Positions 1 through 64,000 of a stretch of 64,000 bases of DNA are shown here, piece by piece; within the stretch, counting starts at the first letter, position 1; the number at the start of each line of letters is the position of its first letter. The position numbers were made by a program, and so were the translations under genes. The notes beneath the pieces were generated by a model, which was not told where the DNA came from, made no database searches, and saw only the letters and a program-made list of their open reading frames with translations. Source of the DNA: a virus. The DNA lies in IMG/VR virus record IMGVR_UViG_3300032296_003307, positions 204,740 to 268,739 of that record; one strand, written 5' to 3'.

Positions 1-542
1 CAGTTGTTGATGTAAATGGACTATATGCTTTATTTATCGGTGATTCACATACGGCAAATCACGAAAGTGGTTGGCAAACTGTTTTGTGTGAATCTACAGG
101 AATGAAAATGAATAATATTTCCATAGGTGGTAAAACAACGTATTGGATGCAAATAACCGCAAAAACTAATGTGACATCACACTACGATTATTGTTTCATT
201 TATGGTGGTGCAAATGACATGTATTCACAAGGTATTAAACCTGAAACCGCATTACATAACGTTCAAAAAATCGTTGATTTGTGTAATCGTATGAAAGTTC
301 ATGCCGTGGTTATTACAGGGTTTGACCCCGTAAAATGCACAAGAACAAATAACCCACAATACCCATCAAGGTATTCCAAATTACAAGAGTTATTTATGGA
401 CTCAATCAAAGGTGCGGATGTTATTGACACAAGAGTTGTGGATAGAAAAGATTGTTGGGATAACCTTTGTCATATGGCTCCATCAGGACACAAGAAAATT
501 GCGGATAAAATTATTTTGGACATGAAATTTAAAAGAAAATGA
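1..542 (+). CDS. SGNH/GDSL-family hydrolase, 5' end missing
   Basis: The reading frame is open from base 3, so the true start lies outside the window. The visible part carries the SGNH blocks in order: GDSH (nucleophile Ser) near the beginning, a Gly in the GGKTT segment, GGAND (oxyanion Asn), and a C-terminal D-x-x-C-H segment followed by APSGH supplying the Asp/His pair. Such hydrolases remove acyl or acetyl groups from carbohydrates or lipids. In phages they are often domains of fibre or tail proteins acting on surface glycans, but the substrate cannot be read here. The stop codon overlaps the next start (ATGA), suggesting translational coupling with the secreted protein that follows. A non-enzymatic SGNH fold cannot be excluded. 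Confidence 0.75.
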   Translation, partial: VVDVNGLYALFIGDSHTANHESGWQTVLCESTGMKMNNISIGGKTTYWMQITAKTNVTSHYDYCFIYGGANDMYSQGIKPETALHNVQKIVDLCNRMKVHAVVITGFDPVKCTRTNNPQYPSRYSKLQELFMDSIKGADVIDTRVVDRKDCWDNLCHMAPSGHKKIADKIILDMKFKRK

Positions 543-943
543 AAAAACTAATTTTCGTATTGCTCCTATTTCCAATCTTATGCTTTAGTCAACCAAGAAT
601 TTGTTGGGGAGGAACTGCGGGATATTCTACGGTTCCAACACAGGAGGTTTTTGTTTGGGGAACATTTGTAAATTACGAATTTAATAAAAAGAATTTAGTG
701 ACTCCTTTACTTGGTATTGGAATTGTAAGTTGGAATAGTCCGACAGTAAATCAAAGATACTTTATTCCTCAGGCACAAGTTGGCGTGGCAACAAAAGACG
801 GGTTAGTGTGTTTTTTTGGTATGACAGAAAAAAAAGAAGCCTCATTCGGGGTTGGGTTTTATACAGGATATCAACAATTTAGAATAGAATATAGTGAAAC
901 ATCAAAAACAATAATGTTTGGCACTGGTTACATATTGAAATAA
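539..943 (+). CDS. Small secreted protein of unknown function
   Basis: 134 residues. The N-terminus is a clear Sec signal peptide: MKK, a hydrophobic run (LIFVLLLFPILC), then FSQ, a cleavage-region pattern common in Bacteroidota. There is no lipobox. The mature part is rich in Gly and aromatic residues with alternating polar/hydrophobic stretches, which could form a small beta-barrel or beta-sandwich. The start overlaps the stop of the preceding SGNH hydrolase, so the two are probably co-expressed. I do not recognise the family. Confidence 0.65.
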   Translation: MKKLIFVLLLFPILCFSQPRICWGGTAGYSTVPTQEVFVWGTFVNYEFNKKNLVTPLLGIGIVSWNSPTVNQRYFIPQAQVGVATKDGLVCFFGMTEKKEASFGVGFYTGYQQFRIEYSETSKTIMFGTGYILK

Positions 944-951
944 TTATAAAG

Positions 952-1575
952 ATGGAATATACATTAAAAGGTTATGGTTGGTCCATGGAAGCCGTGGGTA
1001 AAGCAATCACAGATGAACAGATTGAAATCATTAAGAAAAAATTAGAAGAAGAAGGTAATCCTGAACTTTGGACAATCCGACACGATTTTGACGAATTGCT
1101 CGGAATTGATATATGGGATGGCGATTTATTTCACATATCAAAACCTTTGGATAATGGTACTGCTCGTTTTGAATTAGTCGGTACAGACGATAAGGTCATT
1201 TTTGAGTTTGGTATTGAAGACGTATCAAGCATTTATGCCATTATGGACAACTACGATGAAATATATGGATTAGAAGAACAAGACGCATATCCAAAACCTA
1301 GTGGTCCAAAACACGTATATTTGTCTATTGACGAAAGTAAGGGTGGTTTGATGAGTTGGGTTTTTGAATCAGATGAAGAACCAAAAATTGAAGATTTCCA
1401 TTTTTCTACAGGATGCGTGGCAACACCTAAAGGTGATTGGGACTATCTTGATAAGGTTTTCTTTAAGGGTCAACCAATTGAAGTTTACGATTGGCTTGAT
1501 AATTGGGGTAAAGGTGCGACTATCGAGATTTACTCTTGGGATGACCAAGACGGTGATTACTCAACAATTTCTTAA
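952..1575 (+). CDS. Acidic hypothetical protein
   Basis: 207 residues, very acidic, with many Asp, Glu and Trp and no signal peptide or membrane segment. A helical piece near residues 20-35 (EQIEIIKKKLEEEG) is followed by mostly beta-type sequence. It follows the secreted protein after 8 bp and is probably in the same transcript. Its last 56 bp overlap the end of the convergent gene on the other strand, so the two genes share their 3' coding sequence. No family recognised. Confidence 0.6.
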   Translation: MEYTLKGYGWSMEAVGKAITDEQIEIIKKKLEEEGNPELWTIRHDFDELLGIDIWDGDLFHISKPLDNGTARFELVGTDDKVIFEFGIEDVSSIYAIMDNYDEIYGLEEQDAYPKPSGPKHVYLSIDESKGGLMSWVFESDEEPKIEDFHFSTGCVATPKGDWDYLDKVFFKGQPIEVYDWLDNWGKGATIEIYSWDDQDGDYSTIS

Positions 1576-2128
1576 TCAAAAATTTTGTTTCATTTTCACT
1601 TAGATTTGTAACAAAATTTTTGATACTTTCTTGTTGGACTTCGCCAATCTCCCACACTTCATCAACATCTTCATCATTAACATCACTATCGTGATAATCG
1701 GTATCAACCAAATCACCGTAGTCATCTATGTATCCTTCACTTATTAGATAAAGTAGATTTGCCTCTAATTGAGTTGAATCCATAAAATAACCGTCAATTT
1801 CTTGTTCATAATATTTTGTGGACCATTCAGATTCATCTCTTTTGATGCGAGCGCCAAATGTTTTTTTAACAGGTACTTTCATGCTGTCTACCGTTAATGT
1901 GTCATCTTCTAAACGTTCTTTGTTTTCCGCCATCATGTTGTACCAAAAAAACATATCATCCATGTCTTCAGAGTTGGCATTTATTAACTTACCTCGTTTT
2001 TGTAAAAAATAATCAAAATCAGATTCACCCAAATCCCCATAAAAATCATCAACACTGGCATCCCCGTAGTCTTTTTTCCAAAGATTGAATAAGGTTTTTA
2101 ATTCTCTAAATAATTGTTCTTTATTCAT
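1520..2128 (-). CDS. Acidic hypothetical protein, convergent overlap with its neighbour
   Basis: 202 residues with a helical N-terminus (MNKEQLFRELKTLFNLWKK) and a strongly acidic middle (DSDVNDEDVDEVWE). The opening, a helix with xLWKK followed by aromatic/acidic residues, loosely resembles the start of the paralogous proteins at 5644-7084. The start codon abuts the stop of the lysin gene upstream on the same strand (1-bp overlap), so it is the second gene of that transcript. Function unknown. Confidence 0.6.
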   Translation of the reverse strand: MNKEQLFRELKTLFNLWKKDYGDASVDDFYGDLGESDFDYFLQKRGKLINANSEDMDDMFFWYNMMAENKERLEDDTLTVDSMKVPVKKTFGARIKRDESEWSTKYYEQEIDGYFMDSTQLEANLLYLISEGYIDDYGDLVDTDYHDSDVNDEDVDEVWEIGEVQQESIKNFVTNLSENETKFLIKKLLSNHRLGHPKSKSR

Positions 2129-2922
2129 TACGCAGTTGTTGCAATATCAAATTTTGGATTCATAGCCAATGCGGCTTTTCTTGACCAATCTGACCTTCTA
2201 TTTCCGGCGTTTATATCTGTAAAATAAATTGTTGCTGATTCTTTATCTTTAAAATCAGGTAATTTTTTTGGGTCTTTACCATTCAAGAAAAATGAGATGG
2301 CAACTTTTGCAGATATTTCCGGTTTTTCCAATAATTCAGGATTGTTTTCCAAATCCACGCCCGCTAATTTACCGTAGTGTCTATAATTTGCTCTTCCGGT
2401 AATTCCATTTAAACCACGCCCAACATATTTCCACCCATCACCTGGTTGAGTATTTCCCAATGGAACACCCGAATCCTTACCGTACACACAATCAAAAAAC
2501 TTTGGGTCATCACATTTTAAAGATTTGCACTTGGTCCCTCTAGCACCAAAAATACTAACAATTCTACTATCACTTGTGGTACAATAACCAAATTCTTTAA
2601 CAGCAACAAATCCTGATTCTTTACCAATAACAGATAAAATACCAATCTGTGCATATGGGTTTGTAATACCCATTTTTTCCATTTCTTGGATAGTCATATC
2701 GACCATTTTTGCGGCTTGACCTGAATAACTGTGTTTAATTTTTCCTGTTATTTTATTTTTTCCGATTGATTCGTTTTCTTTTGTTGATGGTGATGTTCCT
2801 CCACTATTGTTAGAAAATCCAAACATTTTTTTCGCCATACCCAACAAACTATCTTCAGGTTGTTCGTTGACACTCATGAGTTCTCTAACTCTATTTACTT
2901 CTTCAATAAGATTTTGTCTCAT
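2128..2922 (-). CDS. GH19-type chitinase/muramidase-like lysin with N-terminal helical tag
   Basis: 264 residues. From about residue 85 the protein matches the GH19 pattern: KESGF with candidate catalytic Glu102, a second Glu110 in KEFGY, then GDGWKYVGRGLNGITGR (161-177) and NYRHYGKLAGVDLENNPEL, the substrate-groove signature of GH19 endolysins. It probably cuts peptidoglycan glycan strands. The first 20 residues form an unrelated amphipathic segment, RVRELMSVNEQ, ending in V-N-E before a low-complexity Ser/Thr linker. That segment resembles T4 capsid-targeting leaders cut by the prohead protease, so the enzyme may be packaged and delivered with DNA rather than being the holin-partnered lysin. 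No signal peptide. An NTATTTAT motif lies 4 nt before ATG. Confidence 0.8.
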   Translation of the reverse strand: MRQNLIEEVNRVRELMSVNEQPEDSLLGMAKKMFGFSNNSGGTSPSTKENESIGKNKITGKIKHSYSGQAAKMVDMTIQEMEKMGITNPYAQIGILSVIGKESGFVAVKEFGYCTTSDSRIVSIFGARGTKCKSLKCDDPKFFDCVYGKDSGVPLGNTQPGDGWKYVGRGLNGITGRANYRHYGKLAGVDLENNPELLEKPEISAKVAISFFLNGKDPKKLPDFKDKESATIYFTDINAGNRRSDWSRKAALAMNPKFDIATTA

Positions 2923-2926
2923 AACA

Positions 2927-2934
2927 ATAAATAG
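2927..2934 (-). promoter_or_regulatory. Candidate late promoter octamer (CTATTTAT)
   Basis: Reads CTATTTAT on the minus strand and ends 4 nt before the ATG of the lysin gene. The spacing matches about a dozen other genes in the window. Confidence 0.5.
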
Positions 2935-2958
2935 CTTGTTTGTTTAAAAAATATTCAA

Positions 2959-2966
2959 TACCTTTG
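2959..2966 (+). promoter_or_regulatory. Bacteroidota-type promoter -7 element (TACCTTTG)
   Basis: Matches TAnnTTTG, the Bacteroidota housekeeping -7 element, with TTG triplets about 20 nt upstream. The ATG of a 55-residue gene begins 4 nt after it, implying a transcript with almost no leader. Confidence 0.6.
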
Positions 2967-2970
2967 TATT

Positions 2971-3138
2971 ATGATGCCACCAAAATATCTACAAGACCTA
3001 CTTGAAATGTATGACAAGAATCTAACAATGTTCGTAGGCGACGTACCTGTTTTGTTTTTCACCACCACAATTGTACGTGAGGAAGAAGAACCAACAAAAG
3101 CACCAAAAGATAATATTTTACAATGTTCAGCGGGATAA
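2971..3138 (+). CDS. Small hypothetical protein (55 aa)
   Basis: Starts with two adjacent ATG codons directly behind a TAnnTTTG promoter and ends at TAA. The product begins MMPPKYLQDLLEMYDK, has a hydrophobic stretch (VPVLFFTTTIV) and a charged tail (REEEEPTKAPKDN). It is short, but promoter placement and composition suggest a real early gene. Function unknown. Confidence 0.5.
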   Translation: MMPPKYLQDLLEMYDKNLTMFVGDVPVLFFTTTIVREEEEPTKAPKDNILQCSAG

Positions 3139-3162
3139 CTTGACGCTTTTTTAAAATTGGAT

Positions 3163-3170
3163 ATATTTAT
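3163..3170 (+). promoter_or_regulatory. Candidate late promoter octamer (ATATTTAT)
   Basis: ATATTTAT within ggatATATTTATatc, 23 nt before a 22-codon leader-like reading frame. The longer spacing resembles that before the scaffold gene. Confidence 0.35.
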
Positions 3171-3193
3171 ATCAAAACAAATTAAAACTTTCA

Positions 3194-3262
3194 ATGAAAA
3201 CCATTTTCATATTCGGGACACCAGCAACAGAGGGTGATACTTCCAAAGTGGAGATGGGATAA
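3194..3262 (+). CDS. Possible leader peptide (22 aa)
   Basis: A tiny frame starting MKTIFIFGTPATEG whose last codons (GAG ATG GGA TAA) lie exactly over one arm of a potential antiterminator. This placement suggests a leader peptide controlling the terminator just downstream. Its size alone gives weak evidence for translation. Confidence 0.3.
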   Translation: MKTIFIFGTPATEGDTSKVEMG

Positions 3263-3316
3263 TATTGTCTTTAAGACCTTAAGAAAACCCATCTCAAAAA
3301 GATGGGTTTTTTTTTG
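3251..3316 (+). promoter_or_regulatory. Attenuator-like pair of competing hairpins
   Basis: GAGATGGG (3251-3258) can pair perfectly with CCCATCTC (3288-3295). The same CCCATCT can instead pair with AGATGGG (3300-3306) to make a terminator followed by a T tract. A third small hairpin, GTCTT/AAGAC, lies between. The 22-codon frame ends inside the first arm, as in classical attenuators. Confidence 0.4.
3286..3316 (+). terminator. Rho-independent terminator
   Basis: AACCCATCT / AGATGGGTT stem with a short A-rich loop followed by a run of nine T, immediately upstream of the tRNA array promoter. Confidence 0.8.
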
Positions 3317-3323
3317 GTTTAAT

Positions 3324-3354
3324 TTGGCAAATCAAAAATAAAGTTGTAATTTTG
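3324..3354 (+). promoter_or_regulatory. Bacteroidota-type promoter of the tRNA array
   Basis: TTG at 3324-3326 and TAATTTTG at 3347-3354 are separated by 20 nt, the expected -33/-7 arrangement for Bacteroidota sigma-A. It lies about 60 nt before the first tRNA and just after a terminator. Confidence 0.65.
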
Positions 3355-3415
3355 TATCGTTGTTGAAAGAAACATCTGAAACAACAAAGTTCTTTGACAT
3401 ATTGGAAAAACACAT

Positions 3416-3487
3416 GGCCCCTTCGTCTATCGGCTAGGACATATCCCTTTCACGGATAAAAGACGGGTTCGATTCCCGTAGGGGCTA
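3416..3487 (+). tRNA. tRNA-Glu (TTC)
   Basis: Acceptor GGCCCCT/AGGGGCT (first pair G-U), anticodon stem TATCC/GGATA around loop CTTTCAC with anticodon TTC, T-arm GGGTTCGATTCCC, discriminator A. CCA is not encoded. First tRNA of the array. Confidence 0.9.
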
Positions 3488-3493
3488 CAAAAC

Positions 3494-3628
3494 ATCTCCG
3501 TAACTGTTAAAACGGTGAGTGGGTAAATGATGGTTGATTGGTCTGACACTACTTATACTAGTTTGTAGAGAAAAGTCAGAGCACTAAACAAGTAATTTAC
3601 AAGATGGGTTCGATTCCCATCGGAGATT
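3494..3628 (+). ncRNA. tRNA-like RNA with enlarged central domain
   Basis: A 7-bp acceptor-like helix (ATCTCCG / CGGAGAT) and a canonical T-arm (ATGGG TTCGATT CCCAT, 3604-3620) sit in their normal positions. A reduced D-like hairpin ACTG/CGGT follows the acceptor. The anticodon arm is replaced by a ~75-nt domain with helices GTAAAT/ATTTAC and TCTGAC/GTCAGA enclosing CTAC/GTAG. This is the plan of a very small tmRNA-like molecule, but no tag reading frame is evident and it lacks the G3-U70 alanine signal. A tRNA with an intron is an alternative. Confidence 0.5.
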
Positions 3629-3634
3629 CAAAAT

Positions 3635-3708
3635 GCCACCATAGCTTTAATTGGTAGAGCACCTGACTTGTAATCAGGGGGTTGGCGGTTCGAATCCGTC
3701 TGGTGGCT
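3635..3708 (+). tRNA. tRNA-Thr (TGT)
   Basis: Acceptor GCCACCA/TGGTGGC, anticodon stem CCTGA/TCAGG with loop CTTGTAA (anticodon TGT), T-arm GGCGGTTCGAATCCGTC, discriminator T. Confidence 0.9.
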
Positions 3709-3713
3709 CAAAC

Positions 3714-3755
3714 TCAAGGAGTAATTAACCTTGAACTGTCAGGTTCGAAACTGAC
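3714..3755 (+). ncRNA. Partial tRNA-like element: hairpin plus T-arm
   Basis: Hairpin TCAAGG/CCTTGA (3714-3734) is followed by a T-arm-like hairpin GTCAG-GTTCGAAA-CTGAC (3738-3755). No acceptor partner was found nearby, so this looks like a tRNA 3' half or remnant. Confidence 0.35.
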
Positions 3756-3757
3756 GA

Positions 3758-3849
3758 TTGATTATGGTGTAATAGGGCACACTGGCCTTAGTTGCTTCTT
3801 AACAGAAGTGGACGGGGCTGGGGATTGGGTTCGATTCCCTTTAATCAGC
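3758..3849 (+). ncRNA. Aberrant tRNA-like RNA (~92 nt)
   Basis: Acceptor-like TTGATTA/TAATCAG, D-arm GTGT-AATAGGGC-ACAC with the usual GG, and a T-loop TTCGATT with only three good T-stem pairs. The central part holds a hairpin GCTTC/GAAGT but no clean seven-base anticodon loop. It could be a degenerate class II tRNA or a diverged tRNA-like RNA. Confidence 0.35.
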
Positions 3850-4386
3850 AAATGACCCCACAATTAACAGTAGTACTCGACTGTTATGGTGTGTGAACCC
3901 GACTTGAAGTCTTCGGGGCTATGGGGGATAGATACACTTGACGTGAAATTTGTATAACCTCTTATAAACGGGGTTAACCGACATGGGGAAGTTCAGTCGG
4001 GTACATCGGGAACAAGTATGACTGAGTCCCCCATTATGGATTAAGGGGGTTAGGGGCTTTAATTAGTCGTAATACAATCCACAAGTTGTAGAAACACTGG
4101 ACAATTCTACAATATACACTCTTCTTCCGAGTGAGACCAGACACGTAACTATGTGGTAGGGTGAAGATGTCCTGAGGGTAATATCGTTGTTAATTGTAAG
4201 GCTTATGGTCCGAAAGGATAAGTTGAAACCCAAAGGCACAACGGTATGATAGTACAGACCTACCTTGGATGGTTACTATGTTCTGACGAATCTTGGAAAT
4301 ATAGGTAGGGATATTAATTCGCCAACTATTAAAACTTAAAGGTGTTCCTATAATGGCGTAGGGATGATTCAACACCTTTTTTACAT
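3850..4386 (+). ncRNA. Structured non-coding stretch of unknown type
   Basis: No convincing protein gene. It contains a series of perfect helices: AACAGT/ACTGTT; a 114-nt domain closed by ATGGGGGA (3921-3928)/TCCCCCAT (4027-4034); TGGATT (4037-4042)/AATCCA; TTGTAGAA (4086-4093)/TTCTACAA; a seven-base-loop hairpin CACTC-TTCTTCC-GAGTG (4117-4133); a GAAA-capped hairpin CTTAT...ATAAG (4202-4222); CCTACCT (4259-4265)/AGGTAGG; and a final AAAGGTGTT/AACACCTTT hairpin with a T run (4338-4382). It does not match RNase P RNA, 6S RNA or group I intron signatures that I could look for. Confidence 0.45.
4338..4382 (+). terminator. Terminator-like hairpin
   Basis: AAAGGTGTT (4338-4346) pairs with AACACCTTT (4371-4379), followed by TTT. 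The loop is long and holds an inner CCTA/TAGG helix. It may end the structured RNA, or act as a processing site since tRNAs follow directly. Confidence 0.4.
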
Positions 4387-4461
4387 CGCGGGATGGACTG
4401 GAGATGGTACCAGCTGAGTCTCATAAGCTCAATCACGGGGGTTCGAATCCCTCTCCCGCTA
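4387..4461 (+). tRNA. tRNA-Met (CAT), initiator-like acceptor
   Basis: Anticodon loop CTCATAA in stem TGAGT/GCTCA, D-arm CTGG/CCAG, T-arm GGGGG TTCGAAT CCCTC. Best acceptor pairing leaves C1 opposite U72 with A73, a first-pair mismatch like initiator tRNA, and CCA is encoded just after. The anticodon stem lacks the three G-C pairs of initiators, so identity (fMet, Met or Ile-CAU) is open. Confidence 0.75.
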
Positions 4462-4468
4462 CCAAATC

Positions 4469-4537
4469 GTGGATTGGTGTAATGGTAACATATTGGGCTC
4501 ATAACCCAAAGTTCCGAGTTCGAGTCTCGGGTCCGCA
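4469..4537 (+). tRNA. tRNA-Met (CAT) with GGG:CCC anticodon stem
   Basis: Acceptor GTGGATT/GGTCCGC (several G-U pairs), anticodon stem TTGGG/CCCAA with loop CTCATAA, T-arm CCGAG TTCGAGT CTCGG, discriminator A. The three G-C pairs next to the anticodon loop are an initiator trait, although the first acceptor pair is normal. Could also be a CAU tRNA read as Ile. Confidence 0.75.
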
Positions 4538-4544
4538 ACTAAAT

Positions 4545-4580
4545 GCCGGAGGACTCCCATGATAGTCCCATGGGTCCGGC
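4545..4580 (+). ncRNA. Compact 36-nt hairpin element between tRNAs
   Basis: Closing helix GCCGGA/TCCGGC. Inside, GGACT/AGTCC and CCCATG/CATGGG are both perfect but mutually exclusive, so two alternative hairpins are possible. Every base except AT takes part in one of them. Confidence 0.4.
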
Positions 4581-4585
4581 TCCAT

Positions 4586-4657
4586 GCGGGTGTCGTATAA
4601 AGGCTATTACTTCAGCCTTCCAAGCTGAAGATGGGAGTTCGATTCTCCCCACCCGCT
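4586..4657 (+). tRNA. tRNA-Gly (TCC)
   Basis: Acceptor GCGGGTG/CACCCGC, anticodon stem TCAGC/GCTGA with loop CTTCCAA (anticodon TCC), T-arm GGGAGTTCGATTCTCCC, discriminator T. Confidence 0.9.
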
Positions 4658-4662
4658 CAAAA

Positions 4663-4735
4663 GCGAGAGTGGCTCAGTTGGTAGAGCATGACCTTGCCAA
4701 GGTCAGGGTCGCCAGTTCGAACCTGGTCTCTCGCT
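4663..4735 (+). tRNA. tRNA-Gly (GCC)
   Basis: Acceptor GCGAGAG/CTCTCGC, anticodon stem TGACC/GGTCA with loop TTGCCAA (anticodon GCC), T-arm CCAGTTCGAACCTGG, discriminator T. Five bases separate it from the preceding Gly tRNA. Confidence 0.9.
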
Positions 4736-4739
4736 CGAA

Positions 4740-4799
4740 TGTGAATCTTAAAAAGGGCACTTCCGTCTCGTTGAGCGGCACGCTGAGCCCGGATTCACA
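4740..4799 (+). ncRNA. 60-nt structured RNA between tRNAs
   Basis: Perfect 8-bp closing helix TGTGAATC/GATTCACA, an inner GGGC (4755-4758)/GCCC (4787-4790) helix and an apical AGCG-GCA-CGCT hairpin. No T-loop, so not a tRNA. Confidence 0.5.
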
Positions 4800-4805
4800 T
4801 ATCAC

Positions 4806-4877
4806 GGTCTCATAGTTAATCGGCTATAATATCGCCCTGTCACGGCGAAGTGCCGGGTTCGATTCCCGGTGGGACCG
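4806..4877 (+). tRNA. tRNA-Asp (GTC)
   Basis: Acceptor GGTCTCA/TGGGACC with the G73 discriminator expected for Asp, anticodon stem TCGCC/GGCGA with loop CTGTCAC (anticodon GTC), T-arm GCCGGGTTCGATTCCCGGT. Confidence 0.9.
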
Positions 4878-4881
4878 CAAA

Positions 4882-4920
4882 ATTCAGTCAGGGTCGAGCC
4901 ACGTTGTGCCACGACTGAAT
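4882..4920 (+). ncRNA. 39-nt hairpin RNA element
   Basis: Perfect 8-bp closing helix ATTCAGTC/GACTGAAT around a 23-nt interior that can form CAC-GTT-GTG. Lies directly after tRNA-Asp. Confidence 0.4.
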
Positions 4921-4924
4921 GATA

Positions 4925-4964
4925 GGTAAGGAAGGACAAGAGGTGGCCGTGACTACTCCTTACC
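4925..4964 (+). ncRNA. 40-nt hairpin RNA element
   Basis: Perfect 8-bp closing helix GGTAAGGA/TCCTTACC around a 24-nt interior containing GGCC. Directly follows the previous hairpin element. Confidence 0.4.
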
Positions 4965-4974
4965 GTTAATTTAT

Positions 4975-4982
4975 GTATTTAT
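4975..4982 (+). promoter_or_regulatory. Candidate late promoter octamer (GTATTTAT)
   Basis: GTATTTAT ends 4 nt before the ATG of a 28-residue frame inside the tRNA array. Confidence 0.45.
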
Positions 4983-4986
4983 TGGT

Positions 4987-5073
4987 ATGTTTAAACGACT
5001 ACTAAAATACTTGGAATCAATAGAACAACACAGAATGAACGCCATTATTTTTGGTGGAAAAGGGTTGTTGTAG
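4987..5073 (+). CDS. Very small basic protein (28 aa)
   Basis: Frame ATG to TAG with product beginning MFKRLLKYLESIEQHR, an amphipathic helix with basic residues, and ending GGKGLL. Too short for family assignment. The NTATTTAT motif at the preferred 4-nt spacing is the main reason to believe it. It lies between a hairpin RNA and tRNA-Ala, so a late transcript would also read into the tRNAs. Confidence 0.4.
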   Translation: MFKRLLKYLESIEQHRMNAIIFGGKGLL

Positions 5074-5075
5074 TT

Positions 5076-5149
5076 GGGCTGTTAGCTCAGATGGCTAGAG
5101 CACCTGCCTTGCACGCAGGGGGTCGAGAGTTCGAGTCTCTCACGGTCCA
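5076..5149 (+). tRNA. tRNA-Ala (TGC)
   Basis: Acceptor GGGCTGT/ACGGTCC, where the third pair is the G3-U70 alanine signal. Anticodon stem CCTGC/GCAGG with loop CTTGCAC (anticodon TGC), T-arm GAGAGTTCGAGTCTCTC, discriminator A. Confidence 0.9.
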
Positions 5150-5152
5150 CAA

Positions 5153-5228
5153 GATGAGTTTCCCTACACCTTTGGGTTAGTAACTAGTTAAAGGGGGACA
5201 AAAGTGGTATACAAGTCCACGACTCATC
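5153..5228 (+). ncRNA. 76-nt tRNA-sized RNA lacking tRNA consensus
   Basis: Closing 7-bp helix GATGAGT/ACTCATC, a hairpin CCC-TACACCTTT-GGG in the D-arm position and GTGG-TATACAAGT-CCAC in the T-arm position, but no TTCGA T-loop and no clear anticodon arm. Its size and helix order mimic a cloverleaf. It may be a tRNA-derived RNA. Confidence 0.4.
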
Positions 5229-5233
5229 CACTT

Positions 5234-5310
5234 CGGGATGTTGGGGAGCCCGGTCACCCCGCCTGCTTTGGGAGCAGGAGAACTCGCAGGTTCGAATCCT
5301 GCCATCCCGA
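5234..5310 (+). tRNA. tRNA-Pro (TGG)
   Basis: Acceptor CGGGATG/CATCCCG with the C1-G72 pair typical of Pro, anticodon stem CCTGC/GCAGG with loop TTTGGGA (anticodon TGG), T-arm GCAGGTTCGAATCCTGC, discriminator A. Last tRNA of the main array. Confidence 0.9.
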
Positions 5311-5342
5311 CAAAATTTTTTCAATATGTCAAAAACTTTTCT

Positions 5343-5350
5343 TATCTTTG
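5343..5350 (+). promoter_or_regulatory. Bacteroidota-type promoter -7 element (TATCTTTG)
   Basis: TATCTTTG, with the ATG of the lipoprotein gene 4 nt after its last base, implies a leaderless or near-leaderless mRNA. Confidence 0.6.
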
Positions 5351-5354
5351 TAAT

Positions 5355-5663
5355 ATGAAACAAAAAATTAATAAACTCGGTGCTTTGGTATCTGTAATGA
5401 TATGGTTTGTTCTTATAACCATCTTAGGTATCTTTTTGACTTCTTGTGGTAAGCCAAAGAACAGGATTGAAAAAGGTGATATTGTTCAGAAGTGTCAGAT
5501 TGATTCTATTAATGTTTTACCACAGCATTCAACAATCGAACCTGACAGGAAGTGTGAATATTTTACAAGTTGTGGAAGTAGAATTGTGTCACATGAAGGC
5601 GCTTTCAGGGTTGGTGATACTGTGACTTACGTATATAAGAAATCTAATAGTCAGAAAAACTGA
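5355..5663 (+). CDS. Small lipoprotein
   Basis: 102 residues from the ATG that follows the TATCTTTG promoter. A longer upstream frame exists but runs through tRNA-Pro and is not the start. The N-terminus has basic residues, a long hydrophobic segment (VSVMIWFVLITILGIF) and the lipobox LTSC, so it should be lipid-anchored after signal peptidase II cleavage. The mature part is about 70 residues with four Cys. Phage lipoproteins often modify the envelope or block superinfection, but nothing here proves that. The 3' end overlaps the convergent gene by 20 bp. Confidence 0.7.
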   Translation: MKQKINKLGALVSVMIWFVLITILGIFLTSCGKPKNRIEKGDIVQKCQIDSINVLPQHSTIEPDRKCEYFTSCGSRIVSHEGAFRVGDTVTYVYKKSNSQKN

Positions 5664-6300
5664 TTAACTTTTTTATACGGTTCATAGATTCTGTCATACC
5701 GTCTTGGTAATCATATTTTCCAACATAAACGTCAGGATATTGTACGGTAATTGGATATTTTTTGCCGATTCTTTCCATAATATCATCCTGAATCGCTTCA
5801 GGACTATTCTCACTTAAATCGTCAAGTTCTGATTGAAACATACTTACTTTTTCTTCAAATTCAAAATCACCAAATTCTAAATTTGGGTAATATTTTTCAA
5901 CCACTTCATCCATTTTATTTGTATTTAAATCTCCAATAGTAACTACCGTTCCGTCGGCCATTTTTACAGTGCTGTTTGGATAAATTAAAACAGAATCTAA
6001 TTCTAAATCGTACGAAATTAAAATAGATGAAGTACGTATTGGTTCAATAGCATAATTCGTAACTTTATAAATTAATTTGGCGTAAGGGGTTTCTACAATT
6101 CCGGGGTTTTCAATTACCTCAGAAATAAGTTTAAAATAGTTTTTTTCACCACCGTAATATTCAACAATATAAGGTAAAAAATCTTCCAAGCCCCAACTTT
6201 CTTTCCCTATAAATCTTGAAACTTGATTTAAATTATATACATCAACACCTCTGGCATCCCAAAGTTTAAATAGTACTTTTTTTTCTTGGTCTGTTAACAT
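5644..6300 (-). CDS. Hypothetical protein with C-terminal RIKKLISFSDY tag
   Basis: 218 residues, paralogous to the next upstream gene (6302-7084): both begin with a helix (LTDQEKKVLFKLW versus LTPNQKKILSIIW), share a YYGG motif and end in nearly the same tag, RIK(K/N)LISFSDY. The body is acidic and mixed alpha/beta. Its start follows the upstream stop after 1 bp, so the pair is one transcript. The shared C-terminal tag fits a targeting role. Function unknown. Confidence 0.65.
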   Translation of the reverse strand: MLTDQEKKVLFKLWDARGVDVYNLNQVSRFIGKESWGLEDFLPYIVEYYGGEKNYFKLISEVIENPGIVETPYAKLIYKVTNYAIEPIRTSSILISYDLELDSVLIYPNSTVKMADGTVVTIGDLNTNKMDEVVEKYYPNLEFGDFEFEEKVSMFQSELDDLSENSPEAIQDDIMERIGKKYPITVQYPDVYVGKYDYQDGMTESMNRIKKLISFSDY

Positions 6301-6301
6301 A

Positions 6302-7084
6302 TTAATAATCTGAAAAAGATATTAAATTTTTTATTCTAATTACTGACTCGTTCAGATTTCCCAAATCAAAATCAACAATTTCAACTTTTGGTATATTTGG
6401 TTTTGGTGTAGGTGATGTTTGAACAAAAAATTTTTCTCGGGCAATTTTATTTAAGTAATCACTGGCGTTTTCTTTAATAGTTTCAATTAGTTCCTTAAAA
6501 TCTCCGTATATTTCTTTTTGATATTGTATATATTCTTCGCTACCAACTTCAATTTGAGGTAAATATTTTTCCATAAGTTGTTTGATTCCTAAATTTTTGA
6601 TTTCCAAAACAGGAATATATGTTGTTTCCCTGTTAAGGGTTGTGAACTTAAGAGTTGAACTTGGATGTAAATAAATTTTTTTCAAATACATTTTTGTGTT
6701 TTTAGGAACGCCATTATCATAGTAGGTTTGTACTAATTGTATGTCACCTAATTTTAAAAAAATGGTACCCATTGGGTTAATTAACGAACGGTCTTTTTTT
6801 GTTTCCTTTTTATAGACACCAAACTCCTGTAATATTTTTTCTTTGTATTTTTCTAATCCGCCGTAGTAATCAAAAAATAAATCGGTATAATATTCAGGTT
6901 GTAATTTATCTTTTGTGTAATAACCCACAAAACGTAAATCGCTTTCTAACCTATTTGGGTCAAAACCTTTTTTATTCCAAATAATGGATAGGATTTTTTT
7001 CTGATTTGGTGTTAATCTAGGTTCTCTTAAACCAAAAATTTTTTTTAGGTCAAATTCGTTAATTAGAGAAATTTTATTACCCAT
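6302..7084 (-). CDS. Hypothetical protein, paralogue of the neighbour, with C-terminal tag
   Basis: 260 residues with the same architecture as the 5644-6300 product but with about 20 extra N-terminal residues (MGNKISLINEFDLKKIFGLREP). That leader contains I-N-E. The C-terminus is SVIRIKNLISFSDY. An ATATTTAT motif lies 6 nt before ATG, so it is probably a late gene. Either or both proteins may be internal virion components. No family recognised. Confidence 0.65.
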   Translation of the reverse strand: MGNKISLINEFDLKKIFGLREPRLTPNQKKILSIIWNKKGFDPNRLESDLRFVGYYTKDKLQPEYYTDLFFDYYGGLEKYKEKILQEFGVYKKETKKDRSLINPMGTIFLKLGDIQLVQTYYDNGVPKNTKMYLKKIYLHPSSTLKFTTLNRETTYIPVLEIKNLGIKQLMEKYLPQIEVGSEEYIQYQKEIYGDFKELIETIKENASDYLNKIAREKFFVQTSPTPKPNIPKVEIVDFDLGNLNESVIRIKNLISFSDY

Positions 7085-7090
7085 GATTTT

Positions 7091-7098
7091 ATAAATAT
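7091..7098 (-). promoter_or_regulatory. Candidate late promoter octamer (ATATTTAT)
   Basis: ATATTTAT on the minus strand, 6 nt before the ATG at 7084. Confidence 0.55.
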
Positions 7099-7121
7099 TT
7101 GTTTTTTTAATTAAACTGATA

Positions 7122-7129
7122 TATATTTG
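7122..7129 (+). promoter_or_regulatory. Bacteroidota-type promoter -7 element (TATATTTG)
   Basis: TATATTTG, 20 nt before the ATG of a 42-residue gene. It drives a short operon that continues into two tRNAs. Confidence 0.55.
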
Positions 7130-7149
7130 TAAGGTAATGTAATAAAGAT

Positions 7150-7278
7150 ATGGGAAAGTTCAGTTATGATGACTTTAACGAGGAAGAACAACCACGTAAA
7201 GGGTCAAGAAACGACAAAAAAGAGAGCAAGAAACCTAAACTTACAGACAAAACAAAAAAACCTAAAAAACCGAAATAA
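7150..7278 (+). CDS. Small lysine-rich protein (42 aa)
   Basis: Begins MGKFSYDDFNEEEQPRKG and ends in a Lys/Pro-rich tail (KTKKPKKPK). The acidic head and strongly basic tail suggest a nucleic-acid or ribosome contact, but this is only composition. It lies 20 nt behind a TAnnTTTG promoter and 2 bp before the next gene. Confidence 0.5.
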   Translation: MGKFSYDDFNEEEQPRKGSRNDKKESKKPKLTDKTKKPKKPK

Positions 7279-7280
7279 CA

Positions 7281-7481
7281 ATGTCAAACAAAGAAAAAAA
7301 ACCAATTAATGCGGAAAATCTACAGAAGATTTCAAACGGAAATGAAATCCACATTAATATTGGAAAAAAATTCTTTGATATGGGTGATGTTGAGGTCATA
7401 GAAATACAAAGACCCAAAGAACCCGTCTACGGTGAAGATGAGTGGGATAATATACACGGAGATATAGTACACTTCACCTAA
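7281..7481 (+). CDS. Small hypothetical protein (66 aa)
   Basis: Begins MSNKEKKPINAENLQK; mixed charge, no membrane segment. Second gene of an early operon that continues, 7 bp after its stop, into tRNA-Ile and tRNA-Met. Function unknown. Confidence 0.55.
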   Translation: MSNKEKKPINAENLQKISNGNEIHINIGKKFFDMGDVEVIEIQRPKEPVYGEDEWDNIHGDIVHFT

Positions 7482-7488
7482 TCAATAT

Positions 7489-7562
7489 AGACGGGTGGCG
7501 CAATAGGTTAGCGCAGGATTCTTATACAATCAAGGTTACGGGTTCAAGTCCCGTCTCGTCTA
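7489..7562 (+). tRNA. tRNA-Ile (TAT)
   Basis: Acceptor AGACGGG/CTCGTCT, anticodon loop CTTATAC (anticodon TAT, reads AUA) in a four-pair stem GATT/AATC, T-arm ACGGGTTCAAGTCCCGT, discriminator A. A TAT anticodon is uncommon, since most bacteria read AUA with a lysidine-modified CAT tRNA. Confidence 0.8.
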
Positions 7563-7566
7563 CTTC

Positions 7567-7640
7567 GGGCCTTTAGCTCAGTCGGTCAGAGCAGGACACT
7601 CATAATGTCAAGGTCGTAGGTTCGAACCCTACAAGGCCCA
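7567..7640 (+). tRNA. tRNA-Met (CAT), third CAT tRNA
   Basis: Acceptor GGGCCTT/AAGGCCC, anticodon loop CTCATAA in stem GACA/TGTC, T-arm GTAGGTTCGAACCCTAC, discriminator A. Could be elongator Met or Ile-CAU. Confidence 0.85.
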
Positions 7641-7678
7641 CAAATTATAATTTTATTCCTTTTTTTATTGAGTTATCC

Positions 7679-7686
7679 ATATTTAT
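7679..7686 (+). promoter_or_regulatory. Candidate late promoter octamer (ATATTTAT)
   Basis: ATATTTAT, 5 nt before the chosen ATG at 7692. It overlaps the longer alternative start, which argues for the shorter protein. Confidence 0.55.
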
Positions 7687-7691
7687 TTATT

Positions 7692-8318
7692 ATGGATTTT
7701 ACTCAGATTATTATTACCCTGTTAACTTCAATTACTTCTGTTATTGTTGCACTTATAACCGCAGGGTTTATTCGTAGAAAAGATGACAAAGCAAAGGCGG
7801 AAAAATCTAAAAAACAATTAATAGACCAAATTCAAAAAGACGAGTTGATTCACGCAACTCTAAGGGAAATAAGAAGAAAATATAACGCTGATAGAGTATT
7901 CATAACTCAGTTCCATAACGGAGGTACGTTTTATACTAATTCACCAATGCAGAAAGCGTCGGTAACATACGAAAGATGTTCAGATGGATTAAAAAGAATT
8001 GCTGACCAATTTCAGAATTATTTGGTGAGCAATCTTTCTTGGTACGCATCTAAAGTACTTAAAAACCAAGCTTTTTTTTATGACATTGATGAAGTTGTTG
8101 ACGATATAATAATGAAAAGTGTTTTTAAAAATTACTCTACGTGGGCACACGCCGCGGTTCCAATAATGGATAATAATAAAAATCCCATAGCGGTACTTGC
8201 CATGGATTGGGTCATATCAGAACTACCTGTTGAGTATGTCGATGATGAAGATTTTAACGATGAGTTTACCGAAGAATTTACAAAAGACGGAAATTCCTTA
8301 AAAACATACTTAATGTGA
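7692..8318 (+). CDS. Membrane-anchored protein with GAF-like domain
   Basis: 208 residues from ATG 7692, chosen because the octamer lies just before it. One N-terminal transmembrane helix (about residues 4-26, IIITLLTSITSVIVALITAG) is followed by RRKDDKAKAEKSKK, so the C-terminal part should face the cytoplasm. The soluble part (RVFITQFHNGGTFY, then AAVPIMDNNKNPIAVLAMDW) resembles GAF-type sensor domains in the spacing of its core strands. The ligand is unknown. It precedes the degenerate M23-like gene by 12 bp. Confidence 0.55.
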   Translation: MDFTQIIITLLTSITSVIVALITAGFIRRKDDKAKAEKSKKQLIDQIQKDELIHATLREIRRKYNADRVFITQFHNGGTFYTNSPMQKASVTYERCSDGLKRIADQFQNYLVSNLSWYASKVLKNQAFFYDIDEVVDDIIMKSVFKNYSTWAHAAVPIMDNNKNPIAVLAMDWVISELPVEYVDDEDFNDEFTEEFTKDGNSLKTYLM

Positions 8319-8325
8319 TATTTAT
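8318..8325 (+). promoter_or_regulatory. Candidate late promoter octamer (ATATTTAT)
   Basis: ATATTTAT overlapping the previous stop codon, 5 nt before ATG 8331. Confidence 0.55.
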
Positions 8326-8330
8326 AATAT

Positions 8331-8960
8331 ATGTCTGACATTATTGCAGGAAATTTTCAGTGGAAGTCTAACGGAGGTCCTCGTAATCACCCATCAGGTT
8401 CTTGGAAATTATCTAATGCGTGGGATTTAGAGTCCAGAGAGGGTAATGATGTGTTTTCCGCTGTTAATGGAATGGTAACCGAAAAACAAAGTCCGTCAAC
8501 ACCAGGTCATCTGTATGGTACATCGATAACTATAAGAGGTGAAGGTTCCTACCCAACTATTTTTTATAGTAATTTAAGTTCTGTAAATGTTAACGTAGGG
8601 TCACAAGTTAGAGTCGGTGATAAACTAGGTGAAATTGCAAACGCGCCGGCAGGTACATCCCCTTATATACACATAGCTCTACCAATTGGAAAAGATATAA
8701 CATCGATTATAAGTAACAACGGTTCTTTTGTATCTCCATCTGGTTCATCTTCAGGTGTTGAGGATGCCGCGGTCGCCGCAGGAGCCGCAGGAGCGACTGC
8801 GTTGGCTAGTGGTGATGGTAAAAAAGATAATGGAGATGGTGGAAGTTTTATGGACAAATTTTATGGTACTTTAACCAAAGGTTTATTACCCTTTGGATTA
8901 GTTACGGGTGTTGCCGGTATGAAAGAAGAGGTCGAAAGAATTAAAGAACTTATGAAATAA
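8331..8960 (+). CDS. M23/LytM-like protein with degenerate active site and C-terminal tag
   Basis: 209 residues. Residues 25-125 follow the lysostaphin-type M23 layout: NAWDLESREGNDVFSAVNGMV corresponds to HxGxD...GTPVxAaxdGxV, a central strand GTSITIRGEG, VGSQVRVGDKLGEI, and PYIHIALPIG for the HxH strand. The first metal-binding His is replaced by Asn and only one His of HxH is present, so peptidase activity is doubtful; it may only bind peptidoglycan. An Ala/Gly-rich stretch (130-165) leads to a C-terminal helix, EEVERIKELMK, matching tags on other proteins here. Confidence 0.6.
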   Translation: MSDIIAGNFQWKSNGGPRNHPSGSWKLSNAWDLESREGNDVFSAVNGMVTEKQSPSTPGHLYGTSITIRGEGSYPTIFYSNLSSVNVNVGSQVRVGDKLGEIANAPAGTSPYIHIALPIGKDITSIISNNGSFVSPSGSSSGVEDAAVAAGAAGATALASGDGKKDNGDGGSFMDKFYGTLTKGLLPFGLVTGVAGMKEEVERIKELMK

Positions 8961-8987
8961 AAAAACCCACTCAGAGTGGGTTTTTTT
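8961..8987 (+). terminator. Bidirectional terminator
   Basis: AAAAACCCACT / AGTGGGTTTTTTT hairpin between two converging genes; A and T runs on both sides allow termination in either direction. Confidence 0.8.
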
Positions 8988-9005
8988 AATGTTGTTAATT
9001 ACTGA

Positions 9006-9191
9006 TTACTTTTTTGTTTCTTCTTTTTTTACTTCTTTAGTACACGTGTCTTTACAAGTAGAATCTTTCTTACAAGTATCAACACATTCTTTCTTCGTTG
9101 TTGTGTCTACAACGGCTTGTTCAGTTGAGTTCGAACATGAAACGAAAGTTAACATAGTAATTGTTACGAATGCGATAAATAAATTTTTCAT
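9006..9191 (-). CDS. Small cysteine-rich lipoprotein
   Basis: 61 residues: signal peptide with basic start and hydrophobic core (FIAFVTITMLTF), lipobox FVSC, then a short Cys/Lys/Thr-rich mature chain (CVDTCKKDSTCKDTC). A single-gene unit with its own TAATTTTG promoter and a terminator. Small phage-encoded lipoproteins are candidates for superinfection exclusion, but this is inference. Confidence 0.65.
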   Translation of the reverse strand: MKNLFIAFVTITMLTFVSCSNSTEQAVVDTTTKKECVDTCKKDSTCKDTCTKEVKKEETKK

Positions 9192-9211
9192 TTTTCTTTT
9201 TATTAATTATA

Positions 9212-9219
9212 CAAAATTA
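9212..9219 (-). promoter_or_regulatory. Bacteroidota-type promoter -7 element (TAATTTTG)
   Basis: TAATTTTG on the minus strand, 20 nt before the ATG of the Cys-rich lipoprotein. Confidence 0.55.
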
Positions 9220-9247
9220 AATATATAAAAAAAAGGTAAAGTTCGCC

Positions 9248-9277
9248 ATATTTATTGTGTATAGTAAAAATATTTAT
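9248..9277 (+). promoter_or_regulatory. Two candidate late promoter octamers (ATATTTAT x2)
   Basis: ATATTTAT occurs at 9248-9255 and again at 9270-9277, the second 5 nt before ATG 9283. Confidence 0.55.
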
Positions 9278-9282
9278 CATTT

Positions 9283-9639
9283 ATGGAACATTTAAAAAAA
9301 ATTATACACGAAAGTTTGGGACGTGTTCTCAAAGAACAAATGGCTGCCCCAATGGAGGGACAAAAACAAGCGACGCAACAACCTCAAAAATCTATTAAAC
9401 CTAAAAAAGACGAAATTAAAGTTCCTGAAAATTGTTTTGGCGGACCTAAAAAACAAGCCGGTGGTTTAGTCGCTTTAATTCAAGTATTAATGAAGGATAG
9501 TGATAGAAACGGTGAAAGAGCGGTTGAGGAAATTAAAAGATTCTCAGAAGGTAAATCTAAACCTGACCCTAAAGAAGTGGTACAAATTTTAAACAAATAC
9601 AACAAACAAAAATATTTGGGATACGCAGGTTGTTTCTAA
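9283..9639 (+). CDS. Basic hypothetical protein with N-terminal tag
   Basis: 118 residues. Starts MEHLKKIIHESLGRVLKEQ, an amphipathic helix ending in L-K-E, which fits the tag plus (L/I)xE cleavage-site pattern. A Lys/Gln/Pro-rich linker and a small helical domain (about residues 55-118, with CFGGPKKQAGGLVALIQVLM) follow. Single late gene with a double octamer and a terminator. Possibly an internal virion protein; no family recognised. Confidence 0.6.
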   Translation: MEHLKKIIHESLGRVLKEQMAAPMEGQKQATQQPQKSIKPKKDEIKVPENCFGGPKKQAGGLVALIQVLMKDSDRNGERAVEEIKRFSEGKSKPDPKEVVQILNKYNKQKYLGYAGCF

Positions 9640-9659
9640 TTTAAAAAATATTAAAAAGA

Positions 9660-9687
9660 AAAGGTGGTCAATGACCACCTTTTTTTG
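9660..9687 (+). terminator. Bidirectional terminator
   Basis: AAGGTGGTCA / TGACCACCTT near-palindrome followed by a T run, between the 9283-9639 gene and the 3' end of the convergent tmRNA. Confidence 0.8.
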
Positions 9688-9691
9688 TTTG

Positions 9692-10072
9692 TGGAGGTGG
9701 AGGGTATCGAACCCTCGTCCAGTCTACCTTGACTGTAAGGTACTACACGTTTAGGTTAACATTTGCTAATGTTCCAAACTTCACAATTCCCTTATTTTAT
9801 AGTGGTTCGGTTTACTGAGAACTAATCCTCCACTTGTTTCTTTTAAGATAGAAACCACACCTCTAAAGGACTTATGTTCCTAGGTTAATGTCCTCCCGAC
9901 CTGAGTGTTATAGCGATTAGGCTACAACTGAAGCCTCTTCACGGAACAAACCGCAAGCTGCCATGTTATTTAAAACGTTGCCGTCTAATTGGTTAAATCA
10001 GTTTTTAATGAGTTAATTCAGCTCATACGTGCACCTTACCTTCAAAAATACCTGTCAAATCCAGTCACCCCC
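9692..10072 (-). ncRNA. ssrA: tmRNA (transfer-messenger RNA)
   Basis: On the minus strand the 5' end GGGGGTGACTGGATTTGACA and the 3' end GAGGGTTCGATACCCTC then CACCTCC-A match tmRNA ends. The acceptor GGGGGTG/CACCTCC contains G3-U70, the alanine identity pair, with A73; CCA is not encoded. About 90 nt inside, TTAGAC precedes a likely GGC resume codon and a tag frame starting GNVLNNMAAC and ending EEASVVA before TAA, about 21 codons. The hydrophobic VVA end suits protease recognition; the length is greater than the usual ~8-15 codons. Size 381 nt is normal. It would free stalled ribosomes and tag the products. Confidence 0.88.
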
Positions 10073-10090
10073 ATATTTCAAAGAACACTA

Positions 10091-10098
10091 CAAATATA
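10091..10098 (-). promoter_or_regulatory. Bacteroidota-type promoter -7 element for tmRNA (TATATTTG)
   Basis: TATATTTG on the minus strand, about 18 nt before the tmRNA 5' end, leaving a short 5' leader for RNase P removal. Confidence 0.5.
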
Positions 10099-10121
10099 CT
10101 AACACTATAAATATATTCCAA

Positions 10122-10129
10122 GTATTTAT
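10122..10129 (+). promoter_or_regulatory. Candidate late promoter octamer (GTATTTAT)
   Basis: GTATTTAT, 9 nt before ATG 10139, divergent from the tmRNA promoter. Confidence 0.5.
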
Positions 10130-10138
10130 AAGAAACAT

Positions 10139-11971
10139 ATGAAACTTTTTTCAATACTGACCGAGTCAAAAAAATCTGACGTAAAAAAAGAATTACTGTC
10201 TAAATTTCCTGAAGCCGAAATGTATATTGACCGTGCGATTAATTCTGACCCAACAGGATTCAAATATATGGATTACATTAAACGTTCATTTATTGATTTA
10301 TATCCTATTTCTAAAAGTTGGGGTAATGAAGAAAGTCTTGTTGAATATTTTGACGATATATCTTGGTTTGAAAACAATTATAAAAGATTATCTATTGATG
10401 ATATTGATTCAATATATGAAGACGCTAAGGCGGACAACGCATCGCAAAAAATGTTGAGAAGCATTGTATCAATAAATCCAAACAAAATAAGGGATATTAA
10501 TTCTTGGGACATTAGGACGTTAAAATATGTTAGGGATTATGTTAATTCTAAAAAAACAAGAAAACAAATGGAAAAAGAAGCCAAGGAAGGTGCTGACTTG
10601 GTTTATGAATCCCCAAACAAAAAAGTTTTAGTTTTCAAAGTTAAAACACATGCCGCCGCTTGTTACTATGGTAGAAATACCAAATGGTGTGTAACAACCG
10701 CAGGACAACCTGGTCATTTTCAAAGGGAAACCCAAGATTACGATATGTATTTTGTTGTTGATAGAACAGGTGAAAGGGAAAAATTGGCGGTACAGAAACC
10801 AAAAGACAGACGCAAATCAAACTTCTTGAAAGTATGGAATGAAAAAGACGTTGAAAAGGGTCCTAATCATTTATACGATTTGTATCCTGAAGTACATGAT
10901 GTATTTGTTGGTGATTCAATGAACGAAACAATTAAGTTCTTAAAATCATTAACAACAGATAATTTGGGTAAGTACCGTTGGGATTATCCTGATGATTTAA
11001 TTACTGATATGTATTTGGCGGGTTCTACTGAAGAGGGTAATTTAAGGATAATAATTGAGATTACCTTTTCAGATAAAAGTTTTTGGGAAATGTATGATAT
11101 AAATGAATATGATAGTACATTAATTCAAACTGTCTATTCTCCTTACAACAGTTGGGATTTTTGGGACACATACACAATAAAAGAAGATTTTGAAGAAGGT
11201 TATTTGTGGAACTACGCAACCAACGAGCAACAAGAAGAAATATCAAGGTTATGTCAAATTTTATTTCCATCATATCTTGTACAATTAAAACAAAATACAT
11301 TGGACGAAATGCCTAAGGAATTTAATCAGTTAGTAGAAAAAACTTTCCCAAGAAAAATTGATAGTATGGTCTATGAGTACACAGCATCAAAGAATAATGA
11401 AGCCGAACACAACGTTAGAGATGGATTAGAAAGTGAATATTGCGACATATTCAAAGAATATAATGGTAAGGTGATGTCTTGTTTTTATAGATACGCCTTT
11501 AATGTTAATGACCTTATCAGGTTATTAGAAGATTACAAAGGTGGTGATGTTTTTGATTCTTTAAGAGCATATGTAAATAGAGTGTCTGACGCACCATATG
11601 AAATTAGTGATTGGGCTTACCAAGGTGGGGGGTCATCTGACGAATACAATGGTATGGAAAACGAATTTGACTCTTTAATTAACGCGATGCAAGAATCGGT
11701 TGATAGTAGTGAAGATGTTGAAGACATTACCCGAAAAACAGAGGAGTACAACAACTTCAACAAATTTTTAGAAAAAAATAAAATAACTGTTGGAGATTGG
11801 AATACATTACCATCGGACAATAATTTTTCCTTTAGAATTAATACAATTGACTTTAAAGAGGGTAAGGTGGACCTTCAAATCAAATCAAACGATACGGGCA
11901 ACATGAAAGAATATTTCCCCACCTACGAAGAATTTACAAGTTTATTATACAATTATCAACTTTTTAGATAA
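10139..11971 (+). CDS. Large hypothetical protein with TKWC-type domain
   Basis: 610 residues. N-terminus MKLFSILTESKKS contains L-T-E, a possible prohead-protease site. Around residues 165-260 it has YYGRNTKWCVTTAG and a following strand region (MYFVVDRTGEREKLAVQ). A similar Y-G-x-x-T-(K/R)-W-C motif recurs, as far as I recall, in proteins of large phages, without an assigned activity. The rest is acidic, rich in Asp/Asn/Tyr, without membrane segments. It is large and preceded by an octamer, so probably a late, possibly internal virion protein. Function unknown. Confidence 0.6.
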   Translation: MKLFSILTESKKSDVKKELLSKFPEAEMYIDRAINSDPTGFKYMDYIKRSFIDLYPISKSWGNEESLVEYFDDISWFENNYKRLSIDDIDSIYEDAKADNASQKMLRSIVSINPNKIRDINSWDIRTLKYVRDYVNSKKTRKQMEKEAKEGADLVYESPNKKVLVFKVKTHAAACYYGRNTKWCVTTAGQPGHFQRETQDYDMYFVVDRTGEREKLAVQKPKDRRKSNFLKVWNEKDVEKGPNHLYDLYPEVHDVFVGDSMNETIKFLKSLTTDNLGKYRWDYPDDLITDMYLAGSTEEGNLRIIIEITFSDKSFWEMYDINEYDSTLIQTVYSPYNSWDFWDTYTIKEDFEEGYLWNYATNEQQEEISRLCQILFPSYLVQLKQNTLDEMPKEFNQLVEKTFPRKIDSMVYEYTASKNNEAEHNVRDGLESEYCDIFKEYNGKVMSCFYRYAFNVNDLIRLLEDYKGGDVFDSLRAYVNRVSDAPYEISDWAYQGGGSSDEYNGMENEFDSLINAMQESVDSSEDVEDITRKTEEYNNFNKFLEKNKITVGDWNTLPSDNNFSFRINTIDFKEGKVDLQIKSNDTGNMKEYFPTYEEFTSLLYNYQLFR

Positions 11972-11978
11972 TTTTTCG

Positions 11979-11986
11979 TATCTTTG
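11979..11986 (+). promoter_or_regulatory. Bacteroidota-type promoter -7 element (TATCTTTG)
   Basis: TATCTTTG directly after the preceding stop codon, 7 nt before ATG 11994. Confidence 0.6.
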
Positions 11987-11993
11987 TATTCAA

Positions 11994-12863
11994 ATGGAAA
12001 GATTACAATTATTAAAAGACGTTCTGTCTGTACGCACTTGCACATATCAAGAAGATTATTTGGTTGAGTTTTTGAGAAATTACTTAACAGAAAAAAATTA
12101 TGATTTTTTCATTGATGAGTTCAAAAACGTATATGTCACAAAAACTTCACCTGAGTTTGAAGGTCAACATTTTCCTTGTGTGGTTGCTCATACCGACACC
12201 GTACATTGGGGAATGAAATCAATTAATATCAAAGAAGAGATTAAATTGGATTACCAAAAAAGGGAAAAATTGTCATTAAAAGCATACGATGACGAAGGCA
12301 ATCCATCAGGTATTGGTGGCGATGATAAAGCCGGTGTATTTGGATGTTTGAGTTGTTTGGAGGATTTACCACATATCAAAGTTGCGTTGTTTGTTTCAGA
12401 AGAAACAGGTTGTCACGGTTCAAAAATGGCTAATTCTGAATTTTTTTCTGATGTTGCCTACGCCATCCAATTTGACGGACCTGAAAATTATATGATTACC
12501 GAAGTTTGTTCAGGTATCAGATTGTTTGACCGTAATAGTTACTTCTTTGATGTTATTGATGGTGTTTTTACCGAAAAAATGGAATATCACCAATACATGA
12601 TTCACCCATACACAGATGTGTCAATGCTCAAAATGAAATTTGACTTCGCATGTGTGAATATATCAATTGGGTATTACAACTACCACACCGCTCATGAATA
12701 CGTTGTTTTGGACGACGTAGAACGTGGTATTGATGTTTGTAAAACAATCATTGAAAGGTTGGGTTACGAAAAACAACTTTACGAATACAAAAAACCAACT
12801 TACAATCGCCATTTCTACGTAAAAGACGAAGATGAAGATTTTGTTCAAAGGTATTTGTTCTAA
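11994..12863 (+). CDS. M20/M28-type metallopeptidase
   Basis: 289 residues. Metal-site blocks of di-zinc aminopeptidases appear in order: AHTDTVH (His66, Asp68), GIGGDDKAG (Asp110/111), SEETGCHGS (Glu136/137), and a late HTAHEY (His near residue 234) as the last ligand. The layout resembles tripeptidase T/M20 enzymes but is shorter, so the dimerisation domain is reduced. It probably trims peptides in the cytoplasm. It has its own host-type promoter rather than the late octamer, so it is likely early. A phage-borne peptidase of this type is unusual; possible roles are peptide recycling or removal of a defence peptide. Confidence 0.75.
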   Translation: MERLQLLKDVLSVRTCTYQEDYLVEFLRNYLTEKNYDFFIDEFKNVYVTKTSPEFEGQHFPCVVAHTDTVHWGMKSINIKEEIKLDYQKREKLSLKAYDDEGNPSGIGGDDKAGVFGCLSCLEDLPHIKVALFVSEETGCHGSKMANSEFFSDVAYAIQFDGPENYMITEVCSGIRLFDRNSYFFDVIDGVFTEKMEYHQYMIHPYTDVSMLKMKFDFACVNISIGYYNYHTAHEYVVLDDVERGIDVCKTIIERLGYEKQLYEYKKPTYNRHFYVKDEDEDFVQRYLF

Positions 12864-12877
12864 TTAATTATTTCGGC

Positions 12878-12885
12878 ATATTTAT
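12878..12885 (+). promoter_or_regulatory. Candidate late promoter octamer (ATATTTAT)
   Basis: ATATTTAT, 6 nt before ATG 12892. Confidence 0.55.
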
Positions 12886-12891
12886 TTAATT

Positions 12892-14298
12892 ATGCCAAGA
12901 TTTATTCTAACAGAACAAGAAAGAAAAAGGATTCTTGAATTATATCTAAATGAACAAGTGGCTCAAATACCATACCCAACTGGTGTTACTAAAGCCGCGG
13001 TAGACAAAATACTATCTATTTCGGCACAAAATAAAAAAGGTTTAAGAGGTTCTTATTTGGCTCCTTTACAACAACAAGAAATAGACAAAGAATTTGGTAA
13101 AGATACTTTTAAGAAATTTTTTGATGGTGGCGGTAGAGACGTTTTAGACGGAAAAAAAACATTCAAAGATAGTTCTATACCGGAAATTTTAAATTGTGTA
13201 AGATTTGATGAAAAAGATGGAGACACAATGGGAACCTATACTAACGGTAAAAAATATGTTAGAGTTTTTAATCCAAACAGTATTCAAGTTTTTTGGGAGA
13301 CAGGGGCTTTTCAACAATTTGTACGTAAATCGGATAACTCTGCAGGTTCATTAACTAAAAGTGGTACATACGCATGTAACGCACAAAAGAACGATGTGGT
13401 AATTAGCGCCACCGATACAGGTGCAAATACCGGTTCAGTAAATCTTGATTGTGTAAGATTTGATGAAAAAGATGGAGACACAATGGGAACCTATACTAAC
13501 GGTAAAAAATATGTTAGAGTTTTTAATCCAAACAGTATTCAAGTTTTTTGGGAGACAGGAGAATTTCAACAATTTGTGCGTAAAGCAGACAACTCCGCAG
13601 GTCCATTAACTAAAAGCGGAAAATGGTCTTGTAACGCAACAAAAGATAACGTTGTAATAGACACCAACCAAACCGGTTCTACATCAAACAAGACTGAGTG
13701 GATGACATATTTAACTGACTCAGTTTTTAATGGTAAATCAAAACAATATCTAAAATATAAAGACCAAGACTCTGTTTATTTCCCTGATTCTAAAACATAT
13801 TATACTGAGAAAGAATGGTTTACCGTTGATGATTCAGGAAATGTGACAAAATCAGGATATTGGTTCCAAGACAAAAATAAACCTCAAAACAGCCAGTTTA
13901 CGCAAGGTGAAGGTAAAAATCCAAATGAAAAAACTGTTACAGTTGCACCTCCTTTAGAAAATGTTGCAAAAGGAACCGCAAGTATGAAACAGGGTAACCA
14001 AGGTGATTCTGTAAAAACATTACAACAAATGTTAATAGATAAAGGATATTTAAAAATCAATAATCCAACTAATTACTTTGGTAATATGACCTACAATGCG
14101 GTTCTACAGTTCCAAAAAGACAGTCTTTTGAAAAAACAAGATGGTATCGTTGGTTATGAAACATATACTGCCTTGTATAGAGCCCCTGAAGTTCAAAAAA
14201 CACCTGATGTGAACATACAACCAAAAGGAATACAAGCTCAACCACTTTCGTCCGAAACCCCAAAGACACCTACCCAAATAACAATACCCAATAGATAA
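12892..14298 (+). CDS. Tagged protein with duplicated domain and peptidoglycan-binding domain
   Basis: 468 residues. N-terminus FILTEQERKRILELYLNEQ is a helical tag ending in L-N-E then Q. Two nearly identical ~70-residue modules begin CVRFDEKDGDTMGTY (residues about 102 and 187) and end near NDVVI/DNVVI; a third, diverged module (YLKYKDQDSVYFPDSKTYY) follows. The C-terminus has a PG_binding_1 domain (GNQGDSVKTLQQMLIDKGY ... TYNAVLQFQKD ... GIVGYETYTALY, about 365-425). The combination suggests a packaged or tail-associated cell-wall-binding protein. The late octamer supports virion use. Convergent with the ClpC-like gene 1 bp away. Confidence 0.7.
   Translation: MPRFILTEQERKRILELYLNEQVAQIPYPTGVTKAAVDKILSISAQNKKGLRGSYLAPLQQQEIDKEFGKDTFKKFFDGGGRDVLDGKKTFKDSSIPEILNCVRFDEKDGDTMGTYTNGKKYVRVFNPNSIQVFWETGAFQQFVRKSDNSAGSLTKSGTYACNAQKNDVVISATDTGANTGSVNLDCVRFDEKDGDTMGTYTNGKKYVRVFNPNSIQVFWETGEFQQFVRKADNSAGPLTKSGKWSCNATKDNVVIDTNQTGSTSNKTEWMTYLTDSVFNGKSKQYLKYKDQDSVYFPDSKTYYTEKEWFTVDDSGNVTKSGYWFQDKNKPQNSQFTQGEGKNPNEKTVTVAPPLENVAKGTASMKQGNQGDSVKTLQQMLIDKGYLKINNPTNYFGNMTYNAVLQFQKDSLLKKQDGIVGYETYTALYRAPEVQKTPDVNIQPKGIQAQPLSSETPKTPTQITIPNR
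13193..13304 (+). repeat. Direct repeat copy 1 (112 bp)
   Basis: Identical over 112 bp to 13448-13559, offset 255 bp (85 codons), inside one gene. Identity at silent positions points to a recent tandem duplication or gene conversion. Confidence 0.85.
13448..13559 (+). repeat. Direct repeat copy 2 (112 bp)
   Basis: Second copy of the 112-bp repeat at 13193-13304; the modules diverge on both sides. Confidence 0.85.
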
Positions 14299-14299
14299 G

Positions 14300-16306
14300 T
14301 TAAACTTTTTCTATCTTAATTATTTCGTCAAATTTCAAGACGTAATTTTCACCTTCAATTACATTACCAACCAAGTATTCTTCTGAAATATAATCTTCAA
14401 CTTCATCTTGAATCGCTCTTTTAATCGGTCTGGCACCGAATGTTTCGTCAAACCCGACTTTGGCAATATGTTCAATTATGGTATCGTCAAATTCAAAGTT
14501 AAGTTTTAATTCTGTTAACCTGTCTTTAAGTTTTACTATTTCCAATTTAACAATTTTTTCAATTTCGGGTTGTTTCAAAGAGTTAAAAACAATAACTTCA
14601 TCAATACGATTTAAAAATTCAGGAGAGAAATAATTTTTCATTTCTTTTTGAAGAATTTGACGCTTGTACTCTTCTTGTGTTGAAGAGCTTGATGCGGTTG
14701 AAAAACCAATCTGAGTTCCAAAATCTTGTAATTTTTTAACCCCTAAGTTTGAAGTCATAATAATCAAACAATTTTTAAAGTTGATTTTTCTACCTAAAGA
14801 ATCAGTTAAATGACCTTCATCTAACATCTGTAACAATGTGTTAAAGATTTCTTTGTTTGCCTTTTCAACTTCATCAAACAGAATTACCGAATAAGGTTTG
14901 TTCTTAACTTGTTCGGTTAACTGTCCACCTTCATCGTAACCAACATAACCAGGAGGAGCACCAATCAATTTGGAAATGGTGTGTTTTTCTTGAAACTCAG
15001 ACATATCTACACGGATAAGATTGTCTTCACTACCAAAGATTTGTTTTGCCAATTGTTTTGCCAAGTGAGTCTTACCAACACCTGTTGAACCCAAGAAAAT
15101 GAATGAACCGATAGGTTTATTTGGGTCTTTAATTCCCAACCTATTTCTGCGAATTGATTTTGCAATTTTGGTAACCGCCTCATCTTGTCCAATAACTTTG
15201 TCCATCAGAGATTTGTCTAAGGCAATTAAGTTTGTTTTATCATCAACAGATATTTTAGAAACAGGAATTTTAGTCATAGAAGAAACGACATCCAAAACAA
15301 GTTCAGGTAAAATCTCGCGTTTCTTTTCTGACATTTCTATCTCATACCTTTCCTTTTCATTTTCTAACTTACTGGCAATTTTTTTCTCTTTGTTCCGTAA
15401 TTCTGCCGCCTCTTCATATTTTTGTCTTTTCACAACATCTTTTTTCTTTTCACTTATTTCTCTGAGTTGTGCGGTAAGTTTTTCTATGATTTCAGGTACT
15501 TTGGCCTCTACTTGTGCACGAGCACCAACCTCATCCATAATGTCAAACGCTTTGTCAGGAAACTCTCTGTCGGTAATGTATCTATCAGCCAAATTAACAC
15601 AAAGCTCAAGTACTTCATCAGAATAACTTACTTTGTGATATTCTTGATACTTTGTTCTTAGATTTTTAAGAATTAATAATGTTTCTTTTTTTGATGGTGA
15701 ATCAACAACTACTTTTTGAAATCTGCGTTCTAACGCACCGTCTTTTTCAAAGTTTGTTCTGTATTCATCTAGTGTTGTTGCTCCGATACATTGAATTTCA
15801 CCACGAGCAAGGGCGGGTTTAAATATATTAGAGGCGTCCATAGAGCCCGATGCGTTACCCGCACCAACTATAGTATGAATTTCATCGATAAAAACAATAA
15901 TTTCGGGGTTTTTTGACAATTCTTCAATAATTACTTTTAATCTTTCTTCAAACTGACCACGATATTTTGTTCCAGCAACAATTGATGTCATATCCAATAG
16001 AACAATCCTCTTACTCAATAAGTTACGTGGACAATCACCATTAAAAATTTTCATGGCGAGACCTTCAACAATTGCGGTTTTACCACAACCTGGCTCTCCT
16101 ATGATTATTGGATTGTTTTTCTTTCTTCTTGAAAGAATTTGAGCAATTCGTTGTATTTCACGTTCTCTACCAATTACAGGGTCTAATCTACCTTCTGACG
16201 CCAATTTTATTAGGTCTTTTGAGAAGTTATCCAATACGGGTGTAGATGAACTGTTACGTCTACTTTGCGGTTTTACATTTTCGTTGTCGTCCATTGATTC
16301 AATCAT
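14300..16306 (-). CDS. ClpC/ClpA-like AAA+ unfoldase without Clp-N domain
   Basis: 668 residues from ATG 16306; a TTG start 5 codons earlier lies inside the promoter and a second ATG lies 4 codons later. Domain order: short tail, AAA1 with GEPGCGKT (70-77) and VFIDEIHT, a UVR-like coiled coil (YEEAAELRNKEKKI), AAA2 with GSTGVGKT, ILFDEVEK and a C-terminal D2-small domain. The AAA2 insert carries TQIGFST, matching the (L/I/V)G(F/L) ClpP-docking loop, so it may feed substrates to host ClpP. The N-domain that normally binds substrates and adaptors is absent. Divergent from a UVR-motif protein, a plausible partner. Confidence 0.88.
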   Translation of the reverse strand: MIESMDDNENVKPQSRRNSSSTPVLDNFSKDLIKLASEGRLDPVIGREREIQRIAQILSRRKKNNPIIIGEPGCGKTAIVEGLAMKIFNGDCPRNLLSKRIVLLDMTSIVAGTKYRGQFEERLKVIIEELSKNPEIIVFIDEIHTIVGAGNASGSMDASNIFKPALARGEIQCIGATTLDEYRTNFEKDGALERRFQKVVVDSPSKKETLLILKNLRTKYQEYHKVSYSDEVLELCVNLADRYITDREFPDKAFDIMDEVGARAQVEAKVPEIIEKLTAQLREISEKKKDVVKRQKYEEAAELRNKEKKIASKLENEKERYEIEMSEKKREILPELVLDVVSSMTKIPVSKISVDDKTNLIALDKSLMDKVIGQDEAVTKIAKSIRRNRLGIKDPNKPIGSFIFLGSTGVGKTHLAKQLAKQIFGSEDNLIRVDMSEFQEKHTISKLIGAPPGYVGYDEGGQLTEQVKNKPYSVILFDEVEKANKEIFNTLLQMLDEGHLTDSLGRKINFKNCLIIMTSNLGVKKLQDFGTQIGFSTASSSSTQEEYKRQILQKEMKNYFSPEFLNRIDEVIVFNSLKQPEIEKIVKLEIVKLKDRLTELKLNFEFDDTIIEHIAKVGFDETFGARPIKRAIQDEVEDYISEEYLVGNVIEGENYVLKFDEIIKIEKV

Positions 16307-16310
16307 ACCA

Positions 16311-16318
16311 CAAATATA
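16311..16318 (-). promoter_or_regulatory. Bacteroidota-type promoter -7 element (TATATTTG)
   Basis: TATATTTG on the minus strand, 4 nt before ATG 16306, the same spacing as at 5355 and 2971. Confidence 0.55.
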
Positions 16319-16344
16319 CAACTATGTTTCATATTATCAACTAT

Positions 16345-16380
16345 GACAATTTGTCTTTATTATATGACAAAATGTCATAT
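16345..16380. promoter_or_regulatory. Two palindromic operator-like sites between divergent genes
   Basis: ATATGACA-AAA-TGTCATAT (16362-16380) is a perfect 8-bp inverted repeat. GACAA-T-TTGTC (16345-16355) is a second one sharing the TGACA half-site. They lie between the ClpC-like gene and the UVR-protein gene and could bind one dimeric repressor controlling both. Confidence 0.55.
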
Positions 16381-16443
16381 TTTCTTTTTTGGTATAATTT
16401 TATATAATTGTAAGGAAAATAAAAGAAATAAAAAAATAAAAAT

Positions 16444-16902
16444 ATGTTTAACAGAAATTTTAAATTAAAAGATTGGTTAAAAGAATTTGACGACATTTAT
16501 GAGTCATTAAGTAAATCCGCTTGGGAAATTAAAAACGAAATGGGTTTAGAAGAAAACACTGAATCGGGTGAAAATGAAAACGGTAAGTGGAAAAGAACTA
16601 CCTATACCACACCTGGTAAAAATGGTATAACATACACAGTGACAACTTATCATGTTGGTTCTGATAAAACCGAAACAACTGAAAAAGAAACCGAGATTTA
16701 TATGTTGAAAAAAGAACTTGCTCAGGTAGTGGAAAAACAAGATTTTGAAAAGGCGGTAGAGTTGAGAGATAAAATTAAAAAACTTGAAACATCAAACAAA
16801 GAAATCACTAAATTAGAATCTGATTTGAAATCTGCAATTGACAAAGAAGATTTTGAAACGGCAATCAAACTACGGGACAAAATCAAAAAAATGAAATCCT
16901 AA
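16444..16902 (+). CDS. Two-UVR-motif protein, candidate adaptor for the ClpC-like unfoldase
   Basis: 152 residues: an N-terminal helical region, a beta-rich middle (GKWKRTTYTTPGKNGITYTV, about 41-60) and two tandem UVR motifs (VVEKQDFEKAVELRDKIKKL and IDKEDFETAIKLRDKIKKM). UVR motifs occur in UvrB/UvrC and in McsA, which bind partners through these helical hairpins, and in ClpC itself. The neighbouring divergent unfoldase has a UVR-like segment, so an interaction is a reasonable inference. It is a single gene with its own terminator. Confidence 0.65.
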   Translation: MFNRNFKLKDWLKEFDDIYESLSKSAWEIKNEMGLEENTESGENENGKWKRTTYTTPGKNGITYTVTTYHVGSDKTETTEKETEIYMLKKELAQVVEKQDFEKAVELRDKIKKLETSNKEITKLESDLKSAIDKEDFETAIKLRDKIKKMKS

Positions 16903-16906
16903 TTTT

Positions 16907-16935
16907 AACCCCCGACTTAGTTTCGGGGGTTTTTT
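16907..16935 (+). terminator. Rho-independent terminator
   Basis: AACCCCCGA/TCGGGGGTT hairpin with T run; the next gene's octamer begins immediately after. Confidence 0.85.
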
Positions 16936-16943
16936 ATATTTAT
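16936..16943 (+). promoter_or_regulatory. Candidate late promoter octamer (ATATTTAT)
   Basis: ATATTTAT directly after a terminator, 5 nt before ATG 16949. An insulated position that supports promoter function. Confidence 0.6.
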
Positions 16944-16948
16944 ATTAT

Positions 16949-17323
16949 ATGAAACTTTGGGAAAAATATTTAGATACGACCAAAAAGGATTTGGCCATTC
17001 TGAATGAATACAGAAAAATGAGAAAAATTTTACAGGATTATGATACCGAAGAATGGCAATTATCTAAAGGAATTAATATCCCAACAGAAGCATATTTTAT
17101 TAGGTCTCAAATAGTTGAACGACTTACAAGCTTAAGAAGTATGTTAGAAAAATTGGGTTTAACTAACACCGAAGAAGAACAGTCGGATTTTACTACCTAC
17201 ATTATGACTAAATTTTCAGAAATAGATAAAGAAATACCTTTACAAAAAGGAAATGAACCCGATAATATAAGCGGAGAAAAAATATGGCAATCAAGAGTCA
17301 AACAATCGAAGGTACAAAGATAA
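16949..17323 (+). CDS. Helical hypothetical protein
   Basis: 124 residues, mostly charged helices (EKYLDTTKKDLAILNEYRKM; IVERLTSLRSMLEKLG), no membrane segment. The last 40 bp overlap the start of the KTSC-domain gene in another frame, so the two are coupled. No family recognised. Confidence 0.6.
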   Translation: MKLWEKYLDTTKKDLAILNEYRKMRKILQDYDTEEWQLSKGINIPTEAYFIRSQIVERLTSLRSMLEKLGLTNTEEEQSDFTTYIMTKFSEIDKEIPLQKGNEPDNISGEKIWQSRVKQSKVQR

Positions 17324-17526
17324 TTAATGAAATAGTTTCAACAAACTTGGTTAAAACTACGTATGACGTAGAAGAAAACAGTTTAATTGCGGAATTTAAA
17401 AATGGTGTACAGTACATATACGAAAAAGTTCCCCATGAACTATACGTAAGGTTTAGAAACGCAGAATCGCAGGGAAATTTTTTTAATACACAAATATCTA
17501 AAAAATATAAATACAAAAAACTTTAA
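17284..17526 (+). CDS. KTSC-domain protein
   Basis: 80 residues. The pattern of STNLVKTTYDVEENSLIAEF, then NGVQYIYEKVPHELYVRFRNAES-QGNFFNTQI and KYKYKKL, matches the KTSC fold, named after a C-terminal region of some lysyl-tRNA synthetases. Stand-alone KTSC proteins are common in phages; their role is unresolved, possibly nucleic-acid binding. Overlaps the preceding gene by 40 bp. Confidence 0.75.
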   Translation: MAIKSQTIEGTKIINEIVSTNLVKTTYDVEENSLIAEFKNGVQYIYEKVPHELYVRFRNAESQGNFFNTQISKKYKYKKL

Positions 17527-17535
17527 CATTTCCTT

Positions 17536-17543
17536 GTATTTAT
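17536..17543 (+). promoter_or_regulatory. Candidate late promoter octamer (GTATTTAT)
   Basis: GTATTTAT, 5 nt before ATG 17549. Confidence 0.55.
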
Positions 17544-17548
17544 TATGG

Positions 17549-18301
17549 ATGGCAATTGATAAAGAAATAATTAACTCTTTTGAACCCAAGGATAAATTAA
17601 ATCCAAAAATTTGGTATACACCAAAAGGGGAAGATACACCAAAATTACAACCTGAAGTTAGAACCGCATTACTTAAATCGGCTCAACTTTTTATTGAGTA
17701 CGTAAAAGTAGATTTTTTCTTTTCGGATATTATTATGCCTGGTTCTTTAGCAAATTACAATTGGTCAAAGTATTCAGATGCGGATGTTCACATCATTGTT
17801 AATTTAGACCAATTTGATAGAGATGAAATTCCTTTATACCAAGAGTTATTTAAAATTAAAAAAACACTTTTTAATAATACTCATAACATTAAAGTTAGGG
17901 GATATGATGTTGAAATGTATATCGAAGATAGTTCTGTCCCAAGATTTTCAGAAGGAACATACTCAATAATGTTTGATGAATGGATTTCGGTTCCAAAAAA
18001 AGAAGAATTTAAAATAGATAAAGAACTTTTAAAAAAGAAAACTAAGAATTGGATGGACCAAATTGATTTGGTAATTAGCCAAACAAAAAAAGAAGATGTT
18101 GATGATATACGTGATTTGTTTAAAAAGATTGATGATAAGTTAAAAAAATATAGAACGGAAGGTCTTAGACAAGGTGGTGAGCAATCTTATGAAAATTTAG
18201 TATTTAAAATTTTAAGAAGAAATGGGTATATTGGAAAGATGAAAGACTACGAAACTGAATTCGTTGATAAAAAGTTATCGGTTGAACAAACTGAAGAATA
18301 A
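17549..18301 (+). CDS. Nucleotidyltransferase-fold protein
   Basis: 250 residues from the ATG behind the octamer. It has the polymerase-beta-type pattern: PGSLANYNWSKYSDADVHII supplies GS and the DxD metal pair, and GYDVEMYIED provides the third acidic residue on a later strand. A charged helical C-terminus follows. Enzymes with this core transfer nucleotides to tRNA, proteins or antibiotics, including minimal toxins. No partner antitoxin is visible next to it; the target is unknown. Confidence 0.65.
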   Translation: MAIDKEIINSFEPKDKLNPKIWYTPKGEDTPKLQPEVRTALLKSAQLFIEYVKVDFFFSDIIMPGSLANYNWSKYSDADVHIIVNLDQFDRDEIPLYQELFKIKKTLFNNTHNIKVRGYDVEMYIEDSSVPRFSEGTYSIMFDEWISVPKKEEFKIDKELLKKKTKNWMDQIDLVISQTKKEDVDDIRDLFKKIDDKLKKYRTEGLRQGGEQSYENLVFKILRRNGYIGKMKDYETEFVDKKLSVEQTEE

Positions 18302-18323
18302 TTAAATATTCATTAAGTAACGC

Positions 18324-18331
18324 ATATTTAT
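18324..18331 (+). promoter_or_regulatory. Candidate late promoter octamer (ATATTTAT)
   Basis: ATATTTAT, 10 nt before ATG 18342. Confidence 0.5.
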
Positions 18332-18341
18332 ATAGAAAAAA

Positions 18342-19358
18342 ATGGCTTTAGTAACATATACCATAGCACCATGTGCAGGAGGGAGCACATTAGATGTTGA
18401 ATTTAGTGGCTCATCTTTACCCGTGGTCGGCGGGAATTATTATTTAACCTTTACAGGTGCGACAACTCAAGGTTGTTATGAAATTGTTGATACTTCAGAA
18501 CCAGGAACTGGTTCGGATAAAGTTGATACTATGTCAACAAATTATGGTGATTGTGCGACTTGTTTGACGGCAAATCCAACCCCAACCCCAACACCAACAG
18601 TATCCTTGACTCCATCGGTAACCAAGACACCAACCAATACCCCGACTCAAACCAAAACACAGACACAAACACCAACTAAAACACCAACCCAAACTAAAAC
18701 ACCTACAAACACTCCAACACCTACCACAACACCTTCTACTTGCTTTTCAGCAATAACCGACACTACAAATTGGTATTATACAGATTGTTGCGGTAACTTT
18801 CAAGGAGGAAATGAAATAGGTATTACTGTTTGTGTTGATAGTACTAAACCTAATTCGGGTTTGGCAATTTTGGTAGATTTTCCGTGTAGTCAATCATGCC
18901 CTACACCAACACCAACAGCTTCAGTAACTAAAACACCAACAAACACACCAACTAATACACCAACTAAAACATCAACACCAACTAATACACCAACTAAAAC
19001 TCAAACACCTACAAAAACAACAACAAACACACCAACACCTTCACAAACACAAACTAAGACACCAACTAATACACCAACACCAACCAATACACCAACTAAA
19101 ACATCAACCCCAACAATAACACCAACTAAAACCCCTACACAAACGTCAACACCTACACCCTCATTTACTCCCTTTTATTCGATTGAAACAGGTTCTGAGT
19201 ATTTTATGTGTGTAATTTGTCCCGACGAAGGATTAACAGGTTATACCTATACACCAACAACAGTTCCACATCCAGCAGCAGCAAACGCACAGGAAAACGT
19301 AACTATATACCAAAGAGGTGCAGTCGTAATTGGCGGACCTGATGGATTAAACTCATAA
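18342..19358 (+). CDS. Structural protein with two Pro/Thr-rich linkers
   Basis: 338 residues. A small N-terminal domain (about 1-80, Cys-containing, beta-type), a TPTPT/TKTPTNT linker, a second Cys-rich domain (about 128-185, WYYTDCCGNFQGG), a longer Pro/Thr linker and a short C-terminal domain (about 280-338). The linkers resemble extended, possibly O-glycosylated spacers. The same type of linker occurs in the 59664-62291 fibre protein, suggesting a surface-exposed virion decoration or fibre. Located just before the head genes. No enzymatic motif. Confidence 0.6.
   Translation: MALVTYTIAPCAGGSTLDVEFSGSSLPVVGGNYYLTFTGATTQGCYEIVDTSEPGTGSDKVDTMSTNYGDCATCLTANPTPTPTPTVSLTPSVTKTPTNTPTQTKTQTQTPTKTPTQTKTPTNTPTPTTTPSTCFSAITDTTNWYYTDCCGNFQGGNEIGITVCVDSTKPNSGLAILVDFPCSQSCPTPTPTASVTKTPTNTPTNTPTKTSTPTNTPTKTQTPTKTTTNTPTPSQTQTKTPTNTPTPTNTPTKTSTPTITPTKTPTQTSTPTPSFTPFYSIETGSEYFMCVICPDEGLTGYTYTPTTVPHPAAANAQENVTIYQRGAVVIGGPDGLNS
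18574..19170 (+). repeat. Pro/Thr codon repeats (two tracts)
   Basis: Imperfect repeats of ACNCCNACN-type codons at about 18574-18744 and 18898-19170, encoding (T-P-T-x) spacers and separated by a globular domain. Confidence 0.8.
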
Positions 19359-19382
19359 TAAAATAAAATAAAAAACTATATC

Positions 19383-20720
19383 ATGGCAGATTTAAAACCA
19401 ATCGGTAGTGAAAAACTCCAAGGACAGGATAAAATTTCAAGAATTTTGCAAATTGCAAATTATAAAGAAGTCCGCCCTTCAAATATAAACGAAACATCCA
19501 AAGATGAATATAGTAGAACTTTGGCTGATGGTAATGAATACCATATTGTAAAAGAAAAATTGGGTTACGTTATCAAGAAAAAAGTTAACGAGTCTTTAGA
19601 ATACATAGACCAAATGCAAAATAGAAAGCATTACGACTCATATGGTTCCGCACTTAAAAGACTAAACTTAATGATTAAAGAACAAAACATACTCCATGGT
19701 AATGATGAGGGTATCTCTTTGTTTGGTGAACAGAAAAAATTTGTACTAAAAACACCAAAACCAAAAGCACCTGAGGGCGATGATACACCAGCACCACCAA
19801 TGGCAGATGTTCCGCCAGCACCCGCAGAACCGGGCGGAGGAACAGGTCTATCATATGGCGGAGATACACCACCAACAGGAGGAGATGATATGCCACCTCC
19901 ACCACCTGGTGACGAGATGGGCGGTGATTTAGCACCTGAACCTGGTATGGGTGATGAAGGTGATTTGGCTCCTGATATGGGTGGAGAAGAGGGAGATATT
20001 GAACCTGCGGAACCTGATGACGAAGGCGAGGTTACAATGAAAACGATTCAAAAATTAACAGGTAAACTTGGTCAAAAAATCAGAATGATTAACGATTCTG
20101 TCGGAATGACTTCTGATGACGTAAAGTATGTAATTAACTCAATATTATCGGCTTTAAATGTTTCTTTACTCGATGAAGACGACAGACAAGACATCATTGA
20201 CAGATTAGAAGAAATGCCTGAAGATATGGGCGATGAAGGAGATGAATCAGGATTGATACCTGAACCTGACGGTATGGACATTGGTGATGAAGGAGATGAA
20301 GGAGGGTTAATTCCTGAACCAGAAGGAGAAATGACTGAAGAAGTCCCTACTTACGGTAAAGGATACAAACCCGGCGACAATCATCCTTACACTACAAAAG
20401 TTAGTAAAATAATGGATTCTGTTTTTGCAGAATCTAAAGTAGATAAAGTTCTTAAATCATACTTCAATATTTCTGAGTCAGAAAAAAAATTCAAGAAAAA
20501 TATTGAGATTCAAAAGGGTGTGGAAAGAGCGGATAAAATTAAAAGAACTTTAGGTCAGATAAAGAAACTTAGTGAGACCGTTGAGCAACAAATGGCATCT
20601 GAATTTATAATTAAAGAAAATTCTGAATTTACATTAGTTGGTAAAACCAATAAAGATAATTTAATTTTTGAACACGAGGGAACTCAAATCAAAATCACAC
20701 CAAGAGGCGAAATTCTATGA
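19383..20720 (+). CDS. Head-region protein with acidic Pro/Gly linker
   Basis: 445 residues. A helical N-terminal domain (1-110), a low-complexity Pro/Gly/Asp/Glu region (about 120-215, with PPPPPGDEMGGD), a middle helical domain, a second acidic linker (EPDGMDIGDEGDEGG) and a C-terminal part containing SYFNISESEKKF (I-S-E, a possible protease site) and a small beta tail. First gene of a tightly spaced run leading to the terminase. Probably a virion component of unknown role. Confidence 0.55.
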   Translation: MADLKPIGSEKLQGQDKISRILQIANYKEVRPSNINETSKDEYSRTLADGNEYHIVKEKLGYVIKKKVNESLEYIDQMQNRKHYDSYGSALKRLNLMIKEQNILHGNDEGISLFGEQKKFVLKTPKPKAPEGDDTPAPPMADVPPAPAEPGGGTGLSYGGDTPPTGGDDMPPPPPGDEMGGDLAPEPGMGDEGDLAPDMGGEEGDIEPAEPDDEGEVTMKTIQKLTGKLGQKIRMINDSVGMTSDDVKYVINSILSALNVSLLDEDDRQDIIDRLEEMPEDMGDEGDESGLIPEPDGMDIGDEGDEGGLIPEPEGEMTEEVPTYGKGYKPGDNHPYTTKVSKIMDSVFAESKVDKVLKSYFNISESEKKFKKNIEIQKGVERADKIKRTLGQIKKLSETVEQQMASEFIIKENSEFTLVGKTNKDNLIFEHEGTQIKITPRGEIL

Positions 20721-21115
20721 GTCATCTAATCTATGTAAATGGTTTAGGACCTAATTACAAAGGTGATAATATGTATGAGTTCATATTTAGTGACGAATTT
20801 GATGTTTGGGGGGAAGGATGGGATAGAAAACCGGCACACGGAGCTCCTCTTCCCCCCGAACTTAACTACATAAAAAAAGTTGGAGTTCTTAAAAATACCG
20901 AAATAATATTAGAATTAATTCAAAACTCCGATTATTTTGCGGTTACAGATGCTATGGAGGATGTAATTGCATTAGCCTGGGAAACTGATGAATCATGTGA
21001 AAACGAAAAAAGATTAGTTTTTAAGTTTGGCGATTCGGAAGATACCATAAAAGACAAGTTGTACGAAAGAGATTTGTTAATACATTTTGAAAAAGAAGAA
21101 ATCTATGAGAGCTAA
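20717..21115 (+). CDS. Hypothetical protein of the packaging operon
   Basis: 132 residues; ATGA overlap with the previous gene and an 11-bp overlap with the next. Begins MSHLIYVNGLGPNYKGDNMYEFIFS, contains WGEGWDRKPAHGAPLPPEL and an acidic C-terminal half with VIALAWETDES. I recall similar short proteins near packaging genes in other T4-like phages, without known function. Confidence 0.6.
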   Translation: MSHLIYVNGLGPNYKGDNMYEFIFSDEFDVWGEGWDRKPAHGAPLPPELNYIKKVGVLKNTEIILELIQNSDYFAVTDAMEDVIALAWETDESCENEKRLVFKFGDSEDTIKDKLYERDLLIHFEKEEIYES

Positions 21116-21965
21116 TAAAATAAAATTTTTAATGGAAAACGGATTACCGTCAAATTTCCTAATAAATTTAACTGACAGTCAGTTAAATACTTTACACAAC
21201 AGATATTTGAGTGAACAACCCCAAACTAAGGGTACTCTAAAAGTGCCTGCCGGTTCACAAGCTGAAAAAGACGCTCAAGCAAAAAAAATACCTTACATGA
21301 CTTATGAAGAAGAAATGAGAGAAACCGAAGAAGACCCAATGGACTTTGAAAAAGGGGCTAGAAGTCAAGATGCAAAACAAGTTGGTCCCGCATCTGATGA
21401 CGGGTTTGGTAACTATGACGACGGTACGGGTGAGTTCACCGAAGGTAAGAAAAAATCCAAATATAACGCTTGGGCAATCTGCACATCACAAATGGGTAAA
21501 GAGTTTAAAACCACTGAAAGAAGTCAGTGGTCAGCAAAACAAAAAAACAAATACGAAAGATGTGTAAAAGATGTTAAGCAATCGTTGAAGGAAGGAAAAG
21601 ACCCTTACGTATCTTTGTTGGAATCAAAAGTGATGAACATGGTACAATCAAATATCCTTCCTGGTATGACTAAAAATGATTTGATAAAAATGGTTAAAGA
21701 AAACATGCAAATGGTTAGTTTCAAAAAATTGGACAAACCAATTGGAAAAATGTATTCTTCTAAAAAATCAAATCCTATGGAGACAGTAATGGCGGAACCC
21801 GCAACAAAACCAAAAACAGCACCTCCTAAAATTAAACCAGGAACAAGACCAAAGACAACACCAAATCCCTACCAACCACCAAAAGAAACACCAAAAGAAA
21901 AACCAAGAGCAGAAGACTATAAGTCAATGTTTATTCAGGCATTAAATCAATTATTGGGTAAGTAA
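21105..21965 (+). CDS. Tagged head-region protein
   Basis: 286 residues from ATG 21105, which overlaps the upstream stop (ATGAGAGCTAA); an upstream TTG start is less likely. The N-terminus (MRANKIKFLMEN ... LHNRYLSEQ) is a helical leader ending in L-S-E before Q, a possible prohead-protease site at about residue 42. A middle domain has YNAWAICTSQMGKEF ... KYERCVKDVKQ with two Cys, and the C-terminus is Pro/Lys-rich then helical. Likely an internal or capsid-associated protein; activity unknown. Confidence 0.6.
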   Translation: MRANKIKFLMENGLPSNFLINLTDSQLNTLHNRYLSEQPQTKGTLKVPAGSQAEKDAQAKKIPYMTYEEEMRETEEDPMDFEKGARSQDAKQVGPASDDGFGNYDDGTGEFTEGKKKSKYNAWAICTSQMGKEFKTTERSQWSAKQKNKYERCVKDVKQSLKEGKDPYVSLLESKVMNMVQSNILPGMTKNDLIKMVKENMQMVSFKKLDKPIGKMYSSKKSNPMETVMAEPATKPKTAPPKIKPGTRPKTTPNPYQPPKETPKEKPRAEDYKSMFIQALNQLLGK

Positions 21966-21969
21966 TAAA

Positions 21970-23469
21970 ATGGCAAAAAAATTAAGAACTGAAGCACCTA
22001 TGGATTTTGGGGATATGCCCGAAAGACCCGCAAGAGGAATCCAAAGAAGATTGGCTAGCGGAGAAACTATTTTCCAAGGTAATCCCGCAATTCCTCAAAC
22101 AGGTGGGGATACTTCTTACCTTGAGAAAAATGCAAGTCAAAGATTTGCTGAAGTTATTCAAATGGCGCGTAGATTTACAGGTAGGGATGACCTATCGTCA
22201 AGTGCGGTAATCAATATGTTGGCAATGCAATTGATGAGAGATGTTCAAACAGTGATTAACTTAGAAACATCAAATCAACAAACCGCACAAGAATTGATTA
22301 ATTATGCTATAGATATTATCCAAAAAGAGTATAAGATAACCGATTGTTCTTACTTGTTTGATGTTGGTTTTGTTGATTTATATGGAATCCCTTCGTCAAC
22401 ATTTAGAACAAGACCTGAACCAAGAAGACAACAACCTGAACCGGAACCTGAGGATGACGAAGAAGAACAAAATGAACCTAATTTTGATTTCCCTTCTTTT
22501 GAAACTCCCGAGATAGAAAGAACCGATGAAGATTTTGTATTGGAAAAACACAAAAGACAAATTATTAACTCTTTAATTCAGGGAGCTGCAAAAAAATTCC
22601 ATTGGATAATATTAGACCCAGAAGTTGCCACGGCATTAAATGCCATTAGCCCTCAATTACAACCCGCATACACAAGAATTATGGCAATAAACGATTTGTT
22701 GTATTGGACTATGGACGATATGATACAACAAATGTCGGGTTCAGGTGAAGGCGCTGGCGGTTCTTCTGAAGCTAATTATGACGAAGAAGAAGGATATCCT
22801 GAATGGAGAGCCGGTCAAACATACAACAAAAGAGACATTGTTCAATTTAATGGTGCGGAATATTTGTGTAAGACAGAACAAGTAACATCAAATATAAATC
22901 CTGAAGATGATGACACAAATTGGTGTCCAAAACCAGGTGTTAAATTAACTGTTAGGGCAACGACATTTGTAATTATGGTTCACGAATTAGGTAAGGCGGT
23001 TGAGTCTGCGTTGGGTAGATTTGGATTACCTGAAAATCCTATATTAGCGGCGGATGTTATGGGTCAAACTGATACTATGATGGCAGAACCTGACCAATTA
23101 AGATTGGGTCCAAAAATGGTTGAGAAGTTAAGGAGTTTATTGCCAAATGAACTATATGATGAAGATGCGGGAGATTTGATGAACTGGTTTAAAATGTATT
23201 TTTACAAAAAACCCGCACAGGAATTCTTAGAATTGGTTAAAAATGTTTTGTCTGACAATCCAAGAGATAATGATAAGGCGAAACGAGAGTTTGAATATGT
23301 TTTAAGGGATGCTAAAAAGGCTCGTGAGACTTATTTAAGTGGTGGAGACGATGAAGAAGACTACTATGGTGATGATGACGATGAAACACCACCATCAGGT
23401 CCTGATGATGAAGGTTTTGATGACTTGGATTCAATGTTAAAAGGTCTCGGAATAGATACCTCCAAATAA
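21970..23469 (+). CDS. Head-region protein with embedded CBM5/12-like domain
   Basis: 499 residues. Mostly helical with acidic Pro-rich linkers (about 145-185). Residues about 275-318 read EWRAGQTYNKRDIVQFNGAEY and end NWCPK, the aromatic pattern of CBM5/12 chitin-type binding modules, which also occur in phage virion proteins. A very acidic tail (GGDDEEDYYGDDDDE) closes the protein. Position directly before the terminase suggests an assembly or capsid-decoration role; it is not a recognised small terminase. Confidence 0.6.
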   Translation: MAKKLRTEAPMDFGDMPERPARGIQRRLASGETIFQGNPAIPQTGGDTSYLEKNASQRFAEVIQMARRFTGRDDLSSSAVINMLAMQLMRDVQTVINLETSNQQTAQELINYAIDIIQKEYKITDCSYLFDVGFVDLYGIPSSTFRTRPEPRRQQPEPEPEDDEEEQNEPNFDFPSFETPEIERTDEDFVLEKHKRQIINSLIQGAAKKFHWIILDPEVATALNAISPQLQPAYTRIMAINDLLYWTMDDMIQQMSGSGEGAGGSSEANYDEEEGYPEWRAGQTYNKRDIVQFNGAEYLCKTEQVTSNINPEDDDTNWCPKPGVKLTVRATTFVIMVHELGKAVESALGRFGLPENPILAADVMGQTDTMMAEPDQLRLGPKMVEKLRSLLPNELYDEDAGDLMNWFKMYFYKKPAQEFLELVKNVLSDNPRDNDKAKREFEYVLRDAKKARETYLSGGDDEEDYYGDDDDETPPSGPDDEGFDDLDSMLKGLGIDTSK

Positions 23470-23476
23470 TAAGAAT

Positions 23477-23507
23477 AACCCTATATTTATTGATATAGGG
23501 TTTTTTT
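23477..23507 (+). terminator. Terminator hairpin containing a late-promoter octamer
   Basis: AACCCTATA (23477-23485) pairs with TATAGGGTT (23494-23502), followed by T7. The octamer lies across one arm and the loop, so one element may both end the upstream transcript and start the terminase transcript. Confidence 0.7.
23483..23490 (+). promoter_or_regulatory. Candidate late promoter octamer (ATATTTAT)
   Basis: ATATTTAT inside the terminator hairpin, 17 nt before the terminase ATG at 23508. Confidence 0.5.
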
Positions 23508-25280
23508 ATGGCAATAACTAAAGAACAGTTACTTTTAGAGAAAGCGAGATGTATTAAAAGTACATACTACGCACTTAAAACGTACTTACAAACTTACGAC
23601 AACACACAATCAAAATATGTTCCGTTGGAACTATTTCCTGACCAACAAAGGTTAATTGAAGATTATGATAAATATAACGAAAACATTGCGTTAAAGTATC
23701 GTCAGGCGGGTGTGTCTACGGTAACCGCCGCTTGGGTGTCTAAAAAATTAGTCTTCGCTAATTCACAACAACCTGAAAAAATATTGATAATCGCCAACAA
23801 GCTTGACACCGCAGTGGAAATGGCAAACAAAGTTAGAGAATTTACCGAACAATGGCCCAAGTGGTTGAATGTTGGTTTTTCTCCTGAAAAAAATGCAGCA
23901 AGACATTTTAAGTTAACAAATAAGTGTGAAGTAAAAGCGGTGGCAACATCAAAAGACGCACTTCGTGGTTATACCCCAACCATACTTATATTTGATGAGG
24001 CGGCTTATATAGACGCTGACGATGATTTTTGGGCGGCTTGTATGGCATCACTTTCCACAGGTGGTAAAGTGATTGTAATTTCAACCCCAAACGGATATGA
24101 CCCAATTTATTACAGTATTTACGAACAAGCAAACAAAGGGGTTAACGAATTTAAAATTTCCGACATGTATTGGTACCGTGACCCAAGATACACGAGGGAT
24201 TTATACATGGTAAAAACAGAAAGTTTGGTTGATTATCTATTAGATAGAAACAATTTTCCAAACACAGAAATACTGGATTTAAGTGGTAATCCATTTGAAA
24301 GGGATATTGAAAAGGTTCAAGAGTTAATTTCCCAAGGGTACAAACCATGTTCGGCTTGGTTCGAATCCATGGTTAAAAAACTTAAATTTGACAAAAGAAA
24401 AATATCACAGGAATTAGAATGTAATTTTTTGGGTTCAGGTGATAACGTATTTGATTCTAATTTGCTTCACAAAATTTCCGAAACTATGATAAAAGAACCG
24501 TCATCAAAAATGATGACAAATAGTTTGTGGATTTGGAAAGAACCTATTATGGGTCACAAATATGTTATGGGTGTCGACGTATCTCGTGGCGACTCTGAAG
24601 ACTTTTCATCAATCCAAATTATCGATTTTGATGAAAGAGAACAAGTATTGGAGTATGTTGGAAAAACACCTCCTGATATGTTGGCTGAAATTGCCTACAA
24701 ATGGGCTACTATGTATTCGGCGTATATTGTAGTCGATATTACCGGTGGTATGGGGGTTGCCACATCAAGAAAACTACAAGAACTTGGATATAGGGATTTA
24801 TATGTTGATGGTGTTGAAATGGGAAATAAATGGAAATACGACCCAAAGACCGCTGATAAAATACCTGGCATCAACTTCAATTCTAAACGTGTTCAAATTA
24901 TCAGTTCGTTTGAAGAAGGAATTAGACATGGTTTTAAAATCTATTCATTAAGATTATTGAATGAAATGAACACGTTTGTTTATATAAATGGAAGACCCGA
25001 CCACATGAAAGGTCAGCATGATGACTTGTTAATGAGTTTGGCAATGGCGATTTATGTAAGTGAAATGTCATTCACTCAATTGAAAAAAGTGGACGATTTA
25101 ACAAAAGTTATGTTAGAATCTTGGACAGTAAATAAACACGATAATTCCGCAATAACCGATTTTAATCCAAATATACCGGTATTTGTTAATGACGATAATA
25201 AGAATATTTTTAGAAATCAACCGACAAGACAAGATTATCAAGATTATAGATGGGTCTTCGGAGGAATGGGGTTTAAATAA
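23508..25280 (+). CDS. terL: Large terminase subunit (gp17-like)
   Basis: 590 residues. ATPase domain: YRQAGVSTVTAAW (64-76) in the Walker A position, with a non-classical P-loop lacking the GKT lysine as in many phage terminases; Walker B ILIFDEAAY (159-167, Asp163/Glu164); coupling motif STPNG (192-196). Nuclease domain: MGVDVSRGDSEDFSS with Asp357, VVDITGGMG with Asp410, and KGQHDDLLMSLAMA with Asp505/506 forming the RNase H-like metal site. It drives DNA into the prohead through the portal encoded next and cuts concatemers. Length is close to T4 gp17 (610). Confidence 0.95.
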   Translation: MAITKEQLLLEKARCIKSTYYALKTYLQTYDNTQSKYVPLELFPDQQRLIEDYDKYNENIALKYRQAGVSTVTAAWVSKKLVFANSQQPEKILIIANKLDTAVEMANKVREFTEQWPKWLNVGFSPEKNAARHFKLTNKCEVKAVATSKDALRGYTPTILIFDEAAYIDADDDFWAACMASLSTGGKVIVISTPNGYDPIYYSIYEQANKGVNEFKISDMYWYRDPRYTRDLYMVKTESLVDYLLDRNNFPNTEILDLSGNPFERDIEKVQELISQGYKPCSAWFESMVKKLKFDKRKISQELECNFLGSGDNVFDSNLLHKISETMIKEPSSKMMTNSLWIWKEPIMGHKYVMGVDVSRGDSEDFSSIQIIDFDEREQVLEYVGKTPPDMLAEIAYKWATMYSAYIVVDITGGMGVATSRKLQELGYRDLYVDGVEMGNKWKYDPKTADKIPGINFNSKRVQIISSFEEGIRHGFKIYSLRLLNEMNTFVYINGRPDHMKGQHDDLLMSLAMAIYVSEMSFTQLKKVDDLTKVMLESWTVNKHDNSAITDFNPNIPVFVNDDNKNIFRNQPTRQDYQDYRWVFGGMGFK

Positions 25281-25306
25281 ATCAATATCAAATTATATTT
25301 AAAGAT

Positions 25307-27124
25307 ATGAGCGATAATTTAACAATATGGCAAAGGCTGAGTCAGACATTTGGTCCTGATTCACTTCTTGGTCAAGATTCACCAGTATACAAATACGATA
25401 AGAAAGAATTACTTAGAACTACAGATAGAGCTCAATATGAGTTAGAAAAACTACAGGCACAACAAACTGCGTTTCTATCTAATCAATGGGCGAAGATTGA
25501 AAACAATCTGTATCAACAAGCCGTATATTACGAACCAACAAGACTTTCTGCGTTTTATGACTACGAAAGTATGGAATATACTCCTGAAATTTCTGCGGCG
25601 TTAGATGCGTACGCCGAAGAATCTACTACTGTAGATGAAGATGGTTACATGTTACAGATTTATTCCGAATCAAAAAGAATAAAATCAATATTAACCGATT
25701 TGTTTAACAATGTAATGGACATTAACACCAACTTACCTATGTGGACAAGAAACACATGTAAGTATGGTGATAATTTTGTGTTCTTAAAATTGGACCCTGA
25801 AAAAGGAATTGTGGGTTGTTTCCAACTACCTAATATTGAAATGGAGCGTATTGAGAGAGGTATGACACCACAAACAGTGGCAACCGCAGAGAACGAACAA
25901 AAAGCCCTTAAGTTTGCGTGGAAGAACAAACAAATGGAATACCAATCTTGGGAGGTTGCTCACTTCCGTTTATTGGGTGACGATAGAAGATTGCCTTACG
26001 GAACATCTATGTTGGAAAAAGGAAGAAGAACATGGAAACAGTTAGTATTGGCTGAGGACGCAATGTTAATTTACAGAACATCAAGAGCACCTGAAAGACG
26101 TGTATTCAAGGTTTACGTTGGTAACATGGATGACAAAGACGTTCAACCATATGTTCAAAAATTTGCAAACAACTTTAAAAGAGACCAAGTTACCGATTCA
26201 AAAACAGGTAACGTAGACATGAGATTTAACCAAATGGCGGTTGACCAAGATTATTTTGTACCTGTACGTGACCCTGCCGCGCCAAGTCCAATCGATACTT
26301 TACCAGGAGCGCAGAACTTGGCAGAAATTGCTGATATTGAATACATTCAGAAAAAATTATTAACCGCATTAAGAATTCCTAAAGCGTTTTTAGGTTTTGA
26401 AGAAGTTGTGGGTGACGGTAAGAATTTGTCTTTGTTAGATATTCGTTTTGCTCGTACAATTAACAGAATACAAAAATCCATGATTGCAGAACTTAATAAA
26501 ATAGCAATTATACATTTATTCTTGTTAGGGTTCGAAGATGAATTAGGTAACTTTACTTTAGGGTTGACAAACCCATCTAAACAGGCAGACTTGTTAGCGA
26601 TTGATGTTTGGAAAGAAAAAATGTTACTTTATAAAGATGCGGTAACACCAATTGAAGGTATTGCACCAACATCACAATCTTGGGCTAAAAAACATATACT
26701 TGGTTTTTCTGACGATGAGATAAAATTAGATTTACAACAACAAAGATTAGAAAAGGCAGTTTCTGCTGAACTCACAAATACCGCAACTGCAATTCCAAAA
26801 ACAGGTTTATTTGATAATGTTGACAAACTGTACGGTCAACTTAGCGGTAAAACAGGTGGAGCGGTTCCAACACCGGGAGCGGAATTAGGTGGAGCACCTC
26901 CTGATTTAGGTGGCGGAGCACCACCACCACCTCCGCCTCCACCTCCTCCTGGTGGTGAGGAACTTGCTGCGGGTGGCGGAACGTTACCCGAAGAGAAAAT
27001 GGATAAAATAAACATTCTATTGGAAGGAGACTTTTTGACCCCAAATGATTTCTTAGATTTGGGTAAAGCTAAAAATTCTCTGAATGAAATGGATGACGAA
27101 TTAAACAGAATATTAAAATCGTAA
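25307..27124 (+). CDS. Portal vertex protein (gp20-like)
   Basis: 605 residues, similar in size and order to T4 gp20: N-terminal region with TPEISAALDAYAEESTT (where portals of this class carry xxIxxAldxyadE), a wing region, RIPKAFLGFEE near 365-375 followed by SLLDIRFARTINRIQKSM (clip/stem helix), and a C-terminal Pro/Gly tail (GGGAPPPPPPPPPPGGEE). It forms the dodecameric DNA gate and nucleates head assembly. It directly follows the terminase; only a diverged ATATTTAA lies upstream, so read-through is likely. Confidence 0.92.
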   Translation: MSDNLTIWQRLSQTFGPDSLLGQDSPVYKYDKKELLRTTDRAQYELEKLQAQQTAFLSNQWAKIENNLYQQAVYYEPTRLSAFYDYESMEYTPEISAALDAYAEESTTVDEDGYMLQIYSESKRIKSILTDLFNNVMDINTNLPMWTRNTCKYGDNFVFLKLDPEKGIVGCFQLPNIEMERIERGMTPQTVATAENEQKALKFAWKNKQMEYQSWEVAHFRLLGDDRRLPYGTSMLEKGRRTWKQLVLAEDAMLIYRTSRAPERRVFKVYVGNMDDKDVQPYVQKFANNFKRDQVTDSKTGNVDMRFNQMAVDQDYFVPVRDPAAPSPIDTLPGAQNLAEIADIEYIQKKLLTALRIPKAFLGFEEVVGDGKNLSLLDIRFARTINRIQKSMIAELNKIAIIHLFLLGFEDELGNFTLGLTNPSKQADLLAIDVWKEKMLLYKDAVTPIEGIAPTSQSWAKKHILGFSDDEIKLDLQQQRLEKAVSAELTNTATAIPKTGLFDNVDKLYGQLSGKTGGAVPTPGAELGGAPPDLGGGAPPPPPPPPPPGGEELAAGGGTLPEEKMDKINILLEGDFLTPNDFLDLGKAKNSLNEMDDELNRILKS

Positions 27125-27131
27125 TATTTAT
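27124..27131 (+). promoter_or_regulatory. Candidate late promoter octamer (ATATTTAT)
   Basis: ATATTTAT starting in the portal stop codon, 4 nt before ATG 27136. Confidence 0.55.
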
Positions 27132-27135
27132 TATC

Positions 27136-27843
27136 ATGAACTTCGGAGAAAAATTTAGTAAAATAGAGTTTTTGTTGTCAGAATCTTACGTTAACAAAAA
27201 CTTAAAAAATGATATCAAAAAATTCCAAAAATTAGTTTTGGAAAATAAAAACGTTGCAAAAATGTATTTTTTGTATTCGGAGCTATCTAAACAACAAGGA
27301 TTTGATAAGAATTTTGCTGAAGATTTTATTACGGAATCTCTTTCACAAATTAAAGATTTATCATCTAAAACAAACTTCAAATCAATCAATCCTTGGATTT
27401 CTAAAGTTGTTTGTGAGAATAGATATTCTGATATAGATAATTTGATAAACAATGACCCTCTGAAATTAAAAGAAAAAATATTAGCAAAATCAAAAATAGT
27501 TGAGTCGTTGACCAAAAAATCAATTCAAAAAGAAAGTGTTAATATTCCTTTAAGTTCAGTTGAGGTTATCAGAAAAAATGTGGTAAAAAACTATATCGAT
27601 TCATTAGATGAATCCACTCAGAATAGTTTAAAAAATCTTTTATCTAAAGACGACAAAGAATTAAAAAATTTATTTGAAGATGTTAAGTCAAAAACTTTAG
27701 ATAAATTAATGGTCGTTTCTGAAGGTAACCACGACGAACTTACCAAGAACAAAATCAACGAAACTATTACGCATGTTAAGAAAGAAGAGTACAACAAATT
27801 CAACTACGTTAGATTAAAGAATCTATACGAAAATTTAGGTTGA
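27136..27843 (+). CDS. Helical head-region protein with N-terminal LSE site
   Basis: 235 residues, almost entirely helical and Lys/Ser/Asn-rich. Starts MNFGEKFSKIEFLLSESY: an amphipathic helix with L-S-E before Ser, matching the proposed tag/cleavage pattern. It lies between portal and protease, where T4 encodes the small core proteins gp67/gp68, so a prohead-core or internal-protein role is plausible but not shown by similarity. Confidence 0.6.
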   Translation: MNFGEKFSKIEFLLSESYVNKNLKNDIKKFQKLVLENKNVAKMYFLYSELSKQQGFDKNFAEDFITESLSQIKDLSSKTNFKSINPWISKVVCENRYSDIDNLINNDPLKLKEKILAKSKIVESLTKKSIQKESVNIPLSSVEVIRKNVVKNYIDSLDESTQNSLKNLLSKDDKELKNLFEDVKSKTLDKLMVVSEGNHDELTKNKINETITHVKKEEYNKFNYVRLKNLYENLG

Positions 27844-28032
27844 TTAGTCGTTACTCTGTTTTGATTGTTTGTATTTCGCCTTTTTCATTTTTTCACGTTT
27901 CAAGGTCGTCTTTTTAACGTATTCTGTACGTTTTCTCAACTCCTCATTTTGTTTGGTTTTAATAACCTTACCTTTTAACGTTTTTAAGGCTTTTTCTAAA
28001 TTAGTGTTTTTGTCTATGTTTACTACTAGCAT
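27844..28032 (-). CDS. rpsU: Ribosomal protein bS21 homologue
   Basis: 62 residues: MLVVNIDKNTNLEKALKTLK, then ELRKRTEYVKKTTLKREKMK and a Lys-rich tail. It follows bS21 closely: a short strand (MLIIPVK-type), the helix with ALK, the ELRxR turn and the basic second helix. bS21 sits on the 30S platform near the anti-Shine-Dalgarno end. In Bacteroidota, bS21 helps hide that sequence, so a phage copy could shift which mRNAs start. It is on the opposite strand to the head genes, 1 bp from the convergent stop. No Shine-Dalgarno is visible upstream. Confidence 0.8.
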   Translation of the reverse strand: MLVVNIDKNTNLEKALKTLKGKVIKTKQNEELRKRTEYVKKTTLKREKMKKAKYKQSKQSND

Positions 28033-28129
28033 ATATACTAAATAATACGAAAAGTGGAAAAAGTTTGACTGATGAATATACTATGTGTATATTTTTAAAA
28101 AATAAACTTTTCTATTATGATATTTTTTA

Positions 28130-28573
28130 ATGAAAAAAGGCAAAACAGCAAAAATAATAGGTTTTGAATCTATTAAAGTTATTTATGGTACAGTTGATTC
28201 GAAAAACCTAAAATCCGTTTATCTAAACATTCAAACATGGGCAAATCCAATACAGACATCAGAAAATTGGGACAGAGTTGTAGCGAATTTAAGTAGAAAC
28301 ATAAAATTAAACATTTCAGATATTTTAGATACAACATTATTTAATACAAATTTTATTGTTGATTTAGATTTAAGAACAAGCGGAATACAAACAGGTAAAA
28401 AAAGTTTTACAAATTTAGAGGTTACTTTTTTCTTAAATAAAGAAATTGATTTTAAATCTACAGAACTAAAAGACAAATTAAAAAAATTGACAAAATACAT
28501 TTATCAAGAAAATTTAAAGAAAAACACTCACTTTGATTTTACTATTTCTAAATCCGAAAAACAAACAATTTAA
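28130..28573 (+). CDS. Hypothetical protein upstream of the prohead protease
   Basis: 147 residues, mixed beta/alpha, Lys/Asn/Ile-rich, with no obvious motif. Starts MKKGKTAKIIGFESIKVIYG. It ends 28 bp before the protease gene. About 100 bp of AT-rich intergenic DNA separates it from the divergent bS21 gene. Not recognised. Confidence 0.55.
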   Translation: MKKGKTAKIIGFESIKVIYGTVDSKNLKSVYLNIQTWANPIQTSENWDRVVANLSRNIKLNISDILDTTLFNTNFIVDLDLRTSGIQTGKKSFTNLEVTFFLNKEIDFKSTELKDKLKKLTKYIYQENLKKNTHFDFTISKSEKQTI

Positions 28574-28582
28574 TCTTCCATT

Positions 28583-28590
28583 ATATTTAT
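28583..28590 (+). promoter_or_regulatory. Candidate late promoter octamer (ATATTTAT)
   Basis: ATATTTAT, 11 nt before the protease ATG. Confidence 0.5.
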
Positions 28591-28601
28591 AACTAAAAGT
28601 T

Positions 28602-29312
28602 ATGAAGATTTTAGGACCAAACGATACGGGGCGTGGTATTTTGATTGAGTACGATGCGGGATACATTTCCCCAACCGAAAAACACAACCTTCATTTGATG
28701 GAGCAAATGAAGAAGGACATGTTAGATTATTCAAAACCATTTGAATTCTATGCCGTACTACAAAAATACAACACACCAAATAGAAACGGAAGAATATATC
28801 CTGAAAGGATTTTGAAAAGAGAATCGGAAAATTATAAAAAGATGATTCAAAAAGGTACCTCTTTATCAGAGTTGAACCACCCTGAATCATCTTTAATTGA
28901 TTTGGACCGTGTATCACACATTATCACTGACATTTGGTGGGATGGTATAATTTTGATGGGTAAATTAAAATTATTGACTTCGCCAGGTTTTCATGAAAGA
29001 GGTATTGTTTCAACCAAGGGAGACCAAGCGGCTAACTTACTAAGACAGGGGGTTACTTTAGGTATTTCTTCTCGTGGAGTTGGTTCGTTAAAAAAAGTAG
29101 GTGAAAGAAATGAAGTGCAAGACGATTTTGAATTAATTTGTTTTGATTTAGTATCGTCACCGTCTACACCTGGCGCGTATCTATTCTTGGACCCAAAAGA
29201 AAGAAGTAATTTTGAAGAAAATTTGGAAGAAGAAATACAAAGGAAATCGCAAGGCTCAATTGATAAATCAGTTGACTTAATGAAGAAATTAACCGATTAT
29301 TTATCAAAATAA
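28602..29312 (+). CDS. Prohead protease (gp21-like, S77 family)
   Basis: 236 residues, near the ~212 of T4 gp21. Motifs: FYAVLQKYNTPNRNGRIYP (49-67), SELNHPESS with candidate catalytic His93, VSHIITDIWWDG, GISSRGVGS with candidate catalytic Ser156/157, and ICFDLVSSPSTPGA with Asp182. After head assembly such proteases cut scaffold, capsid N-termini and internal proteins at (L/I)-x-E sites. This underlies the tag hypothesis for other genes here, and the capsid protein has a matching LINE-A site. It lies between portal and scaffold as in T4. Confidence 0.93.
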   Translation: MKILGPNDTGRGILIEYDAGYISPTEKHNLHLMEQMKKDMLDYSKPFEFYAVLQKYNTPNRNGRIYPERILKRESENYKKMIQKGTSLSELNHPESSLIDLDRVSHIITDIWWDGIILMGKLKLLTSPGFHERGIVSTKGDQAANLLRQGVTLGISSRGVGSLKKVGERNEVQDDFELICFDLVSSPSTPGAYLFLDPKERSNFEENLEEEIQRKSQGSIDKSVDLMKKLTDYLSK

Positions 29313-29322
29313 ATTAATTGAC

Positions 29323-29535
29323 ATGGACGAAAAATATTTTGTAGCAAAAATCACTTATGATTTACCCGATGAAGAATCAGGAAAGATTAAAAAAATTAGA
29401 GAAGAAAAACTCGTTAAAGCATTCTCTGTTACTGATGTAGAAGCTAAAGTAACAAGTAGATACCAAGGGTTTCAACACGATTGGAGAATAACATCGGTAT
29501 CTGAAAGTAAAATTGACGAAGTGATAGAAGCGTAA
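29323..29535 (+). CDS. Small DUF4494-like protein
   Basis: 70 residues: KYFVAKITYDLPDEESGKIK, then EEKLVKAFSVTDVEAKVTSR. The order (Y-F-V-x-K-x-x-Y, then E-x-x-L-V-x-A-x-S-x-T-x-x-E-A) resembles the DUF4494 family, which I recall from Bacteroidota and their phages. Function unknown. Followed by a strong terminator that separates it from the scaffold gene. Confidence 0.55.
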   Translation: MDEKYFVAKITYDLPDEESGKIKKIREEKLVKAFSVTDVEAKVTSRYQGFQHDWRITSVSESKIDEVIEA

Positions 29536-29539
29536 TCAA

Positions 29540-29564
29540 AACCCCTCGAATCGAGGGGTTTTTT
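29540..29564 (+). terminator. Rho-independent terminator
   Basis: AACCCCTCGA/TCGAGGGGTT hairpin with T run. Confidence 0.85.
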
Positions 29565-29615
29565 GTTTTTATTGGGTTCTTAAATCAAAGAATCTAACTT
29601 TTTTCAAGTTGGGGT

Positions 29616-29623
29616 ATATTTAT
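29616..29623 (+). promoter_or_regulatory. Candidate late promoter octamer (ATATTTAT)
   Basis: ATATTTAT within gggtATATTTATtatatac, 23 nt before the scaffold ATG, after a terminator. Confidence 0.5.
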
Positions 29624-29646
29624 TATATACAATTTAATAACTTGAA

Positions 29647-31290
29647 ATGACTGAAAAAGATTTAGTTCAGGAAGCATTACAACAAATGAAAAATTTGGAG
29701 GACGTAGTGCAAGAAAATGCAAAAGGAATACTTGGAGCAACAATGGCTCAAGAAATCTCAGAATTAGTAAAAGAGTCTTTAATTAAAGAGACTAAGAAAA
29801 AAGAGTCAATGGAACAGGATGAAGACGAAATGCCTGATGACACGGATGACATGGATGACACTATGGATTCATTATCACCTGAAGGTGACGATGATGATTT
29901 AGGTGCTGATGATGACGACGTAGATTCGATGGGAATGTCACCTGATTCGATGATGGAACCAGAAGATGATGATGTAATTGACGCAACAGGATTAGACGGC
30001 GAAAAACTTTGGAACTTATTTAAGAAAATCGACCCTAACAAAGACCAAATTTTAGTTCAAAATGATGGTGACAACATTCACATTAAAGATGATGAAAACG
30101 ATGTTGAATACATCCTTAGAATGAACGAAAGTTATGACGATGTTTATGAAGATGATTATTCTAATGTAGATGATATTTATTCTGAAGTATTCAACGAAGA
30201 CATGGGATATGATTTAGAAGAAGATGAAGACGGAATGGGTATTGAAGATGCCAATGTTGATATATTCAGCGAAGACATGGGATATGACCCCGAAGATTCA
30301 GAAACCGTTTACGAAATCACTATGGACGAAGAAATGGACGAGGAAATGGATGAAGACATGGGTTATGACTCAGGTGAGTTTGATGAAACCATCTATGAAA
30401 TTACCATGGACGAAGAAATGGACGAAGAAATGTACGAAGAAATGGATGAGGAAATGGACGAGGAAATGGACGAAATGTACCACGATGATGTCAATGAAGC
30501 AAAATACATGATAAAACCTGTTATGGGTAAAATGAAGAATAAGGGCGAAGCTAAAGAAAATAAAACCATGAAATCAGCAATGAGAGGTTTGAAGAAAGGT
30601 GAAACAAAAGAAGGTAATTATATGTCAAAACCAATAAAACCAACTAAACAAACCAAAGTTGATGGATATAAAAAAGAAACTTTACCCGAAAAAGGAATCA
30701 GTAACGTTGTAAAGAAAGAAACTAAAGAAGGGTCATTTGTAACAAAACCAAAAGGTGTTGGTATGAAACCTGGACAAAAGAAATTCGAATACAAAGAAGC
30801 TGCAAGAACTTACGGTAATGGTTCTAAAGAAGGTCGTGGTTTAAGAAAAGGAATTACACCAAATAGAAATTTTGTTTATGAAAATGAAGTTTTACAACAA
30901 GAGATTGAGACTCTAAGAGAAAAAAATGAAGAGTACAGAAAAGCACTCAACGTTTTTAGAGAAAAACTTAATGAAGTTGCGGTGTTTAATTCAAACTTAG
31001 CATACGCGACTAGGTTGTTTACAGAACATTCAACATCTAAAACTGAAAAGATTAATATTCTTAGAAGATTTGATGATGTAGAAACACTTAAAGAATCTAA
31101 ATCGTTGTATTCCGCTATTAAAAACGAGTTGTCACAAACAACAAACAATAAAGTTGTTACAGAATCTATCGAAAGAAAGATTGAAAAAACAGCATCAACA
31201 GGCTCAGCAACTAATTTGATTGAGTCTAAAACTTACGAAAATCCTCAGTTTTTAAGAATGAAAGATTTGATGGGTAAGTTACAAAAATAA
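29647..31290 (+). CDS. Prohead core scaffolding protein (gp22-like)
   Basis: 547 residues, very acidic. N-terminal helix, long Asp/Glu/Met-rich low-complexity part (about 55-280, with tandem MDEEMDEEM), a Lys-rich middle, then a coiled coil (EVLQQEIETLREKNEEYRKA) and a helical C-terminus (ETLKESKSLYSAIKNEL, IESKTYENPQFLRMKDLMGK). Position between protease and capsid genes, acidity and C-terminal coiled coil match T4-type scaffolds, which fill the prohead and are destroyed by the protease. It is longer than T4 gp22 (269), mainly through the acidic repeats. Confidence 0.8.
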   Translation: MTEKDLVQEALQQMKNLEDVVQENAKGILGATMAQEISELVKESLIKETKKKESMEQDEDEMPDDTDDMDDTMDSLSPEGDDDDLGADDDDVDSMGMSPDSMMEPEDDDVIDATGLDGEKLWNLFKKIDPNKDQILVQNDGDNIHIKDDENDVEYILRMNESYDDVYEDDYSNVDDIYSEVFNEDMGYDLEEDEDGMGIEDANVDIFSEDMGYDPEDSETVYEITMDEEMDEEMDEDMGYDSGEFDETIYEITMDEEMDEEMYEEMDEEMDEEMDEMYHDDVNEAKYMIKPVMGKMKNKGEAKENKTMKSAMRGLKKGETKEGNYMSKPIKPTKQTKVDGYKKETLPEKGISNVVKKETKEGSFVTKPKGVGMKPGQKKFEYKEAARTYGNGSKEGRGLRKGITPNRNFVYENEVLQQEIETLREKNEEYRKALNVFREKLNEVAVFNSNLAYATRLFTEHSTSKTEKINILRRFDDVETLKESKSLYSAIKNELSQTTNNKVVTESIERKIEKTASTGSATNLIESKTYENPQFLRMKDLMGKLQK

Positions 31291-31324
31291 AAAAAATAAA
31301 CATAAAAATTAAATAAAAATAAAA

Positions 31325-33208
31325 ATGGGAGCATTATTAGATTCAGGTCTTGTAGGTAACATTGGTCTTAAGCATCTTAAGGTTATCAAAGAAGACACTA
31401 TTAACAAATGGGATAAACTAGGTTTCTTAGAAGGTCTAAGAGGTCACTTAAAAGAAAATGTTGCGCAGTTGTACGAAAACCAAGCGTCTTTCTTAATTAA
31501 CGAAGCGGCTTCAACCACAGATTCAGGTTCTTTTGAAACAGTTGTATTCCCAATCGTGAGAAGAGTATTCTCTAAACTTTTGGCTAACGACATCGTTTCT
31601 GTACAAGCAATGAACTTACCTATCGGTAAATTGTTCTACTTTGTACCTAAAATTCAAGGTTACTCAGGTGGTACTTTGACATCTCCAGCATGGGGTGATG
31701 CACAATCAGGTCAGCACTACGCACCAATGGGGTCTCCAGGAAACTACCCAGGTAATCCTGATTCAGGTTATTTGGCGGCAGACAGCACAGGTGACTACAA
31801 TCCTTACTACAAGAAAAATCTTTACGATTTATTCTATGAAGGTAACGAAGCTGACTTGGACCCTCCAGGGTTGTTTGACTACTCTAAAGGTAGATGGTCC
31901 GCAATCACTTCAACTACTTTGACTCAGAGATGGGTTGGTAGCAACTTAGTTGATTGGGGTGTAAGTGCTAGCACAGAATATAGAAAAATTATTCTTAAGA
32001 TGTGTGGATTTGCTGATACAGGCGCAGGTAAATTAATCGGTCCTAACGGTAACGAAATGGACACTGAAGAATTCTTGGCTAGTTTACAAATCAGAACTTT
32101 GAAATCTGCAGGTTCTTCAGGAACAGGTTCTTTCTCAGGTCTTTCTATGTCAGACATCAATGGTGTTTCTAACCCATTGTTATTCAGAGTTGTAACTCAA
32201 ATCTACGGTCAAGGTATTGTACAGTACGGAGGTTACGCATCAACTTCATGGGCTTCTACAGGTTCAGGTGGAAAATTCTGGAATACTTGTGACGCTAACG
32301 GTTGTATTTACTTGGAAGTTGATTTACAACAACCAGTATGTATTGATTGTGCAACTAACTCACTTGATGGTTACTCAGGTTACACTACAGGTGGTGAAGG
32401 GTTAGCACCTGACGCTTCATTCTTCGCAGTATTTAGAAGATATGAAGAGTTAGAATTTGAAGATAAAATTGGTGAAGTTTCTTTTGATTTGGAATCTGTA
32501 ACAGTTTCCGTAACTGAAAGAAAATTGAGAGCTCAGTGGTCTCCTGAATTAGCACAGGACGTTGCAGCATTCCATAACATCGACGCTGAGGCTGAATTAA
32601 CAGCTTTATTGTCAGAACAAATCGCGGCTGAAATCGACAGAGAAATCTTAAGAGATTTGAGAAAAGGTGCGGCTTGGAACTTAAGATGGGATTACAACGG
32701 ATGGAAGAGACTTTCTCAGACTACATCATACACACAAAAAGATTGGAACCAAACTTTGATTACCGCAGTTAACCAAATCTCAGCACAGATTCACAAATCT
32801 ACTTTGAGAGGTGGAGCTAACTGGATTGTTGTGTCTTCTGAAATTAGTGCAATTTTTGATGATTTGGAATACTTCCACGTGTCAAACGCAGCACCTGAAC
32901 AGGACCAATATAACATGGGTATTGAAAGAGTAGGTACTTTGGCAGGTAGATACCAAGTTTACAGAGACCCTTACTTCCCAGCTAACCAAGTGTTGTTGGG
33001 TCACAAAGGAACATCTTTGTTAGACACAGGTTACATATACGCACCATATGTACCTCTACAATTAACTCCAACAATGTATAACCCATTCAACTTCACACCT
33101 ATCAAGGGTATCATGACAAGATACGCTAAGAAGATGGTTAACAACCGTTTCTATGGTAGAATTACAGTTGACGGCGTAAGAACATTTGACTTGAGAGAAT
33201 TGAGATAA
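31325..33208 (+). CDS. Major capsid protein (gp23-like)
   Basis: 627 residues (T4 gp23 has 521). The N-terminal ~60 residues are helical and end in FLINEAAS: I-N-E60 then Ala, the expected prohead-protease cut. After it, VVFPIVRRVFSKLLANDIVSVQAMNLPIG resembles the gp23 start of the mature chain, and ELEFEDKIGEVSFDLESVTVSV, AELTALLSEQIAAEIDREIL and the C-terminal YAPYVPLQLTP ... GIMTRYAKKMVNNRFYGRI match conserved gp23 regions. Extra length lies in a Gly/Ser/Tyr-rich insert at about 115-360. No octamer is upstream, so transcription from the scaffold promoter is likely. A terminator follows. Confidence 0.93.
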   Translation: MGALLDSGLVGNIGLKHLKVIKEDTINKWDKLGFLEGLRGHLKENVAQLYENQASFLINEAASTTDSGSFETVVFPIVRRVFSKLLANDIVSVQAMNLPIGKLFYFVPKIQGYSGGTLTSPAWGDAQSGQHYAPMGSPGNYPGNPDSGYLAADSTGDYNPYYKKNLYDLFYEGNEADLDPPGLFDYSKGRWSAITSTTLTQRWVGSNLVDWGVSASTEYRKIILKMCGFADTGAGKLIGPNGNEMDTEEFLASLQIRTLKSAGSSGTGSFSGLSMSDINGVSNPLLFRVVTQIYGQGIVQYGGYASTSWASTGSGGKFWNTCDANGCIYLEVDLQQPVCIDCATNSLDGYSGYTTGGEGLAPDASFFAVFRRYEELEFEDKIGEVSFDLESVTVSVTERKLRAQWSPELAQDVAAFHNIDAEAELTALLSEQIAAEIDREILRDLRKGAAWNLRWDYNGWKRLSQTTSYTQKDWNQTLITAVNQISAQIHKSTLRGGANWIVVSSEISAIFDDLEYFHVSNAAPEQDQYNMGIERVGTLAGRYQVYRDPYFPANQVLLGHKGTSLLDTGYIYAPYVPLQLTPTMYNPFNFTPIKGIMTRYAKKMVNNRFYGRITVDGVRTFDLRELR

Positions 33209-33221
33209 TCATTCTTAACTT

Positions 33222-33254
33222 AAAAAAAGGGTCCAAAAAGGACCCTTTTTTTTT
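33222..33254 (+). terminator. Bidirectional terminator
   Basis: GGGTCC/GGACCC hairpin flanked by A7 and T9 between the capsid gene and the convergent small gene. Confidence 0.85.
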
Positions 33255-33492
33255 ATTCTTTTTTTTCTTCATTATCAACATTTTCTTGATAAGAAATTTT
33301 TCTAATTAATTTAGAAACAATTTCGCTTTCTATCAAAGTAAACGCACCTCGAGTAAATGAAGATTCTAACGCTTTAATTATTAAAAATCTAACTTGTTCG
33401 TCATCCATGTTATCGATTAATTTATTTAACTGAGTTGACGATTCCCAACTAATTGTATCGAATAACATATTTATATTTTTTTTATTGCTCAT
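33253..33492 (-). CDS. Small hypothetical protein (79 aa)
   Basis: Start chosen at ATG 33492 (MSNKKNINMLFDTISWESS), since the longer frame would run into the divergent gene. Helical, with NMDDEQVRFLIIKALESSF. Only 25 bp separate it from the divergent gene's start, so the two promoters overlap. Function unknown. Confidence 0.5.
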   Translation of the reverse strand: MSNKKNINMLFDTISWESSTQLNKLIDNMDDEQVRFLIIKALESSFTRGAFTLIESEIVSKLIRKISYQENVDNEEKKE

Positions 33493-33498
33493 AATCTG

Positions 33499-33506
33499 AT
33501 ATTTAT
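33499..33506 (+). promoter_or_regulatory. Candidate late promoter octamer (ATATTTAT)
   Basis: ATATTTAT, 11 nt before ATG 33518. Confidence 0.5.
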
Positions 33507-33517
33507 TAATATAAGAA

Positions 33518-34195
33518 ATGTCTAACAAAAAAACAATATCAGAGATAACGGGCACGGGCGGTTCAGGTTCTTTCAAAATTCCTTTGAATTTGGCACCTAG
33601 AATGTGGACAAAAGAACAGATGGGTGCGTTTACAGAACCAGTATCACACTACTTAAACCCAAACGTCGCATATGATAGTTATGACGGGACATTAAAAATG
33701 AGTAAACAGGAAATAAACAAACAAGAAAAAAAGGCTAAAAAAATGGCTAATTTTATGAAAAAAATTGAAAACGAGTTACCAAAGGGGACTCCTAAGTACA
33801 TACAAACCCAAGCTAATTTACCCAAAGACGAATATAAACCCGTACTACAAGAAGATTTAGCGGTTTGGTTCGGTAAAAAGAAAAAAGGTAAAGGTAGCTC
33901 CCAACCACAAGGACCATGGGTTAATATTTGTAGAAAAAAAGAAGGCGGTGGTCATCCACCTTGTGGCAGACCAGATGCCGACCCTAAAGGATACCCAAAG
34001 TGTAGAGCTGCCGGAGTGGCGGCAAAAATGACAGATTCGCAAAAAAAATCCGCATGTGCTCAAAAAAGAAGAGAAGAAAAAAAGGACACACAATCAGGTA
34101 AAGGTCAAAAACCGGTTATGACCTCATACAAACCTAAAAATGAATCTTTAAGAGAAATTATTGTTTCTATTCTTAGAGAAGAAACTTCTATTTAA
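33518..34195 (+). CDS. Basic protein with Cys-containing phage domain and C-terminal tag
   Basis: 225 residues, highly basic. Residues about 110-195 contain EDLAVWFGKKKKGKGS, WVNICRKKEGGGHPPCGRPD and GYPKCRAAGVAAKMTDSQKK, a small Cys/Gly/Lys domain I recall from large-phage proteins (DUF6321-like, name from memory). The C-terminus SLREIIVSILREETSI is a tag-like helix with L-R-E. Basic, tagged proteins would suit co-packaging with DNA. The 3' end overlaps the convergent gene by 8 bp. Confidence 0.6.
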   Translation: MSNKKTISEITGTGGSGSFKIPLNLAPRMWTKEQMGAFTEPVSHYLNPNVAYDSYDGTLKMSKQEINKQEKKAKKMANFMKKIENELPKGTPKYIQTQANLPKDEYKPVLQEDLAVWFGKKKKGKGSSQPQGPWVNICRKKEGGGHPPCGRPDADPKGYPKCRAAGVAAKMTDSQKKSACAQKRREEKKDTQSGKGQKPVMTSYKPKNESLREIIVSILREETSI

Positions 34196-34598
34196 TATTA
34201 TCCGAAATAGTTTTAAGTGAGTGCTTAATGTTTGAAGTTATTTCGCTTTCAAATTTTTGTCTTCTTGTTTCTAACTCCGTATTAAATAAATTAGTAACCA
34301 CCTCTATACCTTTTCCTTCTATTACTAAAGAATAACTATAAACGTGATTAATTATGTTTACATGCCTACCCTCAATAATTACATATATATCTAATTCATC
34401 ATTTCTTATATACCTTTTGTTTGATAAGGGCGTTATTAATAACGTAGTTTGTTCTAATGGTATTAGTTTTTTACATATTTCAACACATTGACGTTCGTGT
34501 TGACTTTTAACCAATCTTGTTGGGTCACTAATTTTGTGTAGTTTAATCCCTTGTTTCTGTACAAACCTTTTTAGTTTGTGAAGTATATTTCTTGACAT
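34188..34598 (-). CDS. Hypothetical protein
   Basis: 136 residues, basic N-terminus (MSRNILHKLKRFVQKQGIK) and a beta-type middle (LDIYVIIEGRHVNIINHVYSYSLVIEG), no membrane segment. Probably last gene of the baseplate-region transcript. Not recognised. Confidence 0.55.
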   Translation of the reverse strand: MSRNILHKLKRFVQKQGIKLHKISDPTRLVKSQHERQCVEICKKLIPLEQTTLLITPLSNKRYIRNDELDIYVIIEGRHVNIINHVYSYSLVIEGKGIEVVTNLFNTELETRRQKFESEITSNIKHSLKTISDNIK

Positions 34599-34639
34599 AT
34601 GTTTAAAAACAAATGTAAATATAAGATAAAAAAATTAGA

Positions 34640-35119
34640 TTAACAATATGTACCTGAACATCTTTTTTTTCCATCTAAACCAGGCATTTTTCCTTTACAT
34701 ACTTGAACCGCATATCCGTTTGCGTAAGCCGAAGGGTATACGTCAAATTTGGCTTTAGCTGCAGATTTACCTCTTGCACATAACTTAGTGCCTGTTTTTT
34801 TTCTACCCTCAGTCATAGTATCAATCATTTGGTCATCCATTTCTTCATCATCGGAACCTTCCGTTTCATTCATTAAAAAATCAAATACTTGGTCCATATT
34901 GTTTTTTGCTTCGGCAATATGGTCTTGAGCCCAATCATGACCATTATCTAAAATACCTTCAATTACGGATTTATCCATATCAAGAAGTATTTCGCACTGT
35001 CTTTTCATTTGTTCTAAATTGGAAAAAAACATATACCTGTTTGATTCTACACCACCACCTTCATTAAGAAGTTTATTTATTATTCTTTTTAAATCGTTTT
35101 CTGATAATTTTGTTCTCAT
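34640..35119 (-). CDS. Tagged protein with DUF5872-like C-terminal domain
   Basis: 159 residues. N-terminus KLSENDLKRIINKLLNEGGG is a tag-like helix with L-N-E before Gly. A helical middle precedes a Cys-containing C-terminal domain (GTKLCARGKSAAKAKFDVYP, then SAYANGYAVQVCKGKMPG) resembling the DUF5872-type module of large phages and some bacteria (name from memory). Start overlaps the upstream stop by 4 bp. Candidate internal virion protein. Confidence 0.6.
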   Translation of the reverse strand: MRTKLSENDLKRIINKLLNEGGGVESNRYMFFSNLEQMKRQCEILLDMDKSVIEGILDNGHDWAQDHIAEAKNNMDQVFDFLMNETEGSDDEEMDDQMIDTMTEGRKKTGTKLCARGKSAAKAKFDVYPSAYANGYAVQVCKGKMPGLDGKKRCSGTYC

Positions 35120-36627
35120 TTTGAGTTTACTATTTGGAATTTTAATTGTTTTTTATAAGTATCTACTTGACCACTAGAATTAACTTTTATATCTATAAAA
35201 TATTCGTTTGGTATTTTGTCTCTAGTGTCAAAAATAAAATAATACTCATTTGGTGTTCTGTTTATATTTGTCCAATCTTGAACTAATACTTCAGTAGTGC
35301 CTTCCATTACGTATACCCTATACTGTGCGGATATCTTTTGTAATGTCTCTTGAGCCGAGTATGCTTTTTTAATTGTTACCCCAACTTTTCTGACATCTGT
35401 ATCTAATATTTTTTCACTTTGTTTTATACCGTAAAAATCAAACCCAAAGATTGATGGGTCTTTACTGTATTGACCAACAATACCAAAAGTAGTTATGGCT
35501 TTTAACGCAAATTGGTTTTCAATTGTCCCTAAATTCGCACCATCTAAAATAACATCTGACCATTTGTCGTAAAATAAACATGGTGTTGTGTACCCTGTAA
35601 TTGCCGGTACAGTTACTTCGTAAACCCCCTTTGTCTTTAGACATGTTGTGAGTCCACTTAAATAAGAAGGTATATCTCCATAAGGGTCTTCAATATTAAC
35701 AACAGGTTCAGTGTCTAAATTTGACAATTCTCCCGCATCATTATAAACATACAAATACAATTTATTTTGTTTTTTTTCTACAAAATTATTTCTGTCATCG
35801 TCTATTAAGTCATCGTAAGTGGTTAAAAGATACGGTTCATAAAAAGTTTGTGTGTACTTAGTAAAAAAACCAACAGAATAATTTGTGGTTAAACCCGTGA
35901 TTATTTCAAAAGCGGGTTTGTAAGCGATTATCCAACCAGTAACACCTGTTAAAGAACCGTTTAAAATGGAATTTATTTCGTTGGACATATCAAACTCAAT
36001 ATCCTCATTTCCTAATTCAAAATGTTGTGTATCAACAATTGTTAGGTTTTCATAATTCTGACCTGAAAAAGACGATGTGTTTAAATTGCTGTAAATTCCC
36101 GGTGTTTGCCAATTTTCAATCGTACTCCTTTGGAAAAAATTACTTGGTCTGTCAGAATAAGTGTCTGTATCAAAAAAAGTGTTGTTAGTAAATGACGCTA
36201 AATAATTATTGTTTGTTTTTGTCAAATTATTAAAGTCGTATCCAACACCCTCGTCCCACGTTTGTGTGGTTCCACTACTTGTTAGTGGTATTCTGATTAA
36301 TACTAAATCAAATGATGTTGCTCTTTGTGAACCTGTCGAAGTTGTGGTATTTAATAAAGCCTCGTCAAAAGAAGAGGTGTTTCTCATTTTTAATGTATGT
36401 GTCATAGAAGAAAAAGAGGTACATCCTGTTGAAATTTCTCCTGACGCAATTTTTTCTTCTAATAAAGTTAAATCAATATCAAAAATAAATCTAGTGTAAC
36501 TAATCGGTTCTAATGCGAGTTGATTTGACCCAAAAGTTAATTCAGTTACGGGGTTTCTAGCCGTATTGGTATATGCGCCAAATATGATAGTATTATTTCT
36601 GTTAAAATATGAATTTAAAATTGACAT
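35116..36627 (-). CDS. Beta-rich virion (baseplate/tail) protein
   Basis: 503 residues, almost wholly beta-type with many Thr/Asn/Tyr and no Lys-rich helices. Repeated domain-like segments such as YTRFIFDIDLTLLEEKI and GVTGWIIAYKPAFEIITG suggest several stacked beta-sandwich modules. It follows the gp5-like OB protein, so a baseplate or short-fibre role is likely. Its octamer overlaps the upstream stop. Confidence 0.55.
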   Translation of the reverse strand: MSILNSYFNRNNTIIFGAYTNTARNPVTELTFGSNQLALEPISYTRFIFDIDLTLLEEKIASGEISTGCTSFSSMTHTLKMRNTSSFDEALLNTTTSTGSQRATSFDLVLIRIPLTSSGTTQTWDEGVGYDFNNLTKTNNNYLASFTNNTFFDTDTYSDRPSNFFQRSTIENWQTPGIYSNLNTSSFSGQNYENLTIVDTQHFELGNEDIEFDMSNEINSILNGSLTGVTGWIIAYKPAFEIITGLTTNYSVGFFTKYTQTFYEPYLLTTYDDLIDDDRNNFVEKKQNKLYLYVYNDAGELSNLDTEPVVNIEDPYGDIPSYLSGLTTCLKTKGVYEVTVPAITGYTTPCLFYDKWSDVILDGANLGTIENQFALKAITTFGIVGQYSKDPSIFGFDFYGIKQSEKILDTDVRKVGVTIKKAYSAQETLQKISAQYRVYVMEGTTEVLVQDWTNINRTPNEYYFIFDTRDKIPNEYFIDIKVNSSGQVDTYKKQLKFQIVNSK

Positions 36628-36632
36628 CTATT

Positions 36633-36640
36633 ATAAATAT
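36633..36640 (-). promoter_or_regulatory. Candidate late promoter octamer (ATATTTAT)
   Basis: ATATTTAT on the minus strand, 5 nt before ATG 36627. Confidence 0.55.
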
Positions 36641-38163
36641 CAATTCATTCTAATATTTTCATTCAGTATGGTTTGGTTTGCATTGTTTAATTCAAATAAA
36701 ATTTGTTGGACTGTTGTACCATCAGTACCTACGGGTACCGCAGCCAATCCATGATATGAGTGAACGTGAGATATCATAAATTTTATGACCAAATTAAGAA
36801 GACTTATTAATTCTTCACCTCTTACCATAGAACTTGTATTTGGTAAAATATTGTCTAAAATTTGTGATTGGTTAATTCCATATATTGTGTTTTCAATATC
36901 TAACTCTTTTGCCAAGTGTGATAATAATAAAACATTATCGGCACCTAAAATTCCGTAAGTTACAGGGTTTGTTGTGTTTTCAGTTTCTTGGATTTCACTA
37001 AAAACCGTTTTTGTTGGTTTTCCGGTTGCGTTTTCACTTAACACAATACCAAAACCATTGTCTTGATTACTTGGGTTATCGTAGTCGGCATCTAAAAAAG
37101 AAATGTTGTTGTAAAATCTATTAAAATTATTCTCAGATACATTACCATCTACAGAAGTAATTGTTGTAATATTTGGTTTAAAAATAAAAGGAAATCTATT
37201 TTCTGATAAATCGGGACCGCTTTCACCTGTATCAGGAATTGTTAAATTATTCCAAGCAACATCAGATATAAAATTATTTATTATTTCTACCGCATCGTCA
37301 AAACTTTCATTTTTAAATTGTTGTGTATAATATATTTGAGAAATAGAACTTAAATCAGAATTAAAAACTATTGTTTCTGTGGTTGCACTTCTTGATAATG
37401 GTAATTTATATAAATTTACACTACCTGTAAACCTACCCAATAAATTATCTAAATTTTGTATATCCCATTCTACCAAATATCTAACAAATAATTCATCATC
37501 TTCTAATCTAAACGTTTTTCTTGGGGGTTGTTTAATTAAAGTTTCCTTAAAATTTGTTAGTTGTAAAAATGACCTCCTCGTGTACCCTATTGGGTAATCA
37601 TGAACAGATAGATTTTGTGTTTTACCTGCTCTAACTAATACTTCTTCTGCCTTTACAATTACATCCGCAGAACCTCTGCCTATAATACCGTAATCCTCAG
37701 GTTGAGGAAAGATTCCCTCTGATTGGGGGTTGTTGTATTCCCCTTCACTATTTTTAAGTTCTAATGTTGGTAAAATTTGAGGACCTTCACCTGTTTGTTG
37801 TTTCATCGCTTGGAAGTTCTCAAAAGGAATTGCCATTGGAGAGGAATATTGACCAGGAACATAATAAGCGTCTTGCCAAGGATACAATGAGTTTTGATAA
37901 AAAATGTTAATCCTTTCACCCTCAATCATGGGTAAACTTAAAAACAGTGGAACCAAAGGTCTTACCACCAAAGGGTCTATGGGACCTTTTCTTGGGTCTG
38001 TATTCCATTTGTATTTTCCATCAATACCATAAGCCTCAATAACCGCTAATATTGATTTATCTTCAGGTTCGGCTCTTACCCTACCCAAATCCAATGGGTC
38101 TTGAACATCAACGACCAAAGCGGGAAATATTATTCGGTATTCGTTTTTAACTATATCAGGCAT
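36640..38163 (-). CDS. Baseplate hub protein with gp5-like OB fold
   Basis: 507 residues. N-terminal domain: YRIIFPALVVDVQDPLDLGR then VRAEPEDK, and GERINIFYQNSLYPWQDAYY. This matches gp5/VgrG OB domains (T4 gp5: MDPLKLGRVRV ... VEGTRV). No lysozyme motif or triple-stranded beta-helix repeat is visible, so the spike tip may be another protein. The rest is beta-rich with a helical C-terminus (ELISLLNLVIKFMISHVHSY). Overlaps the preceding 72-residue gene by 8 bp. Confidence 0.7.
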   Translation of the reverse strand: MPDIVKNEYRIIFPALVVDVQDPLDLGRVRAEPEDKSILAVIEAYGIDGKYKWNTDPRKGPIDPLVVRPLVPLFLSLPMIEGERINIFYQNSLYPWQDAYYVPGQYSSPMAIPFENFQAMKQQTGEGPQILPTLELKNSEGEYNNPQSEGIFPQPEDYGIIGRGSADVIVKAEEVLVRAGKTQNLSVHDYPIGYTRRSFLQLTNFKETLIKQPPRKTFRLEDDELFVRYLVEWDIQNLDNLLGRFTGSVNLYKLPLSRSATTETIVFNSDLSSISQIYYTQQFKNESFDDAVEIINNFISDVAWNNLTIPDTGESGPDLSENRFPFIFKPNITTITSVDGNVSENNFNRFYNNISFLDADYDNPSNQDNGFGIVLSENATGKPTKTVFSEIQETENTTNPVTYGILGADNVLLLSHLAKELDIENTIYGINQSQILDNILPNTSSMVRGEELISLLNLVIKFMISHVHSYHGLAAVPVGTDGTTVQQILFELNNANQTILNENIRMN

Positions 38164-38374
38164 TGTTTCTATTTCTGAATTCTTTATGTATTATATCATA
38201 CATTGTTTCGATGTTGTCCAAATGATGTGTCAATTGAACTATGGTTTCTTTTGTTTGGTCAAAGTCTTCTCTTAAAAAGTCCATCGCCTTTATTAAGTCA
38301 GAGTTTGGTCTATCGTTAACTTCTTTGACAATTGTTGTCAATTCTTCCACTGTTATTTTTCCTAAGTCAATCAT
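38156..38374 (-). CDS. Small coiled-coil protein
   Basis: 72 residues, helical throughout (DFLREDFDQTKETIVQLTHH), no other motif. Starts with an ATGA overlap on the upstream 641-residue gene and overlaps the hub gene start, so it is tightly coupled to baseplate genes. Possibly a chaperone or connector; unknown. Confidence 0.55.
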   Translation of the reverse strand: MIDLGKITVEELTTIVKEVNDRPNSDLIKAMDFLREDFDQTKETIVQLTHHLDNIETMYDIIHKEFRNRNNA

Positions 38375-40296
38375 AATATTATTCCTGATTTTGTTACAAA
38401 CCCAACTTGGCTTATCAAACCTATATCTGCCGCGGTTATTAATTGTTTTGTTACTGAATTGGCATCTCTTTCCGCTTCAACGCCGGTGATTTCTGCTAAT
38501 TTAGCCAAAAGACCAATATTTGGAGAACCATCGGGCATCGGTCCAGTTGGTATTCCAATTTTTTGATATTCTTCTAAAACATTCAAAAACGCTCTTGTGT
38601 TATCAAAACCTCCTCTGGCATCCGCCAACGCTAGAAGTGGTGCAGGTACGTTTATCAGACCTTGCCTTAGAGCAAGTCGTATTGCGTTTAGTATACTATC
38701 AATTAAATTTTTACACTTTCTATAATCACTAATAACGCCAGCAACAAGAACCCCCGCATCTATAATCTGTAGTAATTGTAATATAACTTTTACTTTTTTG
38801 TTTTTTTTATTTTTTAAAATGTCTTTTGCAATGACTCTTAAAAGGTCCTTAATGTCTTTTATTATTAAATCGTATAAAATTTTCACAAATAATGCACCCA
38901 ATTTAGAAACGACATTTATAACAAGTGTTTTGAATTTTTTAGAAAAATCAACTAACCCTGTTATAGTGTCGACTACTGATTGTTGTAACGATTTTAACAT
39001 AATCATCATAGGTAATAACACCTTGGGTGATAACATTGCCTTAAATATTGATATCGCAACTTCTTTAATAAATTTTGTATTGATAGATATTTTTAATGTC
39101 TCTTGCTTGGGCCAACCGGGACTATCTCCTATATTATCAAACACTTTATTAACTAATTCGTCTAACTTTCCTGGTGCCGCTTGGTCATCTAATAGTGTTA
39201 AATTTTTATAGATACCTTGTGTGTTTACCGGTAAATTTACAACGTCGCAGTCTTGAAACTGTATTACACCTAATTTTACATCGTTTATTGTTGCGTCTAT
39301 GTCACGTAAATCTATATCAGTCATTTCAAAAAACTGCTCATCAACACCATCTAATTCAGGTACTTTTGACGTTCCTGCAACGTCTATTTCTTTTCTATCA
39401 TCAAAACATAATCCTAACACTCTTTGAAGAATTAAACTGAATTTTTTTTCTTCTTGTATTTTTTCAGAAGGGGCGTCCGAAACTATATAATCAAAATTTA
39501 ATAGATTATTCAGAATAGATGTCCAAAGAGCTCTCATATCTAATATTTTAATTGTTTGAAAATAGTCATTTATAAAATCACTAATTAAATTTTCGGAACC
39601 AATTCTGTCCTTTAAAGTGACTCTATAACTTTCAATTGAGTCTATGTATTGAATATCAAATAACTCTCTACCTGTAAATCCATAATATATTTGTCCGTTG
39701 GTTACGGAGTATTCTTGTCCGGTCATGATTAACTCAAACAATTCACGATTCATCGCAAACGGTGTTTGTTGTACCACAATAGGATAAGTTTCGTAATGTA
39801 ATGCGCCCACTTTAGAATCAGGAGCGTCGTATAACGCTCCGAAAAGGTCAATAGATTTAATTGGTATATCTAAGACTTGTGAGTTGTATTTTTGTTGTTG
39901 GTCACACCCTAATAATTTTTTTAATTCTTGTAGAAATATTGTTTCCGCCTGTCCTTGGACCCTATTAACAGCCTCTACGTATTTATTTCTCAAAAAATTA
40001 GTGGTCTCACCCATGGTTTTTCCACTTACGTTGCCAGGTGCGCCTTGTAATTTCAATAAGTCAAAAAGTCTGTCTGATTGGGTTTTGACATCCCTCTCAA
40101 ATCTTTTTTTTCCTGTCGCTTTTTGTAATTGGTCTATTTGAGTAACTAACTTTGTTTTAGATTCTTGAAACTCTTTTTGTTTTCCGTTAGCATCTTCAAT
40201 AGCCTCTTTATACGCAACTTTAACCTCCTTATAGGTTTTTGATGCAACTACTTTGGATTCTACTTCACCATATGTTTCTTTTAAATCTATTGGCAT
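38371..40296 (-). CDS. Large baseplate/tail-region protein
   Basis: 641 residues. N-terminal 60 residues form a coiled coil (KTYKEVKVAYKEAIEDANGK). The middle is mixed alpha/beta. Residues about 415-560 are strongly hydrophobic helices (AISIFKAMLSPKVLLPMMIM, VVSKLGALFVKILYDLIIKD) that could insert in a membrane or pack as an oligomer core. It shares an operon with the gp5-like hub protein, so a hub or tail-tip structural role is likely. No homologue recognised. Confidence 0.5.
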   Translation of the reverse strand: MPIDLKETYGEVESKVVASKTYKEVKVAYKEAIEDANGKQKEFQESKTKLVTQIDQLQKATGKKRFERDVKTQSDRLFDLLKLQGAPGNVSGKTMGETTNFLRNKYVEAVNRVQGQAETIFLQELKKLLGCDQQQKYNSQVLDIPIKSIDLFGALYDAPDSKVGALHYETYPIVVQQTPFAMNRELFELIMTGQEYSVTNGQIYYGFTGRELFDIQYIDSIESYRVTLKDRIGSENLISDFINDYFQTIKILDMRALWTSILNNLLNFDYIVSDAPSEKIQEEKKFSLILQRVLGLCFDDRKEIDVAGTSKVPELDGVDEQFFEMTDIDLRDIDATINDVKLGVIQFQDCDVVNLPVNTQGIYKNLTLLDDQAAPGKLDELVNKVFDNIGDSPGWPKQETLKISINTKFIKEVAISIFKAMLSPKVLLPMMIMLKSLQQSVVDTITGLVDFSKKFKTLVINVVSKLGALFVKILYDLIIKDIKDLLRVIAKDILKNKKNKKVKVILQLLQIIDAGVLVAGVISDYRKCKNLIDSILNAIRLALRQGLINVPAPLLALADARGGFDNTRAFLNVLEEYQKIGIPTGPMPDGSPNIGLLAKLAEITGVEAERDANSVTKQLITAADIGLISQVGFVTKSGIIL

Positions 40297-40297
40297 A

Positions 40298-40660
40298 TTA
40301 TTTCATTTTAAAAGAGGTGTTTATGTCATCCAAATCTTTTTGAAGTAATGTTTTGAGCATTTCTTCATCGGAATCAGTTAACATTAACGATTCTTCTTGT
40401 TTTGATTTCTCCCAAATTGATGTTTGTAATTTAGCTAAAGTTAATTTTTTTTCTACAACTTCATTTATTATTTTTTGTTGTTTTTCTAAAACAGGACCAA
40501 TAAGAGTCATATCTTCAGGTTCCTTTAGAAATGCTAACATTTTATTTTGAACTCTTAATGCGGTTGTTCTTTGTTCAACAAGTTCATTATATACTTCTTG
40601 AAGTAATGACAATATTGAGTCCTTTGAGGTATCAATTTCTTTCTTTTTTGGTCTTGGCAT
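40298..40660 (-). CDS. Coiled-coil protein, basic N-terminus
   Basis: 120 residues: PRPKKKEID head, then long helices with heptad patterns (LLQEVYNELVEQRTTALRVQ, IINEVVEKKLTLAKLQTSIW). The octamer lies 4 nt before ATG. First gene of the baseplate operon; could be a small assembly factor. Not recognised. Confidence 0.55.
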   Translation of the reverse strand: MPRPKKKEIDTSKDSILSLLQEVYNELVEQRTTALRVQNKMLAFLKEPEDMTLIGPVLEKQQKIINEVVEKKLTLAKLQTSIWEKSKQEESLMLTDSDEEMLKTLLQKDLDDINTSFKMK

Positions 40661-40664
40661 ATCT

Positions 40665-40672
40665 ATAAATAC
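40665..40672 (-). promoter_or_regulatory. Candidate late promoter octamer (GTATTTAT)
   Basis: GTATTTAT on the minus strand, 4 nt before ATG 40660. It starts the baseplate transcript right after the sigma-factor gene. Confidence 0.55.
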
Positions 40673-40686
40673 TTTTCCTACGATTT

Positions 40687-41430
40687 TTAATCTAACATAC
40701 CATTTAAAACAAAGTAGTACATTTTTTTGAACTTTTTAATTGAGCCTCTTATTTCTTTGGTTGATAAGTTAGTCATTTCTCTTAAAGACAACAATATAAC
40801 ATTTTTATTAAACTTGTTATTCTCATTCCCTAAAAATATTTCTTTGTAATTCTCAAAAAGGTCTTGAAGTGCAAATCCTAATTTTTTTTCATTTTCAGTC
40901 AATTCATTTTGGTCCATCATTCTTTTTAATTCGTCTACAAATTTACCTATTACGTCTTGAGCATCAACAATTTCATACTCCAAATAATAAACCATGTCAG
41001 GTCTATTTTCTAAATTTGTTGATATGTCTTCATACGATACTTTACGATTAGTTTCTTTTTGGTCCTTAATGATTTGACCCATTAAATAATTCTTGCAAAT
41101 TGTACCAAAATATGAATAAGCCTTCTTTTCTTTAGAAGGCTTAAACTTATCAATTTTGGTCATTAAAAAAGAGTGAGTATCCGTATGAATTTCCTTAAAG
41201 TCCATGTCTTTACGATATAACTTGTATCTTCTTATTATTGAAGATATCATTTTATCTAATGGACCTCTTAGGTATTGATTGTAAATCTCGTTCTTTTCGT
41301 TAAATGTTGTTGCGGTTAGATACATTCTAACCGCCATTTCTTCTTCTACATCAAAGTAGTTTTCTTTTGTGGCTTTACGCCCCCTTTTTCTCGAAAGAAC
41401 TGTCGTTGTAGTCGTTTCATACGTGGACAT
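40687..41430 (-). CDS. Late sigma factor (gp55-like)
   Basis: 247 residues. Residues about 80-120 read IHTDTHSFLMTKIDKFKPSK then KAYSYFGTICKNYLMGQ, the region-2 pattern of sigma-70 proteins as in T4 gp55 and its relatives. The C-terminal part is helical (ILLSLREMTNLSTKEIRGSI) and could be a small region-4-like segment. It should direct host RNA polymerase to late promoters, most simply the NTATTTAT octamers found before head and tail genes. The gene itself has no octamer, as expected for a factor made before late transcription. Last gene of the glycan operon. Confidence 0.8.
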   Translation of the reverse strand: MSTYETTTTTVLSRKRGRKATKENYFDVEEEMAVRMYLTATTFNEKNEIYNQYLRGPLDKMISSIIRRYKLYRKDMDFKEIHTDTHSFLMTKIDKFKPSKEKKAYSYFGTICKNYLMGQIIKDQKETNRKVSYEDISTNLENRPDMVYYLEYEIVDAQDVIGKFVDELKRMMDQNELTENEKKLGFALQDLFENYKEIFLGNENNKFNKNVILLSLREMTNLSTKEIRGSIKKFKKMYYFVLNGMLD

Positions 41431-41432
41431 TA

Positions 41433-42233
41433 TTATACTTGAGGTTCATATTTTATGCCTCTATCGTCTGTAAAATAAAATTCTTTCTTAGATGTTTCAA
41501 TCCAAAATTTAACTTCATTTTCAGTCATGGGTTGAGTTCCGTTTTTGTAGTTCCAAAAAATACTACCCTCTCTCATGTTCAAGTGTTTGTACCCAAACTT
41601 AGGTATTGTCATAATACGTAAAGAATGATATGTCATTCTCAAGAAGAATTCATATCCAAAAGTCAATTTTACACTAGGCTTTAGTTTTCCGAATTCGACA
41701 AATTTATTTTTTTTCATAACCGCACCTGAGATTTGAAAGTTTTGATAACTTTGTAAAATATCATTAGACAATATCCCTATTTCCTGTGCAAAATTAGCCG
41801 CAAATGTGGCTTCATTTGTAAAACCAGCAAAAGTACCTTTTGTATCTACGTCAATTACGATAGGTAAAAAAATGTCAGTTTGTTCGTAGAAATTGTAATA
41901 TTTTTCTACATTGTCCAACCAAATTGGTGATAATTCGTCATCAAATTCTAAAATAGTAAACCACTCTGAGTTGCAATTTTCGACACCAAAATTAACTTGA
42001 GAACAAAAATTAGGTTCATCAGAATACTCTAATAGGTTTACCGTTAAACCTGAATAATCAAATGATTTTAATTTTTCAATTAATGGTTCTTCTTTAGTAT
42101 GTACAATTACTAACTCTTTAGGTTGTTTTCTTTGTTGTAAAACCGAGTTAACACAACTTTGTAAATAATCATCAAAACCTTTGGTTAATGCGGATTTTAT
42201 GGGTAGTATAACTGAAATATCTATATTTTTCAT
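41433..42233 (-). CDS. Glycosyltransferase, GT2 family (GT-A fold)
   Basis: 266 residues: ISVILPIKSALTKGFDDYLQ, SCVNSVLQQRKQPKELVIV and FTILEFDDELSP, the nucleotide-binding start and DxD-like metal motif of GT2 enzymes. Donor and acceptor unknown. No membrane segment, so it likely works in the cytoplasm on a nucleotide-sugar and a protein or glycan acceptor. 2 bp from the sigma-factor gene start and 4 bp behind the next GT gene. Confidence 0.8.
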   Translation of the reverse strand: MKNIDISVILPIKSALTKGFDDYLQSCVNSVLQQRKQPKELVIVHTKEEPLIEKLKSFDYSGLTVNLLEYSDEPNFCSQVNFGVENCNSEWFTILEFDDELSPIWLDNVEKYYNFYEQTDIFLPIVIDVDTKGTFAGFTNEATFAANFAQEIGILSNDILQSYQNFQISGAVMKKNKFVEFGKLKPSVKLTFGYEFFLRMTYHSLRIMTIPKFGYKHLNMREGSIFWNYKNGTQPMTENEVKFWIETSKKEFYFTDDRGIKYEPQV

Positions 42234-42237
42234 AATC

Positions 42238-43296
42238 TTAGTTTGTTTCTTTAATTCTGTTTAATTGTTCTTGGAAATTATTAAGTCTTGCGTCAAAAAT
42301 ATTCATAAAACAATCTAATACTTTTTCCTCAAAAACATTTTTATCCGAAAATTTATTTGCGGTTTCTTTTCCGTCTTGAATTAGTTTCGGTGAAATATTA
42401 TCCTCCAACCAATTTAGGGTAAAATCTGCAATTACGTCTGTAAAATTTATTGGGTTGTCTATCCACACTCCATTCTCTTCGGTCATCCAGTCATGTTTCA
42501 AATAAGGTATTTTACCAATTACAGGAACTCCAACTTTCATACTTTCCAAAGGAAATGAGCCCCAAGTACTTGTTGGGTCAATCCAAACAGACAAGAATGA
42601 TTCTTTGATAGAAGTGGCGAAATCTTGTTCAGATAAACCTCTTAAATCTCTAAAAGTAATCCATCTATACTGAGGAAATTTTAAATAAAACTCTTTAATC
42701 AAGTTTATTGCATCTCTTTGGTCTCTTGAGTGTACACCAATTATTGGTTTTGCGGGAACCACCTGCTCTTCAAATTTATCTGAAATCAAAGGTTCAATAA
42801 TGTCGTAAGAAACATTTCTCATTACCTTAGATATTTGTGACTTAGCACTTTCACTTGTGGTAATACATTTTAAGAAACCAAAATCAGGCCAAGTGGCACC
42901 TGGTTGTAATGTTTCTAAAACATGGTCGTAAGCCTGAGCAATCACTATTTTACCACAAGGTAGGTTTTTTACCTGTTCCATTACGAAACCAAATATTTCG
43001 GGTAGAACTAACAAATCTTCAGGTGCCACTGACAAATTACCCCCCTCAATTGGTTGATGAGGTAAGTCATCATATTTAGCGTCTAACCAAGAAGACACAG
43101 GTGTGTAGTCAGGTTTTTCAGTCAACATTATTGCGTTGTAACCGTTGTTTTTTAATGTAAGTGCAAAATCATAAATGTATCTTATTGATGCCTTTGCGTT
43201 ACCTTTTGTTTCTTGAACGAAGAAATAAATCCTTGCGTTTTTATTTACGATTTGTTCAATTGATTTTTCTAACTTTAAAACTAATTCGTTTTCCAT
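42238..43296 (-). CDS. Glycosyltransferase, GT-B type
   Basis: 352 residues. Two-domain GT-B pattern: N-terminal part with ASIRYIYDFALTLKNNGYNA, C-terminal part with PIIGVHSRDQRDAINLIKEF and SFPLESMKVGVPVIGKIPY, the E-x(6)-P sugar-nucleotide site of GT4-like enzymes. Short spacing in the operon with other GTs. Specificity unknown. Confidence 0.75.
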   Translation of the reverse strand: MENELVLKLEKSIEQIVNKNARIYFFVQETKGNAKASIRYIYDFALTLKNNGYNAIMLTEKPDYTPVSSWLDAKYDDLPHQPIEGGNLSVAPEDLLVLPEIFGFVMEQVKNLPCGKIVIAQAYDHVLETLQPGATWPDFGFLKCITTSESAKSQISKVMRNVSYDIIEPLISDKFEEQVVPAKPIIGVHSRDQRDAINLIKEFYLKFPQYRWITFRDLRGLSEQDFATSIKESFLSVWIDPTSTWGSFPLESMKVGVPVIGKIPYLKHDWMTEENGVWIDNPINFTDVIADFTLNWLEDNISPKLIQDGKETANKFSDKNVFEEKVLDCFMNIFDARLNNFQEQLNRIKETN

Positions 43297-43297
43297 A

Positions 43298-43570
43298 TTA
43301 TAAACTTTGTATCATTTTGTGTTTAAGAAGTGTGTTCCAAGCAATTCTGAATGGGATTGTTAAGTTATTAGATGCTCTTGACCCCAACATTTCGTCCGTC
43401 TCTTCTTGTTCTGTAAGAACAATCTCCATCATCATTTTTACCAATTCATATCTTACGATGGAAATACTTTGTTCTGTTTCACCTGTTGTAGGCTCTTTCG
43501 ATTCAATATTCAAATACTCGTTGATATTGTTTAAATCGAAATAATAATTTTCACCCATTAACTGTATCAT
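43298..43570 (-). CDS. Small acidic hypothetical protein
   Basis: 90 residues from the first ATG; an alternative start at 43558 (MGENYYFDLN) reduces the overlap with the upstream gene from 20 to 8 bp. Helical C-terminus with IPFRIAWNTLLKHK. Function unknown. Confidence 0.5.
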   Translation of the reverse strand: MIQLMGENYYFDLNNINEYLNIESKEPTTGETEQSISIVRYELVKMMMEIVLTEQEETDEMLGSRASNNLTIPFRIAWNTLLKHKMIQSL

Positions 43571-44156
43571 GTTCTGTTATTTTTTCTAAAATAATATCTA
43601 ATTCCTTAAAATTAGAAATAGTAAATTCGGTATCAATGTCTTTATTATAGACCATATCATATTTAATCATGGTTTTCCCATGATTATTTTGTAATAAATT
43701 TGGATTTGTAGTTACAATAACATCCATTTCAGACCAAACTTCATTTTCATTAAATTTGTTTATGAATATTATTTTATCACACTGACACGCAAATTTTGAG
43801 ATAAAAAATAATGTTGCGGGTTTCGCTTTACCGATGTCATCTGAAAACAAAATGAATCTATGTTTTTCTTTGTATTTTTGATAGATTTCGTCATAATCAT
43901 AAAAAGTTGACATTTCAGTCGATGGGGCGTGACCAAATATCTGCATTACAAATTCTTCATATAAAAAACTATAAAATTCTTCGTCGTCTTTGAAGTTGAA
44001 ATGATTACCGAATTCAAATGATGTTACAGGTAAATTCATCTCATAAACAAACTCAGGTTCTTCACCCATTTCATCAATTAAGTATTTTTGATAAACTTGT
44101 TCTATTTTGGCAACAACGTCCCTTAGAACCCCATTTATTTCTATTGCGATGTTCAT
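43551..44156 (-). CDS. HAD-like protein with degenerate active site (tentative)
   Basis: 201 residues. MNIAIEINGVLRDVVAKI resembles the HAD motif I, D-x-D-G-V-L-x-D, but with Glu and Asn replacing the two key Asp. HRFILFSDDIGKAKPATLFF sits where motif II (S/T) and the motif III Lys occur. If the fold is right, phosphatase activity is probably lost. Overlaps the PhoH gene by 4 bp. Confidence 0.45.
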   Translation of the reverse strand: MNIAIEINGVLRDVVAKIEQVYQKYLIDEMGEEPEFVYEMNLPVTSFEFGNHFNFKDDEEFYSFLYEEFVMQIFGHAPSTEMSTFYDYDEIYQKYKEKHRFILFSDDIGKAKPATLFFISKFACQCDKIIFINKFNENEVWSEMDVIVTTNPNLLQNNHGKTMIKYDMVYNKDIDTEFTISNFKELDIILEKITEHDTVNG

Positions 44157-44878
44157 TCTTCGTATCTTTTAAGAATTTTAGTTATAAGAGGATTTCTTAC
44201 AATATCTTTTTCATTAAATTCAAAGACACCTATATCATCCATATCTTTAAATTTATTTATTGCATCCCATAAACCTGATTGAGTTTTATCTTTGTACCTA
44301 TCCGTCTGTTCCAAATCTCCTGAAATAAAAAATTTACTATTAAAACCAATCCTTGTTAACAATAATTTCATTTGATTAGGTGTACTATTCTGACCTTCTT
44401 CAAAAATCAAAATTGTGTTATCTATGTTCCAACCTCTTATGTATGCCAACGCTTGAACTTCTATAAAATCAGATTGTATTAATCTTTCTCGTGTTTCTTT
44501 ACCTATTAATTTATTTAAAAGATAATACGAGGGACTGATGTATGGGTCTAATTTTTCTTCTAACGAACCGGGTAACGAACCTAACTTTTCTTCCGCTTCA
44601 ACCGCAGGTCGTACAATCATTAATTTTTCATAAGGACTGTTTGGGTCTGATAATAAATCTACAGCGGCTTTCATGGCTATGTATGATTTTCCTACACCGG
44701 CGGGACCAGAACAAATAGTGATTTGATTCTTTCTAAGAATATCATAATAAATTTTTTGATTTTCTGTTAAGAATTTTTCTTTTGTTTGTTTTTTTAGAAT
44801 TGTGACTAAAAGTTCTTTTTTATTTTTTTGTGATAATTCTTGTACAATCGGAGTTGTTACTTTTTTCTTTTTTTCCAT
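44153..44878 (-). CDS. PhoH-like ATPase
   Basis: 241 residues. GPAGVGKS (58-65) Walker A, VRPAVEAEEKLGSLPGSLEEK (GSLPG block), ILIFEEGQN (156-164) in the Walker B/DEAQN position with Glu replacing the usual Asp, and FFISGDLEQTDR sensor region. PhoH proteins are common in large phages and are RNA-helicase-like ATPases of uncertain role. An ATGA junction joins it to the following gene, and it starts 1 bp after the GDP-mannose dehydratase stop. Confidence 0.88.
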   Translation of the reverse strand: MEKKKKVTTPIVQELSQKNKKELLVTILKKQTKEKFLTENQKIYYDILRKNQITICSGPAGVGKSYIAMKAAVDLLSDPNSPYEKLMIVRPAVEAEEKLGSLPGSLEEKLDPYISPSYYLLNKLIGKETRERLIQSDFIEVQALAYIRGWNIDNTILIFEEGQNSTPNQMKLLLTRIGFNSKFFISGDLEQTDRYKDKTQSGLWDAINKFKDMDDIGVFEFNEKDIVRNPLITKILKRYEE

Positions 44879-44879
44879 T

Positions 44880-45875
44880 TTAGTTAGTTATTATTTTATT
44901 TTGATTTTGATTATAAAATTCAAACCAATAATCAATCATTTCATTCAACATCGTTTCAAAGTTGTACTTGGGTTCCCACCCTGTATGGTTTTTTAATTTT
45001 TCAGGACTACCTTTTAAATTGTTTAGTTCTTCCGGTCTTAAAAATTTTTCATCAATTACTACATAATCTTGATAAGATAAATTAAGTCTGTGGAACACGT
45101 ATTCGCACAAATCTCGAACGGTATGTGAAACGCCCGTTGCACAAACATAATCGTCAGGAGATTCTAATTGTAGTATCATCCACATCGCTTCAACATAATC
45201 TTTAGCGTGACCCCAATCACGACTGGCATCTAAATTACCTAACGCTAATTTATTTGACAATCCTAATTTTATCTTAACGGCTTCTTTCACCACTTTATTA
45301 GTAACAAAATTAGTTCCTCTCCTTGGCGATTCGTGGTTAAAAAGAATGCCGTTCGATATGAACATGTCGTAAGAATTTCTATAGTTTCTTGATATGTTAT
45401 ATGAAAATACTTTTGCACATCCATATGGAGATACTGGGTTCATCTGTGTTGTTTCTCTTTGGAACCCGTCAGGGTCTATAGAGTTTCCAAACATTTCAGA
45501 TGATGATGCTTGGTATATTTTTGTGTTGGGTTTTATTAATCTTACCGCCTCTAAAAGATTTAATGTTCCTAAACCAGTTACGTTTGCGGTGTATATGGGT
45601 TGGTCAAAAGATATTCTAACGTGTGACTGAGCAGCCAAATTATATATTTCATCTGGTTGTGTTTTTTTGATTACTGTCATTAATGATGAAAGGTCAGTCA
45701 TATCCGCATAAAATAATTTAACATCATCGTAAACATTTCCAAGTCTTGCTGTTTGATTCTCTGCAACTGAATTTCTTTTTAAAGTACCAAAAACTTCGTA
45801 ATTTTTTTCTAATAATAATTCGGCCAAATAAGAACCGTCTTGTCCATTAATGCCGGTAATCAAAGCTTTTTTCAT
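44880..45875 (-). CDS. gmd: GDP-mannose 4,6-dehydratase
   Basis: 331 residues, typical length. GINGQDGSYLAELL (NADP site), YNLAAQSHVRISFD, YQASSSEMFGNS, SPYGCAK (Tyr-x-x-x-Lys), NGILFNHESPRRG and LGNLDASRDWGHAKDYVEAM are hallmark GMD motifs. It converts GDP-D-mannose to GDP-4-keto-6-deoxy-mannose, the branch point for fucose, rhamnose, perosamine and colitose. The 4-bp overlap with the PLP enzyme gene upstream supports one pathway. Confidence 0.93.
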   Translation of the reverse strand: MKKALITGINGQDGSYLAELLLEKNYEVFGTLKRNSVAENQTARLGNVYDDVKLFYADMTDLSSLMTVIKKTQPDEIYNLAAQSHVRISFDQPIYTANVTGLGTLNLLEAVRLIKPNTKIYQASSSEMFGNSIDPDGFQRETTQMNPVSPYGCAKVFSYNISRNYRNSYDMFISNGILFNHESPRRGTNFVTNKVVKEAVKIKLGLSNKLALGNLDASRDWGHAKDYVEAMWMILQLESPDDYVCATGVSHTVRDLCEYVFHRLNLSYQDYVVIDEKFLRPEELNNLKGSPEKLKNHTGWEPKYNFETMLNEMIDYWFEFYNQNQNKIITN

Positions 45876-47023
45876 ATTGTTTCGTTCACTATTTCTATTA
45901 TGTAATCTAATTCACCTTTAGTCATTTGGTGGTTATTTGGTAGATAAAGACCATATTTATGAACCTTAAACGCCTTTGGCAATTCTTGTTTATCGTACCT
46001 TTCAAACCAAAATGGGTGTTCGTTTATTGAACCACATATCAAAGGTCTACACTCGACACCCTTAACATTTAGGTTATGAACCAATAACTCTAATTTACTT
46101 GTTATTATTGGATAAGAAAAATTAGATATAAATGTATTTTCACTTGGTTTAATTTTCCATTCATGATTTATGATACCCTCATGATAAATTTTATAATTTT
46201 TATTCCTGTTACTCACTATAGAATCTAACTTTTTTAGTTGTTCTAATCCAATAAATGCTTGTAAATCTGTTGCTCTTAGATTAAATCCCGGATAATAAAA
46301 TGTGTACAAAGAACGAAAATCAGAAATTTTATATTTGTTTCTTAATTCTTCTTGTTTTTGTTTTGGTAAATCTCTGTCCCACCCATGAGAACGAATTGAT
46401 AAAAGTATATGGTATAACTCCTCGTCATCTGTAGATATCATACCACCTTCAATTGTTGACATATGATGACCAAAATAAAAAGAAAATGTGGACATGTCCC
46501 CAAACGTACCTAATTTTTTTTCCTCATATTCAGAACCAATCGATTCACAAGTATCTTCAATAAGTTTAATATCGTGTTTTACACACAAATCAACTATTTC
46601 TTTCATGTGGTTTGGAAAACCTAAAACATGAACTAAAATAATACTGGAAGGGTTGTGTTGTTCTATTATTTTTTTTAAGTGTTCAATATCTAAACCCAAG
46701 TTATCTTCATCACATTCGCACATTATTGGTTCTAACCCAAGTTGTATTGCTGGTGTTACTGTGGTTACCCAAGAAACTGAAGGAACAACAATTTTTTTAT
46801 TTCTTAATTTACCTGAGATAAGTAATGCGTATACAGATGCTAAATTTGCCGAAGAGCCTGAGTTTACAAAAACCGAGAATTTTCTACCTAACCATTCAGA
46901 CCATTTTTTTTCAAACTCTACAGTTAAATCACCTTTTGTTAATTTTGGGTTATGTTGCAACCATTCAATCAACTTGGATATGTCCTGATTGTCTATTGTG
47001 TCTTTAACCAATTTTATATTCAT
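45872..47023 (-). CDS. PLP-dependent sugar 3-dehydratase, ColD-like (DegT/AHBA family)
   Basis: 383 residues. Family blocks: NSGSSANLASVYALL (PLP phosphate), PSVSWVTTVTPAIQ, LIEDTCESIGSEY (Asp pairing with PLP nitrogen), LGTFGDMSTFSFYFGHHMST then IEGGMIS. The Lys that normally holds PLP is replaced by His186. That change marks GDP-4-keto-6-deoxymannose 3-dehydratase (ColD) and the E1/RfbH dehydrases rather than aminotransferases. With gmd next door, removal of the 3-OH to a GDP-3,6-dideoxy-4-keto sugar is the best inference. Confidence 0.82.
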   Translation of the reverse strand: MNIKLVKDTIDNQDISKLIEWLQHNPKLTKGDLTVEFEKKWSEWLGRKFSVFVNSGSSANLASVYALLISGKLRNKKIVVPSVSWVTTVTPAIQLGLEPIMCECDEDNLGLDIEHLKKIIEQHNPSSIILVHVLGFPNHMKEIVDLCVKHDIKLIEDTCESIGSEYEEKKLGTFGDMSTFSFYFGHHMSTIEGGMISTDDEELYHILLSIRSHGWDRDLPKQKQEELRNKYKISDFRSLYTFYYPGFNLRATDLQAFIGLEQLKKLDSIVSNRNKNYKIYHEGIINHEWKIKPSENTFISNFSYPIITSKLELLVHNLNVKGVECRPLICGSINEHPFWFERYDKQELPKAFKVHKYGLYLPNNHQMTKGELDYIIEIVNETI

Positions 47024-47798
47024 AGATGTCTTTTTTTGTTAGGTTTAAAAGCTCATTATAATCAGATGTTTTTATACAAGAATAATAACTATTACGTTTG
47101 TTTAATAAATTGTTAGAGTCGTCATACTCCAAATATTCTTCGATATTTTTTCCTGTTTGTGTGTATAAATCTACAATAAATTGTTTTACATTATATAATT
47201 CTCCGCTTCCGATAATTAGGTCTGATTCTGCACTTATAGATTTTTCTACAACAATTTTTGGGTGTATCAAGTCCCTTTCAAAGTCGATGTTACCTATTTT
47301 TATTTTTTGATTAAGTATTAATGAGTCAAATATTTTCTTAAATAGAAACCCGTCTTTTCTAAATGGTGAATTGAAATTAAACGGATATATTATTACAACG
47401 TTATTGTAATCTTTTTTATTTTTGTTTATTTCGTTGCACATCATTTCTTTGGATTTTATGTATGGAGTCTCAAAATAATTGTAAGGTGTTTCTAAATTTA
47501 TACACCCGTCATGTTTGTTCCATAATTCCGATGTTGAATAAACAACTATTTTTCTGCAAAAATCTTTCAATCTGTTTATAACATCTAAAGTATATGATAC
47601 GTTAACTTGAAAAAACAAAGAATCATTATCCTTTAAAAAAGTTCTTTGTTCGGCAAACAATAAAAAAATCTTATCGTATTTTTTTTTCTGTATTTTTTCA
47701 AAATCTAAATTTCTTGATGAAATAAAATCAAAATTATTTTTTGGAAAGTACGTTGAAAGTTGTGATGTGTTACCAATCACTAAGTTTTGATTGGTCAT
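47004..47798 (-). CDS. SDR-family nucleotide-sugar reductase/epimerase, diverged
   Basis: 264 residues. N-terminal NLVIGNTSQLSTYF in the NAD-binding position (atypical Gly pattern), YSTSELWNKH with Ser/Thr and ETPYIKSKEMM with Tyr-x-x-x-Lys, as in extended SDR enzymes; IYPFNFNSPFRKDG substrate region. Shorter than most. It sits next to the ColD-like gene (20-bp overlap) and could be the 4-keto reductase (ColC-like) of the same pathway; this is inferred from context. Confidence 0.65.
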   Translation of the reverse strand: MTNQNLVIGNTSQLSTYFPKNNFDFISSRNLDFEKIQKKKYDKIFLLFAEQRTFLKDNDSLFFQVNVSYTLDVINRLKDFCRKIVVYSTSELWNKHDGCINLETPYNYFETPYIKSKEMMCNEINKNKKDYNNVVIIYPFNFNSPFRKDGFLFKKIFDSLILNQKIKIGNIDFERDLIHPKIVVEKSISAESDLIIGSGELYNVKQFIVDLYTQTGKNIEEYLEYDDSNNLLNKRNSYYSCIKTSDYNELLNLTKKDIYEYKIG

Positions 47799-48397
47799 AA
47801 TTTAAACGTTTCGTTATACGGGCTTTTTTTGTTTACGTATATTTCATGTGAATTTGCGACTATTCCCTTTCTTTCAAAACCTAAGTGTTCAAGAAACGAA
47901 AAATCTTGGTCAACTCCTAATGCTTTGTGATTTTCTACATCCAAAACATGAATAAAAACATCATCAAAATTAATCCCCTTTAACACCTGATTTTCATAAC
48001 CCTCAACGTCTAAACACATAAAATGCACCTCAGTGATGTTGTGTTTATTTAATAATTTAGACAATTGTATTGCGGGATGCGGTTTAGGATTCCAAGACTT
48101 GTTATGAATATTAAGTACACCACCAATCATATAATGACTAAAATCCCCTTCAATATAATCTAATTTGTAATCATCAGATACTAATACATAGTTTTCTACT
48201 ATTGTGTTTGGTCTGTAAATTTTGTACTTGTGGTTAAAATCCATTTTAGGTTCTACAACTAAACCAGTCCATCCGTTCCTTTCTAACGTTGCCGTATTAT
48301 TTTGGTCTTCAGGGTCTGAACCGCCCGCTTCAACAAAAAATTTATTTGTACCTAAATTTTTTATTATAATACCATCAATTCCAAATTGAGCTCCCAT
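47795..48397 (-). CDS. FkbM-family methyltransferase
   Basis: 200 residues. FFVEAGGSDPEDQNNTATLE, RNGWTGLVVEP and FMCLDVEGYENQVLKGI are the SAM-binding and core blocks of FkbM-type enzymes. These usually O-methylate sugars. Four-bp overlap with the SDR gene; presumably modifies a glycan made here. Confidence 0.82.
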   Translation of the reverse strand: MGAQFGIDGIIIKNLGTNKFFVEAGGSDPEDQNNTATLERNGWTGLVVEPKMDFNHKYKIYRPNTIVENYVLVSDDYKLDYIEGDFSHYMIGGVLNIHNKSWNPKPHPAIQLSKLLNKHNITEVHFMCLDVEGYENQVLKGINFDDVFIHVLDVENHKALGVDQDFSFLEHLGFERKGIVANSHEIYVNKKSPYNETFKL

Positions 48398-48440
48398 ATA
48401 AAATAATTTAATTAAAAATCAAAAATTATCAATCTAAGAA

Positions 48441-49454
48441 TTATTTTCTTCTATATTTTACATTTGACTTGTCGTAGATATTATCAATCAAAGAAATTAC
48501 ATTTAGAGTTTCTTTCATTTTAAATTCCTCCAAGTTTTGATATACAAAAGGGTGATTTGGACATGACCCTTCATATGACCCATAGTTATTTGGTTCATTA
48601 GATATTTTGTATTTTTTTCTTATTTTTTCAAATTCAGATTGTGAACCTTGTGACAATAAGTTTGCTGACTCAACAATATTCATTGCTTTACCACCAATCT
48701 TGACAAATCCGTTTGAACCTATTACTGATAGTGAGCATTCTAAATTTCTAGGTTCTGCAGCAATTGTTATTTCACACGTACCACCAAAAGAACCAAAATC
48801 AAATATGGAATAAATGGTGTCCTCAATATCCACATTTGAATGTTTCATATTATATAACTTAGAACTATGAACCTCTGGTAACCCAAAAACAAATTGTAAA
48901 ATGTCTAAATAATGTATTCCTACTTCGTAAAGAGTGCCTCCACCAACAGATGGAATTGCTCTCCACCCACTGAAATATTCTAGTGGTCTTTGCCATCTTT
49001 GAACTAAGTTCACCGAACGGATATCACCTAATAAATTATTCTCTATTGTTTCTTTTAACAGTTGTACTGTTGGATTTAATCTAACTTGTAAAACACAATA
49101 TGCATCTCTATTGTATTTTTCACTCACCGAGATAATTTTTTCAACTTCATCAACAGAAAAAGAAACAGGTTTTTCAACTAAAACATCACAATTATTTTCT
49201 AACGCAAAAATAGATTGGGTGGTATGTAGTGAATTTGGTGTTGCTATGGTCACAAAATCAACTTTACCTGATTTAATCATTTCTTTATAATCAACAAACC
49301 AATCCACACCAAACTTTTCGCCAATTTCTTGTGCGATGTGTTCTTGTATGTCACACACCGCAACTAATTTAAAATTTTTATTTGCCTCAATCGATTCAAT
49401 ATGTCGTGGTAGTATAGCACCACATCCTATTATCCCTACTTTTTTTGTTTTCAT
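48441..49454 (-). CDS. Gfo/Idh/MocA sugar dehydrogenase, WlbA/WbpB-like
   Basis: 337 residues from ATG 49454, 1 bp after the upstream stop; a start 7 codons earlier would overlap that gene. KVGIIGCGAILPRHIESI NAD-binding motif, DVLVEKPVSF (EKP motif with catalytic Lys), QVRLNPTVQLLKETI, RWQRPLEYFSGWRAIPSVGG and EVGIHYLDILQFVFG. The pattern is that of UDP-GlcNAcA 3-dehydrogenases (WlbA/WbpB). The acetyltransferase upstream fits the WbpD step, but the intervening aminotransferase is not seen here. Confidence 0.82.
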   Translation of the reverse strand: MKTKKVGIIGCGAILPRHIESIEANKNFKLVAVCDIQEHIAQEIGEKFGVDWFVDYKEMIKSGKVDFVTIATPNSLHTTQSIFALENNCDVLVEKPVSFSVDEVEKIISVSEKYNRDAYCVLQVRLNPTVQLLKETIENNLLGDIRSVNLVQRWQRPLEYFSGWRAIPSVGGGTLYEVGIHYLDILQFVFGLPEVHSSKLYNMKHSNVDIEDTIYSIFDFGSFGGTCEITIAAEPRNLECSLSVIGSNGFVKIGGKAMNIVESANLLSQGSQSEFEKIRKKYKISNEPNNYGSYEGSCPNHPFVYQNLEEFKMKETLNVISLIDNIYDKSNVKYRRK

Positions 49455-49455
49455 A

Positions 49456-49932
49456 TTATAATATTTTTCTAACAACTTTAATTGGATTTCCGTAAGCTAA
49501 AACCGAATCAGGTACGTTTTTTGAAACCACACTTCCAGCACCAACTAAAGAATTTTCACCAATTATTACACCGCAAATTATAACTGAATTTGCACCGATA
49601 GAACACCCATCTTTAAATATTGTTTTTTTAAACCGATATGGTTTTTTCCAATCCCCGTTTACTTTCGGATATAAATCATTTGTTGTTACTGTGTTTGGAC
49701 CTAAAAAAACATTATTACCAATTTCAACACCTTCGTAAATTAACGAATGATTTTGTATTTTGCAGTTATCCCCAATTACAACATTAGGTCCTATGTGAAC
49801 ACCCTCTCCAATTACACAGTTTTTACCTATGGTTGAATTTTCACAGATGTGGCTAAATGCCCAAATTTTTGTATTTTCCCCAACGTTTTTTGTTTCTACT
49901 ATTGCGGTATCATGTATAAAAACATTTTCCAT
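49456..49932 (-). CDS. Hexapeptide acetyltransferase, WbpD/WlbB-like
   Basis: 158 residues of left-handed beta-helix repeats (IGKNCVIGEG, IGPNVVIGDN, IGNNVFLGPN, IGANSVIICG, IGENSLVGAG). Start VFIHDTAIVETKNVGENTKI and IWAFSHIC match the WbpD subfamily of UDP-sugar N-acetyltransferases. Likely acetylates the 3-amino group of a nucleotide sugar. Pairs with the WlbA-like gene downstream. Confidence 0.82.
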   Translation of the reverse strand: MENVFIHDTAIVETKNVGENTKIWAFSHICENSTIGKNCVIGEGVHIGPNVVIGDNCKIQNHSLIYEGVEIGNNVFLGPNTVTTNDLYPKVNGDWKKPYRFKKTIFKDGCSIGANSVIICGVIIGENSLVGAGSVVSKNVPDSVLAYGNPIKVVRKIL

Positions 49933-49933
49933 A

Positions 49934-50722
49934 TTATTTAACTTTTTTATTTATTTGGTCAATCCAATATTCGTAATCAATCAATTCTTTACTGTTGTTT
50001 TTAACTTTTCGTATTTCTTTTTTAACAAGTTCAATATTATTTAAATCTATCGGGTTGTTCAAGAAAACTATTGGTAAAAATTTATACAGGGCGTTATATA
50101 TGGCGTCATACTTTGTCCTGTCACCAACACAAACAGGAATGCAGTCCAAATAAAGCGCCTCATAGGTTCTGATACACTCTAATCCGTTACCTGTTGGGGA
50201 AACCACTCCAATATACTCTTTCATTTTTTTAACGTATTCACGGTATGTTAATCCATACTCAAAGTCTATATTTTGTGATACCATGCAAATTTGTTTTATT
50301 AAATTCCTATAGTTTGGGTTGGTATAAACATTAAAATTTGCATACAATTTTTCATAAATTGGTTCTTGGTTTATTATCTCTTCTCCAGTTAAAAACGGTA
50401 ATTTTTCAAAAATGGCGTCGTTAATCATACCGTGACCTTCTCTTTTAGGTGCGTATTGATTTTCAACACCAATTGGTATTGGTGTTACAATGCTATTGTA
50501 TACGGTAGAATTTGTTGCAAATATGTGTTTTACGTTGTGTGGTTTTTGTTTAAGAATTTCTTCAGTAAAACTTATATCACCATTCATAATTAACATTACA
50601 ACCTTGTGAGGTATTGTTGACACCCTTCTGAATTCAGGTATTACATGGTCTATCTTACAAAAAACAATTCTTTCATCGTCGTGTAACTCAGAAAACCTGT
50701 TCATTTGAATTAAATTGTTCAT
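49934..50722 (-). CDS. Exostosin-like glycosyltransferase
   Basis: 262 residues from ATG 50722 (MNNLIQMNRFSEL), 1 bp after the upstream stop; an earlier ATG would overlap that gene by 26 bp. C-terminal block VSPTGNGLECIRTYEALYLD then CIPVCVGD resembles the nucleotide-sugar site of exostosin/GT47-type enzymes. Specificity unknown. Confidence 0.65.
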   Translation of the reverse strand: MNNLIQMNRFSELHDDERIVFCKIDHVIPEFRRVSTIPHKVVMLIMNGDISFTEEILKQKPHNVKHIFATNSTVYNSIVTPIPIGVENQYAPKREGHGMINDAIFEKLPFLTGEEIINQEPIYEKLYANFNVYTNPNYRNLIKQICMVSQNIDFEYGLTYREYVKKMKEYIGVVSPTGNGLECIRTYEALYLDCIPVCVGDRTKYDAIYNALYKFLPIVFLNNPIDLNNIELVKKEIRKVKNNSKELIDYEYWIDQINKKVK

Positions 50723-50723
50723 C

Positions 50724-51512
50724 TTATATAAAGTAGGGTATTTTATCAAATAAAGTATCTAAATAATTTTTGTGTTCACTGTATGGTCTTACAGAATGGC
50801 ACTCTATATAAAAATTTTTATTTAAAAGAATTTCGTTGTAGGGTACCTCAATATTTCTGTAACAATCGACTCTCCTCTTTAAAAAATCCGATGATTTACT
50901 AAGTGCGGATATTCTTTTTCTATAAGGAAAATTCATTAGTTTTTTACAACTGTATGCCTCGTCCATACCCCACTTATCACCCCACATTGTGATTACACCA
51001 CTATTTTCTAATTTTAATATTTCTTCTTCAAAAGTATCTTCAAAATCATAAACATCCCAAAACGTACTACCTTTTGCAATGTGATATGCGGAAGGGCTGT
51101 ATCCATTTTCATACCATGTTAATTTAGATTTACCCTCTAATTTATATTGGTCGTCTATCAACATAACATAGTTATCATCAGGAACGTCTTTTATAGTATC
51201 TCTTAAGAAGTAGGTACCTAAAGGTATTTGGTCAATACCCATAATAGCACAAACATCATCCTCAAAAAATTTTGTAAAATAAAATAAACCCCAAGTATAT
51301 TGCCAAGGTTTGATATCAGGAACCGATGGTTGTACTAAAATTTCCCCATATTCAGTAGATAAATTAATTTCATCTAATTCTTCTTGTGTTCCGAAAAATA
51401 TTAAGGTTGGTTTAATACCAAACTTTTCTTTATACGTAAAAGAAAGTTTGTTCCAAAAATCATAATACAATGGATTGTTATTTGTTGATAATATAACTCT
51501 ATCTACTTTCAT
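50724..51512 (-). CDS. Probable glycosyltransferase-like protein
   Basis: 262 residues. Begins MKVDRVILSTNNNPLYYDFW, with CAIMGIDQIPLGTYF where a GT-A acidic metal motif might lie, and DNYVMLIDDQYK. No clear family block; context within a GT run suggests a sugar-transfer or related role. Confidence 0.5.
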   Translation of the reverse strand: MKVDRVILSTNNNPLYYDFWNKLSFTYKEKFGIKPTLIFFGTQEELDEINLSTEYGEILVQPSVPDIKPWQYTWGLFYFTKFFEDDVCAIMGIDQIPLGTYFLRDTIKDVPDDNYVMLIDDQYKLEGKSKLTWYENGYSPSAYHIAKGSTFWDVYDFEDTFEEEILKLENSGVITMWGDKWGMDEAYSCKKLMNFPYRKRISALSKSSDFLKRRVDCYRNIEVPYNEILLNKNFYIECHSVRPYSEHKNYLDTLFDKIPYFI

Positions 51513-51515
51513 AAC

Positions 51516-52325
51516 TTAATTAATTGTTGTTCTGTGACTTCCGTGATAATACGAAATGTCTTTATTTTCCTCATAGTTTTTATTGTCTATTAGTGTTGAT
51601 AATATAACACCCCAAACAGGTAAGTCACCCCACCTATTACTATAAATCCCGTGTGAATCGTCCACCTCATCTAAAAACATACATACAATGTCATTATCTA
51701 AAAAGTATTGAATGTCTACTATCATAAAGTTGGTATACGGACACTTAATTTCTTCAAATGATTTATATGGAGAAATACCGTTAACTGAAATAAAACTCTC
51801 CCAAAGATTTTTTAAACCAACAATGACATAATCCTCGTCTTGTCCTTGAAACATTGGTGAGGAGAAATATATTTCATTCTCCGTCATACGTTTTATTGTA
51901 TTTGGGTCAAACTTGGTTACGACACAATCTTCATCAATTCTTATGATGTATTTGTAATTGGATAAATAATCCAAAAAATCCATAGACCAAAAATGACACA
52001 TGTGTTTGTATCCTAATGGAAAGGCCATTGACTGTGGTGTTGGTGGGCATAACAACATATTTATTTTGTTTTTCTTGTCGTCAAAAGCTGTTTTTGGGTA
52101 TGCCTTTTTAATATCAATAAACGTTAAGTTTAACCCTTTGCTATTGGACGAAATAAATGTTTGGTGTTCTTTGGTTATATTTCCTTCGTGAAAAAGTATT
52201 ATGTCATATTTTTCACTTGTTTTAGAAATAATGTTATCGTATATACTTTTGTTTCTAAGTATAAGATTTTGATATCCATTTAAGTCTTGATATCCTCTAG
52301 TTAATGCAACTATAGCGTTTTTCAT
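51516..52325 (-). CDS. GT-A glycosyltransferase (GT15-like)
   Basis: 269 residues. YKYIIRIDEDCVV gives a D-x-D, and NRWGDLPVWGVILSTLID with YYHGSHR near the C-terminus resembles the acceptor/catalytic region of GT15/KRE2-like mannosyltransferases. Cytoplasmic; substrate unknown. Confidence 0.6.
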   Translation of the reverse strand: MKNAIVALTRGYQDLNGYQNLILRNKSIYDNIISKTSEKYDIILFHEGNITKEHQTFISSNSKGLNLTFIDIKKAYPKTAFDDKKNKINMLLCPPTPQSMAFPLGYKHMCHFWSMDFLDYLSNYKYIIRIDEDCVVTKFDPNTIKRMTENEIYFSSPMFQGQDEDYVIVGLKNLWESFISVNGISPYKSFEEIKCPYTNFMIVDIQYFLDNDIVCMFLDEVDDSHGIYSNRWGDLPVWGVILSTLIDNKNYEENKDISYYHGSHRTTIN

Positions 52326-52330
52326 AAAAA

Positions 52331-53761
52331 TTATGACATGTTGTTTGTTGTGAGTTTACCCATAATAGATTCGGTATCAACATAATGACCTTGAGTCTTG
52401 TGAGAATCCATTTGAAAATGTTTTAGAAAATTTGCAGTCAAGGCCATTTTTTTTCTATTGAATAATGAAAACAACGTTATTGAGCGCTCGTGATAGTGTC
52501 CTGCGTTTTTATCGTTTCTGAACTTAGTAACCAAAGGAACTACCCAATTCATGTACTTATCAAACACGTCTTTTCTAAATGTGGTATTGGATGTTGCAGA
52601 CCAATGTTGAACTGTTCCTTTTTGAACTGCTGCTTCAACACTGTTTTTTAAATCTAACCCATAGACTGATTTCATTGCTTCGTCCAAACCATTTATAAAT
52701 GGGGCGTGTTTGATAAACATGTTGTGATTTGCAGGGTATGGTATATACCCAATCATGTCTGTTTTTTCATAATAAAACTTAAACATGTTTGTTTCAAAAT
52801 CAGGTACATAGTTAATATCATACTCAAAAAGATTAACATATTCACTGTCAATTAAGTTGTGTTTCCATAAAGTATACCAACCAGTGAAAGAAGTTAATTG
52901 AGGATAGTTTTCCAAATTGCCTTCATAATTTCTAGAAATAATTATGTTTGGAACGTCCGTTAATTTGTCTATAGGTCTGTTCCCAACAAAAACATACTTG
53001 TAACTACTAAAACCAATAAATTTTTTTATTCTTTCAAACTCCAATAATAAATCTTGGTCGTGAATAAAAATAAAAGTTTTGACATATTTTTCAGGTTCGG
53101 TAATGTCTATAGGAAGTTTTTCTGAAAATTTTTCAACAAAAGATTCCCTATTAGATTCCCACTGTTCATTTGTTTGACCCACTGACAAATGAGTTACTCT
53201 AATGTCAGTACATATACCTATTTGAACGTTTTTAATGTAGTTTCTAAAACAGAAATCAATATCATAGAAATGAAATCCTTTTACAGACTCATCAAAATTT
53301 TCAACTATGTTTTTTTTGTTTACCGCAAAAAACAATCCATCCACAATAATTGTGGGTTCTAATTTGTTACCAATATCTTTAGAGTATTTGGACTCCCACT
53401 TCTTACCTTCCGATTCATGATTTACGATACCATACATGGCAGATGTCATTTCCCACCACCTACCTGTTTCGGGTAGATATTTTGTCCCTGCTAAACCTAT
53501 AATCCCATATTCAGGGTTTTTGTTGAAGTGTGATTTTAGTTTGTGAGCCCAACCATTAGTATCAAATTTTAAGTCGTCGTGACAAAAAACAACAATATCA
53601 TATTCAGATTGTTCTAAAATTTTGTTATAGACTTCCGTCAAAGAATATTGACCATTATTTTCTATCGGAATAATTTGAATTTTTTTATTACCAGATGTTT
53701 TCTTTAATTGTTCGATGTATTTTTCATCGATTTTACGAGTGCTATATCCTATTGTAATCAT
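52331..53761 (-). CDS. Two-domain glycosyltransferase (GT2 plus second domain)
   Basis: 476 residues. N-terminal GT2-like domain (1-220): IVVFCHDDLKFDTNGWAHKL, GIIGLAGTKYLPETGRWWEM, VDGLFFAVNKKNIVENFDES and FHFYDIDFCFR, with a DxD-like HDD motif. The second domain (about 225-476) has YKYVFVGNRPIDKLTDV and FRKDVFDKYMNWVVPLV and may add another transferase or acceptor-binding function. Specificity unknown. Confidence 0.7.
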   Translation of the reverse strand: MITIGYSTRKIDEKYIEQLKKTSGNKKIQIIPIENNGQYSLTEVYNKILEQSEYDIVVFCHDDLKFDTNGWAHKLKSHFNKNPEYGIIGLAGTKYLPETGRWWEMTSAMYGIVNHESEGKKWESKYSKDIGNKLEPTIIVDGLFFAVNKKNIVENFDESVKGFHFYDIDFCFRNYIKNVQIGICTDIRVTHLSVGQTNEQWESNRESFVEKFSEKLPIDITEPEKYVKTFIFIHDQDLLLEFERIKKFIGFSSYKYVFVGNRPIDKLTDVPNIIISRNYEGNLENYPQLTSFTGWYTLWKHNLIDSEYVNLFEYDINYVPDFETNMFKFYYEKTDMIGYIPYPANHNMFIKHAPFINGLDEAMKSVYGLDLKNSVEAAVQKGTVQHWSATSNTTFRKDVFDKYMNWVVPLVTKFRNDKNAGHYHERSITLFSLFNRKKMALTANFLKHFQMDSHKTQGHYVDTESIMGKLTTNNMS

Positions 53762-53764
53762 ATT

Positions 53765-54490
53765 TTAATTATACATAAAATCTCTTGCTAATGTATCTTC
53801 AACATCACAAAAATCAAATTTAGTTTGATGCCACTGCTCAGGTTTTTTAGTAGGACCATTATCTGACTGACCTCTTTCACACCTGATTATCCAATCTTCT
53901 AATGTTTTGTGATGGTAATGATTTAATTGTGCGGTGTCAATAGTTCCCTTATCATTGTAAGGACCAACAAAAAATTTTTTATTCGTATCCATTAAAGGAA
54001 CATTTGGATTGTGAGGAAGTACCATACGACCTCCTGATGACATTTTTAATATTGTTTTAACATGTCTATCAACATCTTTTTGTTTAATAGTAAATTGTTT
54101 TAATAGAGAATTAGAATTTTCGTCTCGTTTTAATTTACCATTAGCACCAAAAAATTGCCAGTTTATTCCAATTCCGCTTGGGTTATTATATTCTTCTAAA
54201 AATGAGTTAATGTTTTCGTGTTTTTTTAACACTAGAAATTCGTCGCAATCAAAAAAAGCCGCCCACTCGTATTCTGTTTTATATGTGTTTATAAAATGAT
54301 TATAAACTTCCATCTGTTTACGGTGCCCGTCATATTGTATTTTTTTTAAGTAAGGACGATTTATCTTACATCTCCAATCATTTTCATAGATTACAATTTC
54401 ATCAAATCCTAATTTATGATTGTAATCAATCCATTCTTCAATGTAATTGTCTTCGTCTTTCGCAATACAAATTAGTGCCGATTTTTTCAT
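53765..54490 (-). CDS. Glycosyltransferase (GT92/GT2-like)
   Basis: 241 residues. ALICIAKDEDNYIEEWIDYN, HKLGFDEIVIYENDW, EWAAFFDCDEFLVLKK (DCD metal motif) and LNHYHHKTLEDWIIRCERG match the Glyco_tranf_2_4/GT92 group. Overlaps the dUTPase gene by 4 bp. Confidence 0.8.
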   Translation of the reverse strand: MKKSALICIAKDEDNYIEEWIDYNHKLGFDEIVIYENDWRCKINRPYLKKIQYDGHRKQMEVYNHFINTYKTEYEWAAFFDCDEFLVLKKHENINSFLEEYNNPSGIGINWQFFGANGKLKRDENSNSLLKQFTIKQKDVDRHVKTILKMSSGGRMVLPHNPNVPLMDTNKKFFVGPYNDKGTIDTAQLNHYHHKTLEDWIIRCERGQSDNGPTKKPEQWHQTKFDFCDVEDTLARDFMYN

Positions 54491-55080
54491 AATCCCGTAC
54501 TCCCAAATCCATTTTCACCTCTTTCTCCACTGTCTATGTTTTTACTTTCTTTTATTACCACAACCTCACCATCCAAAACAGGTGACAAAACCGCTTGAGC
54601 TATTTTATCTCCTGATTTAATATGATAGTCTTCTTTATTTGTGTTAAAAATTATCACCATAACCTCTCCCGTATAACCTCTGTCTACAGTACCGGGAGAA
54701 TTTAAAACCATTAATCCTTTTTTAGACGCCAAACCGCTTTTAGAACGAATTTGCATTTCGTATCCAACAGGTATCTTGAATTTTAATCCTGTACCAACAA
54801 CCGCTCTTCCTAGTCCTGGTATGTTAACATCGTTAATTGCGTGTAAATCAAATCCACTATCAGACGGATAATTGTACAATGGTGTTACTGCGTTATCTTT
54901 AATTTTTTCATAGACTAATGTATGTCTATATCTGTCAACTTTAAAATTCCTTTCAAGTTCTTCTAAGTCTAAACCATCTAATAGTTGAGCATCACTTTCA
55001 GATATATCTTCTTTTATGGTTTGTTCTAACTCCTCTAGTAATTTTTTTAGTTCTTTTTCTAATTCGTCTCCGTAAATCAT
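54487..55080 (-). CDS. dut: dUTPase with N-terminal extension
   Basis: 197 residues. All five trimeric dUTPase motifs: SDSGFDLHA, RSKSGLASKKG, NSPGTVDRGYTGEV, GDKIAQAVLSPV and the C-terminal SGERGENGFGSTG. Hydrolyses dUTP to dUMP, keeping uracil out of DNA and feeding dTMP synthesis. About 55 extra acidic, helical N-terminal residues precede the core, unlike the ~150-residue standard enzyme. Encoded between nucleotide/DNA and glycan genes. Confidence 0.92.
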   Translation of the reverse strand: MIYGDELEKELKKLLEELEQTIKEDISESDAQLLDGLDLEELERNFKVDRYRHTLVYEKIKDNAVTPLYNYPSDSGFDLHAINDVNIPGLGRAVVGTGLKFKIPVGYEMQIRSKSGLASKKGLMVLNSPGTVDRGYTGEVMVIIFNTNKEDYHIKSGDKIAQAVLSPVLDGEVVVIKESKNIDSGERGENGFGSTGL

Positions 55081-55781
55081 TATCTTAAATTTTTTAATTT
55101 ATCTATTAGTTTAACCAACACAAGGACATCTCTTTCACAGTATTGACAAATCGCATCTAACATATCGTCTAACCAATATGCGTCATGTACTCGGTTACCG
55201 GTAACTTCACCTTCCTTTGATGACTCAACACCCATGGCGGCACACATTAATTCCAAAGACGCCAATCCCCAAGGATTACCCGCTCTCCACACTTCTAATG
55301 TGTCAATTGCTTTAACTTCCCATGGTTTTGTATCATGACGAGGTAATAGTTTTGAAGGTTCAATACCATTAATCATCATTCGTTTAATCATTACAGGGAT
55401 GTCAAAGTTTTTAATATTGTGACCACACATCCAAAAATTCAAATTGTGACACCTTTCAAAAAGATGGTTAACTTCTTTTAACAATTCATATTCATTATGG
55501 TTTTTAAGGACCTGAGAACGAACTTTACCTTCCTTATCAACAAACGCCATACACACACAAACAATCTTAGAAAATTCAGGAACCAATGCCGCTCTATTGT
55601 GGTAAACATCTTTCGATGGTAAACCCGCATCTTCAGGATAACGCTTCAAAAACCAATCAAAATAATTGTGAAATTGTTTGTGAAGCATTGGGTATTTTTC
55701 CTGTAAGTCTTCGTATGTTGATGTTATTCCGACAGTTTCTATGTCTAAGAATAAAATGTTTTGTAATGGTATGTCTATCAT
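55080..55781 (-). CDS. 3'-5' exonuclease (DnaQ/PolB-exonuclease-like)
   Basis: 233 residues. ExoI FLDIET (Asp13, Glu15), ExoII CGHNIKNFDIPVM and ExoIII CQYCERDVLVL, the DEDDy-type metal-binding set. Stand-alone domain, so it may proofread for a separate polymerase or trim DNA/RNA. One-bp overlap with dUTPase suggests a replication-related pair within the glycan operon. Confidence 0.85.
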   Translation of the reverse strand: MIDIPLQNILFLDIETVGITSTYEDLQEKYPMLHKQFHNYFDWFLKRYPEDAGLPSKDVYHNRAALVPEFSKIVCVCMAFVDKEGKVRSQVLKNHNEYELLKEVNHLFERCHNLNFWMCGHNIKNFDIPVMIKRMMINGIEPSKLLPRHDTKPWEVKAIDTLEVWRAGNPWGLASLELMCAAMGVESSKEGEVTGNRVHDAYWLDDMLDAICQYCERDVLVLVKLIDKLKNLR

Positions 55782-56992
55782 AAAATTGATTTGTAAAACT
55801 CTGCTCTTGTTTTTGTTACTGTATTTAAATCGTAAGTGTCTTTTACCGTTTCATATAATCTTTCACCCATATCTTTAACCATATTGGGATTATTGATTAA
55901 TTTTTTAATGAACTTATACCAATCACCATGATTTCTGTTTTCATCAACTAAAAGTGCGTTTCCGTCAACAAAGTTACCATTTTTTAGACAATGTTTCAAA
56001 TCAATAGTGTAGGGACCTACATTTGATGCGATAAGAGCCTTTTTGTAAAATCCCGCTTCAATAACTTTTAATTGAGACTTCATTCTGTTGAATACGTGAT
56101 TTTTAATTGGTGCTAATGACACATCAAATTTTGAGTAATTTTTTGCGTATGAAGTTACAGGTCTTGTCCAAACCCTTTGGTAAAAATTATTATCCCATTT
56201 AGTTGGACCTTCAAATTCTTTCCATTTCATAAGTTCAGTTTTATAGTCCGCCTCAACCATTTTATAATTGTTTGTAACAATTTCTTCATATCTAGCCCAA
56301 ACAGTTTCATGAGGTTCAATTGGTCTTCTTTTCTGTTCTCCCGTGTCTTTGTTAATTTCAGTTACAACTCCTCTAATGTCAAAACCACATAAATAAAACT
56401 GTGTTTCGTTTCTATGAGACTCCAAGTAATTACCTAACCCCTCTATTAACGCCATGTCGTGTAAATGTGAAGAACCTCCTAACCAACCAATTCTTAATTT
56501 ATCGGACTCTAAAGTAGGTTCCATAAACTGACCTTCCTTTGGATTAATTGCGTTAGGAAAAACAACAACATTTTTATTTAATTTACTAATTTCATCTGCG
56601 AAAATTTTTGTAGTTGTCATGACATAACCCGCAACCTTTAAATTTGCCATAATTTTTTCGTGAATTTTTTGTTGCACAATAATTTGATGTATTGGGTGTT
56701 CTTTTGTAGGTAACCAATAATCATCTAAATCCATGATAGTTTTAATTCCCATCATGTTTAGTATTTCTATAAATGTTTTTGCTTTATCATAATCACCACC
56801 TATAGTTCTATGAAAATGAACTATTTGATAGTTAGACCAAAAAGACAAATCGTCCATATTTGGTTCATACTCAATATCTACGTGAAAATCGTTTGGATAT
56901 AAGTTTTGTAAAAAAATGTGAGGGTCGACCGACCTAAACTTACCTACGCCTGTTTTATCTGAAGGCACTACTAAAACTTTAATTTTTGACAT
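55778..56992 (-). CDS. Glycosyltransferase, GT4-like
   Basis: 404 residues. GT-B layout: KIKVLVVPSDKTGVGKFRSV, IVHFHRTIGGDYDKAKTFIE, TIMDLDDYWLPT, VVVFPNAINPKEGQ and a C-terminal RIGWLGGSSHLHD and KSQLKVIEAGFYKKALIASN, with E-A-G-x-x-K near the nucleotide site. First gene of the long operon. Upstream has only a weak TATCTTTT. Confidence 0.78.
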   Translation of the reverse strand: MSKIKVLVVPSDKTGVGKFRSVDPHIFLQNLYPNDFHVDIEYEPNMDDLSFWSNYQIVHFHRTIGGDYDKAKTFIEILNMMGIKTIMDLDDYWLPTKEHPIHQIIVQQKIHEKIMANLKVAGYVMTTTKIFADEISKLNKNVVVFPNAINPKEGQFMEPTLESDKLRIGWLGGSSHLHDMALIEGLGNYLESHRNETQFYLCGFDIRGVVTEINKDTGEQKRRPIEPHETVWARYEEIVTNNYKMVEADYKTELMKWKEFEGPTKWDNNFYQRVWTRPVTSYAKNYSKFDVSLAPIKNHVFNRMKSQLKVIEAGFYKKALIASNVGPYTIDLKHCLKNGNFVDGNALLVDENRNHGDWYKFIKKLINNPNMVKDMGERLYETVKDTYDLNTVTKTRAEFYKSIL

Positions 56993-57041
56993 CTTATTCT
57001 TTTCAGAAAAAGATACAAAAAATTACGTAAAAATCAAAAGA

Positions 57042-57632
57042 TTACTTAAGTTTTTTAATTTTAGAGATTTTTCCTTCAAAAATATGTTGACCAACTCTGA
57101 ATGAAAATAAATCATTTGATTTTGATGTTGACTCAACTAATAAACCGCTTTCAGATAAAATCTCACGTACGGCTTCTTTTACCATCTTTTTAATGTTTTG
57201 TGTTTCAGAGACATTTTGTCTTTGAGGTTGTCCTTGAGGTTGTTTCTTTACGGTTGTTTCTTCTTCTGAAAACAAATCTTTTTTCATTAATCTCGCCGCT
57301 TTGTTAACCAATTCATCACTTATTGATGGTCCCGCCATGGACGCAGGAGGTGCGATTGGATGCTCAATCATCAGTCTTTTTATTTCGTCAGGTAATTTAG
57401 AACTCATAATTCTATCCTTAGTTTGTGGAACTGGTGTTGAATTTTGTTTTTGTATTACCGCTTGTTCTGACATTAAAAAATCTTGTGGTATATTATACGA
57501 AGCTTGAGGTGTGTCAAAGTTTTCTACTATTGGATTAGAAACTGATTTATTGGCTCTAGGTGTATCGTTGTGTCTATCCATTATTTTTTTAGACACCATT
57601 AATTTCTGCATTAAAGAATTTTCGTCCATCAT
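57042..57632 (-). CDS. Hypothetical protein with (L)xE sites
   Basis: 196 residues, low-complexity and Pro/Gln/Ser-rich in the middle, helical ends. Near the C-terminus IKKMVKEAVREILSESGL and LVESTSKSN provide two (L/I)xE-S sites, then a beta tail (FSFRVGQHIFEGKISKIKKL). The segment resembles an internal tag. Function unknown; last gene of the 59620-57042 transcript. Confidence 0.5.
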   Translation of the reverse strand: MMDENSLMQKLMVSKKIMDRHNDTPRANKSVSNPIVENFDTPQASYNIPQDFLMSEQAVIQKQNSTPVPQTKDRIMSSKLPDEIKRLMIEHPIAPPASMAGPSISDELVNKAARLMKKDLFSEEETTVKKQPQGQPQRQNVSETQNIKKMVKEAVREILSESGLLVESTSKSNDLFSFRVGQHIFEGKISKIKKLK

Positions 57633-57644
57633 ATTACTATATTA

Positions 57645-58025
57645 TCAAAATTTACTATTAATTATAACACGATTCATGCTTTTGTCACCATTAAAATTGT
57701 ATCCTGGTCTTGGAGTGTTAAATTTTTCTGTTGTTGGTTTAAACGACATTATTTTATCTAATCTAAATAATCTCCAAGAAGGTAAAGGTAAAACACCTAA
57801 GTACGCTTTGTGAGACGAGCCTTCATAGTCCCAAGCTCTTAAAACCAAGTTATTCGCCTTAGAATACCCTAAACATACAGGTTCTATTAAACGCAGACCT
57901 TTACCGCCAGGTTCGTCCCCGTCATAATAGATTACCGTGATATCTTTGTTTTTTATTGCTTTTTGAACGTCATTCAAATTAGCAACCTCCAACAGAATAC
58001 CTTTTAAGGTGTTTGTTAATTTCAT
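57645..58025 (-). CDS. Small WYL-like domain protein (tentative)
   Basis: 126 residues. GLRLIEPVCLGYSKANNLVL, RAWDYEG and WRLFRLDKIMSF follow the WYL-domain layout (R-x-I-E-P, hydrophobic strand, R-x-F-R-L-D-R-I), a ligand-sensing beta domain. N-terminus MKLTNTLKGILLEVANL has a tag-like helix with L-L-E. No DNA-binding domain. Stop overlaps the upstream gene by 1 bp. Confidence 0.5.
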   Translation of the reverse strand: MKLTNTLKGILLEVANLNDVQKAIKNKDITVIYYDGDEPGGKGLRLIEPVCLGYSKANNLVLRAWDYEGSSHKAYLGVLPLPSWRLFRLDKIMSFKPTTEKFNTPRPGYNFNGDKSMNRVIINSKF

Positions 58026-58315
58026 TAAAAATCGGGATACCTTTTATTCTTATTGTATTTGTTTATTTTTATTTCAAGTTTTCTTTCAACTACATCTATA
58101 CTAGTACCCGCATCTTCATTGAAGATATCTAAAAATACTCCTGTACCCCTACCCAAAGTATCTCCATCGGCAATTGCGTCAGGTGAAGTAACTGAGTATT
58201 CGTCTGCTTTAGGCGTGTAGTCGTTTTTAACTTGGTTTACAACTCTTTGTCTGTCAGCAATTGCGGTTAACAAGTTAGTTGGTTGTGAATAATCTAAAGG
58301 GATTAAAGTTGCCAT
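58025..58315 (-). CDS. Small hypothetical protein (96 aa)
   Basis: Begins MATLIPLDYSQPTNLLTAIA, with Asp/Gly-rich SPDAIADGDTLGRGTGV and a basic tail. Overlaps neighbours by 13 bp and 1 bp, so it is translationally coupled. Possibly a small structural protein; unknown. Confidence 0.55.
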   Translation of the reverse strand: MATLIPLDYSQPTNLLTAIADRQRVVNQVKNDYTPKADEYSVTSPDAIADGDTLGRGTGVFLDIFNEDAGTSIDVVERKLEIKINKYNKNKRYPDF

Positions 58316-58779
58316 AAATTTTCCATTAATTGATTTATCCTTTTGAGGCTGTTTAGTGCTTGCTCATTCATGTGTTTATCAACACCTGATTTGTGCGATT
58401 TTGATGGGGAATTGTTCATGTTTGATAATTGAGGTGAATAGTCTCTGTCCATTTGCATTCCCGTTTCTCTTTTGTTTCTGTCGGTCATTTCTAAACCTCT
58501 ACGAGCACCTGATAAGATAGATTCAACAAATTGTTTCATTTTAAGACCCCCATTTAAATTAAATTCAGGTCCATTTTGGTCACCTTTAAAAGAATCGAAA
58601 AAATTTTTAATTCTTTTTGCTTGTTGATATGTCATAGAGGTAGACCCTTGTAATTGTCTATTTCTTTCAAACCCGTCCTTACCTTGACCCGCAGCGCCGT
58701 GTTGTCGATACATATCTATAAGATGTTTTCTAACATCTTCAGGCATTTCGAATTTTTGACCATATAAATTACTATTCAT
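58303..58779 (-). CDS. Hypothetical protein with C-terminal tag
   Basis: 158 residues, polar. MPEDVRKHLIDMYRQHGAAG and a Gln/Lys-rich middle lead to HMNEQALNSLKRINQLMENL near the C-terminus, a match to the recurrent RIxxLMxN tag. Co-transcribed with flanking small genes. Unknown function, possibly packaged. Confidence 0.55.
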   Translation of the reverse strand: MNSNLYGQKFEMPEDVRKHLIDMYRQHGAAGQGKDGFERNRQLQGSTSMTYQQAKRIKNFFDSFKGDQNGPEFNLNGGLKMKQFVESILSGARRGLEMTDRNKRETGMQMDRDYSPQLSNMNNSPSKSHKSGVDKHMNEQALNSLKRINQLMENLWQL

Positions 58780-59620
58780 TCTTTAATAACATCATTAAAT
58801 CTCTAACAGACAAACCTTCCTTATTTGCCATTTTTTTCAACGCTTTAATATTCCTTCTTAACATAGAACTCGCGTCAATATCTTTTTTAGATATTTCGTG
58901 GTCATCCGTTTTTTTATGTAACAAATCTTCAATCATCTTCATCATCTTTTGTTTTTGTATTTCTGATAAAGTTGCTTTTGTTACAAAATTTTTATCTTTA
59001 TAATATTTTGAGCTTTTATCTCTTTTACCTGAAGGGTCTTTACCAAACTGTTTTGTTCTGTTATACGCCTCTTCGGGTTCCATTTCCATCTTATCTTTTA
59101 AGTACTTAAATGTTTCTTTTCCGTCTAATTCTTCGGTTTCTTCATATCCAAAGGCGTCCGAATAATCAACTTCTTGGATTGTTGGTTCGTCTTCTGTTGA
59201 TTCTCCATAATACACACGATAAGTTCCTGTGTATGGTGGTTTTGGCGTTCTTGTCGCTCTTACTGTTTGGTCCATAGTTTTTCTCGGATGCATTGACATA
59301 TCTAAAATTGGTGTAGAAGAGTCACTCATGGTTCCGTCAAAATCAATTAACTCTGAAACTTCTCCATTTTTTTTACTAACACGTGTAATAATTTTTTTCA
59401 AATCATCTATTGTGTATTTTTTGTCTTTTTGTTTACCCAAGTTAGAAACAACTTTTTTTAATTCCTTTTGATTTTTTTTAGGAACAGAAATTTTTTCGTC
59501 TTTTTTTCTTGCTTCAGAAAGTGTTCTTTGTACTGAAAAATAGACATCAATAGTATTTGCATTCTCCTTTAAGAAGAAGTAATACGGTTCAGCATAATAT
59601 TCTTTATTAAGTTCTATCAT
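58772..59620 (-). CDS. Hypothetical protein, first gene of a small late operon
   Basis: 282 residues, basic and acidic low-complexity regions. N-terminal VYFSVQRTLSEARKKDEKIS contains L-S-E; middle ELIDFDGTMSDSSTPILDM; C-terminal helix KKMANKEGLSVRDLMMLLKN. An octamer lies 11 nt before ATG, divergent from the fibre gene. Not recognised. Confidence 0.55.
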   Translation of the reverse strand: MIELNKEYYAEPYYFFLKENANTIDVYFSVQRTLSEARKKDEKISVPKKNQKELKKVVSNLGKQKDKKYTIDDLKKIITRVSKKNGEVSELIDFDGTMSDSSTPILDMSMHPRKTMDQTVRATRTPKPPYTGTYRVYYGESTEDEPTIQEVDYSDAFGYEETEELDGKETFKYLKDKMEMEPEEAYNRTKQFGKDPSGKRDKSSKYYKDKNFVTKATLSEIQKQKMMKMIEDLLHKKTDDHEISKKDIDASSMLRRNIKALKKMANKEGLSVRDLMMLLKNE

Positions 59621-59631
59621 AATTACTAACT

Positions 59632-59657
59632 ATAAATACATCATTAAAGGTATTTAT
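59632..59657. promoter_or_regulatory. Divergent pair of late promoter octamers
   Basis: GTATTTAT on the minus strand (59632-59639, 11 nt before ATG 59620) and GTATTTAT on the plus strand (59650-59657, 6 nt before ATG 59664). The two are 10 nt apart and each points at its own gene, which shows the motif is directional. Confidence 0.6.
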
Positions 59658-59663
59658 TTTATA

Positions 59664-62291
59664 ATGGCTTATCAAAACATCAATCAATACGTCTATAACA
59701 AGTGGTATTTATTGGGAGTATACACTGGTGATGACATCTCCTTAGCGTCCGACGAAAGAAATTACAACGAAGAAGTTGTTTTTTCTACCGACATTATAGG
59801 CGTTGATGATGGTAATCTTCTACCAATAAATATCAACTTTAACAGTACTGCAAATACTCAGACTTTTGATATTTCTTATAATTCATACAACTTTAACAAT
59901 ATTATAGTCTCGTCCAATTATTGGACGCCTGAAAATTTTGACCCGAATTGTATAACAGCACAAACAATTTGTGACATTGGTTTGACAGGCACTGATAACG
60001 GTTTGGTTACCGGAATGACAGGTCAATCCATTACTATAACAAATGGGGTATTGACCGGCTCATCAAAATTTAATAGATATACTTTTGGTAGACAAATGAA
60101 GTTTCACCAAGTTACAGGATATACTGCAAGTCCAAACGTTAGATTTTCAGGTGTTCCTTCAGGTGCGACATATGCGATTGTAACAAAATCAGCCAGTACA
60201 ATAGGGACTTATCAAGAATTTTATGGTGGTTTTTATCAAGGTTTTTATTCTTTATTTGGATACGAATATGACGTATTACCATACAGACAACATAGAGGTT
60301 GGACTGTTGAAATGTTGTTAAAGCCGAGATTATCTGATGAATATTCTCCGCCGTCAGGATATGCAACTTTAAACGGATTTTATCCGCAAAACAAAAATAT
60401 TTTCTTTTACTTAGGAACTAGAGCGGAAAACAAATATTGGCATCACGCTGACGGAACAAATTCTGGTGATACAGGTTACACAAGAGTAACTTCGGGTCTA
60501 ACAACTCTTCTTACTTGTGCTTGTGCAGACACGGGAGTTACCAACTCAAGCTGTATTCATGTATACCCCCCAACAGGATATACAACCGCACATACCACTT
60601 GTGATTGTGTGTGTACTTGTGGGTATTGTAACACACTTGTTCCCGAACCCGAAGACGACCCGTTATACGATTCAATGTCAAACGCTCTTGCGTTGAGATT
60701 GAGTGGTGACCCAGGAAACCCACATATATGTGTTAGGGTACTTAGGATGACAGGTGATTGTGTAACCACCGGTACTTGTGTCACAGGTGAAACTTCTTTA
60801 ACAGGTTATACGTTTGAGGAATTTTGTTCTTCTAAAGGAATATACGATTACTGTACAGGAACGACTTATTTAGAACAGGAACACTGGTTTCAGGTAGACG
60901 CCGTTTTTGAAAGAAAATATTGGTTTGACGAATGTGATTTATATTATAGGGGTGGTTTAGGAACGATTACATCATATCCTTTTTCCGCAACTGTTGTAAA
61001 TCAAACACTATCGTTAATCCAACCACCAACAACACATGAGAATATTGTCCCCCCAAAATTAGAAATTGTTGAATTAAATAATATGTGGTTACTTGAAAAG
61101 GACTACAGAAAAGGTACATTTAAAATTTACGTAAATGGAATGCACATTTTTTCTATTGAGGATTTTGAGGAAATCATACCTAGAGGATTATCAACAAGAA
61201 AAGAAAGACAAGTAGGTGTTCCTTTTAATATATCAATTGGGGGAGGAACACAAGGTCTACACGATAATTTAGTATTCAGTGGTTTACCCACAGGAATTAC
61301 AAACAACTATATTCAAGACCCTGAGTTATTTCCTGACAATATTCTTAGTGCCACTACCTTGAGTGGTCTTAACACTAATATTTTAATTGAAAAATATTTT
61401 GCGGGAAATTTTGAGGGGGGTATTTCTCAGTTTAGGTTTTACAACAAACCTTTATCTGTACCTGAAATACAACACAATTACAGAATATTAAATACTGACT
61501 ACGAATTATTTAATGAGTTCTGTCCAACTTGCCCACCAGTTCCAACACCTACACCAACCCCAACTGTAACTCAAACCCAAACTTCAACTCCAACACCAAC
61601 ACCTACCGAAACTGTAACACCAACAGTAACTCAGACACCGACAACAACACCAACGCCTTCAGTTACACCGGGAATTACACCTACAATGACATCGTCACCA
61701 ACACCAACACCGTCTTCAACTCCTGTGTTCGATTTCGGATACTTGTTCATAGAACCACAATCAGGTTCAACAAATATTGGTCAATACTTGTACGATTTGG
61801 GTCTAAACTTCTTCGGATTTACAAACTTGTCATCTCCAGATACTTCTGATGCATCTCAATTTAACATAGATATGAATAGATATGTTGACTTCAGTGGTTG
61901 GACTTCAGGACTGTTCCCATCTGTAAGAAGTCAGTTTATACCTCAAACATCAGGTGGTGTTGATGGATATGGAAATGCAATAGTTGCTTACAACTTCACA
62001 ACACACGAAGTTCCTGCTAACACAGTAATCGGTCCTGCTTGGTTTATTTGGATACTTCCTGTTGATTCAACTAATAACCAAATCCAAACCATGATTGATT
62101 ACAATAACAGTGGTAATCCAAATGATTTGACTGGCGTTAATACCGAAGGAACATTAAGAGCAAATACATTTACATACTCAGGTAGTACAATACCGCCTGA
62201 TACATATAGAGTTTACACAACATTTACTGACGTTGCGTTCTATCTAAACAATACCGATGATATTTATTTCAAAGGAAACTCAGTTTCATAA
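59664..62291 (+). CDS. Large fibre/virion protein with LamG-like domain and Pro/Thr linker
   Basis: 875 residues. N-terminal region beta-rich and Gly/Thr/Tyr-rich. Residues about 210-615 follow a LamG/concanavalin layout: RGWTVEMLLKPRL, Cys-rich inserts (CTCGYCNTL), KGTFKIYVNGMHIFSI, FNISIGGGTQ and GGISQFRFYNKPLSVPEIQH, typical of carbohydrate-binding sandwiches. A TPTPT linker (about 625-690) leads to a separate C-terminal beta domain (FDFGYLFIEPQ ... YFKGNSVS). Probably a host-glycan-binding fibre or appendage. The next gene starts 11 bp later. Confidence 0.7.
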   Translation: MAYQNINQYVYNKWYLLGVYTGDDISLASDERNYNEEVVFSTDIIGVDDGNLLPININFNSTANTQTFDISYNSYNFNNIIVSSNYWTPENFDPNCITAQTICDIGLTGTDNGLVTGMTGQSITITNGVLTGSSKFNRYTFGRQMKFHQVTGYTASPNVRFSGVPSGATYAIVTKSASTIGTYQEFYGGFYQGFYSLFGYEYDVLPYRQHRGWTVEMLLKPRLSDEYSPPSGYATLNGFYPQNKNIFFYLGTRAENKYWHHADGTNSGDTGYTRVTSGLTTLLTCACADTGVTNSSCIHVYPPTGYTTAHTTCDCVCTCGYCNTLVPEPEDDPLYDSMSNALALRLSGDPGNPHICVRVLRMTGDCVTTGTCVTGETSLTGYTFEEFCSSKGIYDYCTGTTYLEQEHWFQVDAVFERKYWFDECDLYYRGGLGTITSYPFSATVVNQTLSLIQPPTTHENIVPPKLEIVELNNMWLLEKDYRKGTFKIYVNGMHIFSIEDFEEIIPRGLSTRKERQVGVPFNISIGGGTQGLHDNLVFSGLPTGITNNYIQDPELFPDNILSATTLSGLNTNILIEKYFAGNFEGGISQFRFYNKPLSVPEIQHNYRILNTDYELFNEFCPTCPPVPTPTPTPTVTQTQTSTPTPTPTETVTPTVTQTPTTTPTPSVTPGITPTMTSSPTPTPSSTPVFDFGYLFIEPQSGSTNIGQYLYDLGLNFFGFTNLSSPDTSDASQFNIDMNRYVDFSGWTSGLFPSVRSQFIPQTSGGVDGYGNAIVAYNFTTHEVPANTVIGPAWFIWILPVDSTNNQIQTMIDYNNSGNPNDLTGVNTEGTLRANTFTYSGSTIPPDTYRVYTTFTDVAFYLNNTDDIYFKGNSVS
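61540..61725 (+). repeat. Pro/Thr codon repeat linker
   Basis: Imperfect Thr-Pro-Thr repeats similar to those at 18574-19170, joining two globular parts of the fibre protein. Confidence 0.8.
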
Positions 62292-62302
62292 GTAATAGTA
62301 TA

Positions 62303-64000
62303 ATGAGTAATTTACCATATAAGAATCCGTTAACCGCACTTCAGTTAAACAGTCAACAATCAATACCAAGAAACGTAAATAGAGGTGTATCTTTTTCCGT
62401 GCTCAATACGGGTGGATATATGGAAGTGTACACTCTTGGTGATTTAATATGGAATTACTCGGGTGAAACTCTTCAAACAATTACCGGTTCAACAATACCA
62501 ATAGATTTTTATAAAGGGGGAAACACAGCATTTCAACCCGATGTGTTAACTCTTAACTCGGACAACATATCTACAGGTCGTAGAAAATTGGGTATGTTAG
62601 CATATGTTTATGAAACGGATTTAATATATCAGTTTCACATTGACAATTATGATGCGTTATGGAGTGGTGCCACAGGAGCGACAGGTGTAGGTGGTCCAAC
62701 TGTGATTCAAAATCAATTTGGAACTACGGTTAAAAATAATTCTGTTGCGGGTCAAAATTTTATTAATGCATGGACCGCATCTACTATTGAAGGTGTTGGG
62801 GGAGTGTCAAGAAGTAATGCAAGGTGGAGAGTATTTAGCGGGTCACTTGCGGTAATAACAGGTGGAACGGTTAGTGGTGGAACCACACTTATTTTAGATA
62901 CTAACTACGGTACTCAAATAGAAGTAACAGGATTTACTTCAGGTACTACTGTAACGGGTGGCACATATGACTATACCACAGGAAATTTAACATTAGACAA
63001 TTCTAACGGTACATTTGAAATAATTTCGGGTGTGACCGGTGTTTTAATAACAGGAGGCACATATTTTAGCGGGACCTCCACATTAGATTTGTTTGATTCA
63101 ACAGGAGGCACCATATCAATAACAGGTGTTACCGCAGGTACTTCAGGTACTTCAGGCACTTCGGGTACAAGTGGTACTTCGGGTACTTCCGGTACAAGCG
63201 GTACTTCAGGCACTTCGGGTACAAGTGGTACTTCGGGTACAAGTGGCACTTCAGGAAGTTCAGGAACAAGTGGGTCTTCGGGAAGTTCAGGTTCAAGTGG
63301 TACTGATGGTAGCTCAGGTACTTCAGGAACTAGCGGAACAAGCGGCACAAGCGGTTCTTCAGGAAGTTCAGGAACAAGCGGTTCTTCAGGAAGTTCAGGA
63401 ACAAGTGGTACTTCGGGAAGTTCGGGTTCTTCGGGATTGAGTGGTGTTGATGGAACTTCAGGTACATCAGGTTCAAGCGGAACTAGCGGAACAAGTGGTA
63501 TAAGTGGTTCTTCGGGAAGTTCAGGTACTAGTGGTTCTTCAGGCTCTTCCGGAACTAGCGGAACATCGGGAACTAGCGGAACAAGCGGCACAAGTGGTTC
63601 TTCAGGAAGTTCAGGAACAAGTGGTTCTTCAGGAAGTTCAGGTTCATCAGGAACATCAGGGACTAGCGGAACATCAGGTTCATCAGGAACATCAGGAACT
63701 AGCGGAACATCAGGTTCTTCAGGTACTAGTGGTTCTTCAGGTACTAGTGGTTCATCAGGCACTAGTGGTTCATCAGGCACTAGTGGTTCTTCAGGAAGTT
63801 CAGGTTCATCAGGAACATCAGGTTCTTCAGGCTCAAGCGGTACTAGTGGTACATCGGGAACTAGCGGAACAAGTGGTACAAGCGGCACATCAGGTTCTTC
63901 AGGGAGTTCAGGTTCTTCAGGTTCAAGTGGTACTAGCGGAACAAGCGGCACTTCAGGAACAAGTGGCACATCAGGTTCTTCAGGAAGTTCAGGTTCTTCA
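62303..64000 (+). CDS. Collagen-like (Gly-Thr/Ser-Ser)n fibre protein, 3' end missing
   Basis: Open from ATG 62303 to the window end (566 codons). Starts MSNLPYKNPLTALQLNSQQS; a globular N-terminal part of about 150 residues is followed by Gly/Thr-rich beta repeats (ITGGTVSGGTTLILD, VTGGTYDYTTGNLTLD, LITGGTYFSGTSTLDL), then from about residue 276 uninterrupted G-x-S triplets, mainly GTS and GSS, for at least 290 residues. G-x-y repeats form collagen-like triple helices in phage fibres. No Pro, so stability would come from other features. The C-terminal tip lies outside the window. Confidence 0.75.
   Translation, partial: MSNLPYKNPLTALQLNSQQSIPRNVNRGVSFSVLNTGGYMEVYTLGDLIWNYSGETLQTITGSTIPIDFYKGGNTAFQPDVLTLNSDNISTGRRKLGMLAYVYETDLIYQFHIDNYDALWSGATGATGVGGPTVIQNQFGTTVKNNSVAGQNFINAWTASTIEGVGGVSRSNARWRVFSGSLAVITGGTVSGGTTLILDTNYGTQIEVTGFTSGTTVTGGTYDYTTGNLTLDNSNGTFEIISGVTGVLITGGTYFSGTSTLDLFDSTGGTISITGVTAGTSGTSGTSGTSGTSGTSGTSGTSGTSGTSGTSGTSGTSGSSGTSGSSGSSGSSGTDGSSGTSGTSGTSGTSGSSGSSGTSGSSGSSGTSGTSGSSGSSGLSGVDGTSGTSGSSGTSGTSGISGSSGSSGTSGSSGSSGTSGTSGTSGTSGTSGSSGSSGTSGSSGSSGSSGTSGTSGTSGSSGTSGTSGTSGSSGTSGSSGTSGSSGTSGSSGTSGSSGSSGSSGTSGSSGSSGTSGTSGTSGTSGTSGTSGSSGSSGSSGSSGTSGTSGTSGTSGTSGSSGSSGSS
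63127..64000 (+). repeat. Nine-base tandem repeat array encoding Gly-Thr/Ser-Ser
   Basis: Imperfect 9-bp units (GGN ACN/TCN AGN/TCN) continue to the window end. Silent codons vary (tca, tcg, agt, agc), so the protein repeat is conserved better than the DNA. Confidence 0.9.

Follow-up and report, generated by a model that had tools for sequence, protein, structure and literature searches.

Results

Genes and end-tags of the window

The DNA analysed here, hereafter the window, is a stretch of 64,000 bases (204,740-268,739) of the 268,739-base virus record IMGVR_UViG_3300032296_003307, and the analysis also took in the remainder of the record outside the window, fetched as stretches. Open reading frames (ORFs) were called mechanically from the first ATG, so that start positions are approximate. 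The structural genes encoded in the window include a Peptidase_S77 protease, a Gp23-type capsid protein and a T4-type portal. The prohead protease is of the gp21 type (28602..29312, + strand; phrog_207, E=8e-44; Peptidase_S77, E=2e-23), and its Peptidase_S77 score of 83.4 bits, against a curated cut-off of 27, bears out the gp21-like protease proposed in a first-pass annotation of this DNA. The major capsid protein is encoded at 31325..33208 (+; Pfam Gp23, E=7e-72) and its propeptide ends LINE60-A61, with codon 60 ending at 31504; LINEA is kept in the homologous capsid N-termini examined from relatives, as expected of the LINE-A site that the annotation had pointed out. A probable scaffold (core) protein (29647..31290, +), which has no Pfam match, is assigned from its position between the protease and capsid genes, and its N- and C-termini are conserved and its middle variable in about 45 distinct relatives.

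Bases 0 to ~118 kb of the record are immuto-like and ~121-268 kb are like window-type phages. Both parts have their own terminase, portal, protease, scaffold and capsid gene, and the record may consist of two genomes or phages joined during assembly; our conclusions are drawn lineage by lineage and so are independent of the join. A dense cluster of tagged genes, which the annotation had not described, lies at 121-162 kb of the record.

The annotation had claimed that a set of unrelated proteins shares a short helical end-tag, and all the peptides it quoted were found in the ORFs named there. At N-termini, the GH19 lysin (gene 2128-2922; GH19 by Pfam) carries the tag MRQNLIEEVNRVRELMSVNE of the EExxRhxxLM form (2863..2922, -), and the peptidoglycan-binding protein (gene 12892-14298; PG_binding_1 by Pfam) carries MPRFILTEQERKRILELYLNE (12892..12954, +), the best match of a motif trained outside the window, described below. 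Gene 9283-9639 starts with MEHLKKIIHESLGRVLKE (9283..9336, +), its L157 homologue having MDRLKKLIRESLVAHLNE, gene 21105-21965 has an N-terminal region ending LTDSQLNTLHNRYLSE (21105..21215, +) that is detected by the outside-trained motif, and gene 34640-35119 has the tag MRTKLSENDLKRIINKLLNE (35060..35119, -), of which E20 is invariant in 24 homologues. The tags on 10139 and 57645 and the one at the N-terminus of 33518 were absent from the annotation: gene 10139-11971 begins with the short tag MKLFSILTE (10139..10165, +), detected by the outside-trained motif and with homologues that retain a short LxE-type start, and gene 57645-58025 with MKLTNTLKGILLE (57987..58025, -), for which homologues have MKLIGSLKSLITE and MKLYNTIKQIILE. 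The N-terminal example at 27136 (KIEFLLSES) was rejected as a tagged gene, the E not being kept in many homologues.

C-terminal examples had been listed as well. Window C-termini as a class are not enriched, the outside-trained motif being non-significant in a first model and at best marginal in a second, so that C-terminal tags depend on homologues, and by this route only those of 8331, 33518 and 58303 are upheld. The M23 peptidase (gene 8331-8960; M23 by Pfam) has the tag KEEVERIKELMK (8922..8957, +), and a distant M23 homologue (L108_16, 26% identity) ends NEEIYRIKDLMKKII, similar to the scaffold ending FMRMKDLMTKIIK. Gene 58303-58779 has the tag SLKRINQLMENLWQL (58306..58350, -) and its homologue G017_63 (36% identity) ends SLKRINNIMKKII. 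The gene beside the capsid gene (33518..34195, +) is tagged at both ends, with MSNKKTISE followed by I at the N-terminus and NESLREIIVSILREETSI at the C-terminus. Genes 5644 and 6302 (5647..7084, -), which end RIKKLISFSDY and RIKNLISFSDY as possible C-tags, are 24% identical (E=9e-14) with near-identical ends, and as adjacent paralogues they are counted once. In the other sequences searched, RIKxLISFSDY was not found as a C-terminal ending but only in spurious frames; it was rejected as a widespread C-tag, and the pair given in the annotation is unconfirmed.

Enrichment of tags at N-termini

Genome-wide, (L/I)xE is ~2.5 times commoner among the 20 N-terminal residues than in the interior of proteins. 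A 16-residue motif (consensus ILtEsilkklvek.lk) was derived by expectation maximisation from ORFs outside the window only and served as the genome-wide motif check that the annotation had put forward; it favours window N-termini over internal blocks (Fisher p 1e-6 to 0.06, by threshold and model), and its leading window matches, 12892, 21105, 34640 and 10139, are all N-terminal. Over the 24 N-terminal residues of ORFs, the pattern hh[STNKRQDEGAL]E shows a 3.1-3.7 fold enrichment for the window (p=5e-6) and a 4-5 fold enrichment for the window-type part of the record (p=4e-23).

For the pattern [LIVM][LIVMTA][STNKRQ]E, tagged genomes have N-terminal ratios of 2.2-7.4, and five large viral contigs that lack a T4-type prohead protease have ratios of 0.6-1.3, all with p>0.2. 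The protease-less control G044, which is 330 kb long and has the same G+C content (35%), shows no enrichment. N-terminal tags ended by (I/L)xE are enriched in the record, two relatives, T4 and immuto, and no N-terminal excess of the [LIVM][LIVMTA][STNKRQ]E pattern was found in Mel-JY01. By excess over internal blocks, ~75 ORFs are tagged in the window-type half, ~77 in G015 and ~64 in G017, totals (60-80 per genome) that are statistical estimates and not lists of genes. Taken with the outside-trained motif and the protease-less controls, this enrichment confirms for N-termini that unrelated proteins have a helical end-tag in common. The tag is a short N-terminal peptide on otherwise unrelated proteins, a description from which the C-terminal tags depart. 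Domain matches on tagged proteins comprise peptidoglycan binding, LysM, endolysin-like, GH19, M23 and P-loop kinase-like domains, consistent with the cargo of cell-wall enzymes that had been suggested; most tagged proteins have no recognisable domain.

Exchange of tags on conserved proteins

That the tag is modular, as the annotation had it, is seen in an alignment of 24 members of the 34640 family, in which the tag is swapped on one body. The body is conserved (57-75% identity), E20 is invariant and the linker past E20 is variable, and the tag before E20 differs in sequence and length between lineages (MRTKLSENDLKRIINKLLNE, MKKIVRLNESMIQKLVRKVLQE, MNSLDRIIRKVIQE and MRNIEHKITRLLRE). An AlphaFold2 model of 34640, of moderate confidence (mean pLDDT 63), has a helix at residues 7-19 and a break at 21-23. 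Other tags are likewise found on homologues of 12892 with 34% body identity and on the 21105 homologue L072_5, which has MKKNKNILKINESDLKKIVNVLLQE in the tag's place. In the 33518 family I7 and E9 are invariant in 16 aligned homologues, and the three members without the C-terminal tag (L044, L074 and L095) carry MxRLxxIIKKVIKE, a long N-terminal tag, in its place, one member having both; the family shows an apparent relocation of the tag between termini.

Conservation of tags across IMG/VR

A DNA pattern for the tag core LTESDLxRIV was scanned over IMG/VR and matched at least 118 stretches, from which 80 loci were read; the reversed-peptide pattern, of equal composition, gave 0 matches over IMG/VR. 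Among the matches listed, 80 of the 83 evaluable begin 5-7 residues past a Met in an ORF of at least 60 residues, and the bodies of the carriers form 50 clusters without similarity at E 1e-3. Past the core, conservation in 50 unrelated carriers among the matches listed runs to (I/V/L)-x-E, where the final E, which was not part of the search pattern, stands at the expected column in 48 and is shifted four residues in the other two; again among the matches listed, conservation falls from 3.8 bits at this E to 1.5 one residue later and lies at 0.3-0.6 beyond. The LTESDL tags end in (L/I)xE, V also being seen at the first position, and their codons vary synonymously, so that conservation is at the level of the peptide. 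The tag profile has 14 sites in the record and 0 in 15 control contigs. A tblastn search of phages and plasmids with the tag peptide gave no match, a null result that is uninformative for so short a query. Another pattern scanned over IMG/VR, EEIxRIKxxMG[LF], which bears on the lysin tag, is N-terminal in 24/24 matches, and these nearly always have (L/I)xE within a few residues after it.

The protease family phrog_207 was present in all 15 tag contigs >100 kb among the matches listed and in 6 of 15 control contigs >100 kb picked by a tRNA pattern (p ~3.5e-4, hand calculation), a co-occurrence part of which may be explained by shared ancestry.

Likeness between tags and scaffold ends

The probable scaffold gene of the window (29647-31290) ends NLIESKTYENPQFLRMKDLMGKLQK and has its C-terminal region in common with the immuto-type scaffold (E ~1e-11), which ends RWQKLAGIIK; its C-terminal peptide LIESKTYENPQFLRMKDLMGKLQK (31216..31287, +) is near invariant in relatives. 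When RMKDLMGKL was used as a probe (BLOSUM62) over the window-type half, the four best other sites, with scores of 24 or more, were N-terminal tags, and 0 of 33,547 internal sites reached 24. The best sites of an RWQKLAGII probe (BLOSUM62) were N-terminal tags in immuto and the first part of the record. Neither probe found tags in the other's lineage; G015 does not show the effect, and G017 shows it in part. When the scaffold probe was run over all fetched ORFs, its C-terminal matches were significant but inflated by protease homologues. An IMG/VR scan with RMQxLAGII gave 84 sites, 59 of which are scaffolds directly upstream of the capsid gene; of the remaining sites, 21 lie at the N-terminus of other proteins with xE after them, 3 at the C-terminus of other proteins and 1 elsewhere. 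The sequence MKKQILSEQFRRMQKLAGIITES is a tag that contains the LAGII segment and the final E. In the cultured Flavobacterium phage immuto, the ORFs at 25061 and 111675 of NC_055915 (MKKQILSEQF.RMQ.LAGIITES) are among the proteins predicted to be tagged, with cleavage expected right behind IITE.

Comparison of tag profiles with scaffold ends gave E=5e-15 for the tags of the sister (immuto-type) lineage and E=0.003 for the RIKxLMG tag of the window lineage. Reversed-profile controls reach E=6e-5 at worst, and therefore only the E=5e-15 match is decisive. The LTESDL tag profile matches no scaffold end and only the C-terminus of 33518 (hhalign E=1.3e-6), a match that on the same controls is suggestive. 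Two further candidate models were unsupported, namely that the LTESDL tag mimics the capsid N-terminus (hhalign E=0.056) and that the tag is modelled on the protease C-terminus (E 0.05-0.6 by profile comparison). In the immuto-type lineage the tag clearly appears to copy the scaffold's own C-terminus. More tentatively, the window-lineage scaffold end RMKDLMGKL resembles the RIKEMMGLL tags of that lineage, and we propose that LIESKTYENPQFLRMKDLMGKLQK may be the model for its RIKxxMG tags. Microcystis phage Mel-JY01 has a scaffold ending LAGIV, yet no N-terminal copies of it were found. The interpretation given in the annotation is partly supported, in respect of the protease, the capsid LINE-A site, the (I/V/L)xE at which tag conservation stops, the modularity and the cell-wall enzymes among the putative cargo; it missed the likely origin of the tag in the scaffold end.

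Discussion

It is read directly from the sequences that the tags are enriched, terminal and modular, that their conservation stops at the site, that they occur together with the protease and that there is a match to the scaffold end; loading, cleavage and delivery of the tagged proteins we infer by analogy. We consider it likely that these peptides are modular tags for head targeting and maturation, partly scaffold mimics, with the protease cutting after (I/L/V)xE and cargo being delivered with the DNA. A terminal amphipathic peptide of ~9-37 residues would take cargo into the prohead core alongside the scaffold and, by analogy with T4 and P1, would bind whatever the scaffold end binds. Recruitment would have come about by copying the scaffold C-terminal peptide in the sister lineage, and probably also for the RIKxLMG type here. 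As the head matures, the T4 gp21-type protease would cut past the (I/L/V)xE at the end of the tag and so release the cargo within the head for delivery with the DNA.

In T4, internal proteins join the core with the scaffold gp22 by a 10-residue capsid targeting sequence (CTS) and co-purify with gp22, gp21 cuts them after L/I-X-E, a three-residue motif, and targeting and cutting involve separate residues, cargo reportedly still being loaded, without cleavage, when position 10 is changed (PMC9026906). The CTS of IPI-IPIII and Alt is like the present tags in being N-terminal and modular, in its (L/I)xE end and gp21-type protease and in cargo that varies between phages (PMC9026906). It differs in that it has 10 residues and is found on few proteins, whereas the tags here are usually longer, occur in several sequence dialects and are on an estimated 60-80 proteins; unlike the CTS, they are also C-terminal and in one lineage clearly look like a copy of the scaffold end. 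By inspection, the tag dialects have no likeness to the T4 CTS (MKTYQEFIAE before A) beyond the cut motif. As a positive control in T4, the CTS had the gp22 N-terminus as its best match among 21 proteins; when all of T4 was scanned with the start of gp22, the match was not unique, the internal proteins ranking only ninth and tenth.

The P1 protein DarB is comparable in that an N-terminal signal of at most 30 residues suffices to load a reporter into the head, although the Dar proteins are without a common consensus and no separate scaffold has been identified in P1 (PMC9024508). Head propeptides of the SPN3US/phiKZ type are also removed after Glu by a prohead protease, and two of them are short (20 and 24 residues), but most have 111-254 residues and the protease is no more than a distant relative of gp21 (PMC10052503). 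The published proteome of phAPEC6 (PMC7247149), of which 61/62 proteins were mapped by mass, offers an indirect and weak test, in which virion proteins are marginally enriched for one motif (8/63 against 26/505, p=0.025) and two other motifs show no enrichment in virion proteins.

The tags might serve protease recognition only, as docking and cut site, the proteins reaching the head or acting elsewhere by other means. Every strong tag type does end at (I/L/V)xE and the protease is expected to act on the scaffold too, but RMQxLAGII is also the scaffold's last residues, with nothing beyond to cut, and the tag is far longer than the three-residue gp21 motif (PMC9026906), which makes this unlikely in our view. 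We hold it to be less probable again that the tags address another compartment or complex (replication compartment, membrane or tail) and that the scaffold likeness is incidental; most tagged proteins being without known function, such an address is conceivable, but it is at odds with the profile that sister-lineage tags and scaffold ends share and with the protease-less phages tested, which lack N-terminal enrichment. The tandem arrangement of tagged genes at 121-162 kb of the record, and dialects such as MNLQE(N/S)I shared by some of them, would fit old paralogues whose bodies have diverged past recognition with the N-terminus retained. Such an origin seems to us slightly more improbable still, given that one conserved body in the 34640 family bears tags that differ in sequence and length by lineage and that the scaffold end of the sister lineage occurs on other proteins. 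An artefact of N-terminal composition in AT-rich phages, to which mechanical first-ATG starts might lend themselves, is contradicted by G044, the reversed peptide and the synonymous codons, and we give it hardly any credence.

For T4-related phages, the way in which head-carried proteins are chosen is understood for a few proteins of coliphages. In a limited open-access search of the literature we found no earlier report of tags such as these. On balance we lean towards a broader reading of the sequences in which uncultured large T4-related aquatic phages, and a cultured sister, load an estimated tens of proteins per genome by an interchangeable tag that copies the scaffold end and is removed by the protease. 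The data suggest that the end-tag may be a general label by which dozens of proteins are addressed to the head. If this is true, the cargo status of many uncharacterised proteins would be predictable from sequence alone, and a tag that can be read in this way would class unknown phage proteins as injected at infection or as cell-wall enzymes carried in the particle. Mimicry of the scaffold end would explain the binding partner of the tag as the site used by the scaffold end, and the tag would offer a general route for addressing proteins into large phage heads.

Head modules and tagged small ORFs

The whole virus record (268,739 bases) carries two complete head modules, one at 0-118 kb that resembles that of the cultured Flavobacterium phage immuto, a sister lineage to phages of the window type, and another at 121-268 kb that includes the window and resembles an uncultured lineage. 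The record is likely an assembly join of two phages, or else a true hybrid. At 121-162 kb of the record (L009-L011) small ORFs are densely packed, the majority beginning with the tag, the short helical end-peptide ending at (I/L/V)xE that is the proposed head-loading signal. Genes for packaged proteins may be exchanged in this region. The immuto-type form of the tag, RMQxLAGII (84 IMG/VR sites), is found outside a scaffold and away from a terminus only in locus L425, 48 residues from the end of a 349-residue frame and followed by TES.

Other window genes

ARAGORN identified 12 tRNA genes (window 3416-5311 and 7489-7641), three with the anticodon CAT. From its sequence appearance, the minus-strand gene run at window 41433-56992 putatively consists of sugar-nucleotide and glycosyltransferase genes; immuto has a comparable annotated gene set.

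Protease and scaffold

The C-termini of the gp21-type prohead protease (window 28602-29312, plus strand) and its relatives keep S(L/I)DLMxxLxxYL near their end, which loosely resembles the end of the scaffold, the probable core protein (window 29647-31290, plus strand). Profile comparison of the protease C-terminus with the tags gave no significant likeness. Protease relatives are encoded in at least 597 IMG/VR stretches (L018-L097 among them), and no scaffold match was found among 50,697 phage records; together these results indicate a lineage for which no sequenced isolate was found and which is abundant in aquatic habitats.

Follow-up and report, generated by a model that had tools for sequence, protein, structure and literature searches.

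An N-domain-less phage ClpC paired divergently with a small UVR-motif protein behind shared, phased palindromes: a candidate two-gene Clp module

We analyzed a window of 64 kb, the final part of a 268,739-bp IMG/VR virus record, in which genes for terminase, portal, head maturation protease and major head protein are present and which encodes a ClpC-like unfoldase without an N-domain and, divergently from it, a small protein with two UVR motifs. Comparison of this pair across viral loci supports a linked module rather than a chance pairing, and we read it, with confidence about evenly balanced, as a co-regulated two-gene Clp module in which the partner protein engages the N-less ClpC via its M-domain. 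The small protein is probably a switch or feeder of ClpC, since the pair is conserved in many relatives behind one control region. Control of ClpC is understood via adaptors, drugs and phosphoarginine, which act on the N-domain. The phage family described here is large and environmentally common, has discarded the N-domain and in many of its members has added a UVR protein; it offers a natural setting in which to test how ClpC stays safe and fed without this domain. The features of the pair and of the region between its genes are as follows.

14300-16306, minus strand: clpC-like gene, N-domain-less ClpC of 668 aa from the ATG at 16306
14699-14713, minus strand: IGF loop (QIGFS) of the ClpP-docking type, residues 533-535, intact
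15326-15493, minus strand: M-domain coiled coil, residues 272-327, between AAA1 and AAA2
16311-16318, minus strand: putative Bacteroidota-type -7 element, TATATTTG, just upstream of the clpC start
16344-16356, no strand: palindrome 1, TGACAATTTGTCT, one mismatch to TGACA-N3-TGTCA
16365-16377, no strand: palindrome 2, TGACAAAATGTCA, exact, 21 bp from palindrome 1
16444-16902, plus strand: UVR partner gene, 152 aa, two UVR motifs, Pfam UVR E 1.4e-16
16705-16791, plus strand: UVR motif 1, with F101, R108 and D109
16798-16896, plus strand: UVR motif 2, with F137, R144 and D145
16907-16931, plus strand: intrinsic terminator-like stem-loop (9 pairs, 6 of them G-C), directly after the partner gene

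The initial annotation had described an unfoldase with two AAA domains, a UVR-like coil and an IGF loop but no Clp-N domain, and this description was confirmed. Walker A and B are intact in both AAA domains, likewise the arginine fingers, sensor 2 and both pore loops, and the IGF loop is kept as [IV]GF across the phage ClpC family and Bacteroidota ClpC. The M-domain contains the UVR-type motif QKYEEAAELRN, and the coil itself, for whose limits alone we used a structure model of modest confidence (pLDDT 66), scores as a UVR motif. Its tip reads Y-R-N in the window phage and F436-R443-D444 in S. aureus ClpC, so that the tip Asp is replaced by Asn. The alignment with the S. aureus protein begins only at residue 152 (725 bits), and Clp_N had no match in the phage ClpC or in the whole 268,739-bp record, in a search that detected its positive controls; a Clp_N encoded elsewhere in the phage was likewise not found in the 16 records searched. 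Because Clp_N is absent, we class the gene as a ClpC-derived N-less variant and not as a full ClpC. The listed open reading frame runs from 14300 to 16321 on the minus strand with a TTG start at 16321, and we prefer the ATG at 16306 because the MIESxD sequence is conserved family-wide. The element upstream of this start, TATATTTG, matches TAnnTTTG, which we take to be the Bacteroidota-type -7 promoter consensus.

Relatives of the phage ClpC are encoded on at least 597 stretches of viral contigs. Ahead of the first Walker A there are 53-93 residues in the distinct phage proteins that we compared, and 67-93 in the main phage set, as against approximately 160-310 in the cellular ClpC/ClpB rows, and the short conserved MIESxD tail stands in place of the N-domain; this domain has been lost throughout the phage ClpC family. 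In a phylogenetic tree, 29 phage rows, including the window ClpC, cluster in one supported group next to Bacteroidota ClpC. The window protein is 57% identical to its best match among Bacteroidota ClpC proteins, compared with 47-50% for the best complete match in most other phyla sampled. Tree and identities together indicate that the phage gene is derived from a Bacteroidota-type ClpC. With the bacterial proteins (S. aureus, B. subtilis, Bacteroidota) it shares two AAA domains with all motifs, the UVR-type M-domain and the IGF loop, but not the N-domain that they possess. Like the laboratory deltaN-ClpC constructs (PMC12583610, PMC5699869), it consists of AAA1, M-domain and AAA2 and has no NTD, whereas the phage version is natural, family-wide and, in the lineage of the window, paired with a UVR protein. 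Jumbo phages, too, are known to encode Hsp100 proteins and ClpP, for example Atu_ph07 with its ClpX, ClpA, ClpB, ClpP and ClpS annotations (PMC6102473), and proteins like the phage ClpC are already annotated as PHROG 4871, 'ATP-dependent protease'. The N-less phage ClpC, taken alone, is thus not new. What looks new relative to these known phage Clp proteins is the partner with its UVR motifs, the phased operator that it shares with ClpC, and its replacement by HSP20, all described below: none of the three was found in the open-licence full texts searched, although they may have been described elsewhere.

A single-sequence search for relatives of the partner gave little, while a profile search recovered at least 248 stretches. 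The 43 family members in our alignment show 32-50% identity to the window protein. Common to them are an amphipathic stretch at the N-terminus, the segment W..ETF.S.DG and the two UVR motifs. The N-terminal half forms a separate conserved module, and no further known domain was found beyond UVR. Among the matches listed on cellular contigs (40 loci) there was no full-length homologue, and nearly all of them span the UVR part alone. A moderately confident AlphaFold model (pLDDT 70.5, pTM 0.37) shows two UVR hairpins together with an N-terminal helix and a sheet of three strands. A Foldseek search with this model gave no match at E <= 0.001, and only its UVR hairpin part is interpretable; that part matched the M-domain of S. 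aureus ClpC (probability 0.96-0.98, 39-41% identity over approximately 50 residues) and also McsA. In profile comparisons with solved structures, McsA (1.4e-6) and the ClpC M-domain (5.1e-6) both came ahead of UvrB.

McsA is the activator of the arginine kinase McsB and comes from the clpC operon of Firmicutes. The initial annotation had likened the partner to McsA, and this likeness held for the UVR motifs and not for the remainder of the protein. Like McsA, the phage partner has a UVR motif at its C-terminus and a gene linked to clpC, but it lacks the zinc-binding CxxC motifs of McsA, its UVR motifs number two, and its N-terminal module is a different one. We rejected its identification as McsA because there is no cysteine in the window protein and no CxxC in the 43 family members, and because its score of 45.9 bits, obtained over the UVR part only, lies far below the curated NCBIfam cut-off of 210 for McsA. 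A search for McsB (PF00217) gave no match, but neither did it detect any control genome.

UVR motifs also mediate contacts between UvrB and UvrC. UvrB chains were among the sequence matches of the partner, and it could therefore be argued that this protein is unrelated to ClpC, that it binds host UvrB/UvrC in DNA repair, or something else, and that it is a mere neighbor in a conserved block. The partner contains neither the helicase nor the nuclease domains of UvrB and UvrC, and, as described above, McsA and the ClpC M-domain outscore UvrB as its matches. ClpC divergently adjoins the partner in 75 of 80 loci (the best 80 of at least 248, many of them near-copies), while the remaining five begin at the edge of a contig, so that ClpC is present at all 75 assessable partner loci. 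The gap between the two genes widens to approximately 550 bp in L147-L149 and 1.5 kb in L145, and in one known exception (G019) the genes lie approximately 32 kb apart and no palindromes are found. However, the surrounding block, with its KTSC gene, nucleotidyltransferase-like gene and peptidase gene, is itself widely conserved, and adjacency alone is therefore weak evidence. For the same reason we rejected conservation of gene neighbors as sufficient proof of linkage, and our argument rests instead on the partner and the palindromes coming and going together within this block. We consider a partner unrelated to ClpC very unlikely. The gene at window positions 11994-12863 encodes an enzyme of the M20/M42 metallo-aminopeptidase type with all metal-site motifs (HTD, GGDD, EE, FDG, H). 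Of 107 distinct phage loci, 100 have such a gene close to ClpC, although the whole block is conserved.

The two palindromes between the divergent genes are the only such pair within 60 bp of each other in the 268.7-kb record. At least one palindrome was found upstream of clpC in 56 of 60 distinct partner loci, two of them in 49, and paired palindromes were seen at positions 16344-16377 of the window, in L004-L031 and L126-L205, and in L033, L082 and L083. The start-to-start spacings are 21-22 bp (12 loci), 30-32 bp (21 loci), 34 bp (one locus) and 41-43 bp (16 loci); 49 of the 50 pairs thus fall at 21-22, 30-32 or 41-43 bp, which correspond to 2, 3 or 4 helical turns. This is the pattern expected if a pair of dimers binds cooperatively to the same side of the helix, and the spacing points to a cooperative dimeric regulator, by which, we infer, both genes of the pair are co-regulated. 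In a tree of 50 phage ClpC proteins, the partner and the palindromes changed together in 3 of 3 independent contrasts, a number too small for significance of the association. The proposal of a linked pair was borne out, by the 75 of 75 assessable loci as well as by the shared phased operators.

Similar palindromes were also observed in cellular genomes. In L333, from a Bacteroidota genome (G124), TGTCAAAATGTTA and, 32 bp on, TGTCAAAATGTCA lie approximately 35 and 67 bp upstream of a cellular clpB gene, and weaker palindromes of similar kind occur upstream in L328, L330, L332, L341 and L342. Altogether, 9 sites with at most one mismatch were found in 33 cellular upstream regions, compared with 0.4 expected; these regions are not all those of clpB, and the sites come from few, related lineages. 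It is possible that the palindromes of cellular clpB represent a host heat-shock operator that the phage has tapped.

Three loci bear on the function of the divergent slot. At L033, L082 and L083, what lies divergently behind the palindromes is a gene whose product belongs to HSP20 (Pfam E 7.5e-14 to 2.5e-16), and a palindrome is present upstream of clpC in all three of these small heat-shock protein (sHSP) loci but in only 1 of 32 loci with neither gene. Because HSP20 occupies it in these phages, the slot would seem to hold a ClpC helper of the protein-quality-control type, as the gene content of these loci argues. The HSP20 alpha-crystallin domain is absent from the window partner and from its record. 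The N-terminus of the partner and that of the sHSPs are alike by eye, but we rejected a relationship between them, as the similarity was not significant against chance.

These loci argue for a serious rival to our reading, namely that the main task of ClpC is to unfold or disaggregate phage proteins, e.g. those of the virion, with the partner as a holder of substrates like the sHSP of the sister phages and with ClpP as an optional addition. The position of the block near the genes for terminase, portal and major head protein fits this chaperone role, as do the lack of a ClpP gene in the window phage and the independent distribution of the pair and ClpP across records. Against it, the IGF loop, which a pure disaggregase would not need, is kept throughout the phage family, many relatives encode a ClpP with catalytic motifs, and the partner has no HSP20 domain and an N-terminus that matches those of sHSPs no better than chance. 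On balance we regard a chaperone role without ClpP as somewhat improbable, and we return to a Clp module that would deliver its substrates to ClpP.

Eleven records with the ClpC-partner pair encode their own ClpP, as do two records without the UVR partner, and the aligned ClpP proteins keep the catalytic Ser-His-Asp motifs in an alignment with the E. coli sequence. In the window record, no ClpP was found either by Pfam or with the protein of a relative as query. In that relative (G005), clpP lies at 26748-27425, and the counterparts of its flanking genes in the window record (G000) are found at 190763-191335 and, for an HNH gene, 192253-192744; both flanking genes are retained, and an unrelated gene at 191446-192045 occupies the clpP site. 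Any proteolysis by the window phage ClpC would need host ClpP, because the record is without clpP, and proteolysis in this phage is an assumption of our reading. The earlier idea that the pair redirects host ClpP is thus incomplete: it may apply to the window phage, but the 11 relatives bring a catalytic ClpP of their own. For the further idea that host or defence proteins are the targets of degradation we found no sequence evidence, and a role in protein quality control is equally open because an sHSP fills the same slot in some relatives. ClpP is also unlikely to be the prohead protease, since there is a distinct gene for a head maturation protease at 28602-29312.

Previous studies of S. aureus ClpC suggest how an N-less motor and a UVR protein could work together. 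Deletion of the N-domain raises ATPase activity and permits ClpP binding; deltaN-ClpC with intact M-domains forms head-to-head rings and proteolytically obstructed ClpC/ClpP rods via M-M contacts, and mutation of F436 or R443 turns it into a highly active, toxic protease (PMC12583610, PMC5699869). These M-M contacts are made by an aromatic-R-D triad (PMC5699869), and the same triad is found again in both UVR motifs of the partner. The phage ClpC is the natural counterpart of the deltaN-ClpC construct, and we hypothesize that the UVR hairpins of the partner may dock on its M-domain. As a detached M-domain mimic, the partner might then compete with the M-M contacts and so release the active ring, its N-terminal helix and small sheet could bring or hold substrate, and the unfolded chain would pass to ClpP, which is phage-encoded in many relatives and would be that of the host in the window phage. 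If the partner does dissolve M-domain-locked assemblies, or restores substrate binding, it would amount to a small, genetically encoded switch of ClpC.

Conservation of the M-domain tip was compared between phages with and without the partner. The aromatic-R-D/N tip is present in 67 of 67 distinct phage ClpC M-domains with a partner and in 37 of 37 without one, i.e., the tip residues do not co-vary with the presence of the partner, and docking gains no support from co-variation because they are kept in either case. Furthermore, some sister phages with an equally N-less ClpC, represented by records of 160-322 kb, have no UVR partner, HSP20 or Clp_N, so the partner is not the sole answer to N-domain loss, and ClpC must function without it in the many sister phages that lack it. 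The suggestion that an N-less unfoldase would need the UVR protein as a new delivery route thus survives in part: the protein is the natural candidate to act on such a ClpC, but that it is a necessity is not supported.

The partner might also be a pure delivery adaptor that tethers chosen substrates to ClpC, with the UVR hairpins as a docking handle and with no effect on assembly. In plastids, the adaptor ClpF and other UVR-domain proteins were recovered or trapped with ClpC1 (PMC8889267), which is a precedent for UVR-bearing proteins that associate with a ClpC, and the N-terminal half of the phage partner, as a separate conserved module, would suit the handling of substrates. The phage partner differs from these proteins in being phage-specific and without a further known domain. 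The repeat of the M-domain contact residues in the hairpins is left unexplained by tethering alone, and we consider a pure adaptor unlikely. ClpF works with a ClpC that retains its N-domain. Our preferred reading of a partner that engages the M-domain can be extended, tentatively, to a form that we find possible but doubtful: the virus would have divided a ClpC protease between a motor that permanently lacks the N-domain and a second M-domain on a separate protein. This partner would be a dedicated trans on-switch that dismantles M-domain-locked rings, is evolutionarily interchangeable with an sHSP, and is made along with the motor under one cooperatively controlled divergent promoter.

Finally, several other features of the window and its record were observed. 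An N-terminal motif like MKKIVRLTESDLxRIVKRVIxE or MxxFIITEEEKxRIL is common to otherwise different phage proteins, at window positions 12892-12957 and at record positions 124676, 142084, 142850, 144560, 145763, 160796, 162531, 162866 and others; it was found in 11 of 299 open reading frames, compared with 0.2 in shuffled sequences, for a pattern picked after examples had been seen. By analogy with the T4 capsid targeting sequence, it could be a head-targeting propeptide. The protein encoded at 12892-14298 has an internal duplication of approximately 85 residues (LDCVRFDEKDGDTMGTYTNGKKYVRVFNPNSIQVFWETG...) and a C-terminal peptidoglycan-binding domain, and that at 18342-19358 has long Thr/Pro-rich repeats (TPTPTKTPTNTPTQT...) that are partly conserved in the relative G005. 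Twelve phage tRNA genes, three of them with a CAT anticodon, are clustered at 3416-7641.
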